Part shown: positions 1 through 64,000 of the stretch, piece after piece
How positions within the stretch are numbered: position 1 is the stretch's first letter
Layout: every line of letters begins with the position of its first letter
Source: Promicromonospora sukumoe 327MFSha3.1
GTDB lineage: Bacteria > Actinomycetota > Actinomycetes > Actinomycetales > Cellulomonadaceae
Reading direction: 5' to 3'
Assembly: GCF_000385135.1 (NCBI RefSeq)
Contig: NZ_ARQM01000010.1
Location: 1,302,001-1,366,000, forward strand
DNA: 64,000 nucleotides
Notes under the pieces: generated by a model
Database searches by the model: none
Told to the model about the DNA's origin: nothing
Seen by the model: the letters and a program-made list of their open reading frames with translations, nothing else
Translations under genes and position numbers: made by a program

Positions 1-735
1 GACGAGCAGCAGGGCATCGCCCTCCTGCGCTGCGCGCACGGCGTGTTCGGGCACGGCGGCGACTCCGTCTCCGCGCTGGTCACCATGGACCAGATCGTGC
101 TGGACCACGTGGTGGCCACCCGCGCCGACCCCGGGCCCAACCTGACCGCCAAGTTCGTGGCCCACCCCAACTTCGACGACGACACGGAGATCGTGCACTC
201 GATGGTGGTGGCGATCTGCGCCGCCAACGAGATGCTCGTGACCTGGATCGCGGCCACGCTGCGCCGGATGCTCACCGACCCGCGGTACACGGGTCGCGTC
301 ACGGGCGTGCGGCGCGGGCTGGACGACGCGATGGACGAGACGCTGTGGGGCGAGCCGCCCGTCGCCAACCTGCCCGCGCGGTACGCCGTCACCGACTGCA
401 CGCTGGGCAACGCGCAGATCCGGGCCGGCGACGCGATCGTGATGGGTCTCGCCGCGGCGAACAACGACCCGCGGGTGCGCACCGAGGACGACCTGTTCGA
501 GGCGGGCAACCGGTCGCACCTGTCGTTCGGCGTCGGGCCGCACGCGTGCCCCGCCCGCCGTCCGGGGCGGCTCGTGGTGAAGATCGCCGTCGAGAGCCTC
601 ATGGAGCGCCTGGACCTGCGCCTGACCGACCCCGACGTCATCTGGGCGCCGTCGCCGTGGTCGCGCTACCCGGCCGTGCTGCCGGTGGCCTTCACCCCGG
701 AGCGCAAGCCCGCGCGGCTGCCCGCCCGGGTCTGA
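1..735 (+). CDS. Cytochrome P450, CYP157-like, 3' part only
   Basis: The frame is open from base 1, so the 5' end lies outside the window; 244 codons remain. The heme-binding loop reads FGVGPHACPAR with the thiolate Cys at fragment residue 183. The K-helix motif that is normally ExxR reads ETLW (fragment residues 113-116), so its Arg is replaced by Trp. The Streptomyces CYP157 family is known to lack the ExxR Arg in the same way (EQSLW), and the APSPW...PAVLPVAFTP C-terminus also resembles that group. CYP157 and CYP156 genes often sit at the end of conservon (cvn) operons encoding a sensor kinase, roadblock protein and Ras-like GTPase; whether one lies upstream cannot be seen here. The substrate is unknown. 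It converges on the next gene with 31 bp between them. Confidence 0.85.
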   Translation, partial: DEQQGIALLRCAHGVFGHGGDSVSALVTMDQIVLDHVVATRADPGPNLTAKFVAHPNFDDDTEIVHSMVVAICAANEMLVTWIAATLRRMLTDPRYTGRVTGVRRGLDDAMDETLWGEPPVANLPARYAVTDCTLGNAQIRAGDAIVMGLAAANNDPRVRTEDDLFEAGNRSHLSFGVGPHACPARRPGRLVVKIAVESLMERLDLRLTDPDVIWAPSPWSRYPAVLPVAFTPERKPARLPARV

Positions 736-766
736 GCCCGGGGGGCGCGCTCCGGCCGCTGCCCGC

Positions 767-2497
767 CTACTCCGGCGGCCTGCCGTCGACCGGCACGTCG
801 CGCATCAGCGCGGCGATGTCGGTCGGCACGGGCGGTACGGCCGCACGGCGCACGCCCTCGGCCGGCGACCACAGCAGGTTGACCCGCAGCGCCGGGTCGG
901 CGTCCGGGTGGTCCGAGCGCTGGTGGCTGCCGCGCGACTCCCGGCGCTCGAGCGCGCACTCCAGGGTGGCCCGGGCGGCGATGGCGGCCGAGCGCAGGTC
1001 GAAGGCGTGGGCGAGGTCCTGGAAGCCGCTGATGTCCGTGTGCACGTACAGGTCGGCCGCGCGGTCCTCGACGTTCTCGAGCCGGGCGAGGCCGGCACGC
1101 AGCCCGGACTCGTGCCGCACGACGCCGGCGTGCTCCGTCACCAGGTCGCGTACCTCGCGCTGCAGGGCCCGCGGGTTGTGCTCGCCGCTGGCGGCGAGCA
1201 CCCGGTCGACGTCCGCCTCGGCATCGCGCACGGCGCCGAGGGAGCGGCGCTGGTGGGTCAGCCGGGCGGAGTGGAGGGCTGCCGCGCGTGCGGCGGTCCG
1301 GCCGTGCACGAGCAGCTCGAGAAGGGCGTTGCCCTCGACGTGGTCGGCGCCGTGGAGCCCGCTGGCGGCTTCGCCGACGACGAAGAGGCCGTCGACGTCC
1401 GTGCCGTTGTCCTCGGGCCGTACCTGCGCACCGCCCATCGAGTAGTAGGCCGTGGGCGCGACCTCGACCGGGTCGCTGGTGACGTCGACCATCTGCAGGT
1501 CGAGCAGCGTGCGGTAGACGTGCGGCAGGCGGGTCAGGATCGTCTCCCGCGGCAGGTGCGAGAGGTCGAGCCAGACCCCGCCTGCCGGGGTACCGCGCCC
1601 CTCGGCGATCTCCGTGGAGGCCGCGCGTGACACGACGTCGCGGCCGGCACGCTCCATCCGCACGGGGTCGTGCCGGGCCAGGAACCGTTCGCCGAGGTTG
1701 TTGAGGAGGACGCCGCCCTCGCCGCGCGCGGCCTCGGCGACCAGCGTGCCCGCGGCGTTCCCGGGCCCGAGCAGGCCCGTCGGGTGGAACTGGACCAGCT
1801 CCGGGTCGCGCAGCCGGACCCCGGCCTCGGCGGCCAGCCGGAAGGAGTCGCCGGTGCTCTCGTCGCGCCGCGCCGCCGCGCGCCGCCAGATGCGCGTGTG
1901 CCCGCCCGTCGCCAGGACCACCGCGTCGGCGTGGACCAGGTAGCGCGACCCGTCGACGAGGTCGAACCCGTAGGCGCCGAACACCGCGCCGTCGTCCACC
2001 AGCAGGCGGGTGACGTAGCACGTCGACAGCATCGGGACGCCGAGCCGGGCGGCGTGCGCGCGGAGCACCCGTTGCAGGCTGACGCCGGTGTGGTCGCCGG
2101 TGAACGCCGTACGCCGGTAGGTGTGCGCCCCGAACCCGCGCTGGGCGATCCGGCCGTCCGGCTGCCGGTCGAACCGCATCCCGAACCGCTCGAGGTCGTG
2201 GATCGCCTGCCCGGCGTCCCGGGCCACGTGCTGGACCGCGCGCGGGTCGGCCAGCAGGCCGCCCGCGCGAAGGGTGTCGGCGGCGTGCTGCTCCCAGCTG
2301 TCGTCCGGGTCGGCGATCGCCAGGGCAGCGCTGATGCCGTCGGTGGCGAGCGTGGTGTGCGCGTCGTCCGCCGGCCGTTTGCCCACGGCGAGCACCGAGC
2401 AGCCCCGTTCGGCGAGCTCGATGGCGACCCGCAGGCCTGCCCCTCCCGTCCCGACGACGAGGACGGACGTGGCGAGCTGGTGTTCGTGTGACGGCAT
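767..2497 (-). CDS. FAD-dependent fumarate reductase/succinate dehydrogenase-type flavoprotein
   Basis: The 576-aa protein belongs to the SdhA/FrdA/L-aspartate oxidase superfamily. The N-terminal dinucleotide-binding motif GTGGAG is at residues 16-21. His47 in AHTTLATDG aligns with the His that covalently holds FAD in SdhA. The HPTG substrate-loop motif is at 238-241 and GEAASGLHGADHVEGNALL at about 375-394 is the conserved FAD-contacting segment. The family's dicarboxylate-binding His in the (A)HYxMGG motif is Tyr here (AYYSMGG, 350-356), so ordinary succinate/fumarate chemistry is doubtful. No iron-sulfur or membrane-anchor subunit is adjacent, so it may be a stand-alone soluble oxidoreductase. 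It is divergent from the first LAL regulator and has an ECF-like promoter (2536-2564). The start codon is ATG. Confidence 0.85.
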   Translation of the reverse strand: MPSHEHQLATSVLVVGTGGAGLRVAIELAERGCSVLAVGKRPADDAHTTLATDGISAALAIADPDDSWEQHAADTLRAGGLLADPRAVQHVARDAGQAIHDLERFGMRFDRQPDGRIAQRGFGAHTYRRTAFTGDHTGVSLQRVLRAHAARLGVPMLSTCYVTRLLVDDGAVFGAYGFDLVDGSRYLVHADAVVLATGGHTRIWRRAAARRDESTGDSFRLAAEAGVRLRDPELVQFHPTGLLGPGNAAGTLVAEAARGEGGVLLNNLGERFLARHDPVRMERAGRDVVSRAASTEIAEGRGTPAGGVWLDLSHLPRETILTRLPHVYRTLLDLQMVDVTSDPVEVAPTAYYSMGGAQVRPEDNGTDVDGLFVVGEAASGLHGADHVEGNALLELLVHGRTAARAAALHSARLTHQRRSLGAVRDAEADVDRVLAASGEHNPRALQREVRDLVTEHAGVVRHESGLRAGLARLENVEDRAADLYVHTDISGFQDLAHAFDLRSAAIAARATLECALERRESRGSHQRSDHPDADPALRVNLLWSPAEGVRRAAVPPVPTDIAALMRDVPVDGRPPE

Positions 2498-2535
2498 GGC
2501 AACTCCTTGGCCGCGGACGGGTGCTTGTCCGCTGT

Positions 2536-2564
2536 CGACCTGGTAGCCGTACCGATGTGTGACA
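2536..2564 (-). promoter_or_regulatory. ECF41-like promoter of the flavoprotein gene
   Basis: Reading the minus strand, TGTCACA (2564-2558) is followed after 17 bases by GGTCG (2540-2536), 38 bases before the ATG at 2497. The same bipartite signal with the same spacing precedes the hydrolase gene at 10200. It resembles the promoter reported for ECF41 sigma factors (TGTCACA, 16 bases, CGTC, from memory), and a SigJ/ECF41-like sigma gene lies 3 kb away. Confidence 0.5.
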
Positions 2565-2580
2565 GAACCGAATATTCTGT
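2562..2580. promoter_or_regulatory. Inverted repeat between flavoprotein gene and LAL regulator
   Basis: ACAGAA (2562-2567) and TTCTGT (2575-2580) form 6-bp arms around a 7-base AT-rich spacer in the divergent intergenic region. It overlaps the TGTCACA element and lies about 47 bp before the GTG start at 2627. A dimeric regulator such as the neighbouring LAL protein could bind here; this is inference. Confidence 0.3.
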
Positions 2581-2626
2581 CGGGGAGCGCTCCGCCCCGG
2601 GTGCGCGCCCTACCCGCAGGAGCACC

Positions 2627-5428
2627 GTGAGCGCAGCCCGACTACCGAACCTGGTGGGCCGGCACCGCGAGTGCGCGGTGCTGGACGACGTCCTCGCCGG
2701 GCTGCGTGCCGGGCGGTCCGCGGTCCGCGTCGTCCGCGGGGAGGCGGGCATCGGGAAGTCGGCGCTGCTCGAGTACGTCGCTGTGCAGTCCTCCGCGGTC
2801 ACCGTCTCCCGGGCGCAGGGCGTCGAGGCCGACATGGAGCTCGCCTGGGCGAGCCTGCACCAGCTCTGCGCCCCGTTCCTGGCGGCCGTCGACGCCCTTC
2901 CGGAGCCGCAGCGCGACGCGCTGCAGGTGGCCTTCGGCATGGCGGCGGGTGACCCGCCCGACCGCTTCCTCGTGGGGCTGGCCGTGCTCACCCTGCTCAC
3001 CCGCGCCTCGGAGACCCGGCCGGTGCTCGTTCTCGTCGACGACGCCCAGTGGCTCGACCAGGTCTCCCGCCAGACCCTGGAGTTCGTGGCCCGGCGGCTC
3101 CTGGCCGAGGCCGTCGCGATGGTGCTCACCGTCCGGGACCCCGAGGGCGCCGCGGCCCTGACCGGGCTGCCGGAGCTGCGGATCGGCGGTCTGGACCAGG
3201 AGGCCGCGGGTGACCTGCTCGAGGCATCGGTCGAGGGCCGGATGGATCCTCGCGTCCGCGACCGGCTCGTCGCGGAGACGGGCGGCAACCCGCTGGCGCT
3301 GCTCGAGCTGTCCCGCGGCCGCACCGCGGCCGACCTGGCCTACGGTCTCGACGCGGCCGACCTCGTCCCGGTCCCGAGCCGCGTCGAGCAGGACTACACG
3401 CGGCGGCTGACGTCGCTGCCCGACCGCACCCGGACGCTGCTGCTCATCGCCGCGGCGGAACCGGTCGGGGACGTGCGGCTGCTGCTGCGCGCCGCCGAGC
3501 TGCTCGGCATCACCCCGGACGCCGCACCCGCGAAGGCCGCCGGCCTCGTCGAGTTCGGGGAGTCGCTGCGGTTCCGCCACCCCCTGGCCCGCTCGGCGGT
3601 CTATCGCGGGGCCGACGCCGCGCAGCGGCGGGCGGTGCACCAGGCGCTGGCCGACGCGACCGATCCCGTGCTCGAGCCGGACCGCCGGGCCTGGCACGCC
3701 GCGCAGGCGTCCGACGGACCGGACGAGGAGGTCGCGGCGAGGCTCGAGGAGGCTGCCGACCGGGCGCACCAGCGCGGCGGCGTGGCCGCCGAGGCGGTGC
3801 TGCTCGAGCGCGCCGCGGACCTGACCCCCGACCCGGGACAGCGCGGCGTGCGCGCCCTCGCGGCCGCCGAGGCCCATTTCTCGGCGGCCGCGCCCGACCG
3901 CGCGACCGAGCTGGCCGCGCTCGCGGACCTGTGCCCGCTCGACCCGCTCGACCGTGCCCGCCTCGTCCGGCTGCGGGCACGCATGCTGTTCGCCCGCAGC
4001 CGTAGCGACGAGGCCGCGCCGCTCCTGCTCGACGCGGCGGACCGGTTCACGGCGGAGGGCTCGCCGCTGGCACGGGAGACCTATCTCGAGGCGATCAGCG
4101 CCACCGTCTTCGCCGGGCGCGTGCACGGTCCCCACGGTGCACGCGCCGCGGCGATCGCGGCGCGGAGGTCGGACGCCCCGCCGTCCGCCTCCCAGGCCTC
4201 CGACCTGCTGCTGGACGGCGTCTCGGCGTTGCTCGCGGACGGCTACCACTCCGGTGTACCGGCCCTGGTCCGGGCGTTCGAGCCGTTCGCCCACGAGGAG
4301 CTCGGTAACCGGGACGCGGCGATGCGCTGGCTGCTCGCCGTGCCGGTGGCGCTGGAGTCGTTCATCCACCACCGGTGGGACCTCGCGGCGTGGGACGTCC
4401 TGTCGTCCCGTGCGGTGCGCCTGGCCCGTGAGGTCGGCGCGCTGGGCGTGCTTCCCCCGGCCCTCATCTACCACGGTGGCGTGAAGATCCACCACGGTGA
4501 CTTCGCGGCGGCGAACCGGATGATCGAGGAGGCCGACGCGATCGCGGCGGCGACCGGGCAGGCGCCGCACCGCTACGCCACGCTGGTGCTCGCGGCCTGG
4601 CGCGGCGACGAGGCGGCCGCCGCGGGGAGCTTCGACGAGGCTCGGATCAGCGCCACCGAGGACGGCGAGGTGTCGCTCCTCGGCGTGACGGGCTACGTGC
4701 AGGGCGTTCTCTACAACGGTCTGGCGCGCTACGAGGACGCACTGGCCGCCGCGCGGACCGGCATAGACCACGACGGCTACAACTTCACCGGCCTGTCGCT
4801 GGTCGAGCATGTCGAGGCCGCCTTCCACTGCGGCGAGCGGGCACTGGCGCAGGGCTCGCTCGACCGGCTCGTCGAGCTGACCCGCGCCGCCGACACGGGG
4901 TGGGCACGCGGTGTCGAGGCCCGCAGCCGTGCCCTGCTCACCGACTCCGCGGACGAGGCCGACCGGCTCTTCCGGACGGCGATCGAGGAGCTCGACGCCG
5001 ACCGGGTGGTCGTCGAGGCCGCCCGCTCGCACCTCGTCTACGGCGAGTGGCTGCGTCGGGCCCGACGCCGTGCGGACGCCCGCGAGCAGCTCCGGACCGC
5101 CCACCAGATGTTCGACGGCATGGGCTCGCTGGCGTTCGCCGAGCGGGCCCGGCGCGAGCTGCTCGCGACGGGCGAGCACGTGCGCACCCGGGACAACGGG
5201 ACCGCAGCGCGGCTGACCCCGCAGGAGGCGCAGATCGCGGCGCTCGCGGCCGGAGGCCTGACGAACGCGAGGATCGGCTCCGAGCTCTTCCTCAGCCCGC
5301 ACACCGTGGAGTGGCACCTGCGCAAGGTGTACTCGAAGCTCGACATCAGGTCGCGCCGGGGGCTCGCCGCCGCGCTCGCGGCCGCCGAGGGCGAGGGCGC
5401 GGACACGCCGGCGGCGGCCCCGGCCTGA
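2627..5428 (+). CDS. LAL-family LuxR transcriptional regulator with ATPase domain (paralogue 1)
   Basis: This large ATP-binding regulator is 933 aa from the GTG at 2627, which has an AGGAG 5-6 bases upstream; the frame is open further upstream but without a good ribosome site. Walker A GEAGIGKS is at about residues 38-45 and Walker B LVLVDDAQWLD near 134-144. A long helical, TPR-like middle follows. The C-terminal LuxR helix-turn-helix (LTPQEAQIAALAAGGLTN...HTVEWHLRKVYSKL) spans about 862-918. LAL proteins couple nucleotide binding and an unknown effector to transcription activation. It is strongly similar along its whole length to the protein encoded at 6492-9269, so the two look like tandem duplicates with the sigma gene between them. 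Likely targets are the flanking divergent genes, but that is inferred. Confidence 0.9.
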   Translation: MSAARLPNLVGRHRECAVLDDVLAGLRAGRSAVRVVRGEAGIGKSALLEYVAVQSSAVTVSRAQGVEADMELAWASLHQLCAPFLAAVDALPEPQRDALQVAFGMAAGDPPDRFLVGLAVLTLLTRASETRPVLVLVDDAQWLDQVSRQTLEFVARRLLAEAVAMVLTVRDPEGAAALTGLPELRIGGLDQEAAGDLLEASVEGRMDPRVRDRLVAETGGNPLALLELSRGRTAADLAYGLDAADLVPVPSRVEQDYTRRLTSLPDRTRTLLLIAAAEPVGDVRLLLRAAELLGITPDAAPAKAAGLVEFGESLRFRHPLARSAVYRGADAAQRRAVHQALADATDPVLEPDRRAWHAAQASDGPDEEVAARLEEAADRAHQRGGVAAEAVLLERAADLTPDPGQRGVRALAAAEAHFSAAAPDRATELAALADLCPLDPLDRARLVRLRARMLFARSRSDEAAPLLLDAADRFTAEGSPLARETYLEAISATVFAGRVHGPHGARAAAIAARRSDAPPSASQASDLLLDGVSALLADGYHSGVPALVRAFEPFAHEELGNRDAAMRWLLAVPVALESFIHHRWDLAAWDVLSSRAVRLAREVGALGVLPPALIYHGGVKIHHGDFAAANRMIEEADAIAAATGQAPHRYATLVLAAWRGDEAAAAGSFDEARISATEDGEVSLLGVTGYVQGVLYNGLARYEDALAAARTGIDHDGYNFTGLSLVEHVEAAFHCGERALAQGSLDRLVELTRAADTGWARGVEARSRALLTDSADEADRLFRTAIEELDADRVVVEAARSHLVYGEWLRRARRRADAREQLRTAHQMFDGMGSLAFAERARRELLATGEHVRTRDNGTAARLTPQEAQIAALAAGGLTNARIGSELFLSPHTVEWHLRKVYSKLDIRSRRGLAAALAAAEGEGADTPAAAPA

Positions 5429-5645
5429 CGGCCAGGTGAGCCACGGGACCCACCGGCTCCGGACGCCCACGGGTCGCGCGATCCCACGGGTGCCCACCGC
5501 GGGCACGTGGCGCGTGGCCACGGTCCGTGGTCGCGACCCCCCGGGCTCGCCCACGGACGGACCACGGACCACGCATGGCGCGCCCGGACCACCCACGGAC
5601 GGACGGTTGACCCACCGAGAACCGATGGGTGCCGTCCGTGAGGAG
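5429..5645. repeat. Repetitive CCACGG-rich intergenic segment before the sigma gene
   Basis: About 220 bp without a gene. It contains at least eight imperfect copies of CCACGG or CCACCG, including two copies of CCCACGGACGGAC near 5552 and 5590 and the small palindrome GGTCCGTGGTC/GACCACGGACC. The segment could host cooperative regulator binding for the downstream ECF sigma gene, or be simple expansion. AGGAG at 5641-5645 serves the next start codon. Confidence 0.4.
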
Positions 5646-5652
5646 TCCGCAG

Positions 5653-6426
5653 ATGTCGATGTCACACCCGGAGCCAGCCGCTCCGACCGACCCGGGGACC
5701 GGCCGGGTGCGAGAGCTCGACCTGGAGCTCGAACGCGAGCTCGACCATGACCGGAGGCTGGACGTGGGGCTCGACGTGTTCCTCGCGCAGCGCACCCGGC
5801 TCATCCAGATCGCCCGCCGGGTCACCGGCGACTTCGCCGGTGCCGAGGACGTGGTCCAGGACGCCTGGCTGCGCTGGCAGCGCGCCGACCGCGACGCCAT
5901 CAGGAACCCCGCTGCGTTCCTCACCACGACCACCACCCGCCTGGCGATCAACGTGATCCAGTCCGCCCGGCACCGGCACGAGGCGACCGGCGCCGTGTCC
6001 CTGGCCAAGCTCGCCGACCTGACCGGCCCGGCCGACCGCCCGGAGGACCCGGTGCTCAGGGCGGAGCAGACCGCCCTCCTCGAGCGGACGCTGCAGGTCC
6101 TGATGGCGCGCCTGAGCCCGGACCAGCTCGCGGCGTACCTGCTGCGCAAGTGCTTCGACTACCCGTACGGCGAGATCGCCCGTCGGATGAACACGAGCAG
6201 CGCGAACGTGCGGCAGATGGTGCGGCGGGCACAGCAGGGCATCGAAGGGGGCCGCGAGCGGCCGGTCGCCCGCGGCGACCACCGCCGTCTCGTGCGGGCC
6301 TTCCAGACGGCCGCGCGCACGGGAGACCTCGCGGTGCTCGAAGGGATGCTGGTGCGTGCCGCACGGCGGTCGACGCCGCAGCGCGGGCAGCGAGCCCGTG
6401 GCCCGCTGCCGGCGCGGGCCGCTTGA
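5653..6426 (+). CDS. ECF sigma factor, SigJ/ECF41-like, with truncated C-terminal extension
   Basis: 257 aa from the ATG at 5653, which has AGGAG 8 bases upstream. Sigma region 2 spans about residues 41-105 (VQDAWLRW, FLTTTTTRLAINVIQSAR) and region 4 about 143-197 (AYLLRKCFDYPYGEIARRMNTSS). The FDYPYxEIA signature and the sequence after region 4 (HRRLVRAFQTAARTGDLAVLEGML, 210-233) match the beginning of the SnoaL-like extension fused to SigJ/ECF41 sigma factors. The remainder of that domain, including the DGGG-containing loop, is missing; the tail is instead Arg/Pro/Ala-rich. The other frames do not continue the domain. No anti-sigma gene is adjacent, as usual in this group. It lies between two paralogous LAL regulators. 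Confidence 0.82.
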   Translation: MSMSHPEPAAPTDPGTGRVRELDLELERELDHDRRLDVGLDVFLAQRTRLIQIARRVTGDFAGAEDVVQDAWLRWQRADRDAIRNPAAFLTTTTTRLAINVIQSARHRHEATGAVSLAKLADLTGPADRPEDPVLRAEQTALLERTLQVLMARLSPDQLAAYLLRKCFDYPYGEIARRMNTSSANVRQMVRRAQQGIEGGRERPVARGDHRRLVRAFQTAARTGDLAVLEGMLVRAARRSTPQRGQRARGPLPARAA

Positions 6427-6446
6427 CGTCCGACGCCGCCCCAGGG

Positions 6447-6478
6447 TTGAGGCGCCACGTGGCCGGCCCAAGTATGCT
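6447..6478 (+). promoter_or_regulatory. Possible promoter of LAL paralogue 2
   Basis: TTGAGG (6447-6452) and TATGCT (6473-6478) are separated by 20 bases, longer than ideal. TATGCT lies 13 bases before the ATG at 6492. A promoter here would let the second regulator be transcribed independently of the sigma gene. Confidence 0.3.
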
Positions 6479-6491
6479 CACGCCGGGAGCC

Positions 6492-9269
6492 ATGCAGAGA
6501 ACGAGCGGAGCGCCGGGTGAAGTACTCCTCGGCCGACGACGGGAGTGCGCAGCCCTCGACGACCTCGTCACGGGCGTCCGGGGCGGTCGAAGCGCGTCCC
6601 TGGTGCTGCGTGGCGAGCCGGGCATCGGCAAGACCGCGCTGCTCTCGTACGTGCGGGACGGCGCGCGCGGCTGCCGGGTCGCGCGCGTGGCCGGCGTCGA
6701 GGCCGAGGCGGAGCTCGCGTTCGGTGGCCTGCACCAGCTCTGCGCGCCGTTCCGCGACCACATGGACCGGCTGCCCGGACCCCAGCGTCTCGCGCTCGAG
6801 ACGGCGTTCGGCCTCAGCGCCGGCGCTCCGCCCGACCGGTTCCTGATCGGCCTGGCGGTGCTGAACCTGCTCGCCGACGTCGCGGAGCGGCAGCCGCTGG
6901 TGTGCCTGATCGACGACGCGCAGTGGCTCGACCAGGTCTCCGCGCAGACGCTGGCGTTCGTCGCCCGGCGGCTCCTGGCCGAGCGGGTGCTGCTGCTGTT
7001 CGCGATGCGGCCGGTGAGCGGGCACCCGCTCCGTGGCCTGCCGTACCTCCAGATCGAGGGGCTGGCCGACCGCGACGCCCGGGTGCTGCTGTCCTCGGTG
7101 ACCCCCGGCCGGTTCGACGACCAGATCCGCGACCGGATCCTGGCCGAGGCCCGGGGCAACCCGCTCGCCCTCCTCGAGCTGCCTCGTGGCCTGACGGTGG
7201 CCGAGCCGGCCGGGGACACGGGACCTGGGAGCGAGCTGCCCGGCGGTTCGGTCGAGGACGGTTTCCTGCGGCGGCTCCGGTCGCTCGCGCCGGACACCCA
7301 GCGGCTGCTGCTCCTGGCCGCCGCGGAACCCGTCGGCGACGTCGTGCTGCTCCGGCGCGCGGCGCAGGCGCTCGGCATCGACCTCGCCCCGGCGGTCGCG
7401 GAGGCGGAGGCCGCCGACCTCGTCACGCTCCGCAGCATGGTGCGCTTCCGGCACCCGCTGGTGCGTTCGGCGGCCTACCGGTCGGCGTCGCCGCGGGAGC
7501 GCCGGGACGCGCACCGCGCGCTGGCCCAGGCCACGGACCCCGGGCACGATCCCGACCGGCGGGCGTGGCACCTCGCGAGTGCCGCCCCCGCGGCCGACGA
7601 GCGCGTCGCGTCGGGCCTCGACCAGGCCGCGGCGCGTGCCCGCGCCCGTGGCGGCGTGGCGGCGTCGGCCGCTTTCCTCGCCCGGGCGGCGCAGCTCACC
7701 CCGGACCTGGCGGTGCGGGGCGCGCGCTCCGTCGCCGCAGCCCAGGCGAAGAGCCAGGCGGGCGCGTACGCCGAGGCGCTCGAGCTGCTCGACAGCGCCC
7801 AGCTCACGCCGCTTGACGAGCGGGACCGGGCCCGGGCCGACCTGGTCCGCGGCCAGGTCCTGTTCGCCTCCCGCAGCGCGAGCGCGGGGCTCCCGCTGCT
7901 CCTCTCCTCGGCGCACCGGCTCGAGACGCTCGACCCGGGGCTGGCGGCGGAGACCTACCGCGACGCGCTGTACGCGGCGTTCACGGCAGGCCGGCTGCCT
8001 GGCGGCGAGGGCGCCGAGGACGTCGCCGCCGCGGTGCTGCGGATGGACCGGCCCGAGCACCCCACGCGCAGCGACCTGCTCCTGGAGGGTGTGGCCCGCG
8101 TCTACGTGGACGGCTACGCAGCCGGGGCGCCGCTGGTGCTGCGGGCACTCGCGGCGTATCGCTCCGGCGGTCTGACCCCCGCGGACCTGGGCTGGCTCCC
8201 GCTCGCCGCGCGGATGGCCCACAACGTCTGGGACTTCGAGAGCTGGACCGTGCTGTCCGCCGAGCTGGTCCGGATCCTGCGTGAGCTCGGCGCGCTGTCG
8301 GCGCTGCCGTCGGCGCTGCTGCTGCAGCTCTCGAACCGGATGTACGCGGGCGACCTCGCGACCGCGCGGTCCCTCGTCGACGAGGCCGCGACGATCGGGG
8401 AGGTCACGGGCAGCAGCTTCTTCGCCCGTTACGGCGCACTGGTCGTGGTGCCGTGGGGCGGCGACGAGGCCGCGACGCGGGCGGCGATCGGTGCGATCGT
8501 CGAGGACCCGGCGCTGAGCACCGAGGGCAAGGCGCTGACGGCCACCGAGTGGGCCGCCGCCGTCCTCCACAACGGCCTGGGCCGCTGGGAGGACGCGCTC
8601 CGCGCGGCGCGGCGCGGGGCCGCCTACCCGCAGGAGCTGGGCCTGTCGATCTGGTCGACGGTCGAGCTCGTCGAGGCGGCTGCTCGGCTCGGCCGCGCCG
8701 AGGAGGCTGCCGAGGGCGCACGTGCGATCACCGGGATGGCACGTGCGGCAGGCACCGCATGGGCGCTCGGCACGGCTGCGCTCGTGACCGCCCAGGTCAG
8801 CCCCGACCCTGACGCGGAGACCCACTATCGCGAGGCGCTGGCTCGGCTGGGGGAGACGGGTGCCGGCACGGAGCTCGCTCGCGCGCACCTCCTGTTCGGC
8901 GAGTGGCTCGCGCGGGTCGGGCGCGACGCCGAGGCGCGGCGGTACCTTCGCCTGGCGCACGAGCTGCTGACCGGCATCGGCGCGTCGGGATACGCCGAAC
9001 GCGCCCGGCGCGGTCTCGCGGACGCGGGCGCCCCCCTCGACCCGCCCGCGTCCCCGCCCCCGCCCGGAGCGGCCGCGACGCTCACGCCGCAGGAGGCGCA
9101 GATCGCCCGGCTCGCCGCCGACGGTCTGACGAACCCGGAGATCGGCGCTCAGCTCTACCTCAGCGCCCACACGGTCGAGTGGCACCTGCGCAAGGTGTTC
9201 GCCAAGCTCGGCGTCCGGTCGCGCAAGGACATCGCCGCGGCCCTGGCGGTGGGCGCACCCGCCCCGTAG
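6492..9269 (+). CDS. LAL-family LuxR transcriptional regulator with ATPase domain (paralogue 2)
   Basis: 925 aa from the ATG at 6492; an in-frame ATG at 6474 is the alternative. The chosen start matches the N-terminal length of the paralogue (LLGRRREC versus LVGRHREC). Walker A GEPGIGKT lies near residues 41-48 and Walker B CLIDDAQWLD near 138-147. A helical repeat middle follows, and the C-terminal LuxR helix-turn-helix is at about 863-920. Segments such as GVEAEAELAFGGLHQLCAPF and HTVEWHLRKVFAKL are nearly the same as in the first copy. The ATPase and HTH ends are better conserved than the middle, where effector sensing would be expected, so the two copies may answer different signals. Its stop codon is only 4 bp from the convergent hydrolase stop. 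Confidence 0.9.
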   Translation: MQRTSGAPGEVLLGRRRECAALDDLVTGVRGGRSASLVLRGEPGIGKTALLSYVRDGARGCRVARVAGVEAEAELAFGGLHQLCAPFRDHMDRLPGPQRLALETAFGLSAGAPPDRFLIGLAVLNLLADVAERQPLVCLIDDAQWLDQVSAQTLAFVARRLLAERVLLLFAMRPVSGHPLRGLPYLQIEGLADRDARVLLSSVTPGRFDDQIRDRILAEARGNPLALLELPRGLTVAEPAGDTGPGSELPGGSVEDGFLRRLRSLAPDTQRLLLLAAAEPVGDVVLLRRAAQALGIDLAPAVAEAEAADLVTLRSMVRFRHPLVRSAAYRSASPRERRDAHRALAQATDPGHDPDRRAWHLASAAPAADERVASGLDQAAARARARGGVAASAAFLARAAQLTPDLAVRGARSVAAAQAKSQAGAYAEALELLDSAQLTPLDERDRARADLVRGQVLFASRSASAGLPLLLSSAHRLETLDPGLAAETYRDALYAAFTAGRLPGGEGAEDVAAAVLRMDRPEHPTRSDLLLEGVARVYVDGYAAGAPLVLRALAAYRSGGLTPADLGWLPLAARMAHNVWDFESWTVLSAELVRILRELGALSALPSALLLQLSNRMYAGDLATARSLVDEAATIGEVTGSSFFARYGALVVVPWGGDEAATRAAIGAIVEDPALSTEGKALTATEWAAAVLHNGLGRWEDALRAARRGAAYPQELGLSIWSTVELVEAAARLGRAEEAAEGARAITGMARAAGTAWALGTAALVTAQVSPDPDAETHYREALARLGETGAGTELARAHLLFGEWLARVGRDAEARRYLRLAHELLTGIGASGYAERARRGLADAGAPLDPPASPPPPGAAATLTPQEAQIARLAADGLTNPEIGAQLYLSAHTVEWHLRKVFAKLGVRSRKDIAAALAVGAPAP

Positions 9270-9273
9270 GCGG

Positions 9274-10200
9274 CTACGCCGGGTCCGCCACCTGGTCACG
9301 GCCGGCCGCCAGCCGGGTCACGTCGAGCACCGCCTGGACGAACGCGTCCGGCGCCTCCTGCGGGAGGTTGTGCCCGGCGCCCGGCACCCGGCGGTGCAGC
9401 CGGGGACCGGTGAACCGGTCCGCGTCCGGGATGCCGTCGGTCACGGGGAAGTTGCCGTCGGCGAGACCCGCCAGGGTCACGGTCGGGACGTGGATCGGAG
9501 GCAGCGGGGCGAGGGCGTACTCGAACGCGTCGTACTCCGGGGCGCCGGGCGCCTCACCCAGTCGATGCCGGTAGGAGTGCAGCACGACGTCGACGTAGTC
9601 AGGGTTGTCGAACGCGGCGGCGGCCTGGTCGAGTGTCGCCTGGTCGAAGGCCCATTCCGGCGAGTTGCGACGCCAGATCACCTCGGCGATCTCGCGCCGG
9701 TTCGCCGTCAGGCCGGCCCGTCCGCGCTCGGTGAGGAAGTAGTAGAAGTACCAGAACCCGGCCTCCAGGTCGGGGCGGATGGGCTGCCCCGACGCGGCGA
9801 CGTCCTGGATGAGGTAGCCGTTGACGCTGACGAGCCCGGCGACCCGCTCAGGTCGCAGGGCCGCGACGACGCAGGCGGCGCGGCCGCCCCAGTCGTAGCC
9901 GGCGAGCACGGCCTCGGGGATGTCGAGCGCGTCGAGCAGGCCGAGTACGTCCGCGCCGAGGGCCGCCTGCTGACCGGAGCGCGGTGTCCAGTCGTCGCGG
10001 AACCGCGTCGGCCCGTGGCCGCGGAGGTAGGGAACGACGACCCGGTGGCCGAGCGCCGCCAGCCGGGGTGCGACGTCGACGTAGCTGTGGACGTCGTAGG
10101 GGTATCCGTGGAGCAGCACCACCGGAGGGCCGTCGGCCGGCCCGTCCTCGACGTACGCGATGTCGAGGACGTCGGTGAGGGCGTGCTGGATGGGGGTCAT
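9274..10200 (-). CDS. Alpha/beta hydrolase (epoxide hydrolase/haloalkane dehalogenase type)
   Basis: 308 aa with the alpha/beta-hydrolase fold. HGYP at residues 31-34 is the oxyanion motif, the nucleophile elbow GYDWGG puts Asp103 as nucleophile, and GAGHNLPQE supplies the catalytic His277. An Asp nucleophile followed by Trp is typical of epoxide hydrolases and haloalkane dehalogenases rather than esterases; the cap region (FWYFYYFLTERGR) is Tyr-rich, which favours an epoxide hydrolase. It is probably cytoplasmic, with no signal peptide. An ECF-like promoter sits 51-79 bases upstream and matches the one before the flavoprotein gene, so both may belong to the regulon of the SigJ-like sigma at 5653. 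Confidence 0.85.
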   Translation of the reverse strand: MTPIQHALTDVLDIAYVEDGPADGPPVVLLHGYPYDVHSYVDVAPRLAALGHRVVVPYLRGHGPTRFRDDWTPRSGQQAALGADVLGLLDALDIPEAVLAGYDWGGRAACVVAALRPERVAGLVSVNGYLIQDVAASGQPIRPDLEAGFWYFYYFLTERGRAGLTANRREIAEVIWRRNSPEWAFDQATLDQAAAAFDNPDYVDVVLHSYRHRLGEAPGAPEYDAFEYALAPLPPIHVPTVTLAGLADGNFPVTDGIPDADRFTGPRLHRRVPGAGHNLPQEAPDAFVQAVLDVTRLAAGRDQVADPA

Positions 10201-10250
10201 CGAGGTTCCTCTCGTCTCACGCGCCGCGGCGCGGCGCGATCATGACGAAC

Positions 10251-10279
10251 CGACCGAGCATGCTCCGGGTTCTGTGACA
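10251..10279 (-). promoter_or_regulatory. ECF41-like promoter of the alpha/beta hydrolase gene
   Basis: On the minus strand, TGTCACA (10279-10273), 17 bases, then GGTCG (10255-10251), ending 50 bases before the ATG at 10200. Sequence and spacing equal those upstream of the flavoprotein gene. The bases just after TGTCACA (GAACC) are also shared, but on the opposite strand at the flavoprotein locus. Confidence 0.5.
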
Positions 10280-10333
10280 CGAGCCCGGTGACGCCAGGCC
10301 GGGAGGAGGAGGGAGAGCCGGGGCGGTCCGGCC

Positions 10334-11317
10334 CTACCGGTCCAGCGAGTCGACGAACTGCGTGCTGACGGACGAGATCTCGGCCCGGGCCTCGTCGTGG
10401 GAGACGGTCGCCGTCCCGTCGCCGGGCTGCGGCCCGTAGTCGCCGAAGAAGGCATGGACGGCGCCGTCCACCACGGTGAACGTGGCGTCCGGCGGCAGGG
10501 TCTCGCGGGAGGCCTCGATCTTGGCCGGGGTGGCGAGCCCGTCGTGCTCCGCCGAGACGGACTCGACCGCGACCGTGAGCCCGCTGAGGTCCTCGGCCGG
10601 GTAGGAGGCGTACAGGAGCAGCCCGACGGCGGGCGCCACGTCGTCCGCCTCCGCGCCGGCGGCGTCGGACGACGCGACGACGCCGCCCAGCGAGTGCCCG
10701 CCCACGACCCACCGGTCGGCCTGCGGGACCCGCTCGCGGGCCGCGTCGAACGCCCCGCCGGCGAGGAAGGCGACGGCGAGCGGCTGCTTGGGGATCACCA
10801 CGGTGTGCCCCGCCTCGGCGACCGGGCGCAGCACCGCGGCGTACGCCCGGGCCTCGACCTTGGCGCCGGGCCGGAAGAAGACGGCGGTCCCGTCCGCCCC
10901 GCGGGCGGGGACGAGCGTGACGGCCGTGGTGGACTCGGTGACGGTCACGGAGTCGTCCGAGACCATCGCGTCCAGCGCCGGCTGGACGGCGCTGAACGGG
11001 CGCAGCCACGCCATCGCCGCGACCCACACGATGCCGGCCACGACCAGCGCCAGGTCGCCGGCCAGCCGCCACCCGCGGCGGGCCGGCCGGGGGCGCAGGC
11101 TCCGCCACAGCACCAGCGCGCAGCCCAGGACGGTGAGGCCGAGCAGCACCGCGTACAGGGGGTGGCCGTGCACCACGGCGCCCCACGCCGTCAGGCAGGC
11201 CCACGCCACGACGACGATCCCGGCGGCCGCGACCGCGCGGACGGTCCAGGTGAACCAGGCGGGCCGGCGGGCCCCGGAGCCCGCCCCGTCCTGCGGCCCG
11301 GGCGTGCCGCGGCTCAC
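10334..11317 (-). CDS. Membrane-anchored alpha/beta hydrolase
   Basis: 327 aa from the GTG at 11317. The N-terminal third has three hydrophobic segments (residues about 27-47, 52-71 and 84-103), followed by an extracytoplasmic-looking hydrolase domain. GGHSLGG is the nucleophile elbow with Ser as nucleophile, and a late His in DGAVHAFFGDYG completes the triad. It resembles the Abhydrolase_5 group (dienelactone hydrolase-like); the substrate is unknown. The frame is open to 11521 with an ATG at 11395 but no ribosome site there. The GTG at 11317 overlaps by 4 nt (GTGA) a tiny upstream ORF that has a perfect AGGAGG, which argues for this start by translational coupling. Confidence 0.72.
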   Translation of the reverse strand: MSRGTPGPQDGAGSGARRPAWFTWTVRAVAAAGIVVVAWACLTAWGAVVHGHPLYAVLLGLTVLGCALVLWRSLRPRPARRGWRLAGDLALVVAGIVWVAAMAWLRPFSAVQPALDAMVSDDSVTVTESTTAVTLVPARGADGTAVFFRPGAKVEARAYAAVLRPVAEAGHTVVIPKQPLAVAFLAGGAFDAARERVPQADRWVVGGHSLGGVVASSDAAGAEADDVAPAVGLLLYASYPAEDLSGLTVAVESVSAEHDGLATPAKIEASRETLPPDATFTVVDGAVHAFFGDYGPQPGDGTATVSHDEARAEISSVSTQFVDSLDR

Positions 11318-11349
11318 GGTGCCACCGCTGTCTTGCCGGCCTCGTACAC
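11314..11349 (-). CDS. 11-codon upstream ORF coupled to the membrane hydrolase
   Basis: AGGAGG (11362-11357) stands 7 bases before a GTG that opens an 11-codon frame (MYEAGKTAVAP). Its TGA overlaps the hydrolase start as GTGA. The frame is too short to show coding bias, so its translation is inferred from the ribosome site and the overlap. It may be a translational coupler or leader rather than a functional peptide. Confidence 0.3.
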   Translation of the reverse strand: MYEAGKTAVAP

Positions 11350-11544
11350 GTCCGTACCTCCTGGTCGCTCTGGTGCTGTGGTCCTGCAGGCTCATGCTCG
11401 CACCGCGCACCCGCATTCTCAGCGCGGGAACACGGGCCCCGGCACATGTCACACCCCGGGGGTGGTCCGGTACCCGGTCCGGGCGACCGGCCCGGTCCGG
11501 AGGTAGCCTGGGCGAACCCACCCGAAATCGGCTTTGAGGACCAC

Positions 11545-12174
11545 ATGTTCCGCATCGGACTCACCGGAGGGATCGCGGCCGGCAAGTCGGTCGCGGCGGC
11601 ACGACTGGCCGAGCTCGGCGCCGTCGTCGTCGACCACGACGTGCTCGCGCGCGAGGCGGTCGCGCCCGGCTCCGTCGGCCTGGCCGAGATCGTCGAGGCG
11701 TTCGGCGAGGGCATCCTGGCGCCGGACGGCGGCCTCGACCGCCCCGCCCTCGGCGCCCTGGTCTTCGCCGACGCGGCCGCGCGCGCCCGGCTCAACGAGA
11801 TCGTGCACCCCGAGGTGCGCCGGCTCTCGGCGGAGCGCGAGGCCATGGCGGGCGCCGCGGACGCGGGAGCCGTCGTCGTGCACGACATCCCCCTGCTCGT
11901 GGAGACGGGGCAGGAGGGCCACTTCCACCTGCTCGTGGTGGTGCACACGCCCGCGGAGCAGCGGGTCGGCCGGCTCGTGTCGGGGCGCGGCCTCACCGAG
12001 GACGCCGCTCGTGCCCGCGTCGCGGCGCAGGCCACGGACGAGGAGCGGCTCGCGGCGGCGGACGTAACCCTCGACGGTTCCGGCGACGAGGACGAACTAC
12101 GCGCTCAGGTGGATATCCTGTGGCAGCGCGTGGCCGGAGAGGTCGCGCAGGAGGCGGAGGCAGACTCCGTGTGA
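11545..12174 (+). CDS. coaE: Dephospho-CoA kinase
   Basis: 209 aa. The P-loop GGIAAGKS at residues 8-15, the DHDVLAREAV nucleotide/CoA region and the conserved HDIPLLVETG segment identify the last enzyme of CoA biosynthesis, which phosphorylates the 3'-OH of the ribose of dephospho-CoA. GAGGA at 11536-11540 precedes the ATG. In actinobacteria coaE usually lies next to uvrB; here pcp separates them. This version has no fused UPF0157 domain. Confidence 0.95.
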   Translation: MFRIGLTGGIAAGKSVAAARLAELGAVVVDHDVLAREAVAPGSVGLAEIVEAFGEGILAPDGGLDRPALGALVFADAAARARLNEIVHPEVRRLSAEREAMAGAADAGAVVVHDIPLLVETGQEGHFHLLVVVHTPAEQRVGRLVSGRGLTEDAARARVAAQATDEERLAAADVTLDGSGDEDELRAQVDILWQRVAGEVAQEAEADSV

Positions 12175-12201
12175 ACCGGCCCGGCCCGGGGGAGGAGCAC
12201 C

Positions 12202-12888
12202 ATGAAGGTCCTGGTCACGGGGTTCGAGCCGTTCGGCGGTGACGCCGTCAACGCGTCTGCGGAGGCCGTCACGGCGCTCGCGGGGCGCTGGACGGGTCCG
12301 GAGGAGCTGGTCACGGCGATCCTCCCGGTCGAGTTCGACGAGGTGCGGGGCGCGGACGGCCCGCTGCTGCGCCTGCTCGACGAGCACGCGCCCGACGTCG
12401 TCGTCGCGGTCGGCCTGGCCGGCGGCGTCAGCGAGGTGCGGGTCGAGCGCGTGGCGATCAACCTGATGGACGCGCGCATCCCCGACAACGGCGGCGCGCA
12501 GCCGGTCGACGCCCCCGTGGTCGACGGCGGACCTGCCGCCCGGTTCACCACGCTCCCCGCCAAGGCGGCCGTCGCCGCCGTGCGCGAGGCGGGCATCCCG
12601 GCCGGGGTCACCTACAGCGCCGGGACGTACGTCTGCAACGCCACCTTCTACGCCCTGCAGCACGCGCTGGCCGGGCGCCCCGGGGTGCTCTCGGGCTTCG
12701 TCCACGTGCCGCGCACCACGGAGGAGCTGGGGGCGCAGGAGTCCGCGTCCGCGCTGGCCGACGGCGGCGAGCCGCACCTGCCGGTGGACGCCCTGGCCAG
12801 GGCCCTGGAGATCGTGGTGCGCACAGCCCTGGGGGCGGCCCGCGGCGAGGTCGGCGAGCCGGCGGTGGCGGCGGGCACGCTGCACTGA
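12202..12888 (+). CDS. pcp: Pyroglutamyl-peptidase I
   Basis: 228 aa, the usual length for this cysteine peptidase, which removes N-terminal pyroglutamate from peptides. The peptidase C15 triad is visible: Glu82 in VERVAIN, Cys145 in GTYVCNATFY and His168 in GFVHVP. The N-terminal VLVTGFEPFGG is also diagnostic. GGAGGAG just upstream of the ATG is a strong ribosome site. It is 27 bp after coaE, probably co-transcribed, and cytoplasmic. Confidence 0.95.
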   Translation: MKVLVTGFEPFGGDAVNASAEAVTALAGRWTGPEELVTAILPVEFDEVRGADGPLLRLLDEHAPDVVVAVGLAGGVSEVRVERVAINLMDARIPDNGGAQPVDAPVVDGGPAARFTTLPAKAAVAAVREAGIPAGVTYSAGTYVCNATFYALQHALAGRPGVLSGFVHVPRTTEELGAQESASALADGGEPHLPVDALARALEIVVRTALGAARGEVGEPAVAAGTLH

Positions 12889-12908
12889 CGGGGGCTCGTT
12901 CACCGGAG

Positions 12909-12930
12909 TGTCAGTGGTCCGCCGTACGGT
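12909..12930 (+). promoter_or_regulatory. RecA-independent DNA-damage (PafBC-type) promoter of uvrB
   Basis: TGTCAGTGG (12909-12917), 7 bases, then the -10 element TACGGT (12925-12930), 6 bases before the ATG. This matches the RecA-NDp motif of mycobacteria (TTGTCRGTG, 8 bases, TANNNT), now known to be read by PafBC. The spacing implies a leaderless mRNA. Confidence 0.72.
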
Positions 12931-12936
12931 AGTGGC

Positions 12937-15048
12937 ATGCGACCCGTGACCGACCTGCAGCGCACGGTGGCCCCGTTCGAGGTCATCTCCGAGTACCAGC
13001 CCGCCGGCGACCAGCCGACGGCCATCGCCGAGCTCACCGAACGCGTCCAGGCGGGCGAGAAGGACGTGGTGCTGCTCGGCGCCACGGGTACGGGCAAGTC
13101 CGCGACCACGGCCTGGCTCGTCGAGAAGCTCCAGCGCCCGACCCTGGTCATGGCGCCGAACAAGACGCTCGCCGCGCAGCTTGCCACGGAGTTCCGTGAG
13201 CTGCTGCCCAACAACGCGGTCGAGTACTTCGTCTCGTACTACGACTACTACCAGCCCGAGGCGTACATCGCGCAGACGGACACCTACATCGAGAAGGACT
13301 CCTCGATCAACGACGAGGTGGAGCGGCTGCGGCACTCCGCGACCTCGTCGCTGCTGACGCGGCGCGACGTCGTCGTGGTCGCCTCGGTGTCCTGCATCTA
13401 CGGCCTCGGCACGCCGCAGGAGTACGTCGACCGCATGGTCCGGCTCGACGTCGGCGACGTGGTCGACCGGGACCAGCTGCTGCGCCAGTTCGTGACCATG
13501 CAGTACACGCGCAACGACATGTCGTTCACGCGCGGCACGTTCCGGGTGCGCGGCGACACGGTCGAGATCATCCCCGTGTACGAGGAGCTGGCGATCCGGA
13601 TCGAGATGTTCGGCGACGAGATCGAGTCGATCCAGACCCTGCACCCGCTCACGGGCGACGTGGTCCGCGATGAGAAGTCGATCTACGTGTTCCCGGCGAC
13701 GCACTACGTGGCGGGCCCCGAGCGCATGGAGCGCGCCATCGGCGGCATCGAGAAGGAGCTGGAGGAGCGGCTGGCCGAGCTGGAGAAGCAGGGCAAGCTG
13801 CTGGAGGCGCAGCGGCTGCGCATGCGCACCACCTACGACATCGAGATGATGCGCTCGATCGGCACCTGCGCCGGCATCGAGAACTACTCGATGCACATCG
13901 ACGGCCGCGAGCCGGGCACCGCGCCCAACACGCTGCTCGACTACTTCCCCGAGGACTTCCTGCTCGTCATCGACGAGTCGCACCAGACCGTGCCGCAGAT
14001 CGGGGCCATGTTCGAGGGCGACGCGTCGCGCAAGCGCGCGCTCGTGGACCACGGGTTCCGCCTGCCCAGCGCCATGGACAACCGCCCGCTGAAGTGGGAG
14101 GAGTTCACGGAGCGCATCGGCCAGACGGTGTACCTGTCGGCCACGCCCGGCGACTACGAGCGCTCGCTGTCCGACGGCGTCGTGGAGCAGGTCATCCGCC
14201 CCACCGGCCTGGTGGACCCCGAGGTGGTCATCAAGCCGACGACGGGGCAGATCGACGACCTGCTCGGCGAGATCCGCGACCGGGTGGACCGCGACGAGCG
14301 CGTGCTGGTGACCACACTGACCAAGAAGATGGCCGAGGACCTCACGGACTACTTCCTGGAGCGCAACGTCCGGGTGCGCTACCTGCACTCCGACGTCGAC
14401 ACGCTGCGCCGCGTCGAGCTGCTGCGCGAGCTGCGGCTCGGCGAGTACGACGTGCTGGTGGGCATCAACCTGCTGCGCGAGGGCCTCGACCTGCCCGAGG
14501 TGTCGCTGGTCGCGATCCTCGACGCCGACAAGGAGGGCTTCCTGCGGTCCGGGCGCTCGCTGATCCAGACGATCGGCCGTGCCGCCCGTAACGTCTCCGG
14601 CCAGGTGCACATGTACGCCGACAAGATCACGCCGGCCATGCAGATGGCGCTGGACGAGACCAACCGGCGCCGCGAGAAGCAGATCGCGTACAACACCGAG
14701 CGCGGCCTGGACCCGCAGCCGCTGCGCAAGAAGATCGCGGACGTCACGGACATGCTCGCCCGCGAGGACCTCGACACCGCCGAGCTGCTGGCCGGCGGGT
14801 ACCGCAACAGCCGCAAGGGCAAGGGTGAGGGCAAGGCTCCGGTGCCGGGCTCGCCCAAGGAGGCCGCGACGAGCGGCAACCGGCTGGCCGGCGCCGCGGC
14901 GAGCGAGCTGGCCGAGCTCATCCAGGAGCTCGCCGACCAGATGCACGCCGCGGCCGCGGAGCTGCAGTTCGAGGTGGCGGCCCGCCTGCGCGACGAGATC
15001 TCGGGCCTCAAGAAGGAGCTGCGGCAGATGCAGGCCGCGACCGCCTGA
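12937..15048 (+). CDS. uvrB: Excinuclease ABC subunit UvrB
   Basis: 703 aa, the usual length. The Walker A motif GATGTGKS is at residues 48-55, followed by the beta-hairpin region with [16 protein letters not shown], helicase motifs ([39 protein letters not shown]) and a C-terminal UvrB/UvrC-interaction domain ([23 protein letters not shown]). It verifies lesions handed over by UvrA2 and recruits UvrC in nucleotide excision repair. There is no Shine-Dalgarno sequence; the start lies 6 bases after a -10 element, so the transcript is probably leaderless. A low-complexity linker ([15 protein letters not shown]) precedes the C-terminal domain. Confidence 0.98.
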
Positions 15049-15102
15049 GCGCGGCCCGGCACCGAGCCCGCGACACCGACCGCCGACAAGAGGAGACCCA
15101 CG

Positions 15103-15531
15103 ATGGCGCTGACGTTCCAGGTGACCTTCGACGCGGCCGACCCCCGGGCGCTCGGCGACTTCTGGTGCCGGGTGCTGGGCTACGTGCGTGAGGAGCCGCC
15201 CGCGGGCTTCGCCACGTGGGAGGAGGCCCTGACGGCCTGGGGCCTGCCCGAGGAGCGCTGGAACGACAAGAACGCCGTGTGCGACCCCGACGGCACGGGC
15301 CCGCGCATCTTCATCCAGAAAGTGCCCGAGCCCAAGGCCGCGAAGAACCGCATGCACCTCGACGTCAACGTGAGCGACGGCCTGAGCGGCCCCGAGCGCA
15401 TCGCGAAGGTCATGGCCGAGGCGGAGCGGGTGACCGCCCTCGGGGCGATCGTCGTCGACGAGATGACCGAGCTCGGCGAGTTCTGGATCGTGCTGCGCGA
15501 CCCGGAGGGCAACGAGTTCTGCCTGCAGTGA
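15103..15531 (+). CDS. VOC (glyoxalase/bleomycin-resistance fold) family protein
   Basis: 142 aa with two VOC beta-alpha-beta-beta-beta modules: FDAADPRALGDFWCRVLGY in the first and the conserved ending LRDPEGNEFCLQ in the second. Such proteins bind a divalent metal and act as glyoxalases, dioxygenases or binding proteins; the specific reaction cannot be told. AGAGGAG precedes the ATG. It may be in the same transcript as uvrB, 54 bp upstream. Confidence 0.85.
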   Translation: MALTFQVTFDAADPRALGDFWCRVLGYVREEPPAGFATWEEALTAWGLPEERWNDKNAVCDPDGTGPRIFIQKVPEPKAAKNRMHLDVNVSDGLSGPERIAKVMAEAERVTALGAIVVDEMTELGEFWIVLRDPEGNEFCLQ

Positions 15532-15628
15532 CGGCCCGAGTTCATCCTTGACCCGTTCGCTCGGCCCGGTGGACCCTGATCGCGCAGGGGTGCAGCGCAC
15601 GTCCGGGCGAGCAGGGCCAGGAGGCCGA

Positions 15629-16600
15629 ATGCGGGCACTGACGCAGGACAGGTACGGCTGGGAACACCTCAGGGTCGGCGAGGTGCCCGACCCGGAGCCC
15701 GGCCAGGGGCAGGTGCTGGTCAAGGTCCGCGCGGCCGGCGTCAACCCCTTCGACTGGCACTACGCCGCCGGCCAGCCGCTGGTCGCGCGCGCGATGATGG
15801 GCACCTTCACCGGCCCGCGCCCGCCGGTCCGCGGCGCCGACCTGTCGGGCGTCGTGGTGGCCGCCGGGCCCGGGGTCACGGCGTTCGCGCCGGGCGACGA
15901 GGTGTTCGGGTTCGGCACCGGCGGCACGTTCGCGGAGCTGGCGCTCGCGGAGGTGGGCAGCATCGCCCGCCGGCCCGTCGACCTGACGCACGTCGAGGCC
16001 GCCGCGATGCCGATGGCCGCCGTCACGGCGCTCCAGTTCCTGCGGGCCGCCGAGCTGCGGGCCGGGCAGCGCATCGCCATCACCGGCGCGGGCGGCGGGA
16101 TCGGGCACTTCGCGGTGCAGATCGCCGCGGCCTGGGGCGCCGAGGTGACGGGGGTGTGCGGCCCGCGCAACGCCGCGATGGTCCGGGAGCTCGGGGCGTC
16201 CGAGGTGATCGACTACACGAAGGACGACTTCACCGCGGGGGAGCGGCGCTTCGACGTCGTCTTCACCAACGCGGGCCGGTACTCCCTGCGGGCGCTCGGC
16301 CGCGTCGTCGTGCCCGGCGGGCTGGTGCTGGCCAACGACGGCAGCCGGGAGGGACTGCTCGGCGCCATGCCGGAGCTGATGACGGCGCCCCTGGTCTCGC
16401 GGATGCGCCCGTACCGGATCCTGAACGTCTCGGCGACGACCAGCGGCGAGGACCTCGGCGTCCTGGACGGCCTCGTGGCCGACGGCGTGCTGCTGCCCAT
16501 CGTCAGCGCGACCTACCCGCTGGAGCGCGCCGTCGACGCGATCCGGCAGGTCGCCGGGCACGGGCACGCGCGCGGCAAGCTGGTCCTCACGATCGGCTGA
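15629..16600 (+). CDS. NAD(P)-dependent MDR-family oxidoreductase (quinone reductase-like)
   Basis: 323 aa from the ATG at 15629, with AGGAGG 6 bases upstream. It has the zinc-independent MDR pattern: AAGVNPFDWHYAAG, a GroES-like N-terminal domain with GADLSGVVVAAGPGV, and the Rossmann motif GAGGGIGHFAVQIAAAWGAEV. The Cys and His zinc ligands of classical alcohol dehydrogenases are absent. It probably reduces quinones or enones with NADPH. The C-terminal HARGKLVLTI is the usual family end. Confidence 0.88.
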   Translation: MRALTQDRYGWEHLRVGEVPDPEPGQGQVLVKVRAAGVNPFDWHYAAGQPLVARAMMGTFTGPRPPVRGADLSGVVVAAGPGVTAFAPGDEVFGFGTGGTFAELALAEVGSIARRPVDLTHVEAAAMPMAAVTALQFLRAAELRAGQRIAITGAGGGIGHFAVQIAAAWGAEVTGVCGPRNAAMVRELGASEVIDYTKDDFTAGERRFDVVFTNAGRYSLRALGRVVVPGGLVLANDGSREGLLGAMPELMTAPLVSRMRPYRILNVSATTSGEDLGVLDGLVADGVLLPIVSATYPLERAVDAIRQVAGHGHARGKLVLTIG

Positions 16601-16704
16601 CCGGCCGCCCGACCGCCCGCCTCGGCGTCGTCCGGACGGCTCTGTCCGGCCGCCGGAGAGTGCCCAAGATCACGTTCGGGAACAAACCTGGCGTCCCGTA
16701 TGCT

Positions 16705-16880
16705 TTCCCTCCGTTGGAGGGGAGTACCTCGTAACGGTCAGGTCGTCATCACAGCTGCCAGTGACGCCAGCTCGGCCCGGCCGGCCCGTGGTGCACCGTC
16801 GCCTGGTCTCGTCCAGGCTGGTGCACGGGCGGGCGAGGAAGACCTCCGGTGCCCTGCTGTGCTCACCGGAGGCTAGATGC
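16705..16880 (+). promoter_or_regulatory. yybP-ykoY (Mn2+) riboswitch leader of terC
   Basis: The 314-bp space before terC holds a structured leader. It contains the hallmark GGGGAGTA (16719-16726) followed by AACGGTCAGGTCGTCA, then a GC-rich domain and GCGAGGAAGACCTCCGG (from about 16833). At its 3' end CCTCCGGTG/CACCGGAGG forms a hairpin, and CCTCCG near 16709-16714 can pair with the 3' CGGAGG to close P1. This layout and its place before a TerC-family gene match the yybP-ykoY class, which senses Mn2+. A -10 element TATGCT is at 16700-16705. Boundaries are approximate; a covariance-model search would settle them. Confidence 0.72.
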
Positions 16881-16914
16881 GATCGCGCGTTCCTCCCTGT
16901 TCCGGAAGGAAGCA

Positions 16915-17955
16915 ATGGTCCACGAACTGCCCGTGACCTTCGAACTGATCTCCCTCGGTGCGATGGTCCTGCTGCTCGTCGCCGATCTCCTCATCGTCGG
17001 ACGGCGCCCCCATGTCCCGACCATGAAGGAGAGCGCCATCTGGGTGAGCTTCTACGTGGGCCTCGCCGTCGTCTACGGCCTCGTCGTCTGGGCCGTCGGC
17101 GGCCTCACCCCGGCGGCGGAGTTCTACGCCGGGTGGCTCATGGAGTACTCCCTGAGCGTCGACAACCTCTTCGTCTTCGTCATCATCATGGCGAGGTTCG
17201 CCGTGCCGCGGGACCAGCAGCAGCAGGTGCTCATGGTGGGCATCATCATGGCGCTGGTCTTCCGGGCCGCGTTCATCCTCGCGGGCGCCGCCCTGCTCGA
17301 GCAGTTCACCTGGCTCTTCTACATCTTCGGCGCGTTCCTCCTGTACACGGCCGTGCAGCAGGCGATCCCGGAGAAGGAGGAGGAGCAGGACGACTTCAAG
17401 GAGAACGCCCTCATCCGGGTCATGCGGCGCGTGCTGCCGCTGCACCACCAGTACAACGGCTCCAGCCTGCGGACCACCGTCGACGGCCGCCGGCTCTTCA
17501 CGCCGATGATCATCGTGTTCCTGGCGATCGGCTCGACGGACGTGCTGTTCGCGCTCGACTCGATCCCGGCGATCTTCGGCATCACGCGGGACCCGTTCAT
17601 CGTGTTCGCCACCAACCTGTTCGCGCTGATGGGCCTGCGCCAGCTCTACTTCCTGCTGGGCGGCCTGCTCGACCGGCTGGTGTACCTGCCCTACGCGCTG
17701 TCGGCCATCCTCGGCTTCATCGGGATCAAGCTGGTCCTCGAGGCCCTGCACACCAACTCGATCTCGTGGATCAACGGCGGCGAGGGCTTCCACTGGGCGC
17801 CCGAGATCCCGATCTGGCTGTCGCTCACGGTGATCGTGGCGTCCCTGGCGATCGGCACGGTGGCCAGCCTCGCCAAGTCGGCGTACGACGCGCGCGTCGA
17901 GGCCGCCCGGCCCGCCCCGGAGCCGGAGCCGGCGTCGGAGGACGTCTCCAAGTGA
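16915..17955 (+). CDS. TerC/Alx-family integral membrane metal-ion exporter
   Basis: 346 aa from the ATG at 16915 (GGAAGGA 6-8 bases upstream). About eight hydrophobic spans are visible, with the TerC signatures EYSLSVDNLFVFVIIMARF and FLAIGSTDVLFALDSIPAIFGIT, whose acidic residues are metal-site candidates. Family members (Alx/MeeF-type) export Mn2+ and help metalate secreted proteins. The yybP-ykoY leader upstream agrees with Mn2+ control. The gene ends at a strong hairpin shared with the convergent gene. Confidence 0.92.
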   Translation: MVHELPVTFELISLGAMVLLLVADLLIVGRRPHVPTMKESAIWVSFYVGLAVVYGLVVWAVGGLTPAAEFYAGWLMEYSLSVDNLFVFVIIMARFAVPRDQQQQVLMVGIIMALVFRAAFILAGAALLEQFTWLFYIFGAFLLYTAVQQAIPEKEEEQDDFKENALIRVMRRVLPLHHQYNGSSLRTTVDGRRLFTPMIIVFLAIGSTDVLFALDSIPAIFGITRDPFIVFATNLFALMGLRQLYFLLGGLLDRLVYLPYALSAILGFIGIKLVLEALHTNSISWINGGEGFHWAPEIPIWLSLTVIVASLAIGTVASLAKSAYDARVEAARPAPEPEPASEDVSK

Positions 17956-17972
17956 CGCGCTGACGCACAGCG

Positions 17973-18020
17973 GCAGGCCGGAGGCCGCGTCCCCAGCAGG
18001 GGGCGCGGCCTCCGGCCTGC
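17973..18020. terminator. Bidirectional hairpin terminator
   Basis: Two perfect 17-bp arms (17973-17989 and 18004-18020; GCAGGCCGGAGGCCGCG and its complement) enclose a 14-base loop between the convergent terC and the gene ending at 18038. There is no U-tract, as is common in actinobacteria. Confidence 0.8.
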
Positions 18021-18037
18021 GCGCGGTCAGCGCCCGT

Positions 18038-18901
18038 TCAGACCACCGTGTAGTCCACGTCGATCGAGAAGATCTCGCGGTCCCCGGACCGGATGGTCCC
18101 GGTGAACGCCTGGGGGTGCGCGTCGGGCTCGGCGGGCGCCGAGGGCTCGACGTCCACCGTGCAGGTCTCCCCGGCCGTGGCCAGGTTGTCCGCCCGCAGC
18201 CGGAACATCCCCGGCTGCCAGGAGGCGTCGGGGCCCGCCGCCGCCTCCAGCACGTGGTCGAACAGCGCGAACGCGGCGTACCCGGCCACCGACACCGGCA
18301 GCGCCGGAAAGCCGTCGAAGTGCCCGCGACACATCGCCGCCTCCACGGCGAGCTTCGCCGTGGCGCTGTGCGCGTCGGCCGCGACGTCGACCAGCGGGGC
18401 CGGCGCGGCGTACGGGTTGGCCGGCTCCGTCGCGTCGGGGGCCCGGGCCGGGCCCATCATCCGCCGGAACACCGGGACCGTCATGACCAGGTACTCCACG
18501 TCCATCTGCGCCACGAGGTTGCCCTGGGGGTCCCGGAGCTCGGTCTGGGCCTCCGCCCGGTTGCGGCCGGTCATCAGGGCGCTCGCGGTCCCGATGAGCC
18601 TGGTCGGTGAGCTCACGCGCGGGAACATCCGGCCGATGCCGCGGTGCGCGAGGTAGTAGTGCCGCTTGGTGCTGGGGTTGGTCGTGGCCGCGGCGCACAG
18701 GCCGAGGATGGCGAGGTGCCGGCCCGCCTCCGCGATCCCGACGACGGGTGCCTGTCGTCCCGTGGGGGACTGAACAGGGACGGTGGCGCTGGTCAGCCCC
18801 GGTTCCGGGCTGAGCAGGTCGCCAAGTGCGTAGTAGGGCGGCGTCACGCAGATGCGCGGGCCGATCTCACCGTAGCCAACCGTGCTGTCGACAGAGGTCA
18901 T
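18038..18901 (-). CDS. Conserved hypothetical protein, possible double hotdog fold
   Basis: 287 aa with no signal peptide. I do not recognise the family with confidence. AEAGRHLAILGLCAAATTNP followed by RHYYLAHRGI, and a second part with beta-rich ends (AFTGTIRSGDREIFSIDVDYTVV), suggest a thioesterase/dehydratase-like (hotdog) arrangement of two repeats. That reading is tentative. GGGGAGG 6 bases before the ATG is a strong ribosome site. The 140-bp upstream space is unusually AT-rich for this genome and probably carries its promoter. Confidence 0.6.
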   Translation of the reverse strand: MTSVDSTVGYGEIGPRICVTPPYYALGDLLSPEPGLTSATVPVQSPTGRQAPVVGIAEAGRHLAILGLCAAATTNPSTKRHYYLAHRGIGRMFPRVSSPTRLIGTASALMTGRNRAEAQTELRDPQGNLVAQMDVEYLVMTVPVFRRMMGPARAPDATEPANPYAAPAPLVDVAADAHSATAKLAVEAAMCRGHFDGFPALPVSVAGYAAFALFDHVLEAAAGPDASWQPGMFRLRADNLATAGETCTVDVEPSAPAEPDAHPQAFTGTIRSGDREIFSIDVDYTVV

Positions 18902-19041
18902 GCGGTGCCTCCCCGAACGTAACCAGCAGAGTCCGAACAGGCATCATGTGCACCAAGAAGCGCGCCACGCCATGGTTCGAACGTGACTATTAGGTAAAAA
19001 CCTCTGTATGAATTGTGATGGGGTGAAGTTTTCCGACTTGT

Positions 19042-19323
19042 CTAGTCCGCGAAACCACCGATCACGACGTTCCACTGCTGCACGCCGCGCTCGCCGATGA
19101 CGCCCGCGTGCGCGAACGGGTCCGCGTCCAGGGCGGCCAGCGCGGCCTCGGCCGACTCAGCCTCCACGACCAGCAGGGCCCGGGACCCGTCGTCGAGGGG
19201 GCCCGAGGCGCGCACGACGCCGTCCGCGTTCAGCCGCCGCAGGAAGTCCCGGTGGCTGGGCCGGACCTCGTCGCGGGTCGCCACGTCGTCGGTGTAGGTG
19301 TAGCTCACGGCGTAGGTGCTCAT
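19042..19323 (-). CDS. YciI-family protein
   Basis: 93 aa, with the YciI/muconolactone-isomerase-like ferredoxin fold: RPSHRDFLRRLNADGVVRASGPLDDGS contains the family's conserved His and the GP turn, followed by LLVVEAESAEAALAALDADPF. Its function is not known; some relatives are dehalogenase- or isomerase-like. It is divergent from sthA, 88 bp away. Confidence 0.85.
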   Translation of the reverse strand: MSTYAVSYTYTDDVATRDEVRPSHRDFLRRLNADGVVRASGPLDDGSRALLVVEAESAEAALAALDADPFAHAGVIGERGVQQWNVVIGGFAD

Positions 19324-19411
19324 GGGCGCAGCCTGCCATCCGGTTCGGCGAGCCGGTTAATTCTTGATGAAGACGCTCGTCACGGACCCGCCCGCACCCC
19401 AGACTCTGAGC

Positions 19412-20830
19412 ATGGACGCACGTGAGAACCACTTCGACCTCGTCGTGATCGGCTCCGGCCCCGGTGGCCAGAAGGCCGCGATCGGCGCCGCCAAGCTGGG
19501 CAGGCGCGTGGCGGTGGTGGAACGGCGGGACCAGGTCGGCGGCGTGAGCCTGCACACCGGGACCATCCCGTCCAAGACGCTCCGCGAGGCGGTGCTCTAC
19601 CTGACGGGCCTGCAGATGCGCGACGTCTACGGCTCCAGCTACCGGCTCAAGGAGCACATCACGGTGCCCGACCTCCTCGCCCGGCTGCAGCACGTCATCG
19701 GGCGCGAGATCGAGATCGTCCGCAACCAGCTCGCCCGCAACCACGTCGAGACCGTCGTGGGCACCGCCCGGTTCACCGGGCCGCACGACATCGAGGTGGC
19801 CGACGCCGAGGGCGACGTCGTGCGGCGGCTGACCGCCGACAAGGTGGTCGTCGCGGTCGGTACCGCCCCCGCGCGCCCCGCCAACATCGCGTTCGACGGC
19901 GTCCGCGTCGTCGACTCCGACGGCATCCTCGACGTCAGCGAGGTGCCCCGGACCATGGTCGTGGTCGGCGCCGGCGTGATCGGCATCGAGTACGCCTCGC
20001 TTTTCGCCGCGCTCGGCACCCGGGTCACCGTGGTCGAGGCGCGCGACAAGATCCTCGACTTCTGCGACTCCGAGGTCGTCGAGGCGCTCAAGTTCCAGCT
20101 CCGCGACCTCTCGGTCACGTTCCGGCTGGGGGAGAAGGTCGAGTCGGTCACCGCGGGGGAGAACGGCACCGTCACCACGCTGGCCTCCGGCAAGCGGGTC
20201 CCCGCCGACTGCGTGCTCTACTCCGCCGGCCGGCAGGGCTGCACCGACGGCCTCGACCTCGCCGCCGCCGGGCTGGAGGCCGACCACCGCGGCCGGCTCC
20301 AGGTGGACAAGCAGTTCCGCACCGACGTCGAGCACATCTACGCCGTCGGCGACGTCATCGGGTTCCCGGCGCTCGCGGCGACGTCCCAGGAGCAGGGGCG
20401 GCTGGCCGCGTACCACGCGTTCGGCGAGCCGGTCTCCTCCGTGCTGGAGCTGCAGCCCATCGGCATCTACACGATCCCGGAGATCTCCTACTGCGGGGAC
20501 ACCGAGGACCAGCTCACCACCGCGGGCGTGCCGTACGAGGTGGGGGTGGCGCGCTACCGCGAGCTGGCGCGCGGGCAGATCGTGGGCGACTCCTACGGGA
20601 TGCTCAAGCTGCTGGTCTCGACCGAGGACCGCCGCGTGCTGGGTGTGCACGTGTTCGGGACGGGCGCCACGGAGATCATCCACATCGGGCAGGCGATCAT
20701 GACCACGGGCGGCACCGTGGACCACCTGGTCGACACGGTCTTCAACTACCCGACGCTGGCGGAGGCGTACAAGGTCGCCGCCCTGGACGCGACGAACAAG
20801 ATGCGCGACGTGGAGCGGTTCGGGCTCTGA
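19412..20830 (+). CDS. sthA: Si-specific soluble NAD(P)+ transhydrogenase
   Basis: 472 aa from the ATG at 19412. The FAD motif GSGPGG is at residues 14-19. The region that in disulfide reductases holds CxxxxC reads [18 protein letters not shown], lacking both Cys, as expected for SthA. The NAD(P) Rossmann motif is [19 protein letters not shown], and the C-terminal dimerisation domain lacks the His-Glu pair of lipoamide dehydrogenase. The enzyme passes hydride between NADPH and NAD+ in the cytosol and could drain NADPH made by the zwf/opcA pathway encoded in the same window. An upstream in-frame ATG at 19364 lacks FAD-domain homology and was not chosen. Confidence 0.93.
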
Positions 20831-20862
20831 CCCGGCCGCCGTCGGCGCGGGCCCCGGCGCGG

Positions 20863-20910
20863 CGCACGAGGGCGCCCGCCCACCGGGAGGTGGACGGGCG
20901 CCCTCGTGCG
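20863..20910. terminator. Bidirectional terminator between sthA and the HhH-like gene
   Basis: CGCACGAGGGCGCCCG and its exact complement, extended by CCACC/GGTGG, form a hairpin of more than 20 bp between convergent stop codons at 20830 and 20929. Confidence 0.82.
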
Positions 20911-20928
20911 TGACCGGTGCGGCGGGTG

Positions 20929-21165
20929 CTACTTGTCGCCGGCGATCGCGGGCACCTCGGCGTCCGCGAGGGTCACGAGCGCCTGGGCGTGCACGGCGTG
21001 CTGCCAGTTGCCCAGGTCCGCGACCGTCTTGATCTTCAGCTCGGCGAGCATCTCGTCGTGCTTGGGCGTGAGGCCGAGCAGCGCCGACGGCGGCGCCGCG
21101 AGGATCGCGGCGATGCTCTGGTCCTTGTAGGCCTTGTCGACGAGCTTGTTCAGGTTCAGGCTCAC
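20929..21165 (-). CDS. Small helix-hairpin-helix-like protein
   Basis: 78 aa from a GTG with AGGCAGG upstream. Two short helical repeats are visible: KAYKDQSIAAILAAPPSALLGLTPKHDEML and LKIKTVADLGNWQHAVHAQALVTLAD. The 'AELKIKTVADLG' turn resembles helix-hairpin-helix modules as in DUF4332-type proteins. A role in DNA or RNA contact is possible but not shown. Low-charge, soluble, no signal peptide. Confidence 0.7.
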   Translation of the reverse strand: MSLNLNKLVDKAYKDQSIAAILAAPPSALLGLTPKHDEMLAELKIKTVADLGNWQHAVHAQALVTLADAEVPAIAGDK

Positions 21166-21370
21166 GTGCCTGCCTTTCGTCCGTGCGGTCGTGGAGCGGC
21201 CGGGTTCTCACCCGGCCGAGGGAAGGATGTCGCGATCGAGGGCGGTATGCAACTTATGCCCGCATTGTCGGACTGGCTCCGATCTGTCCTCACCCGCTTT
21301 GTTACCGGGGCGGCCGAGTCTGCTCCCACCTCTTGCAGACCTGGACGTTCGTCCGGTTGACTTGCTCATC

Positions 21371-24166
21371 GTGGTGGTCTCGGACGTCTCGACCAGGCTG
21401 GCTGCCGCGGTCCGGGCCGCCCGTTCGGCGGTAGGCCGTGGCTCGCTCCCGGCTGCGGTCCAGGCCGTCCCGGGCGACGGCGCCCGGTGGCCGGCCGTGC
21501 TGCTCGACCCGGCCCGCGCGGTCGTCCCGTTCATGGGCCGCGAGCAGGAGCTCGACGACCTCGGCCGGTGGGCCGACACCGACGCCCCCGTCAGGCTGCG
21601 CCTCGTCGTCGCCCCCGCCGGATTCGGCAAGACGCGGCTCGCGAGCGAGTTCGGCGACCGGCTGGGCCAGGCCGGCTGGACCGTCGTCCCGGTGCCGATC
21701 GGCCGCGAGGTCGCCACGGTCCGCGCACGCCCGCAGGGTGACGTCCTGTTCGTGATCGACGACGCCGCCACCCGGCTCGGCCTGGGCGCGCTGCTCGACG
21801 TTCTCGCCCGCCCCGCCCGCGGCCGCACCCGCGTGCTCCTGCTCGCCCGCGTCGCCGGGGAGTGGCTGCGCCGGCTGCGCTGGAGCTCCACGCTGTGGGC
21901 CCGGCTCGAGCGCGGCGACGCCACGCAGACGGCCCTGGACCTGCCGCTGTCCCACGACCTGCCCGACGCCGCCGTGCTGGAGGCCGCGCTCGCCGCGTTC
22001 GCCGGGCACCTCGGCGTCCAGGACCCGGGCCCCGGCGTCGTGCCCGCCCAGGAGCCGGACCGCGGCAACCGCGTGGTCGACCTGCACGCCGCCGCTGCGC
22101 TCGCCGCCCTCGCGGGGACGGGCGTGCCGCTCCCCGCGGACCAGCCCAGCCCGGTGCGCGGGCTCCTGACGGCGGCCGCGGACTCGTGGGCCAGGTCGGC
22201 CCGGGAGGCGGGCCTGGAGCTGAGCCTGGACGAGGTCCAGGACGTCGTCGCGGCGGCCTGCCTGCTCGGGGTGGACGACGCCGCGGGCGCGCGCGACGTG
22301 CTGCGCCGGGTGGTGCCCGGCGTGCCCGCCCGCGTGGGCGCACGCTGGCTGCTGGGCCTGCCCACCGTCGTGGCGGAGCTCGGGCCGAGCCCCGCCGGGC
22401 CGGACCGGCTCGGCGACCTGCTCCTCACCGACCGGCTCGGCCGCTCGGTCTCCCTTGTCGGCTCGTGCACGTGGGGCCTGTCGCGCAGGAGCGCCCTGCG
22501 GGTGGTGCGCGTCGCCCGGCGGCTGGAGGTCGAGCTGTCCGAGGTGCCGGCCGCCACCGCGCTGGCCGGCGAGCTCCTGCGCCGGGCCACCGACTCCGCC
22601 GGGGACGACCCGCGCACGCTGCGGGCCGCGTTCCTGCTCAAGCGGCGCGCCGTGATCGACGCCTCGGTCGACGACGTGCACCGGGGCGAGCGGCTGGTCG
22701 AGGTGGCCAGGGACGCCGTCGGCCGCGCGGAGGCGCTGGTCGACCTCGGTACCGCGCTGCGGGACGTCGCGCGGGTGACGGAGTCGCTGGACGTGCTGGA
22801 CGCGGGCGTCGAGGCCTGGCGGCGCATCGCCGCCGGCGACCCGGACCGCTACCGCACCGCGCTGGTCTCGGCGATCAACGCCATGGGCAGCGCGCGCTGG
22901 CGGGCCGGGCACACGCAGGCCGCGCTGGCCGCGCACCGGGAGGCCCTCGAGCTGGTCCGGGCCGCCCCCGAGCGCGACCGGTCGTGGTGCGAGGCCGAGA
23001 TGGCGCGCGTGCTGATCAGCCTCAACGTGGTGCAGAACGACACGGGCACGATCCAGGAGGAGGACGACACCTTCGCCGAGCTGCTCCCGATCCTGCGCAA
23101 CCTGGTCGAGCGCGACCCGCGGCAGTGGTCGGTGTTCCTGACCACCGCGTTGTCCAACCGGTCGGTGACGCTCACCGAGAGCCGGCCGCAGCAGGCGGTG
23201 CCGTTCGCGCTGGAGGCCGTCGAGCTCAGCCGCCGGATGGTGCTGGAGGCTCCGCAGCGGCACCGCAACGAGCTCGGGTTCGCGCTGACCAACCTGGCCA
23301 ACGCCTACGCGGCGCTGGGCCGGGACCGGGAGGCCGTGGAGCCGCTCACCGAGGCCGCCGCCGTCCGGCGCGAGCTGGTCCGGGAGAACCCCGCCACGCA
23401 CACCTGGACGCTCGCCTACACGCTCGCCTCGCTCGGCGCGGTCAAGTCGCGCCTGGGCGACCTGGACGAGGCCGTCTCGCTCGAGCGGGAGGCCGTGCTG
23501 CTGCGCCGTCGCCTCGCCCGCGAGCACCCGGCGCGGTACCGCCGGATGCTCGCGGCGTCCCTCTCCAACCTCGCGGTCACGCACTCGCGGGCCGGTGAGC
23601 CGGAGGAGGCGCTGCCGCTGGAGCAGGAGGCCGTGGCGATCCGGCGCGGCCTCGCGGAGGAGGGCCAGCCGGGCGAGGAGCACCTGGCGCACTCGCTGTC
23701 CAACCTGGGCGTGCTCTACGCCGAGCTCGGCCGGGCCGCCGACGCCGTGGCGCCCACCAAGGAGGCCGTGGAGCGGCTCCGCCGGCTCGCGGGGGAGGAC
23801 CCCGGCCGCTTCGAGCCCGCCCTGGCGAACGCGCTCCTCAACCTCGGCGCGGCCCTCATCGACGCCGGCCGCCTGAAGGAGGGCGTGGAGCCGACGACGG
23901 AGGCCGTGCGCCTGCGCCGCGAGCTCGCCCGCCGCAGCCCCGACGTGCACCTGCCGGGGCTCGCGGCCGCGCTGACGAACCTCGTCTCCGTGCACCTCGA
24001 CCTCGGGATGACGGACCCGGCGGCGGAGTACGCGCAGGAGGTCGTCGCGGTCCGCCGGCGGCTCGTCGACGGCTCCTACGCCCACGAGCAGGACCTCCTG
24101 CGAGCCCTGGACCTGCAGGCTCGCGTGCGCCGGACGGGCCCCGTCGAGGGCCGCGCGATCCGCTGA
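21371..24166 (+). CDS. STAND-type ATPase with C-terminal TPR array
   Basis: About 931 aa. An NTPase domain begins with GREQELDDLGRW and has Walker A APAGFGKT near residues 81-88 and a Walker B-like VLFVIDDAA near 125-133. A helical middle follows. From about residue 500 to the end there are repeated 40-45-residue TPR units (LANAYAALGRDREAVEPLTEA, SNLGVLYAELGRAADAV, LLNLGAALIDAGRLKEGVEP). Such STAND proteins are signal-responsive scaffolds; some act in phage defence. No C-terminal effector or DNA-binding domain is visible. The start is uncertain: the frame is open from 21134, but codon use upstream of 21371 is atypical (several Cys and Ser codons), so the GTG at 21371 is preferred. It stands alone before uvrA. 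Confidence 0.75.
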   Translation: MVVSDVSTRLAAAVRAARSAVGRGSLPAAVQAVPGDGARWPAVLLDPARAVVPFMGREQELDDLGRWADTDAPVRLRLVVAPAGFGKTRLASEFGDRLGQAGWTVVPVPIGREVATVRARPQGDVLFVIDDAATRLGLGALLDVLARPARGRTRVLLLARVAGEWLRRLRWSSTLWARLERGDATQTALDLPLSHDLPDAAVLEAALAAFAGHLGVQDPGPGVVPAQEPDRGNRVVDLHAAAALAALAGTGVPLPADQPSPVRGLLTAAADSWARSAREAGLELSLDEVQDVVAAACLLGVDDAAGARDVLRRVVPGVPARVGARWLLGLPTVVAELGPSPAGPDRLGDLLLTDRLGRSVSLVGSCTWGLSRRSALRVVRVARRLEVELSEVPAATALAGELLRRATDSAGDDPRTLRAAFLLKRRAVIDASVDDVHRGERLVEVARDAVGRAEALVDLGTALRDVARVTESLDVLDAGVEAWRRIAAGDPDRYRTALVSAINAMGSARWRAGHTQAALAAHREALELVRAAPERDRSWCEAEMARVLISLNVVQNDTGTIQEEDDTFAELLPILRNLVERDPRQWSVFLTTALSNRSVTLTESRPQQAVPFALEAVELSRRMVLEAPQRHRNELGFALTNLANAYAALGRDREAVEPLTEAAAVRRELVRENPATHTWTLAYTLASLGAVKSRLGDLDEAVSLEREAVLLRRRLAREHPARYRRMLAASLSNLAVTHSRAGEPEEALPLEQEAVAIRRGLAEEGQPGEEHLAHSLSNLGVLYAELGRAADAVAPTKEAVERLRRLAGEDPGRFEPALANALLNLGAALIDAGRLKEGVEPTTEAVRLRRELARRSPDVHLPGLAAALTNLVSVHLDLGMTDPAAEYAQEVVAVRRRLVDGSYAHEQDLLRALDLQARVRRTGPVEGRAIR

Positions 24167-24219
24167 ACGACGCGGGTGTGACGAGTCTGCCAGTGTGATC
24201 CATAGAACAGGCGTGCGAA

Positions 24220-24241
24220 TGTCGGTGGCGCGCCCTAGGAT
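24220..24241 (+). promoter_or_regulatory. RecA-independent DNA-damage (PafBC-type) promoter of uvrA
   Basis: TGTCGGTGG (24220-24228), 7 bases, TAGGAT (24236-24241), then 6 bases to the GTG start. Element order and spacing equal those before uvrB and uvrC, with G at the motif's purine position. Confidence 0.72.
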
Positions 24242-24247
24242 GCCTCT

Positions 24248-27193
<2,946 letters not shown>

Positions 27194-27247
27194 GACTCGC
27201 GGCGTGTCGTGCGGGGCGAAGTGATGGCCTGCGGGCCGGGCGCACCC

Positions 27248-27253
27248 TAGGGT
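27248..27253 (+). promoter_or_regulatory. -10 element of a probably leaderless OsmC gene
   Basis: TAGGGT lies exactly 6 bases before the ATG at 27260 and no Shine-Dalgarno sequence is present. Unlike the uvr genes there is no TGTCRGTGG element upstream. Confidence 0.45.
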
Positions 27254-27259
27254 GAGTCC

Positions 27260-27748
27260 ATGAGCGGAGCCACGCATGACTACGCCGTGACGGTGCGGTG
27301 GACCGGCGCGGGGGACACGGGTACGTCCTCGTACACCGCGTACTCGCGCGACCACGAGATCGACCTGGCCCACAAGCCGCCCCTGCTGGGCTCGGCGGAC
27401 CCGGCGTTCCGGGGCGACCCGGGCCGGTACAACCCCGAGGAGCTATTCGTCGTCAGCCTGAGCCAGTGCCACATGCTGTGGTTCCTGCACCTGGCGGCGG
27501 AGTCCGGCCTGATCGTGCGCGAGTACACGGACGCGGCGACCGGCACCATGCGCGTGGAGTCGCGGGGCGAGGGTGCGTTCACCGACGTGACGCTGCACCC
27601 GCGCGTCGTGGCGGACGCTGGCGAGCTCGCCACCGACGAGCACGTGGCCGCCCTGCACCACAAGGCGCACGCGATGTGCTTCATCTCGCGGTCGGTGAAC
27701 TTCCCGGTGCACGTGGCGCCGGTGCCGCTCGCCGTCGGCGCGGCGTGA
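27260..27748 (+). CDS. OsmC-family peroxiredoxin-like protein
   Basis: 162 aa with the OsmC/Ohr fold. Two conserved reactive Cys positions are present: SLSQCHMLWFLHLA and HAMCFISRSVNFPV. Family members reduce organic hydroperoxides with low-molecular-weight or lipoyl thiols. The N-terminal YTAYSRDHEIDLAHKPPLLGSADPAFRGD is typical of the YhfA/OsmC-like branch rather than Ohr. Its stop codon lies inside a 14-bp tandem repeat. Confidence 0.9.
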   Translation: MSGATHDYAVTVRWTGAGDTGTSSYTAYSRDHEIDLAHKPPLLGSADPAFRGDPGRYNPEELFVVSLSQCHMLWFLHLAAESGLIVREYTDAATGTMRVESRGEGAFTDVTLHPRVVADAGELATDEHVAALHHKAHAMCFISRSVNFPVHVAPVPLAVGAA

Positions 27749-27783
27749 CCGGTCCGGCGTGACCGGTCCGGCCTGACCGGTCC
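27742..27783. repeat. Three tandem copies of a 14-bp unit
   Basis: GGCGTGACCGGTCC occurs twice perfectly and once as GGCCTGACCGGTCC. The first copy contains the OsmC stop codon. The core GACCGGTC is palindromic, so the array can fold. Probably local slippage. Confidence 0.85.
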
Positions 27784-27873
27784 TGCCCGACGGGCCCCGG
27801 GGCAACGGTCCTTGGTGCCCGCGCGTCACAGGTCATGACGGGCGCCGCTGGGGTGCCCGGACGAGGAGCAGCC

Positions 27874-28611
27874 ATGCGTACGACACGGATGTCCCGGCTG
27901 GCGGCGGCGGTGGTGGTGGGTGCCGCGCTGATCGCGACGACGGCCTGCCAGGCCGACCCGCCGCAGGAGGCGGAGACCAGCGCGCCCGCGACCCCGAGCG
28001 CGGAGCCGACCGGCCAGGCGTCGCCGTCGGGCGAGCCTTCCACGGGCGAGCCCGGGCCGGGCGGCGAGCCCACCGGCGACGGCGGGTCCGGCGGCGCGGA
28101 CGCGCCCTACGAGGACGGCTACCAGCCGCCCTGGTTCGAGGGGACGGACTGGTCGTGCGGCATGCCCGCCGCGGACCTGGCGTCGACCAGTGACGACCGG
28201 GCGCTCGAGGTCGCGGGCGAGCTGACGGACACCTCCGGCGGCGAGCCGTCGCACAACGGCGACCGGTTCCTGCCCGTGACGCTGACCGGGCCCGCGGGCG
28301 CGGTGCACGTCAGCCCGCCGGCGACGGTCTGGACGCAGGGCGGCGTCGTGGTCGAGCTGCCGGCCCTGGCCGACGCCGCGCCCGTGGAGACCGCGGGCGG
28401 CGAGCGGCTCGACGCGGTGGCCGGCCTCCTGTCGCACTGCGTGCCGGGCCCCGAGACCGGGGGGATGGCGACGTACGAGACCGAGCTGCCCGAGGGCGAC
28501 TACGAGGTGCGGGCCTTCGTCGAGGTCGACCCGGGAAGCAACCCGCGCCAGTTCGTGCTGAGCGACCCGGTGGACGTCTCCGTCACCGAGGACGGCATCG
28601 TCGAGCGCTGA
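27874..28611 (+). CDS. Putative lipoprotein of unknown function
   Basis: 245 aa from the ATG at 27874 (GAGGAG upstream). A lipoprotein signal peptide ends in ATTAC with the lipidated Cys at residue 25. A 55-residue Pro/Gly/Ser/Glu-rich linker follows, then a beta-rich extracytoplasmic domain with two Cys (WSCGMP and LSHCVPG) that may form a disulfide. I do not recognise the domain. It is probably anchored on the outer face of the membrane. Confidence 0.8.
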   Translation: MRTTRMSRLAAAVVVGAALIATTACQADPPQEAETSAPATPSAEPTGQASPSGEPSTGEPGPGGEPTGDGGSGGADAPYEDGYQPPWFEGTDWSCGMPAADLASTSDDRALEVAGELTDTSGGEPSHNGDRFLPVTLTGPAGAVHVSPPATVWTQGGVVVELPALADAAPVETAGGERLDAVAGLLSHCVPGPETGGMATYETELPEGDYEVRAFVEVDPGSNPRQFVLSDPVDVSVTEDGIVER

Positions 28612-28626
28612 GCCGCGCGCCCACGT

Positions 28627-28648
28627 TGTCAGTGGCAGCGCATAGGTT
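28627..28648 (+). promoter_or_regulatory. RecA-independent DNA-damage (PafBC-type) promoter of uvrC
   Basis: TGTCAGTGG (28627-28635, preceded by T so TTGTCAGTGG in full), 7 bases, TAGGTT (28643-28648), then 6 bases to the ATG. This is the closest of the three copies to the published motif. Confidence 0.75.
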
Positions 28649-28654
28649 TGTGCC

Positions 28655-30634
28655 ATGGCGGATCCAGCAACCTATCGACCCAAGCCGGGAGAGATCCCGA
28701 CGTCGCCCGGTGTCTACCGGTTCCGCGACGAGCACGGCCGGGTCATCTACGTCGGCAAGGCGAAGAACCTGCGCCAGCGCCTGGCCAACTACTTCCAGGA
28801 CGTCGCGCACCTGCACGAGCGCACGCAGCGGATGGTGACCACCGCGGCGTCGGTGGAGTGGACGGTGGTGGGCACCGAGGTCGAGGCGCTCGCCCTGGAG
28901 TTCACCTGGATCCAGCAGTACGACCCGCGGTTCAACGTGAAGTACCGGGACGACAAGTCCTACCCGTACCTCGCCGTCACCCTGGGTGAGGAGGTGCCGC
29001 GCGCCCAGGTGCTGCGCGGCGCCAAGCGCAAGGGCACGCGGTACTTCGGCCCGTATGGGCACGCCTGGGCCATCCGGGAGACCCTCGACCTGCTGCTGCG
29101 GGTGTTCCCGATCCGCACCTGCTCGGCCGGCGTCTACAAGCGCGCGGGCCAGTCGGGGCGGCCGTGCCTGCTCGGGTACATCGACAAGTGCTCCGCGCCG
29201 TGCGTTGGCCGCATCAGCGTCGAGGACCACCGGGCGCTCGTGCTGGACTTCTGCGACTTCATGGCGGGCGACACCGCCAAGTTCGAGCGCCGGCTGACCA
29301 AGCGCATGCAGGAGGCCGCCGCCGAGATGGAGTACGAGCAGGCCGCCCGTCTGCGCGACGACATCGAGGCCCTGCGCCGCGCCACGGAGAAGAACGCCGT
29401 GGTGCTGGGCGACGCCACCGACGCCGACGTGTTCGCGCTGGTCGGCGACGAGCTCGAGGCCGCTGTCCAGGTGTTCCACGTGCGTGGCGGCCGCATCCGT
29501 GGCCAGCGCGGCTGGGTGGTCGAGAAGGTCGAGGACATCAGCGACGGCGAGCTCGTGGAGCACCTGCTGCAGCAGGTCTACGGCTCCGCGGAGGAGACCA
29601 CCGGCCCCGAGGCGCGCGACGCCGTGCCCCGCGAGGTGCTGGTGCCCGTGCTGCCGCCCGACCTGGACCAGGTCGGCGCCTGGCTCACCGGCCTGCGCGG
29701 CTCCCGCGTGGACGTGCGCGTGCCGCAGCGCGGCGACAAGAAGGAGCTCGCCGAGACGGTCCGCAAGAACGCCGAGCACGCGCTGATGCTGCACCGCACG
29801 CGCCGCGCGGGCGACCTCACGACCCGCAGCCAGGCGCTGCGTGAGATCCAGGAGGCGCTCGACCTGGACTCGGCGCCCCTGCGCATCGAGTGCTACGACA
29901 TCTCGCACACCCAGGGCACCTTCCAGTCGGCGTCCATGGTGGTCTTCGAGGACGGCCTGGCCCGCAAGAGCGAGTACCGCTCGTTCAGCATCCGCGGCTC
30001 GGAGGGCGACGGCGCCCGCGACGACACCGAGGCGATGCACGAGGTCATCACGCGCCGGTTCAAGCGCTACCTCGCCGACCGGCTCAAGTCGAACGACGTC
30101 GAGATCTCCGCGGGCGAGGACCCGGCCGGTGCCGACCTGCCCGGCCCGCTGCCGGGCGGCGAGGTCGCGGCCGACGCCCCCGAGGAGAAGGCCCGGTTCG
30201 CCTACCCGCCCAGCCTCGTGGTGGTCGACGGCGGCCCGCCCCAGGTCGCCGCCGCCCAGCGGGCCCTGGACGAGCTCGGCATCACGGACGTCGCGCTGTG
30301 CGGCCTGGCCAAGCGCCTGGAGGAGGTGTGGCTGCCGGGCGAGGACTACCCCGTCATCCTGCAGCGCTCCAGCGAGGGTCTGTACCTGCTGCAGCGCGTC
30401 CGCGACGAGGCGCACCGGTTCGCGATCACGCAGCACCGCCGGCGGCGCAGCAAGGGCATGACCGCCTCCGTGCTCGACGACGTCCCCGGGCTCGGTCCGG
30501 CGCGCAAGAAGGTGCTGCTGACCCACTTCGGCTCGCTCAAGCGGCTCAAGGCCGCGAGCGTCGAGGAGATCGCCAGCGTTCGGGGGATGGGGGACAAGAC
30601 CGCGGAGGCCGTCGTGGCCGCCCTGAAGGCCTGA
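28655..30634 (+). CDS. uvrC: Excinuclease ABC subunit UvrC
   Basis: 659 aa. The N-terminal GIY-YIG nuclease ([25 protein letters not shown]) makes the 3' incision. A UVR domain near residues 205-240 binds UvrB. The RNase H-like C-terminal endonuclease ([23 protein letters not shown] and VVVDGGPPQ) makes the 5' cut, and two helix-hairpin-helix motifs ([40 protein letters not shown]) end the protein. It heads uvrC-rapZ-yvcK; the damage promoter upstream may therefore also raise rapZ and yvcK expression. Confidence 0.98.
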
Positions 30635-30653
30635 CGCTGGCATGCTTGGTGCC

Positions 30654-31592
30654 ATGAGCAACACCGAGCCGTCGCCCACCACGGCCCCCGAGGGAATCGC
30701 CGCGGTCGAGGCCGCCACGCACACCCCCGAGCGCAGCGAGCCGCAGGTCCTGGTGATCACCGGCATGTCCGGCGCCGGCCGGTCCCGGGCCGCCGCCGTG
30801 CTGGAGGACCTCGACTGGTACGTCGTCGACAACCTGCCGCCCATGATGCTCGTGCCCCTGGTCGACCTCATGGCCAAGGGCTCCAGCATCGAGCGCGTCG
30901 CCGTGGTCGTGGACGTGCGCGGCCGGCAGTTCTTCTCGGAGCTCGACAAGGTGCTGGTGCACATGTCGGAGGCCGGGGTCGCGTACCGGATCCTGTTCCT
31001 GGACGCGACCGACGAGGTGCTGGTGCGCCGCTTCGAGCAGGTGCGCCGCCCGCACCCGCTGCAGGGTGACGGCCGGATCCTGGACGGGATCGCCGAGGAG
31101 CGCTCCGTGGTGGCCACCCTGGCCGAGCGCGCCGACCTGCGGATCGACACCTCCGACCTGTCCGTGCACGACCTCGCGCGGGAGATCCGGGCGTGGCTCG
31201 CGCACGACGCGACCGAGCAGCTGCGCATCAACGTGATCTCGTTCGGCTTCAAGTACGGCATCCCTCTGGACGCGGACCACGTGGTGGACGTACGGTTCCT
31301 GGCCAACCCGTACTGGATCACCGAGCTGCGGCACCTGACGGGGCGTGACCAGCCAGTTCGCGACTACGTGCTCGCCCGCCCGGGCGCCGTGGAGTTCGCG
31401 GACCGGTACGTCGACGCCCTGGCCCCGGTGCTCGCCGGCTATCTCAACGAGGAGAAGCGTTACGTGACCATCGCCGTGGGATGCACGGGCGGCAAGCACC
31501 GCTCCGTCGCCATGTCGGACGCCATCGCCGACCGGCTGCGCGCCCGGGGACAGCTCGTCTCCGTCTCGGCGCGTGATCTGGGCCGCGAATGA
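30654..31592 (+). CDS. rapZ: RapZ-family nucleotide-binding protein
   Basis: 312 aa. The P-loop reads GMSGAGRS (residues 37-44) with Arg in place of the usual Lys, a change seen in other actinobacterial members. The C-terminal half has the conserved GCTGGKHRSVAMSDAI anion/nucleotide-binding motif. In E. coli RapZ is the RNase adaptor in GlmZ/GlmS control; in actinobacteria its role in cell-wall precursor metabolism with YvcK is less clear. It starts 19 bp after uvrC and overlaps yvcK by 4 nt, so it is translated as part of that operon. Confidence 0.93.
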   Translation: MSNTEPSPTTAPEGIAAVEAATHTPERSEPQVLVITGMSGAGRSRAAAVLEDLDWYVVDNLPPMMLVPLVDLMAKGSSIERVAVVVDVRGRQFFSELDKVLVHMSEAGVAYRILFLDATDEVLVRRFEQVRRPHPLQGDGRILDGIAEERSVVATLAERADLRIDTSDLSVHDLAREIRAWLAHDATEQLRINVISFGFKYGIPLDADHVVDVRFLANPYWITELRHLTGRDQPVRDYVLARPGAVEFADRYVDALAPVLAGYLNEEKRYVTIAVGCTGGKHRSVAMSDAIADRLRARGQLVSVSARDLGRE

Positions 31593-32599
31593 TCCCGCAC
31601 GCGCCGGGAGTGCCCGACGTCCCCGCCCCCGAGTGGAGCAAGAACCCGTCGGTCGTCGCCCTCGGCGGCGGCCACGGCCTGTCCGCCAGCCTGTCCGCGC
31701 TGCGCCTCATGTCGGACCGTCTCACCGCGGTGGTGACGGTGGCCGACGACGGCGGCTCGTCCGGCCGCCTGCGCGACGAGCTCGACGTGCTGCCGCCGGG
31801 CGACCTGCGGATGGCGCTCGCGGCCCTGTGCGACGACTCCGAGTGGGGCCGCACCTGGAGCGCGATGCTGCAGCACCGCTTCTCGTCGACGGGCGAGCTG
31901 GACAACCACGCCATGGGCAACCTGCTCATCGTGGCCCTGTGGGAGCTGCTCGGCGACGCGGTCGAGGGCCTGGACTGGGTGGGCCGCCTGCTCGGCGCCC
32001 GCGGCCGCGTGCTGCCGATGGCGTCGGTGCCGCTCGTCGTCGAGGCCGACGTGCGGCACGCCTCGGCGCCCGGCGAGCCGGAGGCGCCCCTGGAGACGGT
32101 GATCGGGCAGAGCAAGGTCGCCGTGACCGAGGGCCGCATCGAGCAGCTCCGGCTGCTCCCCGCCGACCCGCCGGCCTCGCCGGAGGCCGTCCAGGCCGTG
32201 CTCGACGCCGACTGGGTGGTCCTGGGCCCCGGGTCCTGGTACTCGTCCGTGCTGGTCCACCTGCTGGTGCCCGCGCTCGCGGACGCCCTGCACGTCACCA
32301 AGGCGCGGCGCTGCGTCACGCTCAACCTGTCCGCCGAGAACGGCGAGACGGAGGGCCTGACCGCCGTCGACCACCTGGAGGCGCTGCACAAGCACGCGCC
32401 CGGCCTGCGGATCGACGCCGTGCTGGCCGACCCGTCGGCCGTCGAGGACGTCGCCGCCCTGGAGGCCGCCGCCGCGTCCATGGGGGCGCGCGTGATCATG
32501 CGGCAGGTCCGCCGCGGCGACGACACCGCGCGGCACGACGGGCTGCGCCTGGCGGCGGCCTACCGTGACGTGTTCGAGGGCGTCTACGGCGACGTCTGA
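31589..32599 (+). CDS. yvcK: YvcK/GlmR-family gluconeogenesis factor (CofD-like)
   Basis: 336 aa. VALGGGHGLSASLSALR is the N-terminal nucleotide-sugar-binding loop, followed by VVTVADDGGSSGRLRDE and VLGPGSWYSSVLVHLLVP, all typical of the UPF0052/CofD fold. YvcK (CuvA in mycobacteria) senses UDP-GlcNAc and is needed for envelope stability on some carbon sources. The ATG overlaps the rapZ stop (ATGA). In other actinobacteria whiA follows directly; here whiA is 15 kb downstream, displaced by the sulfur operon. Confidence 0.94.
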   Translation: MIPHAPGVPDVPAPEWSKNPSVVALGGGHGLSASLSALRLMSDRLTAVVTVADDGGSSGRLRDELDVLPPGDLRMALAALCDDSEWGRTWSAMLQHRFSSTGELDNHAMGNLLIVALWELLGDAVEGLDWVGRLLGARGRVLPMASVPLVVEADVRHASAPGEPEAPLETVIGQSKVAVTEGRIEQLRLLPADPPASPEAVQAVLDADWVVLGPGSWYSSVLVHLLVPALADALHVTKARRCVTLNLSAENGETEGLTAVDHLEALHKHAPGLRIDAVLADPSAVEDVAALEAAAASMGARVIMRQVRRGDDTARHDGLRLAAAYRDVFEGVYGDV

Positions 32600-32677
32600 C
32601 CCTCCGCCGGCTCCCGGGCCGCGCGCCCGCACGATCCCTCGTGCCAGTGCGCGGTCCGTCGTCGTCCCGTTCCGGAG

Positions 32678-32694
32678 CGCCCCGGGACGGGGCG
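32678..32694 (+). terminator. Short GC hairpin after yvcK
   Basis: CGCCCC and GGGGCG arms around a 5-base loop, 80 bp after the yvcK stop and before the promoter of the sulfur operon; a plausible terminator of uvrC-rapZ-yvcK. Confidence 0.4.
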
Positions 32695-32727
32695 TCGTCC
32701 GATATGCGAGACCCCTCCTGGACACCG

Positions 32728-32756
32728 TTGACACACCCTGCGGCCGGCCGTAACTT
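32728..32756 (+). promoter_or_regulatory. Sigma-70 promoter of the sulfur operon
   Basis: TTGACA (32728-32733), exactly 17 bases, TAACTT (32751-32756). This is the best housekeeping-type promoter I see in the window. The predicted transcription start is near 32763, just before a palindrome. Confidence 0.68.
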
Positions 32757-32769
32757 CCCGCACACCGAA

Positions 32770-32791
32770 TTCCTATCAGTCCGATAGGGAA
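32770..32791. promoter_or_regulatory. Palindromic operator candidate
   Basis: TTCCTATC, 5 bases, GATAGGGAA: two 6-bp perfect arms (CCTATC/GATAGG) flanked by TTs and AAs, overlapping the predicted transcription start. Size and composition suit a dimeric repressor; Rrf2-type sulfur regulators (CymR/IscR-like) use similar sites, but the regulator is not encoded here. Confidence 0.5.
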
Positions 32792-32812
32792 TCGAAGCGG
32801 AGGGAGACCGGC

Positions 32813-32899
32813 ATGGCACGAGCGATGAACGGCACGGTGCGGATCGCGCACGCCCGCTCGACGTGTCGCGTCCCCGGCTGTTGTCCCGCCGGCCGCTGA
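32813..32899 (+). CDS. 28-codon cysteine-containing leader peptide
   Basis: An ORF with a strong ribosome site (GGAGGGAG, about 8 bases before the ATG) encodes 28 residues. Cys codons cluster at positions 18, 23 and 24 (STCRVPGCCP) near the stop, and the middle is Arg/His-rich (VRIAHARS). Short Cys-bearing leaders of this kind precede sulfur-assimilation operons in many actinobacteria and act as cysteine-responsive attenuators in mycobacteria. Ribosome stalling at the Cys codons under cysteine shortage would change folding of the 200-nt GC-rich leader that follows. It is not in the usual ORF size range and would be missed by standard gene finding. Confidence 0.62.
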   Translation: MARAMNGTVRIAHARSTCRVPGCCPAGR

Positions 32900-32928
32900 C
32901 CGCGCCCCGGTAGCACCGGCCGGCGCCC

Positions 32929-32978
32929 GCGCGCCCCGCCACCCGCGCTCGCCGCGCGCCCCGCCACCCGCGCTCGCC
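32929..32978. repeat. Perfect 25-bp tandem duplication in the operon leader
   Basis: GCGCGCCCCGCCACCCGCGC-TCGCC occurs at 32929-32953 and 32954-32978, with a third degenerate copy beginning at 32979. It lies between the leader-peptide stop and the first transporter gene. The repeated CG-rich, G-poor strand could give long single-stranded or Rho-loading RNA. Confidence 0.85.
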
Positions 32979-33021
32979 GCGCGTCCGCCGCACCCGCGGC
33001 ACGAACCCACCTCGCCCCCCG

Positions 33022-33038
33022 CGTCACCTCCGGTGACG
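33022..33038 (+). terminator. Attenuator-like hairpin before the substrate-binding protein gene
   Basis: CGTCACC and GGTGACG arms with a 3-base loop, 57 bp before the ATG at 33096 and 123 bp after the leader-peptide stop. No U-tract follows, so it may be a translational or Rho-linked element. Confidence 0.35.
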
Positions 33039-33095
33039 GGCCTTCGCGCACCCGCACGCAGGCCCGCCTCGCCGTGCCCCGAGAGGACAACCCGC

Positions 33096-34784
33096 ATGGT
33101 CCCGAACCACCCGTCCCGCGCTACCGCCAGCCCCACGACCAGCCCCGAGACCCGCACGAGCACCACCAGGGCCACCGCCGTCGCCGCCGCGGCCCTGGCT
33201 GCCGGCCTCGCCCTGACCGGCTGCGCCGGACCGGACGCCGCGTCGGGCGCCGCCTCGGACGCCGCGCCCGCCGAGCCGACCCCGGGCGGCACGCTCAAGT
33301 TCGCGCTCGGCGCCGCGCCGCAGGGCGTGGACCCGCAGCAGGTCGGCTCCAACGTGAGCATCTACGTGGCGCGGCAGCTCGCCGACTCGCTGACCGACCA
33401 GGACCCGGAGACGGGCGAGATCGGGCCGTGGCTCGCCGAGAGCTGGGACGTCAGCGACGACCTGACGCGCTTCACGTTCCACCTGCGCGACGGCGTCACG
33501 TTCTCGGACGGCAGCGCGCTGGACTCCGCGGACGTCCGGGCGAGCTTCGACGCGATCGCGGGCGACCTCGGGGCCGCCGCGCCGCTCGCGGCGAGCTATC
33601 TCGCGGGCTACGAGGAGACCGAGGTGCCGGACGAGCACACGGCGACCGTCGTCTTCGACGAGCCGAACGCGCAGTTCCTGCAGGCCACCTCGACGGTGTC
33701 GCTCGCGATCCTCGCCGAGGAGACGGCGGCCGTGGACCCGGCCGAGCGGCTCCAGGGCGACGTCGTCGGCTCCGGGCCGTTCGTGCTCGAGAGCTACACG
33801 CAGGACCAGGGCGCCGTGGTCACCCGGCGCGAGGGCTACGACTGGGCGCCGGCCTCGGCCGAGCACGAGGGCGACGCCTACCTGGAGCGCATCGAGTTCT
33901 CCGTGGTCCCGGAGTCCGGCGTGCGGGCGGGCGGGCTCGCGTCCGACCAGTTCGACGCCGTCGGCGACGTGCTGCCGCAGGACGTGCCGCAGATCGAGGG
34001 CTCCGGCGGCGCGGTGCTGACCCGCGCCAACCCGGGCGTGCCGTTCGTGCTGCAGCCCAACCTGACGCGCGCGCCCCTGGACGACGTCGAGGTACGGCGC
34101 GCGCTGCTCGTGGCGATCGACCGGCAGGAGCTGGTCGACACGGTGCTGTCCGACGCGTTCGAGCCGGCCACCGGCATCCTCGCCTCCACCACCCCGGGCT
34201 ACGCGGACCTGTCCGACCGGCTCGCCTTCGACCCCGAGGAGGCCGGCCGCATCCTCGACGACGCCGGCTGGGCGCCCGGCCCCGACGGCATCCGCGTCAA
34301 GGACGGCGAGCCGCTGGAGATCGAGGTGACCTACACCCCGGTGTTCACCGGCAGCGGGCCCGTCCTGGAGCTCGTCGCCCAGCAGCTCCGCGCCGTCGGC
34401 GTGGACCTGACGCTCCGCCAGCTCACGGCCGCCGAGCAGACCACCGCCCAGGACTCCGGCGACTACGACTTCTACTACTACAACGTCACGCGCGCCGACG
34501 CCGACATCCTGCGCACCCAGTTCTCCACGGCCCAGCGCAACCTCAGCCTCCGCGAGCCCGACGACGTCGTTGACCCGCTGCTCGACGAGCAGCTCGGCGA
34601 GGCCGACCCGGCCACCCGCGAGACGATCGCCGCCGAGGCCCAGGAGGCGCTGCTGGACCAGGCGCTCGCGGTCCCGCTGTTCGAGCTGGCCCAGTCCATC
34701 GGGGTGCGCGGCGACGTGCACGGCGTCACGTTCGACGCCTCCTCCCGGCTGCTCTTCCACGACGCCTGGATCGAGCAGGAGTGA
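33096..34784 (+). CDS. ABC transporter substrate-binding lipoprotein, family 5 (peptide/nickel/opine type)
   Basis: 562 aa from the ATG at 33096 (AGAGG upstream). A lipoprotein signal peptide ends in LALTGC with the lipidated Cys at residue 43. The mature protein has the SBP_bac_5 pattern: GGTLKFALGAAPQGVDPQQVG, LAESWDVSDDLTRFTFHLRDGVTFSDGSALDSADV, GSGPFVLESY and VRRALLVAIDRQELVDTVL. It captures a solute outside the membrane for the DppBC-type permease encoded next. Family 5 proteins bind peptides, glutathione, metals or opines; given the operon an organosulfur compound is likely. The stop overlaps the next start (TGATG). Confidence 0.92.
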   Translation: MVPNHPSRATASPTTSPETRTSTTRATAVAAAALAAGLALTGCAGPDAASGAASDAAPAEPTPGGTLKFALGAAPQGVDPQQVGSNVSIYVARQLADSLTDQDPETGEIGPWLAESWDVSDDLTRFTFHLRDGVTFSDGSALDSADVRASFDAIAGDLGAAAPLAASYLAGYEETEVPDEHTATVVFDEPNAQFLQATSTVSLAILAEETAAVDPAERLQGDVVGSGPFVLESYTQDQGAVVTRREGYDWAPASAEHEGDAYLERIEFSVVPESGVRAGGLASDQFDAVGDVLPQDVPQIEGSGGAVLTRANPGVPFVLQPNLTRAPLDDVEVRRALLVAIDRQELVDTVLSDAFEPATGILASTTPGYADLSDRLAFDPEEAGRILDDAGWAPGPDGIRVKDGEPLEIEVTYTPVFTGSGPVLELVAQQLRAVGVDLTLRQLTAAEQTTAQDSGDYDFYYYNVTRADADILRTQFSTAQRNLSLREPDDVVDPLLDEQLGEADPATRETIAAEAQEALLDQALAVPLFELAQSIGVRGDVHGVTFDASSRLLFHDAWIEQE

Positions 34785-35749
34785 TGGCCGCCTACGTGCT
34801 GCGCCGCCTGGGCGGCGCCGTCGCGGTCCTCTGGGCGGCGTTCACCGTCTCCTACCTGATCCTGTACCTGCTGCCCAGCGACCCCGTGGCGATCATGCTC
34901 GACCAGGGCGCCGGCGGCGAGCGCGTGGACCCGGCCCGCGTGGCCGAGCTGCGCGAGCGGTACGGGTTCGACCAGGGCCCCGTCCAGCAGTACCTCACGC
35001 TGCTCGGCCGCACGCTGACGGGCGACCTCGGCACCTCCATCAGCAGCGGCGCGCCCGTGACCGGGTTCATCGCGGACGCGTTCCCCGAGACCGCCAAGCT
35101 CGCCGGTCTGGCGCTCCTGCTCGGCCTGGCGGGCGGCGTCGGCATCGCGGTGCTCGCGTCCTGGACCCGGGCCGTCTGGCTGCGCGACCTGCTGCTCGCG
35201 CTGCCGCCGCTCGGCGTCGCGGTGCCCGGGTTCTGGGTGGGCCTCGTGCTGCTCCACCTGTTCTCGTTCACCTGGTTCGTCTTCCCGGCGGTCGGCAACG
35301 AGGGGTTTGCCTCCCTGGTGCTGCCCGCGGTCACGCTCGCGGTGGGGCTCGCCGCCGTCGTCGCGCAGGTGCTGTCCCAGGGCCTGCGCGAGGCGTGGCG
35401 CGCGCCGTACGTCGAGACGGCGTTCGCCAAGGGCTCCGGCCGGGCCCGGGTGCTCGGCGCGCACGTGGTCCGCAACGGGTCCCTGCCCACCGTCACCGTG
35501 CTCGGCGTGCTGGTCGGCAACCTGCTGGGCGGCACCGTCGTGGTCGAGACCGTCTTCTCCCGCCAGGGCTTCGGCCGGCTCGTCGAGAACGCCGTGACCA
35601 CCCAGGACATCCCCGTGGTCCAGGGGCTCGTGGTCGTCGCCGCCGCGGTGTTCGTCGGCACCAGCCTGCTGGTCGACCTCGTGCACCCCCTGCTCGACCC
35701 GCGGGTGCTCGCCGGCGGCCACGGCCGCGCCGGGGGAGGTGCGCGATGA
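34784..35749 (+). CDS. ABC transporter permease, DppB type
   Basis: 321 aa with six membrane spans, the first (YVLRRLGGAVAVLWAAFTVSYLILYLLPSDP) being the classic DppB/OppB start. The EAA loop (EAWRAPYVETAFAKGSGRARVLGAHVVRNG) contacts the ATPase. It forms the inner-membrane channel with the following permease and overlaps it by 4 nt (ATGA). Confidence 0.93.
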   Translation: MAAYVLRRLGGAVAVLWAAFTVSYLILYLLPSDPVAIMLDQGAGGERVDPARVAELRERYGFDQGPVQQYLTLLGRTLTGDLGTSISSGAPVTGFIADAFPETAKLAGLALLLGLAGGVGIAVLASWTRAVWLRDLLLALPPLGVAVPGFWVGLVLLHLFSFTWFVFPAVGNEGFASLVLPAVTLAVGLAAVVAQVLSQGLREAWRAPYVETAFAKGSGRARVLGAHVVRNGSLPTVTVLGVLVGNLLGGTVVVETVFSRQGFGRLVENAVTTQDIPVVQGLVVVAAAVFVGTSLLVDLVHPLLDPRVLAGGHGRAGGGAR

Positions 35750-36561
35750 GCGCCGTCCTGCGCACCCGCCCCGCCGCCCTCGTGGCGCTCGCGGTCGTCA
35801 CCCTGATCCTGGCCTGGGCGCTCGTGCCCGGCCTGTTCACCGGCCAGGACCCGATCGCCGGCGTCCCCGCCGACAAGCTCCTGGCCCCCGGCGCCGCCCA
35901 CTGGTTCGGCACCGACCACCTGGGCCGCGACCTCTTCGCGCGCACCGTGCACGGCACCAGCCTGTCCGTCCGGGCCGCGCTGCTCGCGATCGGCGTCGCC
36001 CTCGTGGCCGGGTCCGGCATCGGCCTGCTCGCCGGATTCCTCGGCGGCCCCGTCGACGACGCCCTCATGCGCGCCACCGACGTGCTGCTCGCCATCCCCG
36101 GCCTGCTGCTGTCGCTCGCCGTCGTGACCGCGCTCGGCTTCGGCACCGTCAAGGTCGCGATCGCCGTGGGCGTCGCCTCGGTCGCCACGTTCGCCCGCGT
36201 GATGCGCAGCCAGGTGCTGCGGGTGCGGCACGCGACCTACGTCGAGGCCGCGCGGCTCGCCGGCGCCGGGCGGGGAGCCGTGCTGCTGCGGCACGTGCTG
36301 CCCAACGCCGCCGGGCCCGTGCTGGCGCTCGCGGCCGTCGAGCTCGGCGCGGTGATCCTCGCGGTCTCGGCCCTGAGCTTCCTCGGGTACGGCGCCACGC
36401 CGCCCACGCCCGAGTGGGGGTCGCTCGTGGCCGAGGGGCGCGACTACCTGGCCGTGGCCTGGTGGTACTCGACGCTGCCCGGCCTGGTCATCGCGCTGTT
36501 CGTGCTCGCCGTCGGCGTGCTCGGGCGGGCGCTCACCCGCGAGACGAGGACGGACCGATGA
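35746..36561 (+). CDS. ABC transporter permease, DppC type
   Basis: 271 aa. HWFGTDHLGRDLFARTVHGTSLSVRAAL is the DppC N-terminal signature, and the EAA loop VRHATYVEAARLAGAGRGAVLLRHVLPNA is intact. Five to six membrane spans. It pairs with the DppB-type permease and overlaps both neighbours by 4 nt. Confidence 0.93.
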   Translation: MSAVLRTRPAALVALAVVTLILAWALVPGLFTGQDPIAGVPADKLLAPGAAHWFGTDHLGRDLFARTVHGTSLSVRAALLAIGVALVAGSGIGLLAGFLGGPVDDALMRATDVLLAIPGLLLSLAVVTALGFGTVKVAIAVGVASVATFARVMRSQVLRVRHATYVEAARLAGAGRGAVLLRHVLPNAAGPVLALAAVELGAVILAVSALSFLGYGATPPTPEWGSLVAEGRDYLAVAWWYSTLPGLVIALFVLAVGVLGRALTRETRTDR

Positions 36562-38396
36562 CGCTGACGACGAGCACTCCGGGCGCCGGCCCGACGGCGG
36601 ACGCCGCCGCGGCCGGGGGAGCGGACGACCAGGCGCCGTCGGACGCTCTGCTGCGCGTCCGCGGCCTGCGCGTCGCGTACGGCGCCGCCGAGGTGGTGCA
36701 CGGCGTCGACCTGGACGTGCGGCCGGGCGAGGTGGTCGCGCTGGTCGGCGAGTCCGGCAGCGGCAAGTCCACCACGGCCCACGCCCTGATCGGCCTGCTG
36801 CCCGACGGCGGCCGGGTCACCGGGGGCTCGGCGCACCTCGGCACGGGGCAGCGCTCGGCGGCGCTGACCGGGCTGCTCCCGGACGCCTGGCGGCGCGTGC
36901 GCGGCGTGCGGGTGGGCCTGGTGCCGCAGGACCCGGGCACCGCACTCGACCCCGTGGTGCGCGTGGGGGAGCAGGTGGCCGAGGCGCTCGTCGTGCACGG
37001 CACGCCGCGCCGGGCCGCCCGCGAGCGGGCGGTCGAGATCCTGGCCGATGTGGGGCTCGACCGGCCCCGGGAGCGGGCGCGGCAGTACCCGCACCAGCTC
37101 TCGGGCGGCATGCGGCAGCGCGTGCTCGTGGGCATCGCGATGGCGTGCGAGCCGGAGCTGGTGATCGCGGACGAGCCGACGTCGGCCCTGGACGTGACGG
37201 TGCAGCGGCGGGTGCTCGACCTGCTCGCGGACCTCACGGGCCGCGCGGGCACGGCGGTGCTGCTCATCACGCACGACCTGGCCGTGGCCGCCGACCGGGC
37301 CGACCGCGTCGTCGTGCTCAAGGACGGCGTCGTGGTCGAGCAGGGGCCGGCCGCCCGCGTGCTGGGCGCGCCCGAGCACCCGTACACGCGGGAGCTGGTC
37401 GCGACCGTACCCGGCAGAAATAATGTGCCAAGCGCGTATGCGCCGGGCGCCGGGGCCACGGTCGGCACGGGCGAAAAGGCAGCCCCGAGCGGGGCAGCCG
37501 TCGCGGCGACGGCCGCCGGGACGCCGGACGAGGGCACGACCGACGGGACGTCCTCCGAAGCGACGGCCGCCGGCGCGATCGCCCTCGGTACCGCCGCCGT
37601 GGAGCCGTCGCCCGCGCTGATCGAGGTCCGCGGCCTCGTCAAGGAGTTCCGGTTAGGGCGGCGCGAGCGGCTGCGCGCCGTCGACGACGTGTCGTTCACC
37701 GTGCCGCGCGGGTCGGCGTTCGCGCTGGTGGGGGAGTCGGGGTCGGGCAAGTCGACCACCGCGCGCCTCGTGCTGGGGCTGGACCGGCCGGACGCCGGCG
37801 TGGTCGAGCTGGACGGCGCGCCCGTGGGCGCCGACCGCGCGACCCGCCGCCGTACCCAGCTCGTGCACCAGGACCCGTACTCGTCCCTGGACCCGCGCTT
37901 CACGGTCGCCGCCGTCGTGGAGGAGCCGCTGTGGGCGCACCGGGTCGGCACGCGCGCCGAGCGGCGCGACCGGGTGGCGCAGCTCCTGGAGCAGGTGCAC
38001 CTCTCCCCGGACCTGGCCGGACGACGGCCCGCCGAGCTGTCGGGCGGGCAGCGCCAGCGTGTGGCGATCGCGCGGGCGCTGGCCCTGGACCCGGAGCTGC
38101 TCGTGCTGGACGAGCCGACGTCGGCGCTCGACGTCTCCGTGCAGGCCCGCGTGCTGGAGCTGCTGGCCCGGCTGCGCGCCGAGCGCGGCCTCACCTACCT
38201 GTTCATCTCGCACGACCTCGCGGTGGTGCGGCAGGTCGCCGACCACGTGGGCGTGCTCAGCGGCGGCCGGCTCGTGGAGACCGGGCCCGTCGCACGCGTC
38301 TTCGACCACCCCGCCCACCCCTACACCGCCGAGCTGATCGCGGCGATCCCCGGTGCCCGTACCCCTGCGCACCCCGACCGGAAGGACCTGACATGA
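36558..38396 (+). CDS. Fused DppD-DppF ABC transporter ATPase
   Basis: 612 aa carrying two complete nucleotide-binding domains. The first has Walker A GESGSGKSTT near residues 69-78 and signature [32 protein letters not shown]. The second has GESGSGKSTT near 394-403 and [33 protein letters not shown] 60-residue low-complexity Ala/Thr/Gly linker (about 285-350) joins them and contains a small AT-rich patch at 37419-37427 unlike its surroundings. The two halves power uptake by the preceding permeases. It overlaps both neighbours by 4 nt. Confidence 0.93.
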   Translation: MTLTTSTPGAGPTADAAAAGGADDQAPSDALLRVRGLRVAYGAAEVVHGVDLDVRPGEVVALVGESGSGKSTTAHALIGLLPDGGRVTGGSAHLGTGQRSAALTGLLPDAWRRVRGVRVGLVPQDPGTALDPVVRVGEQVAEALVVHGTPRRAARERAVEILADVGLDRPRERARQYPHQLSGGMRQRVLVGIAMACEPELVIADEPTSALDVTVQRRVLDLLADLTGRAGTAVLLITHDLAVAADRADRVVVLKDGVVVEQGPAARVLGAPEHPYTRELVATVPGRNNVPSAYAPGAGATVGTGEKAAPSGAAVAATAAGTPDEGTTDGTSSEATAAGAIALGTAAVEPSPALIEVRGLVKEFRLGRRERLRAVDDVSFTVPRGSAFALVGESGSGKSTTARLVLGLDRPDAGVVELDGAPVGADRATRRRTQLVHQDPYSSLDPRFTVAAVVEEPLWAHRVGTRAERRDRVAQLLEQVHLSPDLAGRRPAELSGGQRQRVAIARALALDPELLVLDEPTSALDVSVQARVLELLARLRAERGLTYLFISHDLAVVRQVADHVGVLSGGRLVETGPVARVFDHPAHPYTAELIAAIPGARTPAHPDRKDLT

Positions 38397-39343
38397 CCGA
38401 GGCACTGCGCACGGTGACCGATATCGCGACCGAGCCCGACGCCGCGAGCGCCGCCGCCGCGACCGCCCCTGAAGCCGTCCGGGAGCATGCCGCGTGGCGG
38501 GCGGAGCGGGAGCACAACCTGCGCGCTCCCCACGGCTGGCTGAGCCTGACGGGGCTGCTCTGGCCGACGGCGGAGCCCGGTCCGCTGCCGGGCCTGCCGG
38601 GGGAGTGGTGGGTCGCGGACGGCGCCCTGCACACCCGGCCCGCGCCGGGGGACACGACGGTGCTCCGCGGCGAGCTGGTGGCGGAGCAGGGGCCGACGTC
38701 GGTCGTCGTGGACGAGGGGCGTTCGCTCGTCGTGGGCACCTTCGTTCCGGATGGCGCTTCTCTCCCGGACGCCGAGCAGGACGCCGTGCAGGACACCGCC
38801 ACCCCCGACCCCGAGCACGAGGTCGCCGTCGAGGTAGTCCTGCGCACGGGCCGGTACGGCATCCGCCCGCGGGACCCCCGAGCGGCGACGCGCGCCGGTT
38901 TCACCGGGGTGCCCGTGTTCGATCACGACCCGGCCTGGGTGCTGGACGCCCGCGTGTCGTGGTACGACACGCCCGAACGGGTGACCGTCGGCGCCGCCCA
39001 GCCGCGCCTGGTGCACCACGTCCAGGTGATCGGCGAGGTCGACGTCGTGCACGGCGGCACGGTGACGACGCTCGCGCTGACCGGCACCCCGGCGGCGCCC
39101 ACCCTGCTGTTCAGCGACGAGGCGGACGGCGTCGCGCCGTGGCGGGTCCTGCACGTCGCGGTGCCGGCGTCGTCCGACCCGGCCGAGGTCGAGGCCGAGA
39201 GCGTCCCCGGCATCCTGCGCCTGGACCTGAACCGCGCGATCAACCTGCCGTACGCGTTCACCGAGTTCGGCACGTGCCCCGCGCCGGTGGCGGGCAACCA
39301 CCTGCCGTTCGCCGTCACCGCGGGCGAGAAGGCACCCCGGTGA
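38393..39343 (+). CDS. DUF1684 family protein
   Basis: 316 aa. HGWLSLTGLLWPTAEPG near the start and NLPYAFTEFGTCPAPVAGNHLPFAVTAGEK at the end are hallmarks of DUF1684 proteins, which are predicted beta-rich and of unknown biochemical role. There is no signal peptide. It is embedded by 4-nt overlaps between the first transporter's ATPase and a GNAT acetyltransferase gene, so it is expressed with the sulfur operon and may handle an imported compound. Confidence 0.85.
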   Translation: MTEALRTVTDIATEPDAASAAAATAPEAVREHAAWRAEREHNLRAPHGWLSLTGLLWPTAEPGPLPGLPGEWWVADGALHTRPAPGDTTVLRGELVAEQGPTSVVVDEGRSLVVGTFVPDGASLPDAEQDAVQDTATPDPEHEVAVEVVLRTGRYGIRPRDPRAATRAGFTGVPVFDHDPAWVLDARVSWYDTPERVTVGAAQPRLVHHVQVIGEVDVVHGGTVTTLALTGTPAAPTLLFSDEADGVAPWRVLHVAVPASSDPAEVEAESVPGILRLDLNRAINLPYAFTEFGTCPAPVAGNHLPFAVTAGEKAPR

Positions 39344-39951
39344 CCGCCGTCTCGGCGTCCCCATGGGCGCACGCCGCGATCGAGGTGCGCGACGTGCACC
39401 TGTCCGACCCGCTGGTCGAGCCGCTGCTGGCCGGGCTCTCGGTCGAGTACCGCGCCCGGTACCACGACCTGCTGACGGAGGAGCAGCACCGGGCCGAGAT
39501 GGCGCACTACGCCGCCGAGGAGTTCGCCCCGCCGGTCGGTTCCCTGGTGCTGCTCCTGGCCGACGGCGAGCCGGTGGCGGGCGGCGCGTTCCGCCGTCGG
39601 CTGGAGCCGGAGCTCGGCGAGACGGCCCGTCTGGCGCGCCCGGACGCACGTGACGCGGACGGCGTCCCCGTCGTCCCGACGGCCGAGCTCAAGCGCATCT
39701 GGACCCACGACGCGCACCGGCGCCGGGGCCTGGCCCGGCGCGTCCTCGCCGAGCTGGAGACCCGGGCCCGCGACCTGGGCTACCCGCGCCTGTACCTGAC
39801 CACGGGCCCGCGCCAGCCGGAGGCCGCGGGGCTGTACCGGTCCACGGGCTACACGCCGCTCACCGCGGCCGCCGCCGGCGAGCCCGCCGACCCGGCGGGC
39901 GAGCAGCCGTTCGGCCCGCTCCCGTTCGAGAAGTGGCTGGCCACACCATGA
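39340..39951 (+). CDS. GNAT-family N-acetyltransferase
   Basis: 203 aa from a GTG that overlaps the previous stop (GTGA). The acetyl-CoA motif A is visible as [40 protein letters not shown], with the RRRGLAR pyrophosphate loop, and motif B as [12 protein letters not shown]. In B. subtilis the snaA/snaB acetyltransferases encoded with cystine-type ABC importers N-acetylate S-substituted cysteines before flavin monooxygenases cleave the C-S bond. The same gene partnership here suggests a comparable role; this is inference. Confidence 0.88.
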
Positions 39952-41054
39952 GCGCGAACCTGGCCGAGGGCGAGTCCCGCCTCCTGTACCCGCCGCCCGG
40001 CCTGCCGCCGGGCGGGGACGGCGGCGCGTCCGCCGGACCCGCCGACGAGGACCTCCGCGTGGTCGCCGCCCGCCACCCGGGCCGCTGGGTGGCCACCGCC
40101 GTCGTCGGCGTGCTGCTGGCCATGGTGGTCTCGTCCCTGGTCACGAACGACCGCTGGGAGTGGGACGTCGTGGCCCGCTACCTGACGTGGCCCTCGATCC
40201 TGGAGGGTGCGTGGGCCACGGTGCGGCTCACGGTGACGGCGTCGGTCGTGGGCTTCGCGCTCGGCACGGTGCTGGCCCTGATGCGGCTGTCCCGTTCCCC
40301 GCTGCTGCAGGCCGTCTCGTGGGCCTACACCTGGGTGTTCCGGTCGGTGCCGCTGCTGCTGCAGCTCCTGCTCTGGTACAACCTCGCCTACCTGTACCCG
40401 GTGCTGAGCCTGGGCATCCCGTTCGGGCCGGAGTTCCTGTTCTTCGACACGCTCGACCTGATCGACAAGTTCTGGGCCGCGATCCTGGGCCTCGGCCTGT
40501 CGCAGGCGGCCTACAGCGCGGAGATCGTCCGCGCCGGCATCCTCGGCGTCGACCAGGGGCAGCACGAGGCCGCCGCCTCCCTGGGCCTGCCGCGGCACCG
40601 GCAGGTGCGGCGCATCATCCTGCCGCAGGCCATGCGGTCCATCGTGCCCACGGCCGTGAACGAGGTGATCGGCCTGCTCAAGGGCACCTCGATCGTGTAC
40701 GTGCTGGCGTACGGCGAGCTGTTCTACATCGTCAGCGTCATCTACGGCCGCAACGGCCGGGTGGTGCCGCTCCTGATCGTCGCCGCGATCTGGTACCTGG
40801 CCCTGACCACGCTCATCACGGTGGTCCAGTACTACGTCGAGCGGCACTACGCCAAGGGCGCGCTGCGCACCCTGCCGCCCACGCCCGTCCAGCGCGTGCG
40901 CTGGGAGCTCCAGGTCGGGTTCTCGCGCCTCACAGGCGCCCCCGTGCCCGACGGCGTCCCGCCCGGCCTGGCCGCGCGCGTCCGGGTCGGGCGGTGGGTC
41001 GCCCCGCGCACCACACCCACCGGACCGACCGGTCCGAAGGGAGGTGCCGCATGA
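39948..41054 (+). CDS. ABC transporter permease, polar amino acid (His/Glu/Cystine) type
   Basis: 368 aa, longer than usual because of a 45-residue N-terminal cytoplasmic extension and a 45-residue Pro/Arg-rich C-terminus. The core is the HisM/GlnP fold: [47 protein letters not shown], and the EAA loop [47 protein letters not shown] single permease gene implies a homodimer channel. ATGA overlap on both sides. With the GNAT and monooxygenases, cystine or S-alkylcysteine uptake is likely. Confidence 0.92.
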
Positions 41055-41815
41055 CCGGGGGACTGCTGGAGATCCGGGGCGTGCACAAGTCGTACGGCCT
41101 GCTGGAGGCGCTGCGCGGAGTGGACCTGACCGTCCGGCCGGGCGAGGTCGCCGCGATCATCGGTCCGTCCGGGTCGGGAAAGTCGACGCTGCTGCGCGCC
41201 ATCAACCACCTGGAGAAGGTGGACCGCGGGTTCGTGTCCCTGGACGGCGAGCTCATCGGGTACGCCCGGCGCGGCAACACCCTGCGCGAGCTCACCGAGC
41301 GGGAGATCCTGCGCCGGCGCACCCGCATCGGGTTCGTCTTCCAGAACTTCAACCTCTTCCCGCACCTCACCGTGCTGGAGAACGTCGTCGAGGCACCGAT
41401 CTTCGCCCAGGGCAGGCCACGCACCGAGGCCGAGGCGGAGGCCCGCGAGCTCCTGGCCCGGGTCGGGCTCGCCGACCGGGCCGACGACCGGCCCCGGCAG
41501 CTCTCCGGCGGCCAGCAGCAGCGCGTCGCCATCGCCCGCGCGCTCGCCCTGCGCCCCGCCGTCGTCCTGTTCGACGAGCCGACGTCCGCCCTGGACCCCG
41601 AGCTCGTCGGCGAGGTGCTCGGCGTCATCAAGGAGCTCGCCGGCACCGGCACCACCCTCGTCGTCGTCACCCACGAGGTCGGTTTCGCCCGCGAGATCGC
41701 GGACACCGTCGTCTTCATGGACGAGGGCGTCGTCGTCGAGCAGGGGCCGCCCGCCGACGTGCTCGACCACCCCGTCAACCCCCGGACCCAGGCCTTCCTG
41801 GAGAAGGTCCTGTGA
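41051..41815 (+). CDS. ABC transporter ATPase, polar amino acid type
   Basis: 254 aa. Walker [11 protein letters not shown] near residues 38-47, Q-loop [17 protein letters not shown], signature [17 protein letters not shown] and Walker [15 protein letters not shown], followed by the H-loop VVTHE. This is the GlnQ/TcyN type of importer ATPase and pairs with the preceding permease. GAGGTG precedes the ATG. Confidence 0.94.
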
Positions 41816-41904
41816 CCCTCGACCTCCACCTGAACCTGGCCCTCACCCCGACCCTCGACCACCGCCTGAACCCCGCACCGACCCCCGCCCCGAAGGGAAC
41901 CACC

Positions 41905-42915
41905 GTGACCGTCTCCCGACGCGCCACCCGCCGCCTGCTCGCCCTGACCGCCGCGCCGCTGCTCGCCCTGACCGCCGCCTGCTCGGCCGCCAGCACCGAG
42001 CGCCCCGAGACCGAGGAGGCCGCCGGCCTCGCCGGGAACGCACCCCAGTCCGCCGGCCTCCAGGTCAGCACCAGCCCCGACCAGGACCGCATCCGCAGCA
42101 CCGAGTCCGCTGACGCCGTGGCCCTGCTGCCCGACGAGTGGGCCGACAAGGACGAGATCACCGTCGCCGTCAGCGGCGGCGGCGCCCCGCCCCTGGTCTT
42201 CCTCGCCGACGACGACAAGACCCCGATCGGCCACGAGACCGACATCGCCCAGCTCGTCGCCGACGCCCTCGGCAAGGACCTGAACCTGGAGGTCAAGGCC
42301 TGGGCCGACTGGCCGCTCGCCCTCCAGTCCGGCGACGTCGACGCCGTCATCTCCAACGTCACCGTCACCGAGGAGCGCAAGGAGACCATCGACTTCTCCA
42401 GCTACCGCGTCGACGAGCTCGGCTGGCTCACCGCCGCCGACTCCGACCTGGTCATCGACTCGCGCGAGGACATCGCCGGCAAGATCGTCGGCGTCGGCTC
42501 CGGGACCAACCAGGAGAAGATCCTGCTCGAGTGGGACCGCCTCAACCAGGAAGAGGGCCTGGAGCCCATCCAGGGCCCCGAGTACTACGAGCAGCTCTCC
42601 GACGTGCTGCTCGCCCTCCAGTCCGGCCGCGTCGAGGCCTACGTGGGCCCCAACGCGTCGCTCGCCTACCAGGCCGCCGTCTCCCCGGAGGACTTCAAGG
42701 TGGTCGGCACCCTGAACGGCGGCTGGCCCGACACCGCGCAGATCGCCGTGGCCACCAAGAAGGGCGCCGACGCCGCCGACGCGGTCACCGCCGCCCTCAA
42801 CCACGCCATCGAGGACGGCTCCTACCAGCAGGTGCTGGAGCGCTGGGGCCTCGAGGTCGAGGCCGTGGACCGCGCCGAGACCAACCCGCCCGGCCTGCCC
42901 AAGACGGAGGAGTGA
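41905..42915 (+). CDS. ABC transporter substrate-binding lipoprotein, family 3
   Basis: 336 aa from the GTG at 41905 (GAAGGGAA upstream). The signal peptide ends in LTAAC with the lipidated Cys at residue 26. The mature domain follows the SBP_bac_3 pattern: IGHETDIAQLVADALGKDLNLEVKAWADWPLALQSGDVDAVISNVTVTEERKETIDFSSYRVDELGW. Family 3 proteins bind polar amino acids, cystine and S-substituted cysteines. An in-frame GTG at 41812 overlaps the ATPase stop, but its 31-residue extension is low-complexity and would bury the signal peptide. Confidence 0.9.
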   Translation: MTVSRRATRRLLALTAAPLLALTAACSAASTERPETEEAAGLAGNAPQSAGLQVSTSPDQDRIRSTESADAVALLPDEWADKDEITVAVSGGGAPPLVFLADDDKTPIGHETDIAQLVADALGKDLNLEVKAWADWPLALQSGDVDAVISNVTVTEERKETIDFSSYRVDELGWLTAADSDLVIDSREDIAGKIVGVGSGTNQEKILLEWDRLNQEEGLEPIQGPEYYEQLSDVLLALQSGRVEAYVGPNASLAYQAAVSPEDFKVVGTLNGGWPDTAQIAVATKKGADAADAVTAALNHAIEDGSYQQVLERWGLEVEAVDRAETNPPGLPKTEE

Positions 42916-42920
42916 GCCGC

Positions 42921-44210
42921 ATGACCGAACCAGCCACCGACCGCGCCACCGGCACCCGCGTACCCCTGTCCGTGCTCGACCTCGCGCTCGTCGCCGACGG
43001 CTCGACCGGCGCCGCGGCGATCCAGCGGGCCGTGGCGCTCGCCGTGGACCTCGACGCCCTCGGCTACCGGCGCGTCTGGTACGCCGAGCACCACCTCGCG
43101 CCCGGCGTCGCCTCCGCCGCGCCCGCCGTCCTCGCGGCCGCCGTCGCGGCCCGCACCTCGCGCATCCGCGTCGGCTCCGGGGCGGTGCTGCTGTCCACGA
43201 CGTCGCCCCTGATCGCCGCCGAGCAGTTCGGCACCATCGCCGCCCTGCACCCCGGCCGCGTCGACCTGGGCCTGGGCCGCGCGTTCACGGTCCCGCCGTC
43301 GGCCGCCGCGGCCGGAGGCGGGGGCGGCGAACGTAGGACTGGTCGCGCCAAGACGGCCGAGAACCCGAGCAGACCTACGTTCGACGGCGGGCCGGCAGCA
43401 CCGGCAGGAGCGGGAGCCCGGGGCGTGCCCCGGCTCGTGGACGGGCTGTACGTTCCGCCCGCGCCGCCGAACGGGTTCAACGACCCCGCGCTGCGCGAGC
43501 GGATCCTCGCGCAGCAGGAGGTGATCGGCGCGCAGCGCGAGCCCGCGGACTTCCGCGAGGAGGTCGAGCTCGTGCTCGACGTCCGGCGCGGCACCTACCG
43601 GGACCGCAGCGGCGGCGCGTACACCAGCCCGCCCGTCGAGGGGGCCCAGTTCGACCTCTGGCTCCTCGCGTCCAGCGGCGGCGAGAGCGCCCGCGTGGCC
43701 GGCGAGCTCGGCCTGCCGCTCGCGGCCAACTTCCACGTCAGCCCCGCCACCGTGCTCGACACCGTGGTGGCGTACCGGGAGGCGTTCCGGCCCGGCGTGC
43801 TGGACGAGCCCTACGTGATCGTGTCGGCCGACGTGCTCGTCGCCCAGACCCTCGAGCGCGCCCGCGTCCTGGCCGAGCCGTTCGCCGACTGGGTGCTGTC
43901 CATCCGCCGCGGCGAGCGCGGCGCCATCGCGTACCCGTCGCCGTCGGCCGCGACCGCCTGGACCGACCGGCCCGACGCCGAGCGCGCGCTGGTGGCCGAC
44001 CGCGTGGACACGCGGATCGTCGGCGACCCGGACACCGTCGTCGAACGGCTGGAGACGCTCGTCCGCGTCACCGGCGCCGACGAGCTGCTGGTCACCACCG
44101 CCACCCACGACCCCGCCGAGACCCGCCGCTCGTTCGAGCTGCTGGCCCACGCGTGGGGGACCGGCGACCGCGCCACCACCAGCCCCGGCCGGGTGGCCAG
44201 CGGCGTCTGA
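42921..44210 (+). CDS. LLM-class flavin-dependent monooxygenase with an in-frame palindromic insert
   Basis: 429 aa, with GGAGGAG upstream of the ATG. The luciferase-like TIM barrel is seen in VLDLALVADGSTGAAAIQRAVALAVDLDALGYRRVWYAEHH, RIRVGSGAVLLSTTSPLIAAEQFGTIAALHPGRVDLGLGRA (MsnO8-like group) and the C-terminal GDPDTVVERLETLVRVTGADELLV. It should use FMNH2 supplied by a separate reductase, probably to oxidise an organosulfur substrate. A 56-bp inverted repeat (43328-43383) interrupts a variable loop at about residues 136-155, adding residues such as RRTGRAKTAENPSRP without breaking the frame. Confidence 0.9.
   Translation: MTEPATDRATGTRVPLSVLDLALVADGSTGAAAIQRAVALAVDLDALGYRRVWYAEHHLAPGVASAAPAVLAAAVAARTSRIRVGSGAVLLSTTSPLIAAEQFGTIAALHPGRVDLGLGRAFTVPPSAAAAGGGGGERRTGRAKTAENPSRPTFDGGPAAPAGAGARGVPRLVDGLYVPPAPPNGFNDPALRERILAQQEVIGAQREPADFREEVELVLDVRRGTYRDRSGGAYTSPPVEGAQFDLWLLASSGGESARVAGELGLPLAANFHVSPATVLDTVVAYREAFRPGVLDEPYVIVSADVLVAQTLERARVLAEPFADWVLSIRRGERGAIAYPSPSAATAWTDRPDAERALVADRVDTRIVGDPDTVVERLETLVRVTGADELLVTTATHDPAETRRSFELLAHAWGTGDRATTSPGRVASGV
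43328..43383. repeat. 56-bp palindromic element inside a monooxygenase gene
   Basis: Arms CGAACGTAGG (43328-43337) and CCTACGTTCG (43374-43383) are perfect and extend to 18 bp with two mismatches. The 20-base centre is less GC-rich than the gene. Its form recalls the intergenic hairpins elsewhere in the window, so it looks like a REP-like unit that landed in frame. Confidence 0.7.
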
Positions 44211-44284
44211 ACCCGGCCCGCCCCGCCGTCGGCCCGCCCCGCCGTCCGACCGCCCTGCACGCCCCGAAGCGAAGGAGAACCCTC

Positions 44285-45415
44285 ATGCCCGTCGAGTTCC
44301 TCGGCATCGCCGCCACCAATGACGCCTCCGAGACCACCGCCCGCACCACCGCGCCCTTCGACCCCGACTACCTGGTCCGCATCGCGCGCGCCCACCGGGA
44401 CAACGGCTGGACCCGCATCCTGTTCGCCTACGGCTCCTCGGGGCCGGAGCCGTCGGCGCTCGCGGCCCACGTCGCCGCGCACGTGCCGGACATCGAGCTG
44501 CTGCTGGCGCACCGGCCCAACGTCTCCTACCCGACGTACGCGGCGAAGACGTTCGCCACCCTGGACCAGCTCTCGGGCGGGCGGCTGTCGGTGCACTTCA
44601 TCTCTGGCGGCAACGACCACGAGCAGGGCCGCGAGGGCGACACCCTGACCAAGGACCAGCGGTACGCCCGCACCCGCGAGTACATCCAGATCGTGAAGCG
44701 GGCCTGGACCAGCGCGGAGCCGTTCGACCATCACGGCGAGTTCTACGACCTCGACGACTTCGTGCTGGACGTGAAGCCGGTGGAGGGCCACGTGCCGACC
44801 ATCTCGTTCGGCGGCTCCTCCGACGCCGCCTACCCGGTGGGCGCAGCGGAGGCCGACATCTACGCGGTGTGGGGCGAGCCCCTGGACCGTACCGCCGAGC
44901 AGATCGCCCGCGTGCACGCCGAGGCGGCGGCCGCCGGCCGAGCCACGCCGCCGCGCATCCACGCCGCGTTCCGGCCGATCATTGCGCCCACCGAGGAGCT
45001 GGCCTGGGCGAAGGCCCACCGGGTGCTCGACCGCATCGAGGCCCGCAAGGCGGCCCAGGGCGGCGTCCTGAGCCGACGCCACCCGATCGACAAGCCCGAG
45101 AACGCGGGCTCCCAGCGTCTGCTGGAGATCGCCGCGCAGGGCGAGCGGTTCGACACGGCGCTGTGGACCGCCACCGCCAGGGCCACCGGCGGCGCCGGGA
45201 ACTCCAACGCCCTGGTCGGCACGCCCGAGCAGGTGGCGCAGGCGCTGCTCGCGTACTACGACCTGGGCGTGCGGGTGATCTCCGCGCGCGGCTACGACCT
45301 GCTCGACGACGCGATCGACTTCGGCCGGTACGTCATCCCCCTGGTCAAGGCGGGCGTGGCCGAGCGCGACCGTGCCGCGGCGGCGTCGGACCCGGATACG
45401 GAGGTGGCGGCCTGA
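44285..45415 (+). CDS. LLM-class flavin-dependent monooxygenase, SsuD-related (1)
   Basis: 376 aa with AAGGAGAA upstream of the ATG. Family landmarks are NGWTRILFAYGSSGPEPSALAAHVAAHV, LLLAHRPNVSYPTYAAKTFATLDQLSGGRLSVHFISGG, RYARTREYIQIVKRAWTSAEPFDHHGEFYDLDDF and ISFGGSSDAAYPVGAAEADIYAVWGEP. The last is the FMN/phosphate region shared with alkanesulfonate monooxygenase SsuD. It probably cleaves C-S bonds of a sulfonate or sulfone, releasing sulfite. The stop codon overlaps the next start (TGATG). Confidence 0.9.
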   Translation: MPVEFLGIAATNDASETTARTTAPFDPDYLVRIARAHRDNGWTRILFAYGSSGPEPSALAAHVAAHVPDIELLLAHRPNVSYPTYAAKTFATLDQLSGGRLSVHFISGGNDHEQGREGDTLTKDQRYARTREYIQIVKRAWTSAEPFDHHGEFYDLDDFVLDVKPVEGHVPTISFGGSSDAAYPVGAAEADIYAVWGEPLDRTAEQIARVHAEAAAAGRATPPRIHAAFRPIIAPTEELAWAKAHRVLDRIEARKAAQGGVLSRRHPIDKPENAGSQRLLEIAAQGERFDTALWTATARATGGAGNSNALVGTPEQVAQALLAYYDLGVRVISARGYDLLDDAIDFGRYVIPLVKAGVAERDRAAAASDPDTEVAA

Positions 45416-46545
45416 TGCGCTTCCAGGTCCTGGACATCGCGTTCAACCCGCCCCATCCCGTCACCGGCCGCGAGGTGCCGCCCGCCGACCGGCTGAACCG
45501 GATCGTGGACACCGCGGTGCTCGCGGAGGAGCTCGGGTTCGACTCCTTCGCGGTGGGGGAGAGGCACGCCGGCCCGGTGCTGTCCTCGGCCCCGACGGTG
45601 CTGCTGGGCGCCATCGCCGCCCGCACGTCCCGCATCCTGCTCTCCACCGGCGTCACCGTGCTGTCCCTGCACGACCCGATCCGCCTCGCCGAGGACCTGG
45701 CCACGATCGACCAGCTCAGCCGCGGCCGGCTGGAGATCGTGATCGGCAAGGGCAACGAGGACCTGCAGTACCCGCTGCTCGGCCTCGACATCGCCAAGCA
45801 GTACGAGTACCTGCGGGAGAACTACGAGCTGCTGCGGCTGCTGCTCTCCTCCGAGGACGTCACCTGGGAGGGGCGGCACCGGCACCGGCTGGAGCACGCG
45901 ACCACGCTCCCGCGCCCGTTCGCGGGACCGTTCCGCATCTGGCACGGCTCGGCGACGTCGCAGTTCGCCGTCGACCTGGCCGCCGAGCACGGCGACCCGA
46001 TCGTCAGCGCCAACGCCCTGCAGCCCCGCGAGAACTACGCCGTGCTCGTCGACCGGTACCGGGAGCGGTACGCGGCCGCGGGGCACGACCCGGCGTACGG
46101 GTTCGTGGGCGCGGGCTCCGGCGGCCTGTTCCTGGCCGACACCACCGAGGAGGCGATCGAGCAGTACCGGCCCATCTACGAGGGCCAGGTGCGCCAGCAG
46201 GACTCGCGCAAGCACGCGCCGGGCGCCATCGGCAAGGTGACCAGCTTCCGCACCCTGGAGGACGCGGTCGAGCGCGGCCCGGCCCTGGTGGGGTCGCCCG
46301 AGCGGGTGGCGCAGAAGATCCTCGACTACCACGGCACGTTCGGGCACGTGCTGCAGGCGGTCTCGGTGAACCACCTGCTGGAGCCGGAGCGGCAGCAGGA
46401 CGTGCTGCGCCGGTTCGCGGCCGAGGTGATCCCGTTGGTCCGGGCCGAGGTCAGCACCGACCTGTGGGGCCCGCGCGACGAGCGGCGGGCGGCCGGCTTC
46501 ACGGCCGGTCTCGCAGCCGAGGCCCCGGCGGAGGCCGCCGCATGA
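45415..46545 (+). CDS. LLM-class flavin-dependent monooxygenase (2)
   Basis: 376 aa. The bacterial-luciferase-like fold shows in RIVDTAVLAEELGFDSFAVGERHAGPVLSSAPTVLLGAIAARTSRILLSTGVTVLSLHDPIRLAEDLATIDQLSRGRLEIVIGKGN and in a late VGSPERVAQKILDYHGTFGHVLQAVSVNH. This subgroup often accompanies SsuD-like enzymes in sulfur-starvation clusters; its substrate is unknown. It is bounded by a TGATG overlap upstream and an ATGA overlap downstream. Confidence 0.9.
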   Translation: MRFQVLDIAFNPPHPVTGREVPPADRLNRIVDTAVLAEELGFDSFAVGERHAGPVLSSAPTVLLGAIAARTSRILLSTGVTVLSLHDPIRLAEDLATIDQLSRGRLEIVIGKGNEDLQYPLLGLDIAKQYEYLRENYELLRLLLSSEDVTWEGRHRHRLEHATTLPRPFAGPFRIWHGSATSQFAVDLAAEHGDPIVSANALQPRENYAVLVDRYRERYAAAGHDPAYGFVGAGSGGLFLADTTEEAIEQYRPIYEGQVRQQDSRKHAPGAIGKVTSFRTLEDAVERGPALVGSPERVAQKILDYHGTFGHVLQAVSVNHLLEPERQQDVLRRFAAEVIPLVRAEVSTDLWGPRDERRAAGFTAGLAAEAPAEAAA

Positions 46546-47752
46546 CGACGCCGGCCCGCCGTCCCGCCGGCGTCCACTGGTTCCTGCCGACCAACGGCGA
46601 CGCCCGCGGCATCGTGGGCAGCGCCCACGCCAAGGAGGCGGCGGGCGGCACCGGCGTCAGCGGGCTGCGCGAGCCCACGGTGGCCTACCTCGGCGAGGTC
46701 GCGCGGGCCGCGGACCGCCTCGGGTACGACGCCGTGCTCACGCCCACCGGCACCTGGTGCGAGGACGCGTGGCTCACCACCGCCGCGCTCGCGGGGCAGA
46801 CCGGCGGCTGCGGTTCCTGGTCGCGGTGCGCCCCGGGCTGGTGTCCCCGACGCTCGCCGCGCAGATGGCCGCCACCCTGCAGCGGTTCACGGGCGGGCGG
46901 GTGCTGCTGAACGTCGTCACGGGCGGCGACGAGGTCGAGATGCGCCGGTTCGGCGACCACCTCGACCACGACGAGCGGTACGACCGCACCGCCGAGTTCC
47001 TGCGCGTCCTGCGGGGCGTGTGGTCCGCCGGCACCGCGGCCGGGCCGGCGTTCGACCACACCGGGCGGCACTACCGCATCGAGGGCGCCCGGATCCTCGC
47101 CGCGCCCGACCCGGCGCCCGAGATCTGGTTCGGCGGGTCGTCCGACGCCGCGCTCCCGGTCGCCGCCGAGCACGCCGACGTCTACCTGACCTGGGGCGAG
47201 CCGCCGGACCAGGCGCGGCGCAAGATCGAGCGCGTCCGCGAGCTGGCCGCCGCCCGCGGCCGGACCCCGCGGTTCGGCATCCGCCTGCACGTGCTGACGC
47301 GGGACCGGTCCTCCGACGCCTGGGACCAGGCCCAGCGCTGGCTCGACGAGCTGAGCCCCGAGCAGGTCGCCGACGCCCAGCGCGTCCTGACGGCGTCCGG
47401 CTCGGTGGGCCAGCGCCGCATGGCCGCGCTGCACGACGGCGGCCGGCTCGCCGCGCGCGGCACCGCCCGGGACCTGGAGGTCCACCCCGGGCTCTGGGCC
47501 GGCGTCGGCCTGGTCCGGGGCGGCGCGGGGACCGCGCTGGTGGGCAGCCACGAGGAGGTCGCCGACCTGGTCGCGGAGTACCACGACGCGGGCTTCGACG
47601 AGTTCGTGCTGTCGGGGTACCCGCACCTGGAGGAGGCCTACTGGTTCGCCGAGGGCGTACGCCCGGTCCTGGACGCCCGGGGGATCACGGCGCGCGCCGC
47701 CCAGGACCCGCGGCCCGGGGCCGCACCGGGCGCCGTCGGACCCACCCCATGA
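46542..47752 (+). pseudogene. ssuD: Alkanesulfonate monooxygenase ssuD, frameshifted
   Basis: Two frames together make a complete SsuD homologue of about 403 aa. The first frame (from 46542) runs through WFLPTNGD and DRLGYDAVLTPTGTWCEDAWLTTAALAGQT. The second continues RLRFLVAVRPGLVSPTLAAQMAATLQRF, ADVYLTWGEPPDQARRKIERVR, NLWAGVGLVRGGAGTALVG-like and EFVLSGYPHLEEAYWF. The break is at 46800-46806 in ACCGGCGGCTG, where one base of an expected GAG codon is missing. As read, translation stops at 46910 after 122 codons. Everything downstream is well conserved, so the lesion is recent or a sequencing error. SsuD converts alkanesulfonates to aldehyde and sulfite with FMNH2 and O2. No ssuE-type flavin reductase is adjacent. 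Confidence 0.85.
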
Positions 47753-47832
47753 TGCGACACGCCGGGACAATTCGCCCGAGTTTCCGCGATTCCACCGGGT
47801 TAACCCGTACATGACCATGGCAGGATGACGCC

Positions 47833-48813
47833 ATGGCGCTCACGGGACAGGTCAAGGAGGAGCTCGCGCGGGTGCGGGTGGCGAAGACGTCCTGCCGAAA
47901 GGCAGAGGTCTCCGCGACGCTGCGCTTCTCGGGTGGTCTCCACATCATCTCCGGTCGGGTCGTGATCGAGGCGGAGCTCGACACCGAGTCGGCCGCGACG
48001 CGCCTGAGGCACGCCATCCACGACCTGTACGGGCACACGAGCGAGCTCATCGTGGTGCAGGCCGGCGGCCTGCGCAAGAGCTCCCGGTTCGTGGTGCGCG
48101 TGGTGCGCGAGGGCGAGTCCCTCGCCCGCCAGACCGGCCTGCTCGACGCCCGCGGCCGCCCCGTGCGCGGCCTGGCCCCCGAGGTCGTCTCCGCCGGCGT
48201 GCAGGAGGCCGAGGCCGTCTGGCGCGGCGCGTTCCTGGCCCACGGCTCCCTGACCGAGCCCGGCCGCTCCATGGCGCTCGAGGTGACCAGCCCCGGCCCG
48301 GAGGCGGCGCTCGCGCTCGTCGGCGCGGCCCGCCGCCTGGGCGTGGCCGCGAAGTCCCGCGAGGTGCGCGGCATCGACCGCGTCGTGATCCGCGACGGCG
48401 ACTCCATCGGCCGCATGCTGGAGCGCATCGGCGCGCCCGAGACCCTGAAGGTCTGGGAGGAGCGGCGCGAGCGCCGCGAGGTGCGCGGCACCGCCAACCG
48501 CCTGGCCAACTTCGACGACGCCAACCTGCGCCGCTCCGCCCGGGCCGCCGTGGCCGCCGGGGCGCGCGTGCAGCGGGCCTTCGAGATCCTGGGCGACGAG
48601 CTGCCCGAGCACCTGCGCCAGGCCGGAGAGCTGCGCCTGGCCCACAAGCAGGCCTCGCTGGAGGAGCTGGGCCGCCTGGCCGAGCCGCAGCTGTCCAAGG
48701 ACGCGGTGGCGGGCCGGATCCGCCGTCTCCTGTCGACGGCGGACAAGCGCGCCCTCGAGCTGGGCATCCCGGACACCGAGGCGGGGCTGTCCGCCGACCT
48801 GCTCGATCTGTGA
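47833..48813 (+). CDS. whiA: DNA-binding sporulation/division regulator WhiA
   Basis: 326 aa, the usual length. The N-terminal domain is LAGLIDADG-endonuclease-like without catalysis ([37 protein letters not shown]) and the C-terminal domain is an HTH ([33 protein letters not shown]). WhiA activates cell-division genes in Streptomyces and occurs in nearly all Gram-positives next to rapZ-yvcK. Here the sulfur operon separates it from them. CAGGAT sits 6 bases before the ATG; it may be a -10 element of a leaderless transcript or a weak ribosome site. Confidence 0.96.
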
Positions 48814-50091
<1,278 letters not shown>

Positions 50092-50116
50092 CAGCTCTCT
50101 CGGAAGCGTGAACTCC

Positions 50117-50158
50117 GACGTCCGCGTGCGCATCGGCCAGCCGGCGCACGCGGACGTC
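50117..50158 (+). terminator. Hairpin between gap and pgk
   Basis: Perfect 15-bp arms GACGTCCGCGTGCGC (50117-50131) and their complement (50144-50158) with a 12-base loop, 60 bp before the pgk start. It may partially terminate or stabilise the gap transcript, allowing gap to be made in excess of pgk. Confidence 0.6.
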
Positions 50159-50217
50159 GTCATGTACGGAACCTCGACCGGCCTCTCCTGGCGGCCGGTC
50201 CCCGACCTGGAGTGCTC

Positions 50218-51417
50218 ATGAAGACCATCGACTCCCTCGGCGACCTGCGCGGCAAGCGCGTCCTGGTCCGCTCCGACTTCAACGTGCCGCTGGACGGCAC
50301 CACCATCACGGACGACGGCCGCATCCGCGCCGCGCTGCCCACGCTGACGCGCCTGGCCGGCGCCGGCGCCCGCGTCGTCGTGCTGGCCCACCTGGGCCGC
50401 CCCAAGGGCGCGCCGGACCCCCAGTACTCCCTGGCCCCCGTCGCCGCCCGCCTGGGCGAGCTGCTCGGCCAGGACGTCCCGCTCGCGCAGGACCTCGTGG
50501 GCCCGTCCGCGAAGGCCACGGTCGACGCCCTGGCCGACGGCCAGGTCGCCCTCCTGGAGAACGTCCGGTTCGACGCCCGCGAGACCTCGAAGGTCGACGC
50601 GGAGCGCGCCGAGCTCGCCGGCGAGCTGGCGCAGCTCGCCGACGCGTTCGTCTCGGACGGCTTCGGCGTGGTGCACCGCAAGCAGGCCTCGGTGTACGAC
50701 ATCGCCCAGGTGCTGCCCGCCGCGGCCGGCGACCTGGTCCTGAACGAGGTCGAGTCGCTCTCGAAGGCGACCGGTGACCCGGAGCGGCCCTACGCCGTCG
50801 TGCTCGGCGGTTCCAAGGTCTCGGACAAGCTGGGTGTCATCGCGAACCTGCTGACCAAGGCGGACCGCCTGCTCATCGGTGGCGGCATGGTCTTCACGTT
50901 CCTGGCCGCCAAGGGCCTGTCGGTGGGCAACAGCCTGCTGGAGAACGACCAGATCGAGACGGTCAAGGGCTACCTGGCCACGGCCGAGGCGAACGGCGTC
51001 GAGATCGTGCTGCCCGTCGACATCGTCGCGGCGGACTCGTTCGCCGCCGACGCCGCGCACCGCGTGGTCGCGGCCGACGCGATCCCGGACGGCACCATGG
51101 GCCTCGACATCGGCCCCGAGTCCGGCAAGCTGTTCGCCGGCAAGCTGGCCGACGCGAAGACCATCGCCTGGAACGGCCCCATGGGCGTGTTCGAGTTCGA
51201 GGCGTTCGCCGACGGCACCAAGGCCGTGGCCCAGGGCATCATCGAGGCGACGACGGCCGGCGGGTTCTCCATCGTGGGCGGCGGCGACTCGGCCGCGGCC
51301 GTGCGGGTCCTCGGCTTCGACGAGGCCGGGTTCAGCCACATCTCGACCGGTGGCGGCGCGAGCCTGGAGCTGCTGGAGGGCAAGGAGCTCCCCGGCCTCA
51401 CCGTCCTCGCCGACTGA
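50218..51417 (+). CDS. pgk: Phosphoglycerate kinase
   Basis: 399 aa from the ATG at 50218 (GGAG 5 bases upstream). [29 protein letters not shown], the hinge and the nucleotide-binding GGSKVSDK and [10 protein letters not shown] motifs identify it. It transfers the acyl phosphate of 1,3-bisphosphoglycerate to ADP. 33 bp before tpiA. Confidence 0.98.
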
Positions 51418-51450
51418 CCTGACGTACCTCCGAACAGAAAGAAGAAGCAC

Positions 51451-52245
51451 GTGGCTACCACCCGCACGCCGCTGATGGCGGGCAACTGGAAGATGAACCT
51501 GGACCACCAGCAGGCGATCAGCACGGTCCAGAAGCTGTCCTGGACCCTGAAGGACGCCAAGCACGACTACTCCGCGGTGGAGGTGGCGGTCATCCCGCCG
51601 TTCACCGACCTGCGCTCGGTGCAGACGCTGGTCGACGCCGACAAGCTGGAGATCGTCTACGGCGCCCAGGACCTGTCCCGGCACGAGTCCGGCGCCTACA
51701 CGGGCGAGATCTCGGGCATGATGCTGAACAAGCTCGGCTGCACCTACGTGGTCATCGGCCACTCGGAGCGCCGCGAGTACCACGCCGAGTCGGACGACGT
51801 CGTCAACGCCAAGGTGCGCGCCGCGTTCGCGCACGGCCTGACCCCGATCCTGTGCGTCGGCGAGGGCCTGGAGGTCCGCAAGGCGGGCAACCAGGTCTCG
51901 CACACCCTCGCGCAGGTCGAGGCCGCGCTGGCCGACGTGCCGACCGAGCAGATCGCCAAGATCGTCATCGCCTACGAGCCCGTCTGGGCCATCGGCACCG
52001 GCGAGGTCGCCACCCCGGACGACGCGCAGGAGGTCTGCGGTGCGATCCGCCGCGTGCTGGGCGAGCTGTGCGACGAGGGCGCCGCGGCCGGCGTCCGCGT
52101 CCTGTACGGCGGCTCGGTCAAGTCGGGCAACGTCGCGCAGATCATGGCGCAGCCCGACGTCGACGGCGCCCTGGTGGGCGGCGCGAGCCTGGACCCGGAG
52201 GAGTTCGCGAAGATCGCGCGCTACCAGTCCCACGTCGTCGCCTGA
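51451..52245 (+). CDS. tpiA: Triosephosphate isomerase
   Basis: 264 aa from a GTG with AAAGAAGAA upstream. NWKMN provides the active-site Lys, GHSERR the catalytic His, [10 protein letters not shown] the catalytic Glu, and YGGSVKSGN the phosphate loop. It interconverts dihydroxyacetone phosphate and glyceraldehyde-3-phosphate. The operon ends here at a large hairpin. Confidence 0.98.
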
Positions 52246-52262
52246 GACCAGAGCGCAGCGTC

Positions 52263-52295
52263 GGTCTCAGGCGACAGAAAGCAGAGTCTGAGACC
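52263..52295. terminator. Hairpin downstream of tpiA (proximal)
   Basis: GGTCTCAG (52263-52270) and CTGAGACC (52288-52295) form 8-bp arms 18 bp after the tpiA stop. Confidence 0.5.
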
Positions 52296-52306
52296 TACCC
52301 CGCATA

Positions 52307-52352
52307 CGTGTCAGACCCACAGGTCACGGGAGTGATCTGTGGGTCTGACACG
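52307..52352. terminator. Strong hairpin downstream of tpiA (distal)
   Basis: Arms of 21 bp (52307-52327 and 52332-52352) match at 20 of 21 positions around a 4-base loop; the core is GTGTCAGACCCACAG. Very likely the terminator of gap-pgk-tpiA. Confidence 0.8.
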
Positions 52353-52546
52353 TTCGGTCGTGAGACCGTCCCGCAACCTGCCTGAGGTACTCTCACTCGG
52401 GCGCGATGTTCCGCGTGCGACGCCTGATCCGGGTCCCATAAACCCCTGATCAGGGGGTTCGCACTGTGAGGTACGTCTCGCTTACTCTTGACCCGAATCC
52501 GCCGCCGGGAGAACGCCCGGCACATCTACAACCGAGGACGTGAACC

Positions 52547-52789
52547 GTGGACGCGCTCCGCATCATCCTGGAGGTCCTGCTGGTCCTGACCAGCGGCTTT
52601 CTCACCATGCTCATCCTGCTCCACAAGGGCAAGGGTGGCGGTCTGTCCGACATGTTCGGTGGCGGTATCTCGATGGGCGCCGGTTCGTCCGGCGTGGCCG
52701 AGCGGAACCTCAATCGCATCACAATCGCCTTTGCCCTCGTGTGGGCCGTGGTGATCGTCCTGCTCGGACTCATCCAGAAGGTCAGCTGA
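52547..52789 (+). CDS. secG: Preprotein translocase subunit SecG
   Basis: 80 aa from a GTG. Two transmembrane helices (ILEVLLVLTSGFLTMLILLH and ITIAFALVWAVVIVLLGLI) flank the conserved cytoplasmic loop KGKGGGLSDMFGGG. SecG assists SecYE during protein export. Its location after tpiA is the common actinobacterial order. Confidence 0.95.
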   Translation: MDALRIILEVLLVLTSGFLTMLILLHKGKGGGLSDMFGGGISMGAGSSGVAERNLNRITIAFALVWAVVIVLLGLIQKVS

Positions 52790-52843
52790 CCCGGTCGCCA
52801 AGCGCCTAGCAGCTGACGGCCACACACAGAGGGGACGACAGAC

Positions 52844-53206
52844 GTGGCATCAGGCGGTCATGCGATTCGGGGGAGCCGGGTAGGCGCCGGCCCTCTCGGA
52901 GAGACGGAGCGGGGCGACACTGCCCCGCGTGTCCGAGTTTCTTACTGGTGTGCCAACGGGCACGAGACAGCACCGAGCTTCTCGGTGGGCGAGGACGTCG
53001 AGGCCCCTGCGCAGTGGGACTGCCCGCGGTGCGGCTTCCCCGCCGGCATGGACCCGGTGAACCCGCCGAGTCCGGTGCGGAACGAGCCGTACAAGACGCA
53101 CCTCGCCTACGTGAAGGAGCGCCGGTCCGACGAGGACGGCGCAGCCCTTCTCGAGGAGGCGCTGGAGGCGCTTCGCGTCCGCCGTGGCGGCCGCGTCGCA
53201 CGCTAA
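52844..53206 (+). CDS. rbpA: RNA polymerase-binding protein RbpA
   Basis: 120 aa from a GTG. RVSYWCANGHETAPSFS with the later WDCPRCGFPAG forms the RbpA core domain (two Cys pairs, one Cys replaced in some relatives), followed by the basic linker and a C-terminal sigma-interaction domain (KTHLAYVKERRSDEDGAALLEEALEALRVRRGG). RbpA is an actinobacteria-specific activator that binds sigma-A and stabilises open complexes. Its presence is one of the best taxonomic markers in the window. Confidence 0.95.
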   Translation: MASGGHAIRGSRVGAGPLGETERGDTAPRVRVSYWCANGHETAPSFSVGEDVEAPAQWDCPRCGFPAGMDPVNPPSPVRNEPYKTHLAYVKERRSDEDGAALLEEALEALRVRRGGRVAR

Positions 53207-53225
53207 GAGATTTACGCGCGGCGAA

Positions 53226-53315
53226 GCAGAACCGTAGCGAAGTAGAACGGGAGCGGGACGAAGACCCTGATCAGGGTTCTTGTCCCGCTCCCGTTCTACT
53301 TCGCTACGGTTCTGC
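53226..53315. terminator. 90-nt near-perfect palindrome between convergent rbpA and pgl
   Basis: Outer arms of 34 bp (53226-53259 and 53282-53315) are perfect complements. The 22-base centre is itself mostly palindromic around CCCTGATCAGGG, giving 42 of 45 paired positions overall. The arm motif GAAGTAGAAC recurs once more at about 53325-53336, where it supplies the pgl stop codon. It should end transcription in both directions and may be a REP-like element. Confidence 0.88.
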
Positions 53316-53327
53316 CGCGCCAGGGTT

Positions 53328-54101
53328 CTACTTCGGCGAGGTGGCGCCTGCCGCGTCCAGGTCCAGGAGCCACAGCGTCCGGGCCTGTCCGACGGCGCCC
53401 ACCGCGGGCACCTCGGTGACCGGGTCGCCCGCCAGCGCCGCCGCCACGCGGTCCGCCTTCTCGGCGCCGGCCGCGACGACCCACACCTCGCGGGCGGACC
53501 GGATGGCGTCGAACGTGAGGGAGACCCGCTCCGGCGGGGGCTTGGGCGAGCCGTGCACGCCCGTCGTCGTGCCCTGTGCGGCCAGTCCCTCGTGGCCGGG
53601 GAACAGGGACGCGACGTGCCCGTCAGGGCCCATGCCGAGCAGCAGGACGTCGAACGCCGGGACGCCGCCCGGCTCGCCGGCCGCGTGCTCCGCGAGCGTG
53701 GCCGCGTAGGCCGCGGCACCCTCCTCGGGCGTCGCGACCGACGTCGGACCCGGCATGGGGTGGACGTTGGCCGCGGGGAGCCCGTGCTCGGCGACGAGGC
53801 CGTCGAGCAGGGCCTCGCGGGCCTGCGTCTCGTTGCGGTCCGGGTCGCCGTCCGGCAGGAACCGCTCGTCGCCCCACCACAGGTGCACGCCCGACCAGTC
53901 CACGGCCGGCACCAGCGGGCTCGCGGCGACTGCCGCGAGCGTCGCGATGCCGACCGTGCCGCCCGTGAGGACGACGTGGACGGGGGAGCGGACCGACTGC
54001 ACGTCCAGGACGCGCGTCAGGAGCCGCGCGGCGGCGGCCTGCGCCAGCACCTCCTTGTCGGGGTGCACGACGACGAGCCGCACGCCGGGCGCCTCCGTCA
54101 T
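53328..54101 (-). CDS. pgl: 6-phosphogluconolactonase
   Basis: 257 aa. LTGGTVGIATLAAVAA, WWGDERFLPDGDPDRNETQAREALL and LLLGMGPDGHVASLFPGH (catalytic His) are characteristic. It hydrolyses the product of glucose-6-phosphate dehydrogenase. The ATG overlaps the opcA stop (TGATG). The last three codons and the stop lie in a copy of the GAAGTAGAAC repeat, so the C-terminus (SPK) may be recently remodelled. Confidence 0.96.
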   Translation of the reverse strand: MTEAPGVRLVVVHPDKEVLAQAAAARLLTRVLDVQSVRSPVHVVLTGGTVGIATLAAVAASPLVPAVDWSGVHLWWGDERFLPDGDPDRNETQAREALLDGLVAEHGLPAANVHPMPGPTSVATPEEGAAAYAATLAEHAAGEPGGVPAFDVLLLGMGPDGHVASLFPGHEGLAAQGTTTGVHGSPKPPPERVSLTFDAIRSAREVWVVAAGAEKADRVAAALAGDPVTEVPAVGAVGQARTLWLLDLDAAGATSPK

Positions 54102-55030
54102 CAGGCCGCCGTCCGGTCGGTGACGTGCCCCAGACCCCGCGTGAGGACCTCCTCGAAGACCTCGTCCGGGTCGAGCCGGCGCAGCTCCTCGATCAGGGCC
54201 TCGTTGAGCGCGCGGATCGGCAGCGCGATCCGGCGTGCGGGCTTGCCCGGCTGCGTGATCGTGACGATCCGGCCGTCCGGGCGGTCCAGCACGATGGGCC
54301 CGCTCTTGCGCTCCAGGACCACGCGCGTGATGGCGTCGTCGCTGGCGGTGCGCACCACCTCGGCCGGGCAGTTCAGCCGGGCGCCGAGCCAGGCCGCGAG
54401 CAGGTCGAGCGACGTGTGCCGCTTCTGCCCCTCGACCGTCACGGACAGCACCGGCTCGAACGGCGGCTGCTCCACGGCGGCCGCGATGAGCGCCCGCCAC
54501 AGCGTGACGCGCGCCCACGCGAGGTCGGTGTCCCCGGGGGCGTACGTCCCGGCGAGGTTGCCCAGCATCTCCTGCGGCTGCTTGGCCGTGGTGCTGTCGA
54601 TGATCCGGCGGGTCGCCATGGCGCCCACCGGGTCCTGCGACGGCACCTCGGGCGCCTCGCGCGGCCACCAGGCCACGATCGGCGCGTCGGGCAGCAGGAG
54701 CGGCATCACCAGCGTGTCGGCCCGCTCCAGGAGCGGCTTGGAGGCACGGAGCACCACCACCTCGGACGCGCCGGCGTCACCGCCCACGCGGATCTGCGCG
54801 TCCAGGTGCGTGCTGCTGCCGTCGGCCGCCGGGGCGACGACGATGACGCGGCACGGGTGCTCACGGCTCGCGTCGTTGGCGGCCTCGACCGACTCCTCGA
54901 TGTCGCCCTCGTCGGCCAGCACCACGAGGGTCAGCACGCGGCCCAGGGCCACCGCGCCGCCCTCGTCGCGCAGGCGCACCAGACGCTTGTTGACCTGGTT
55001 GGTCGTGGTGTCCGGCATGTCGATGATCAC
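54101..55030 (-). CDS. opcA: Glucose-6-phosphate dehydrogenase assembly protein OpcA
   Basis: 309 aa from a GTG that overlaps the zwf stop (GTGA). TLVVLADEGDIEESVEAANDASREHPCRVIVVAP and PLLLPDAPIVAWWPREAPEVPSQDPVGAMATRRIIDS match OpcA, the partner that activates G6PDH in actinobacteria and cyanobacteria. It lies between zwf and pgl as in Corynebacterium and Mycobacterium. Confidence 0.96.
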   Translation of the reverse strand: MIIDMPDTTTNQVNKRLVRLRDEGGAVALGRVLTLVVLADEGDIEESVEAANDASREHPCRVIVVAPAADGSSTHLDAQIRVGGDAGASEVVVLRASKPLLERADTLVMPLLLPDAPIVAWWPREAPEVPSQDPVGAMATRRIIDSTTAKQPQEMLGNLAGTYAPGDTDLAWARVTLWRALIAAAVEQPPFEPVLSVTVEGQKRHTSLDLLAAWLGARLNCPAEVVRTASDDAITRVVLERKSGPIVLDRPDGRIVTITQPGKPARRIALPIRALNEALIEELRRLDPDEVFEEVLTRGLGHVTDRTAA

Positions 55031-56589
55031 GGTCGCCTCCAGGCCCTGCCGTCGCGCTCCATCATGGCGTCGGCCGACGGCGGACCCCAGGTGCCGGAAG
55101 CGTAGGGCTCCGGCTGACCCTTGCGCGCCCAGTAGGACGTGATCGGGTCGAGGATCTGCCAGGACAGCTCGACCTCCTCGCGGGTCGGGAACAGCGGCGG
55201 GTCGCCCAGCAGCACGTCCAGGATGAGGCGCTCGTAGGCCTCGGGGGAGGACTCGGTGAACGAGTGCCCGTACCCGAAGTCCATCGTCACGTCGCGGACC
55301 TGCATCGCGGTGCCCGGCACCTTGGCCCCGAACCGCATGGTGACGCCCTCGTCGGGCTGCACGCGGATGACCAGGGCGTTGTTGCCGAGCTCGGACGTCA
55401 GCGACGTCTCGAACGGCAGGTGCGGCGCCTTCTTGAACACCACGGCCACCTCGGTGACGCGGCGGCCCAGGCGCTTGCCGTGCCGCAGGTAGAACGGGAC
55501 GCCCGCCCAGCGGCGGTTGTCGACGTCCACCCGGATGGCGGCGAAGGTCTCCGTGGTGGAGTCCTTCGCGATGCCGTCCTCCTCCAGGAAGCCCGGCACC
55601 TCCTCGCCGCCCTGCCAGCCGGCCTCGTACTGGCCGCGGGCCGTGTGCTTGCCGAGGTCGTGCGGCAGGCGCACCGACGAGAGCACCTTGATCTTCTCGG
55701 CGCGCAGCTCGGCGGCGTCGAAGTTGCGGGGCTCCTCCATGGCCACCAGCGCCAGGAGCTGGATCAGGTGGTTCTGGATGACGTCGCGCGCGGCGCCGAT
55801 CCCGTCGTAGTACCCGGCGCGGCCACCGATGCCGATGTCCTCGGCCATGGTGATCTGCACGTGGTCCACGTAGTTCGAGTTCCACAGGGGCTCGAACATG
55901 GTGTTCGCGAAGCGCAGCGCCAGGAGGTTCTGGACCGTCTCCTTGCCCAGGTAGTGGTCGATGCGGAACACCGAGTCCGGGTCGAAGACCTTGGACACGA
56001 CCGCGTCGAGCTCCTTGGCGCTGGCCAGGTCGTGCCCGAACGGCTTCTCGATGACGACGCGCCGCCAGGCGTGCACGCCGTCGCCGTCCGCGTCGTTGTC
56101 CGGCCGCGACAGCCCGTGCTTGGAGAGCTGCTCGCACACCACGGGGAACGCCGACGGCGGCACCGACAGGTAGAACGCGTGGTTGCCGCCCGTGCCGCGC
56201 TCCTTGTCGAGCGTCTCGACGGTCTCCCGCAGGCGCTCGAACGCGGCGTCGTCGTCGAAGGAACCCTGGACGAACCGGATGCCCTCGGCGAGCTGGCGCC
56301 ACGTGGCCTCCCGGAAGGGGGTACGGGCGTGCTCCTTGACGGCGTCGTGCACCACCTGCGCGAAGTCCTGGTCCTCCCAGTCGCGCCGCGCGAAGCCCGT
56401 CAGGGCGAAGCCCGGCGGCAGGAGGCCGCGGTTGGCGAGGTCGTAGACGGCGGGCATGAGCTTCTTGCGCGACAGGTCACCCGTCACGCCGAAGATCACG
56501 AGCCCGCTCGGCCCCGCGATGCGCGGGAGCCGCAGGTCGAGAGGGTCGCGCAGAGGGTTGACCCCCTGCTCGATCTTGGCCGGCCTCAC
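55027..56589 (-). CDS. zwf: Glucose-6-phosphate 1-dehydrogenase
   Basis: 520 aa from a GTG that overlaps the tal stop (GTGA). [23 protein letters not shown] is the NADP-binding loop, RIDHYLGKE holds the catalytic His, and [18 protein letters not shown] contacts the substrate. It makes the first NADPH of the oxidative pentose phosphate pathway. It acts with OpcA and Pgl encoded by the next two genes. Confidence 0.97.
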
Positions 56590-57731
56590 CGCTCGCCGCC
56601 CCCTGCGGCCCCGTCGAGGCCGGTCTTGGTGGTCGTCAGGAGCTCGTCCCAGCTGACCTCGAACTTCGTCACGCCCTCGTCCTCCAGCTGTGCGGTCACC
56701 TCGTCCATGGAGATGCCCTGCGCCTCGACGGCCGCGATGGTCGCGGCCGCCTGCTCGCCCGAGCCGGTCACGGTGTCCGCGAGGACGATGCCGTGGTCGG
56801 CGAACGCGTCGAGCGTCTTCTCGGGCATCGTGTTCACGACGCCGGCCACCACGAGCTCGTCCACGTACATCGTGTCGCGGTAGGCCGGGTCCTTCACGCC
56901 GGTCGACGCCCACAGCGGCCGCTGCGGCTGCGCGCCGGCCGCCGCGAGGGCGGCCCAGCGCTCACCGGAGAAGACCTCCTCGTAGGCGGCGAAGGCCAGG
57001 CGGGCGTTCGCGATGGCGGCCTGGCCGCGCAGCGCGAGCGCCTCGTCGGTGCCGACGGCGTTCAGCCGCTTGTCGACCTCGGAGTCCACGCGGGACACGA
57101 AGAACGACGCGACCGAGCCGATCACGGACAGGTCGTGACCCGCCGCCCTGGCCTGCTCCAGGCCGGCCAGGAAGGCGTCCATGACGGCCCGGTACCGCTC
57201 GATCGAGAAGATCAGCGTCACGTTGACGCTGATGCCCTTGGCGAGGGTCGACGTGATGGCCGGCAGGCCCTCCACCGTGGCGGGGATCTTGATCATCACG
57301 TTGGGCCGCGCGACGGTCTCCCACAGCCGCACGGCCGTGGTCTCCGTCGCCGCGGTGTCGCGGGCCAGCCGCGGGTCCACCTCGATGGACACGCGGCCGT
57401 CCACGGCGCCGGTGGCGTCGTAGACGGGGCGCAGCAGGTCCGCCGCGTCGCGCACGTCGTCCGTGGTGATGCGCTCGACCGCGGACTCGACGTCGGACCC
57501 CGCGAGCTCGCCCAGCGTGCCCGCGTAGGCGTCGCCGTGCGCGAGCGCGGCGGCGAAGATCGTCGGGTTGGTCGTCACGCCCACGACGTTCCTGCTGGTC
57601 ATGAGCTCGGCGAGGTTGCCGGTGCGCAGCCGCTCACGGGACAGGTCGTCGAGCCAGATGGCGACACCCGCCTCGGACAGCCGCTCGGTGGGGCTGACGT
57701 TCTCGCCGCTGTCGCTGGTGCTGTCAGTCAT
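56586..57731 (-). CDS. tal: Transaldolase
   Basis: 381 aa, the longer actinobacterial form. The Schiff-base Lys is in [24 protein letters not shown] and [22 protein letters not shown] are further signatures. It moves a dihydroxyacetone unit between sugar phosphates. AGGAAGGG precedes the ATG and tkt ends 40 bp upstream. Confidence 0.97.
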
Positions 57732-57771
57732 CGTGCCCTTCCTCTCTCGTGTCCAGGTGTTCCGGCGCGGT

Positions 57772-59877
57772 TCAGGACGCCGCCTCGATCGACTCCTTGG
57801 CGGCCTGGGCGACCGCCTCGGAGGTGATGCCGTACTCGGCGTAGAGCGTCTTGTAGTCCGCCGAGGCGCCGTAGTGCTCGAGCGACACGATGCGGCCGGC
57901 GTCGCCGACGATCTCGCGCCAGCCCTGCGCCACGCCGGCCTCGACCGAGACGCGGGCCTTCACGCCGGACGGGATGACCGACTCGCGGTACGCCTCGTCC
58001 TGCTTGTCGAACCACTCGCGCGAGGGCAGGGAGACCACGCGGGCCTGGATGCCGTCGGCCGCGAGGATCTCGCGCGCCTCGACGGCGAGCTGCACCTCGG
58101 AGCCGGTGCCCACGAGGACGACGTCGGGCGTGCCCTCGGTGTCCAGGAGCACGTAGCCGCCCTTGAGGGTGCCCTCGGCGCCGGCGAAGCCGTCGGTGCC
58201 GCGCGGGTAGGTGGGCACGTTCTGCCGGGTCAGCACGATGCCGGCCGGGTTCTTCGTGTTCTCGAGGATGCCGCGCCAGGCCCAGGCGGTCTCGTTCGCG
58301 TCCGCCGGGCGGACGACGTCGAGGTTCGGGATGGCCCGCAGCGCCGCGAGGTGCTCGACCGGCTGGTGGGTCGGGCCGTCCTCGCCGAGGCCGATCGAGT
58401 CGTGCGTCCAGACGAAGGTGGTCGGGATGCTCATCAGCGCGGCCAGGCGCACCGAGGCACGCATGTAGTCGGCGAACTGCAGGAACGTGCCGCCGTAGGG
58501 GCGGGTCAGGCCGTGCAGCACGATGCCGTTCAGGATCGAGCCCATGGCGTGCTCGCGGATGCCGAAGTGCAGGGTGCGGCCGTAGGGGTCACCCGGGAAC
58601 TTCTTGGTCGCGTGCTCGGTCGGCACGAACGACGGCACGCCGTCCATGGTCGTGTTGTTCGAGCCGGCGAGGTCGGCGGAGCCGCCCCACAGCTCGGGCA
58701 GCACGTCCTTGAGCGCGGTCAGCACCTTGCCCGACGCCGCACGGGTCGCGACGCCCTTCTCGCTCGCCTCGAACTCGGGCAGGGACTCGGTCCAGCCCTC
58801 GGGCAGCTCGTGGGCGCGCAGGCGCGCAAGGAGCGCGGCGTTCTCCGGGTTGGCCTCGGACCAGGCGGCGAAGGCGGTCTCCCAGGCCTCGCGCTCGGTG
58901 GCCTGACGCTGCGCGACGGAGCGCGTGTACGCGAGCACCTCGTCGTCGATCGCGAACGTGGCCTCGGGGTCCAGGCCGAGCGCGGACTTGAGGCCCTTGA
59001 CCTCGTCGGCGCCCATGGCCGAGCCGTGGATGCCGCCCGTGTTCTGCTTGGTGGGCGACGGCCAGCCGATGATGGTGCGCAGCGCGATGATCGACGGCTT
59101 GCCGGTCTCGGCCTTGGCGGCGTCCAGCGCCGCGGCCAGCGCGTCGGTGTCCTCCGCGTAGCCCGCGCCGCCCGAGGTCCAGTCCACGCGCTGGGTGTGC
59201 CAGCCGTAGGCCTCGTAGCGCTTCAGCACGTCCTCGGTGAACGCGATGTTGGTGTCGTCCTCGATCGAGATCTTGTTGTCGTCCCAGATCACGATCAGGT
59301 TGCCGAGCTGCTGGTGGCCGGCGAGCGACGAGGCCTCGGAGGTGACACCCTCCTGCAGGTCGCCGTCCGAGGCGATGACGTACACGTGGTGGTCGAACGG
59401 CGACTCGCCGGGGGCGGCGGCCGGGTCGAGCAGGCCCCGCTCGCGGCGCGAGGCGAACGCCATGCCGACGGAGGAGGCGAGGCCCTGGCCCAGCGGTCCG
59501 GTCGTGATCTCGACGCCGGCGGTGTGGCCGAGCTCGGGGTGGCCCGGGGTCTTGGAGCCCCAGGTGCGCAGCGCGGCGATGTCCTCCATCTCGAGGCCGT
59601 AGCCCGCGAGGAAGAGCTGCAGGTAGATCGTCAGCGACGAGTGTCCGGCGCTCAGCACGAAGCGGTCGCGGCCGACCCAGTCGGGGTCCGACGGGTCGTG
59701 GCGCATGGCCTTCTGGAAGAGGAGGTACGCGGCCGGCGCGAGCGAGATCGCGGTTCCGGGGTGTCCGTTGCCCACCTTCTCGACGGCGTCCGCAGCCAGC
59801 GCCTTGATGGCCTTGACCGCTCGCTCGTCGAGCTCCGACCACTCAAGGGGCTTCAGCACGGGGTCGAAAGCGTTCAC
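57772..59877 (-). CDS. tkt: Transketolase
   Basis: 701 aa from a GTG with AGAGGA upstream. The thiamine-diphosphate motif is visible as GDGDLQEG-like [20 protein letters not shown]...LIVIWDDN, and the C-terminal half has [27 protein letters not shown]. It transfers two-carbon units in the non-oxidative pentose phosphate pathway. First gene of tkt-tal-zwf-opcA-pgl, whose downstream members overlap by 4-5 nt. Confidence 0.98.
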
Positions 59878-60208
59878 GAGTCCTCTTTCTCTCCGCCGGC
59901 GGCCCGCGGCCTGTCCGGAGAGCGGACAGGCCGGTGAGCCGTGCAGCGTGCGTGCGGCGGCGGCGGGATGCCGGCCGCCCGTGGTTCGATTGCGAAATCA
60001 ACCCTATACGCGCACTCCTGCACCCGCGCAGGCCTGTCCACAGACAGTGAGACGGTTGCCCCAGGACAAATCTCACACGGTCGTGCGGGAATGCGGTGCG
60101 CGGCGGGGTCACCCCGCGACGTACCATGGGCACGCACCCGACCGGCAACAGCGCCGACCAGGTGCGTTACCGACTTCCAGGACCCTCCCGAACGGAACTG
60201 CGACGCGC
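59878..60208. other. Divergent intergenic region tkt-ctaB
   Basis: 331 bp without a gene. It holds the hairpin at 59908-59932 in the tkt leader, an AT-richer patch with TATACG near 59998-60020 (ATTGCGAAATCAACCCTATA) where promoters probably lie, and the ctaB leader. No further feature seen. Confidence 0.5.
59908..59932 (-). promoter_or_regulatory. Hairpin in the tkt 5' leader
   Basis: GGCCTGTCCG (59908-59917) and CGGACAGGCC (59923-59932) are perfect 10-bp arms with a GAGAG loop, about 30 bp before the tkt start. It could mark an mRNA-stability or translational control element. Confidence 0.45.
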
Positions 60209-61189
60209 GTGAGAACGAGCCACCCGACGACCGGCCAGACCGCGCGTCCCCAGACGTCCGGGCACGACGCACCGGACGCCGCCGTCGAGCAGCGTCCCGG
60301 GGGCTGGTTCATGCGCCGCGCCGGTGCCTACGTCGCGCTGACCAAGCCCCGCGTGATCGAGCTGCTGCTCGTCACGACGGTGCCCACCATGATCCTGGCC
60401 GCCGACGGCCTGCCCAGCTTCTGGCTGATCGTCGCCACCCTGATCGGCGGCGCCGGCGCAGCGGGCAGCGCGAACGCGTTCAACATGTGGTGGGACCGGG
60501 ACATCGACCAGGTCATGAACCGCACCAAGAAGCGTCCGCTGGCCACGGGGGAGATCACCCCGCGCGCCGGCCTGGTGTTCGCCTCGATCCTGGGGCTGCT
60601 GTCGCTGGCGTGGTTCGCCCTGGTGATCAACTGGGCCGCGATGTGGCTCACGCTGGGCGCCATCGCGATCTACGTCGTGGGCTACACGATGATCCTCAAG
60701 CGCCGCACGCCGCAGAACATCGTGTGGGGCGGCATCGCGGGCTGCATGCCGGTGTTCATCGGCTGGGCCTCGGTCACCGGCGGCCTGAGCTGGGCGGCGC
60801 TGGCGCTGTTCGGCATCATCTTCTTCTGGACGCCGCCGCACTACTGGCCGCTGTCGATCAAGTTCAAGAAGGACTACGCGAACGCCAACGTGCCGATGCT
60901 CCCCGTGGTCAGCGACGACAAGCGCGTCGCGGCCGAGATGGTGGGCTACACGATCGCGATGATCGCCTGCTCGCTGGCGCTCACCCCGCTCGCGGGCATG
61001 TCCTGGGTGTACACCGTGGTGGCCGCGGTGCTGGGCGGCTGGTTCCTCTGGTCCACGATCGCCATGCTGCGCCGGGCGCAGGGCAAGGCCGAGGGCAAGC
61101 TGGGCGCCATGAAGGTGTTCCACGGCTCGATCACGTACCTGTCGCTGCTCTTCGTCGCGGTCGCGGTCGACGTCTTCCTGCCGTTCTGA
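60209..61189 (+). CDS. ctaB: Protoheme IX farnesyltransferase (heme O synthase)
   Basis: 326 aa from the GTG at 60209; an ATG at 60311 is a shorter alternative. It is a UbiA-type integral membrane prenyltransferase with about nine spans. The prenyl-diphosphate motif [20 protein letters not shown] and the second motif [21 protein letters not shown] are intact. It makes heme O from heme B for aa3-type cytochrome oxidase. ctaB next to tkt is standard in actinobacteria. Confidence 0.97.
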
Positions 61190-61214
61190 CCTTGTTGCCA
61201 GACCTCGTTCGTGC

Positions 61215-61718
61215 TCAAGTCGGCTCGATGTCCGCGATTCTCCACACAGCGGACAGCTCGAGCTTCAAGACGAGGACTTGAATCGACTGGGGATTGCGAG
61301 GGTGCTCTTCGCCGCCTCGGACGAATGAGACACCGGCGGTGTCGATCGCGACTCGATAGCTGACTTCGTCACCTCGAACTACTTGGCCGAGCTGGTCGAC
61401 ATCGGTGATTTCGGTCGAGCCTACCTGGCATATTCCCAGGTCCCTATACCACCGCACATCCTGGAGAACCAGTTCATCCGCTTGTGCAGTGGTTACTTCC
61501 CGCAACTGGCTGACCCGGGACTTGTCAAAGCATGACTGAGCCATCCGATCCTGTCGTTCGAAGAATTCTTCGACGGCCTGTCGTGAGTCCTGCCTTGGGC
61601 TGCCGTCAAGTTCTCCACCAGAACGGGAAGTCCCGCTGGTCAGTGTCCCTGCGGATACGATCAGCAAGGTAATCAGGGTGATCAGACGATTGTGGTGGTG
61701 TCGATGCGCGGAAATCAC
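61215..61718 (-). CDS. Hypothetical secreted protein
   Basis: 167 aa. An N-terminal signal-peptide-like segment (HRHHHNRLITLITLLIVSAGTL) is followed by a compact domain with two Cys (QSCFDK, LGICQVG) and a beta-rich end (YRVAIDTAGVSFVRGGEE, LVLKLELSAVWRIADIEP), reminiscent of SnoaL/NTF2-like conjugation or lipoprotein domains, but I cannot assign it. GC content is visibly lower than in neighbours. Its 5' end overlaps the oppositely directed small gene by 15 bp, so one of the two starts may be wrong. Confidence 0.55.
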   Translation of the reverse strand: MISAHRHHHNRLITLITLLIVSAGTLTSGTSRSGGELDGSPRQDSRQAVEEFFERQDRMAQSCFDKSRVSQLREVTTAQADELVLQDVRWYRDLGICQVGSTEITDVDQLGQVVRGDEVSYRVAIDTAGVSFVRGGEEHPRNPQSIQVLVLKLELSAVWRIADIEPT

Positions 61719-61949
61719 GATGGTTCATACCTCGTCAACGGGGTGCGCGTGACGGTCGCGGAGCGCGAGGACCAACCGAATGTCTTCGATGTTCGATTCG
61801 AGTCGAAACCCCGAGTCGGACCTTCCGGATTCTCGATCGGATACAGACCTGAGAGTGCGCACGTCGAGCGTGAGGAGCTGCTGGACGAGATCGGAAGGAC
61901 GATCGACTCCTACGGGCCGGACGAGCTGGAGCTCGAGAGGGAGAGCTAG
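61704..61949 (+). CDS. Small hypothetical acidic protein
   Basis: 81 aa from the ATG at 61704; a GTG at 61692 would add four residues. Charged and without membrane segments: YLVNGVRVTVAEREDQPNVFDVRFESKP then HVEREELLDEIGRTIDSYGPDELELERES. The beta-hairpin-like start and acidic helix are coherent enough to be a real protein, but no family is recognised. It is divergent from, and slightly overlaps, the secreted-protein gene. Confidence 0.45.
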   Translation: MRGNHDGSYLVNGVRVTVAEREDQPNVFDVRFESKPRVGPSGFSIGYRPESAHVEREELLDEIGRTIDSYGPDELELERES

Positions 61950-61952
61950 TTC

Positions 61953-62501
61953 CTAGTTGCACCCGAGAGGTTCTGGGGTGGAGAACACCTTGTTGGGCAG
62001 GTCTGTGATCCCGTGTACATCCACGTCCGTCCATGACTGGAACCAATGGCGGCCCGTCCCATTGCATTCATAGCGAGCCGTCACTCGGTTTCCACGTCCC
62101 CCGTCGCCCGGCGGGAGCACCGCTTGCCCAAGGCGGCCGACGTCGACGTAGATCCCTACGACATTCCTCTTCATCACGCCGGTCGTCACGGTCGCGAAAG
62201 GGTAAGCGCAGTTCTTGTTGCCCCAGGAACCGTGCGACTGCACTGCGCGAGGCCCACCGGAGTGCGATATGTGCGCGGAGTCGACCCGTTGTGCGAACTC
62301 GCAGATCTCCTCGTTGTCGGTCCTGCGATCGTGTCTGTGCGACGGTGCCTCTGTCGCCGTTCTTTCGGCAGTTGTAGAGGAGGCGGCCTCCTCGCTTTTC
62401 AGTGGCAGCTCCGACGAGGCTGCTGTTGGAGCAGCCACCGACCCGAAAGTCAGCAAAGTTGCAGCGCAAAGTCCCGCAGCTCTTTGCGTGTGGGCATGCA
62501 T
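61953..62501 (-). CDS. Hypothetical secreted protein with Sec signal
   Basis: 182 aa from the ATG at 62501, chosen because it gives a clean signal peptide (RAAGLCAATLLTFGSVAAPTAAS). GGAGGA abuts this ATG closely, so a start further upstream (frame open to 62564) is possible. The mature part has four Cys (EICEFAQRV, NKNCAYPF, ARYECNGTG, EPLGCN), probably two disulfides, and a Trp-rich region (GRHWFQSWTDVDVHG). Not recognised. Lower GC than neighbours. Confidence 0.55.
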   Translation of the reverse strand: MHAHTQRAAGLCAATLLTFGSVAAPTAASSELPLKSEEAASSTTAERTATEAPSHRHDRRTDNEEICEFAQRVDSAHISHSGGPRAVQSHGSWGNKNCAYPFATVTTGVMKRNVVGIYVDVGRLGQAVLPPGDGGRGNRVTARYECNGTGRHWFQSWTDVDVHGITDLPNKVFSTPEPLGCN

Positions 62502-62605
62502 TCCTCCGGCATGAGTAAATGTTTGACAAAGCAAAGATAATTGACGTCCAGTGGATCGCAACATGAAAGCGCGGTCATGATTCGGTCAGGCCAGCTGTCC
62601 CGGCC

Positions 62606-62611
62606 TAGGCT
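62606..62611 (+). promoter_or_regulatory. -10 element of a probably leaderless citE-like gene
   Basis: TAGGCT, 6 bases, then the GTG at 62618, with no ribosome site. Confidence 0.4.
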
Positions 62612-62617
62612 GGGCGC

Positions 62618-63583
62618 GTGACCGAGACCCCTGCCGACCGAACCACCGAACCCGCAGACCAGCCCACCGCGCAGTCCGCGGGCTACTCGTCGGGCCTGCC
62701 GACGGCGTCCGCCGTCGTCCCCGAGAGCGACCTGGCGCCCCGCCGGGCCGCCCGCGAGAAGTCGCGGGTCGCCCCCGACTACGCGCGGGCCTGGCTCCTG
62801 CTGTCCGCCATGCGCACCGAGCTCTTCGACAAGGCGCAGCTCTCCCGGGCGGACCAGGTCATCCTCGACTGCGAGGACGCGATCGACGACTCGCTCAAGG
62901 ACGAGGCGCGCGAGAACGTCATCCGGTGGATCAAGAACGGCGGCAGCGCCTGGGTCCGGATCAACGACCGCACCGCGCCCTCCTGGGCCGACGACGTCGC
63001 CTACCTGCGCGGCCTCGAGGGCCTCAACGGCGTGATGCTCGCCAAGACCGAGAGCGCGGACGACGTCATCGACACCGCGCAGCGGCTCGGCGGCGACGTG
63101 CCCGTGATCCCGCTGGTGGAGTCGGCCCTCGGCATCGAGGAGGCCGTGCACATCGCGAAGGCGCGCGGCGCGTTCCGCCTCGCGTTCGGCTCGGGCGACT
63201 ACCGCCGCGACACCGGCGCCGCCAACGAGCCCATGGCCATGGCGTACCCGCGCACGCGCCTCGTGGTCGCCAGCCGCATCGGCGGCCTGCCCGGCCCCGT
63301 GGACGGCCCCACGGTCGGCTCCTCGCACGCGCTGCTGCGCGAGCAGTCGGCCGACGCCGTCGGCCTCGGCATGACCGGCAAGCTCTGCCTCGACTTCGAG
63401 CAGTCGGCCGTCATCAACGAGTCGTTCGCGCCGACGTCGTCCGACGTGGCCTGGGCCGTCGACTTCTTCGCCGAGTTCGAGGCCGCCGGCTCCGTGATCC
63501 GCGACGGCAGCGACAAGCCGCGCCTCGCCCGCGCCCAGGTGATCCGCTCGCGGGCCGAGCTGTTCGGCATCAACCCCTCCTGA
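62618..63583 (+). CDS. HpcH/HpaI aldolase/citrate lyase (CitE-like) family protein
   Basis: 321 aa from a GTG. LLLSAMRTELFDKAQLSRADQVILDCEDAIDDSLKDEARENV corresponds to the CitE core with the acidic Mg2+-binding DCEDAI, followed by GVMLAKTESADDV, IPLVESALGIEEA (metal-binding Glu) and LAFGSGDYRRDTGA. Without citD/citF partners it is a stand-alone CitE-like lyase acting on an acyl-CoA such as malyl- or citramalyl-CoA; the substrate is unknown. A 55-residue disordered N-terminus is unusual. Confidence 0.85.
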   Translation: MTETPADRTTEPADQPTAQSAGYSSGLPTASAVVPESDLAPRRAAREKSRVAPDYARAWLLLSAMRTELFDKAQLSRADQVILDCEDAIDDSLKDEARENVIRWIKNGGSAWVRINDRTAPSWADDVAYLRGLEGLNGVMLAKTESADDVIDTAQRLGGDVPVIPLVESALGIEEAVHIAKARGAFRLAFGSGDYRRDTGAANEPMAMAYPRTRLVVASRIGGLPGPVDGPTVGSSHALLREQSADAVGLGMTGKLCLDFEQSAVINESFAPTSSDVAWAVDFFAEFEAAGSVIRDGSDKPRLARAQVIRSRAELFGINPS

Positions 63584-63590
63584 CGCCGGT

Positions 63591-63646
63591 ACCGGTGGTC
63601 GAGCTTGTCGGGACCTGCCCAGGTCTCGACAAGCTCGACCAGCGGT
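63591..63646. terminator. Palindromic hairpin with GGTCGAGCTTGTCG arms
   Basis: Arms of 27 bp (63591-63617 and 63620-63646) match at 25 positions around a 2-base loop. A half copy (CTCGACCAGCGG) follows at 63654-63665. The motif TCGACAAGCTCGACC is a familiar dispersed repeat in Micrococcales genomes. It likely terminates the citE-like gene. Confidence 0.75.
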
Positions 63647-63726
63647 GGGTGCGCTCGACCAGCGGCGCGTGTCGTCTCCGGCGCGCCCCGCCCGCTTCAC
63701 CCGCCCACCCTCGGCATGATGGGCCG

Positions 63727-64000
63727 GTGTCCTCAGCACTGGCCCATCCGTCGTTCCGCGAGAACCACCCCGGCCCGCCGCCCGCCCCGGTGGAGACCGG
63801 CCGGCTCGACCGTGCGCTGCGGGACTACCTCGCGCACCTGAGCGTGGAGCGCGGCCTCTCGGCCAACACCGTCGCGGCCTACCGCCGCGACCTCGTGCGG
63901 TACGTCGCCTACCTCGACACGGCGGGCCGCGACGGCCTGTCCGGCGTGACGGAGTCCGACGTCACCGCCTTCGTCGAGGCGGTGCGCCAGGGGACCGACG
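63727..64000 (+). CDS. xerD: Tyrosine recombinase XerD, 5' part only
   Basis: The first 91 codons from a GTG; the rest lies beyond the window. RALRDYLAHLSVERGLSANTVAAYRRDLVRYVAYLD is the N-terminal SAM-like core-binding domain of XerC/XerD. The catalytic Arg-His-Tyr residues are not in view. CATGAT sits 6 bases before the GTG, consistent with a leaderless transcript. XerD resolves chromosome dimers at dif with XerC. Confidence 0.85.
   Translation, partial: MSSALAHPSFRENHPGPPPAPVETGRLDRALRDYLAHLSVERGLSANTVAAYRRDLVRYVAYLDTAGRDGLSGVTESDVTAFVEAVRQGTD

Follow-up and report, generated by a model that had tools for sequence, protein, structure and literature searches.

A putative cysteine-controlled organosulfur scavenging operon between yvcK and whiA in Promicromonospora

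What are 13 additional genes doing between yvcK and whiA in Promicromonospora sukumoe 327MFSha3.1, how might they be controlled, and how did they come to lie there? The window analyzed here is a stretch of 64,000 nucleotides from contig NZ_ARQM01000010.1, and within it the yvcK and whiA matches are 16038 nt apart. In a survey of 150 genomes of the family, 144 had both genes on one contig, and in 129 of these the match-to-match distance is less than 1100 nt, which bears out the original prediction that the two genes are normally adjacent. Distances above 3.7 kb occur only in Promicromonospora members among the 144 usable genomes, and in all 132 usable genomes outside the genus the gap amounts to about 3 kb at most. 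By open reading frames and family search, the gap is occupied by a single run of plus-strand genes at window positions 33096-47752, and the protein families named in the prediction were found. The features of the locus are as follows.

28655-30634: uvrC, upstream of yvcK
30642-31592: rapZ, between uvrC and yvcK
31589-32599, plus strand: yvcK, left flank (PF01933, 237 bits)
33096-34784, plus strand: SBP5, substrate-binding protein of the peptide/nickel class (nearest model TIGR04028, under its cut-off)
34784-35749, plus strand: ABC permease 1 (family match, BPD permease)
35746-36561, plus strand: ABC permease 2 (family match, BPD permease)
36558-38396, plus strand: fused two-domain ABC ATPase (family match)
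38393-39343, plus strand: DUF1684 protein (family match)
39340-39951, plus strand: GNAT acetyltransferase (family match)
39948-41054, plus strand: amino-acid-type ABC permease (family match)
41051-41815, plus strand: amino-acid-type ABC ATPase (family match)
41812-42915, plus strand: amino-acid-type substrate-binding protein, SBP_bac_3 (family match)
42921-44210, plus strand: LLM monooxygenase 1, LLM1 (TIGR03558 MsnO8 family, over cut-off)
44285-45415, plus strand: LLM monooxygenase 2, LLM2 (nearest SsuD/MsuD/SfnG, under cut-offs)
45415-46545, plus strand: LLM monooxygenase 3, LLM3 (nearest CE1758/2I7G families, under cut-offs)
46542-47752, plus strand: ssuD, broken (the N part runs from 46542 to about 46802, and the C part, in a different frame, from about 46799 to 47752)
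47753-48813, plus strand: right flank, comprising whiA (47833-48813) and, ahead of it, a conserved block of about 80-90 nt that contains GACAC

Ten of the 12 gene junctions overlap, eight by 4 nt and two by 1 nt, while the remaining two are gaps of 5 and 74 nt. This spacing suggests that the run behaves as one operon, as had been proposed; the expected overlap of most neighbors is present, but its size is 4 or 1 nt rather than 4-5 nt.

The presence of four LLM monooxygenases including ssuD had also been predicted. All four belong to luciferase-like families, but the fourth is not an intact open reading frame. LLM1 scores 281.4 bits against TIGR03558 (MsnO8; cut-off 166.95). SBP5, LLM2 and LLM3 all fall under curated cut-offs, those of SsuD and SfnG in the case of LLM2, and ssuD matches TIGR03565 in two pieces of 54.3 and 356.9 bits where the full-length cut-off is 518.2. 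The two halves sit in different frames that meet at about 46800-46803, leaving the gene one base short relative to three intact relatives. It is an even bet whether the gene is really intact and the break arose in sequencing or assembly. A single base is involved, each half is about 90% identical to relative G010, and the sequence beyond the break gives a dN/dS of 0.17-0.23 against relatives. Weighing the other way, ssuD is missing from the site in G001, G006 and G009, and its loss is therefore common here; FMN reductase genes occupy its position in G001, G006 and, by eye, G011. The original prediction had overlooked both this break and the leader described below.

Ahead of the operon lies a 496-nt leader (32600-33095) that contains no structural gene and has conserved elements of its own.

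32728-32756, plus strand: promoter-like pair of hexamers, TTGACA and TAACTT with 17 nt between them; conserved in relatives
32772-32788, no strand assigned: palindrome CCTATC-AGTCC-GATAGG, an operator or a hairpin at the RNA 5' end
32813-32899, plus strand: leader ORF of 28 codons, MARAMNGTVRIAHARSTCRVPGCCPAGR, with Shine-Dalgarno GGAGGGAG at 32799
33022-33038, no strand assigned: small palindrome GTCACC-TCC-GGTGAC, ahead of the first structural gene and retained in some relatives with one base changed

The leader ORF carries three TGT cysteine codons close to its stop. Of the six readable cassettes whose 5' module is intact, five have it (G000, G006, G007, G008 and G010, but not G001), and its length, Shine-Dalgarno and cysteine cluster are alike in the five species. 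The cysteine codons of these ORFs are TGT in 19 of 20 cases, compared with 0 of 22 across 19 genes of the window. The leader has one of the features expected of a ribosome-stalling cysteine attenuator, namely a translatable short ORF with clustered cysteine codons upstream of a sulfur operon. The ORF is not indispensable, because G001 has the cassette without it and G009 has lost it along with the first genes. Searches of the leader for other known signals returned little: no intrinsic terminator in a terminator scan, no Rfam match, no match above the gathering score of the SAM-IV covariance model, and an RNA fold no better than that of shuffles (z -1.19). For three leader peptides, a search of the NCBIfam models gave 0 families at E up to 10.

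By eye, the promoter-like pair is present in nine genus genomes (G000, G001, G005-G011), its second hexamer varying among them. No promoter in the leader passed a consensus scan, the TAACTT hexamer agreeing at only 3 of 6 positions. When the genome was searched with patterns of the CCTATC-AGTCC-GATAGG palindrome, this was the sole site at 0-1 mismatch, and a sulfur regulon sharing it was rejected on that ground. With two mismatches it has 12 more places in the genome, as coordinates with genes not inspected, versus 4 for a reversed control; one of them lies about 265 nt ahead of a SAM-IV site on contig C11. As a hairpin, 95.9% of its cells pair, and 101 of 500 shuffles reach that figure and also the covariation score. 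A 16-nt motif was likewise rejected as a sulfur operator: the neighbors of its other copies in this genome, viewed by eye and without a family search, look riboflavin, histidine or ACC-deaminase-like or uncharacterised, and no sulfur signal was seen near them.

The same cassette was sought elsewhere in relatives. It is present at other genomic places in Cellulomonas and others (judged from 50 of 80 loci), and the cassette itself is not confined to the genus. Of 15 distinct loci searched, 10 have a SAM-IV riboswitch (RF00634) ahead of the related operon, and in all ten a Cys-rich leader ORF follows it directly. In these operons, the start codon adjoining the aptamer is that of the leader ORF and not that of the enzyme gene. 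Comparable ORFs appear in 39 of 10000 random windows and at none of the 29 usable sites among the strongest SAM-IV matches. The latter control hinted at a cassette-specific tandem, an idea dropped when 11 of 55 further SAM-IV sites, hand-picked from the matches listed, also had one. The Sanguibacter cassette showed neither SAM-IV nor a Cys-rich leader ORF, and the leader peptides of Promicromonospora and Cellulomonas have no clear homology when compared by eye and unaligned. Searches of the open-access PMC literature met no account of a cysteine leader ORF placed after a SAM-IV aptamer.

These elements bear on whether the leader ORF has a function at all. It could have arisen by chance, with control exerted solely by a regulator that binds the palindrome; G009 kept the promoter and palindrome while losing the ORF, the G005 remnant has no cysteine ORF by eye, and the leader gives no fold signal. 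Such a coincidence is nevertheless improbable given the same length, Shine-Dalgarno, cysteine cluster and rare TGT codons in five species, and the cysteine leader ORFs before a related operon in ten other genomes. A different doubt concerns the substrate, since the importer half may serve nickel or peptides and sulfur may be merely one theme of a mixed nutrient cassette. Both halves of the fused ATPase exceed the cut-offs of the nickel importers NikD and NikE, and the solved structures that SBP5 resembles most in sequence are for the most part those of nickel-binding proteins. SBP5 is closer to TIGR04028 (361.5 bits, cut-off 468.5) than to NikA (164.6 bits, cut-off 393), however, and the 13 genes include no match to a nickel-enzyme family. 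SAM-IV riboswitches precede the ten related operons, and in G022 and G120 they likewise stand before homologs of SBP5 (about 50% identity), making a nickel or peptide role quite improbable.

The 13-gene run is thus probably a cysteine-controlled organosulfur scavenging operon, as judged from its sequence. The sulfur role proposed originally is supported by the conserved cysteine-codon leader ORF and by the SAM-IV and cysteine leaders before ten related operons, so that it is backed by cis-regulation besides gene names. When charged tRNA-Cys is short, ribosomes would stall at the TGT codons that end the 28-codon leader ORF, and the stalled ribosome may allow expression of the operon by opening the ribosome site of the first gene or by preventing Rho termination. 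The SBP5 importer would take up peptide- or adduct-like organosulfur compounds and the SBP_bac_3 importer amino-acid-like ones. Oxidative C-S cleavage could then be the task of the LLM enzymes, supplied with FMNH2 by a reductase whose gene lies elsewhere, and the GNAT protein may first N-acetylate S-substituted cysteines in the manner of YxeL in Bacillus. DUF1684 was considered as the missing flavin reductase and rejected, there being no flavin-binding fold among its structure matches; with an AlphaFold model of mean pLDDT 76.2, the matches at E 1e-3 or better were six chains, all haloarchaeal proteins also found by sequence. The palindrome at the presumed transcription start would add control at the promoter or the RNA 5' end.

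Several known systems invite comparison. Mycobacterial cys operons have polycysteine leader ORFs (Canestrari et al. 2020, as cited in PMC9031893 and PMC13236596; Seliverstov et al. 2005, PMC1262725). As described in the passages cited, these resemble the Promicromonospora leader in being short ORFs with a cysteine cluster near the stop, placed before a sulfur operon without an intrinsic terminator. They differ in that the ORFs of Canestrari et al. are leaderless (PMC9031893, PMC13236596) while that of Promicromonospora has a Shine-Dalgarno, in that the latter stands before an operon for scavenging instead of biosynthesis, and in that the comparable ORF of its relatives comes after a SAM-IV aptamer, an element absent from the Promicromonospora window. 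The Bacillus subtilis yxe/scm operon, which breaks down S-(2-succino)cysteine and yields sulfur from cysteine adducts (PMC9706529), similarly unites a GNAT, an ABC importer and an FMN-dependent monooxygenase in one locus. Relative to yxe/scm as outlined in that source, the set of GNAT, importer, LLM and deacetylase is incomplete here, as the 13 genes include neither a deacetylase nor a YxeQ-like family. Promicromonospora also has an additional importer and several LLMs, of which LLM1 belongs to the MsnO8 family. The ssu/sfn systems for alkanesulfonates and dimethylsulfone share SsuD-family monooxygenases and, in some relatives, the FMN reductase. Unlike them, Promicromonospora has no SsuA-type model among the NCBIfam matches of both binding proteins, its SsuD is broken and its LLM2 lies under the relevant cut-offs. 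Finally, TIGR04028, the curated model nearest SBP5, is paired with TIGR04027 in Klebsiella (KPN_01854/KPN_01858), but no Promicromonospora LLM attains the TIGR04027 cut-off.

Turning to the history of the locus, the original prediction viewed it as a lineage-specific acquisition and named carriage by all close relatives as the sign of an ancestral arrangement. Roughly half carry it: among 13 Promicromonospora genomes, seven have the LLM block, two a DUF1684 remnant that retains the promoter-like pair and a palindrome variant, three an empty site and one an unreadable site. The five genomes that lack the block gave no SBP5 match at E 1e-60 and no LLM3 match at E 1e-80, in searches that scored up to nine candidates in each genome. 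The empty-site clade is nested in the host tree (support 98/99 and 100/100), which was built from DNA and may include some antisense open frames; a four-gene tree, from which the 12-nt yvcK of G025 was excluded by a length filter, left the genus backbone unresolved. The same site and gene order occur in both deepest branches of the genus. The LLM gene tree matches the host tree in its main splits, with G010 and G004 swapped; the G010 row has a long branch because a paralog stands in for its missing LLM2. In the SBP5-permease-ATPase tree, G001 stands beside the G000 group (80/98) instead of first as in the host tree, so that some transfer, or a weak tree at that point, is possible.

On these sequence comparisons, the cassette was most likely gained once on the Promicromonospora stem and then eroded by trimming or loss. 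The genus ancestor would have held it after the stop codon of yvcK and ahead of the conserved block that precedes whiA. The acquisition therefore holds at the level of the genus but not as a recent event, the later losses having followed from an ancestral state. A recent arrival in this strain by horizontal transfer, through a mobile element, might be read from the variable presence of the cassette within the genus and from the other inserts that other genera hold at the gap, one with a weak phage-integrase match. It is highly improbable in view of the site and order common to both deepest branches, the agreement of the LLM tree with the main host splits, the remnants that persist in reduced species, and a GC content of 75.2% in the cassette versus 73.1% in the window. 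The usual marks of a mobile element were also lacking, with no recombinase among the 13 genes and no long repeat common to both cassette ends. The ABC-gene tree, with G001 misplaced, speaks less clearly against such an insertion.

A further, tentative proposal falls a little short of even probability. In the organosulfur operons of the family, as in Cellulomonas and others, a SAM-IV aptamer would gate a Cys-rich leader ORF, which in turn would gate the operon, so that low SAM and low charged tRNA-Cys are both needed. At the settlement between yvcK and whiA, the SAM stage would have been swapped for the promoter and palindrome, leaving the Promicromonospora copy with a leader ORF without an aptamer as a cysteine-only sensor. 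The insertion as such is a detail specific to the genus, and its interest is modest. If the proposal is true, a riboswitch and a leader peptide would act in series in these operons, and relocation would have been followed by the rewiring of a sulfur sensor from SAM plus cysteine to cysteine alone. For the poorly annotated importers, DUF1684 and LLM enzymes, the cis-elements offer functional evidence that is beyond the reach of gene names.

In Promicromonospora sukumoe 327MFSha3.1 (G000; 6.25 Mb, 18 contigs), the interval between yvcK and whiA holds 13 genes, all on the plus strand, whose junctions comprise eight 4-nt overlaps, two 1-nt overlaps and gaps of 5 and 74 nt.

32600-33095, leader
33096-47752, plus strand, cassette: SBP_bac_5 (SBP5, a peptide/nickel-class binding protein), two permeases, fused ATPase, DUF1684, GNAT, permease, ATPase, SBP_bac_3 (SBP3), three intact luciferase-like monooxygenases (LLM1-3) and a broken ssuD

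The two parts of ssuD lie in different frames; the N part's match to SsuD models stops at profile position 66, where that of the C part starts. Aligned as DNA to intact ssuD from three congeners (G007, G008 and G010), the G000 gene is one base shorter near 46802, and the remaining gaps, the very ends excepted, measure 3, 6 or 15 nt. The C part has a dN/dS of 0.17-0.23 against relatives, compared with 0.15 for the intact pair G010/G008. Given this single-base shortfall and the low C-part dN/dS, the break is either very young or an assembly error.

Across the family, 144 of the 150 genomes surveyed carry yvcK and whiA on one contig, with a median distance between HMM matches of 877.5 nt and fewer than 1100 nt in 129. 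The remaining 15 include seven Promicromonospora genomes at 9.3-16.9 kb, two more (G005 and G011) at 2.1 and 2.6 kb, and six from other genera: G038 at 1.2 kb, G016 at 1.5 kb, G020, G023 and G075 at about 3.6 kb, and G040, where the two genes stand in reversed order. The gap in G075, whose spacing G020 resembles, contains an AMP-binding enzyme and a membrane protein, while that in G023 contains a protease-like ORF and a weak phage-integrase match; such inserts, unrelated to the cassette, are seen at L034 3809-6377 and L036 3484-6270, respectively. Because other genera have unrelated inserts there, the yvcK-whiA gap may be a site that tolerates insertions.

Among the 13 Promicromonospora genomes compared, seven have the LLM block at this site (G000, G001 and G006-G010). 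In G005 and G011 DUF1684 is the sole cassette gene, with an FMN reductase also recognized by eye in G011, and in G002, G003 and G012 yvcK adjoins whiA directly. The gapped scaffolds of G004 do not allow the region to be read reliably; one contig runs from yvcK through about 160 nt and an ssuD tail to the start of whiA, and the other cassette genes are on a separate contig. Cassette content also varies: G009 lacks SBP5 through the ATPase and has its only DUF1684 before whiA, the amino-acid importer is missing from G001 and G007, GNAT from G001 and LLM2 from G010, and ssuD was not found at the site in G001, G006 or G009. An FMN reductase (PF03358) is present at the site in G001 and G006, the latter with PF01613 in addition. 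Genome-wide searches of G002, G003, G005, G011 and G012 returned no match to SBP5 (E 1e-60) or LLM3 (E 1e-80). A DUF1684 gene immediately precedes whiA in G005, G007, G008 and G009 (L018, L023, L017 and L024), G007 and G008 having another copy in the cassette.

A 16-nt motif, AATA(A/G)TGTGCCAAGCG, occurs at 37419-37434 and at seven other places in G000, and one to eight times per genome in all 13 genomes (reversed control, 0). The linker of the cassette ATPase contains one copy, and the trimmed sites of G011 and G004 contain one each. Two inverted pairs, separated by about 100 kb, account for four of the copies, and the layout is similar in G010, G011 and G012.

The leader contains no structural gene. 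Recurrent elements in the leaders of relatives are a TTGACA-17-TAACTT/TACCTT pair and a palindrome, and a Shine-Dalgarno sequence with a 28-codon ORF is found in G000, G006, G007, G008 and G010. This ORF ends in three to five Cys codons, of which 19 of 20 over the five genomes are TGT, a codon used for none of the Cys residues in 19 window genes (TGC 22, TGT 0). G001 retains the promoter-like pair without ORF or palindrome; G009 retains pair and palindrome, the ORF having gone along with the first cassette genes. The leader gave no Rfam match, its RNA fold is unremarkable, and nothing passed a promoter and terminator scan. A perfect 25-nt tandem duplication at 32927-32976 in G000 is not evident in aligned relatives.

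In a host tree built from about 10 kb of DNA downstream of whiA, G004 is nearest to G000, and G011 with G001 is sister to all other members of the genus (99/99). The three genomes with an empty site are nested deep (100/100 for the three, 98/99 for the surrounding seven) and adjoin G005 (87/83), which still has the promoter-like pair together with a palindrome that has diverged. The main splits of the LLM tree match the host tree, with G001 first, then G006 and G007 with G009, and G008 with G004, G000 and G010; G010, whose alignment row is flawed, and G004 are swapped. Most likely, the genus ancestor had the cassette at the yvcK-whiA site, and it was later lost or trimmed. In the SBP5-permeases-ATPase tree, unlike the host tree, G001 joins the G008-G010-G000-G004 group (80/98), a conflict that leaves room for some exchange. 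A block upstream of whiA containing GACAC, presumably the WhiA target motif, is recognizable in all 13 genomes and two outgroups, and the insert therefore spares whiA's own upstream region.

Outside the genus, eight Cellulomonas loci, Sanguibacter, Jiangella, G060 and G075 contain relatives of SBP5 (61-73% identity), and none of the stretches fetched around them includes yvcK or whiA. The order SBP5-permease-permease-ATPase-DUF1684-(GNAT)-permease-ATPase-SBP3 recurs in L097-L101, L111, Sanguibacter (L029/L102), G060 and G075, with LLM1 next in every such locus whose stretch extends that far. L121 is without GNAT or the second importer, L103 ends with its contig, and Jiangella has a different gene order. 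A SAM-IV riboswitch (RF00634) precedes 10 of the 15 distinct loci searched (eight Cellulomonas, G060 and G075); none was found before Sanguibacter, Jiangella (57 nt of upstream sequence searched), two Nocardia or one Streptomyces. In all ten, an ORF with a Shine-Dalgarno sequence and at least two Cys among its last 12 residues starts 14-32 nt past the aptamer (e.g., MYRSQCRCCCR, MSTDGQPAAVPGGLSRLSSCCPGAGSGALSTCCR). The same test was passed by 39 of 10000 random 80-nt windows from these loci and by none of 29 usable sites drawn from the strongest SAM-IV matches of the family; of 30 such sites fetched, one lay in a shortened locus and was excluded. G000 has three SAM-IV matches, none in the window. 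Upstream of more remote homologs of SBP5 in G114, G133 and G022 lie SAM-IV-like stretches, of which only that of G022 is among the covariance-model matches listed, and no Cys ORF was found there.

A wider sample took 55 further SAM-IV sites by their place among the matches listed, mainly weaker and eleven of them from the genus. A Cys leader ORF lies within 80 nt of the aptamer in 11; by eye, the first long ORF afterwards resembles an LLM enzyme or MetN-type ATPase in five, and the filter returned no long ORF in six. At 31 of the other 44 an ORF, mostly SufS-like or FMN-reductase-like by eye, starts 7-37 nt past the aptamer. The commonest aptamer-to-start distance is 31 nt, with the leader ORF and in the plain arrangement alike. 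The Cys leader ORF thus starts where the gene's own start codon would lie in the plain arrangement, which is why a gate in series, aptamer then leader ORF, is proposed. The same pairing is seen at another locus of a Promicromonospora genome (L262, G007:C1:68100-69212). In L253 and L255, SAM-IV is followed by the 8-residue ORFs MRMCCCRH and MRMCCCRP and then by a MetN-like ATPase (by eye); such a two-stage leader may also be used by methionine uptake.

For Mycobacterium, Propionibacterium and Bifidobacterium, Cys leader ORFs lacking terminators have been predicted (PMC1262725); a test in M. smegmatis is due to Canestrari et al. (2020), cited in PMC9031893 and PMC13236596. In Streptomyces lividans, metNIQ is headed by a leader peptide containing a C-M-C stretch, and SAM-IV lies upstream of a cysteine desulfurase gene (PMC8079986). 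No description of the two in series was found in the portions of the open-access literature consulted. The set of GNAT, importer and LLM genes resembles the Bacillus subtilis yxe operon, where S-(2-succino)cysteine is acetylated by YxeL, oxygenated by YxeK and deacetylated by YxeP (PMC9706529). The cassette has no deacetylase, however, and the comparison is therefore an analogy. Two importers, several LLM monooxygenases that depend on FMN, leaders linked to sulfur and, in some species, reductases together fit organosulfur scavenging as a candidate function.
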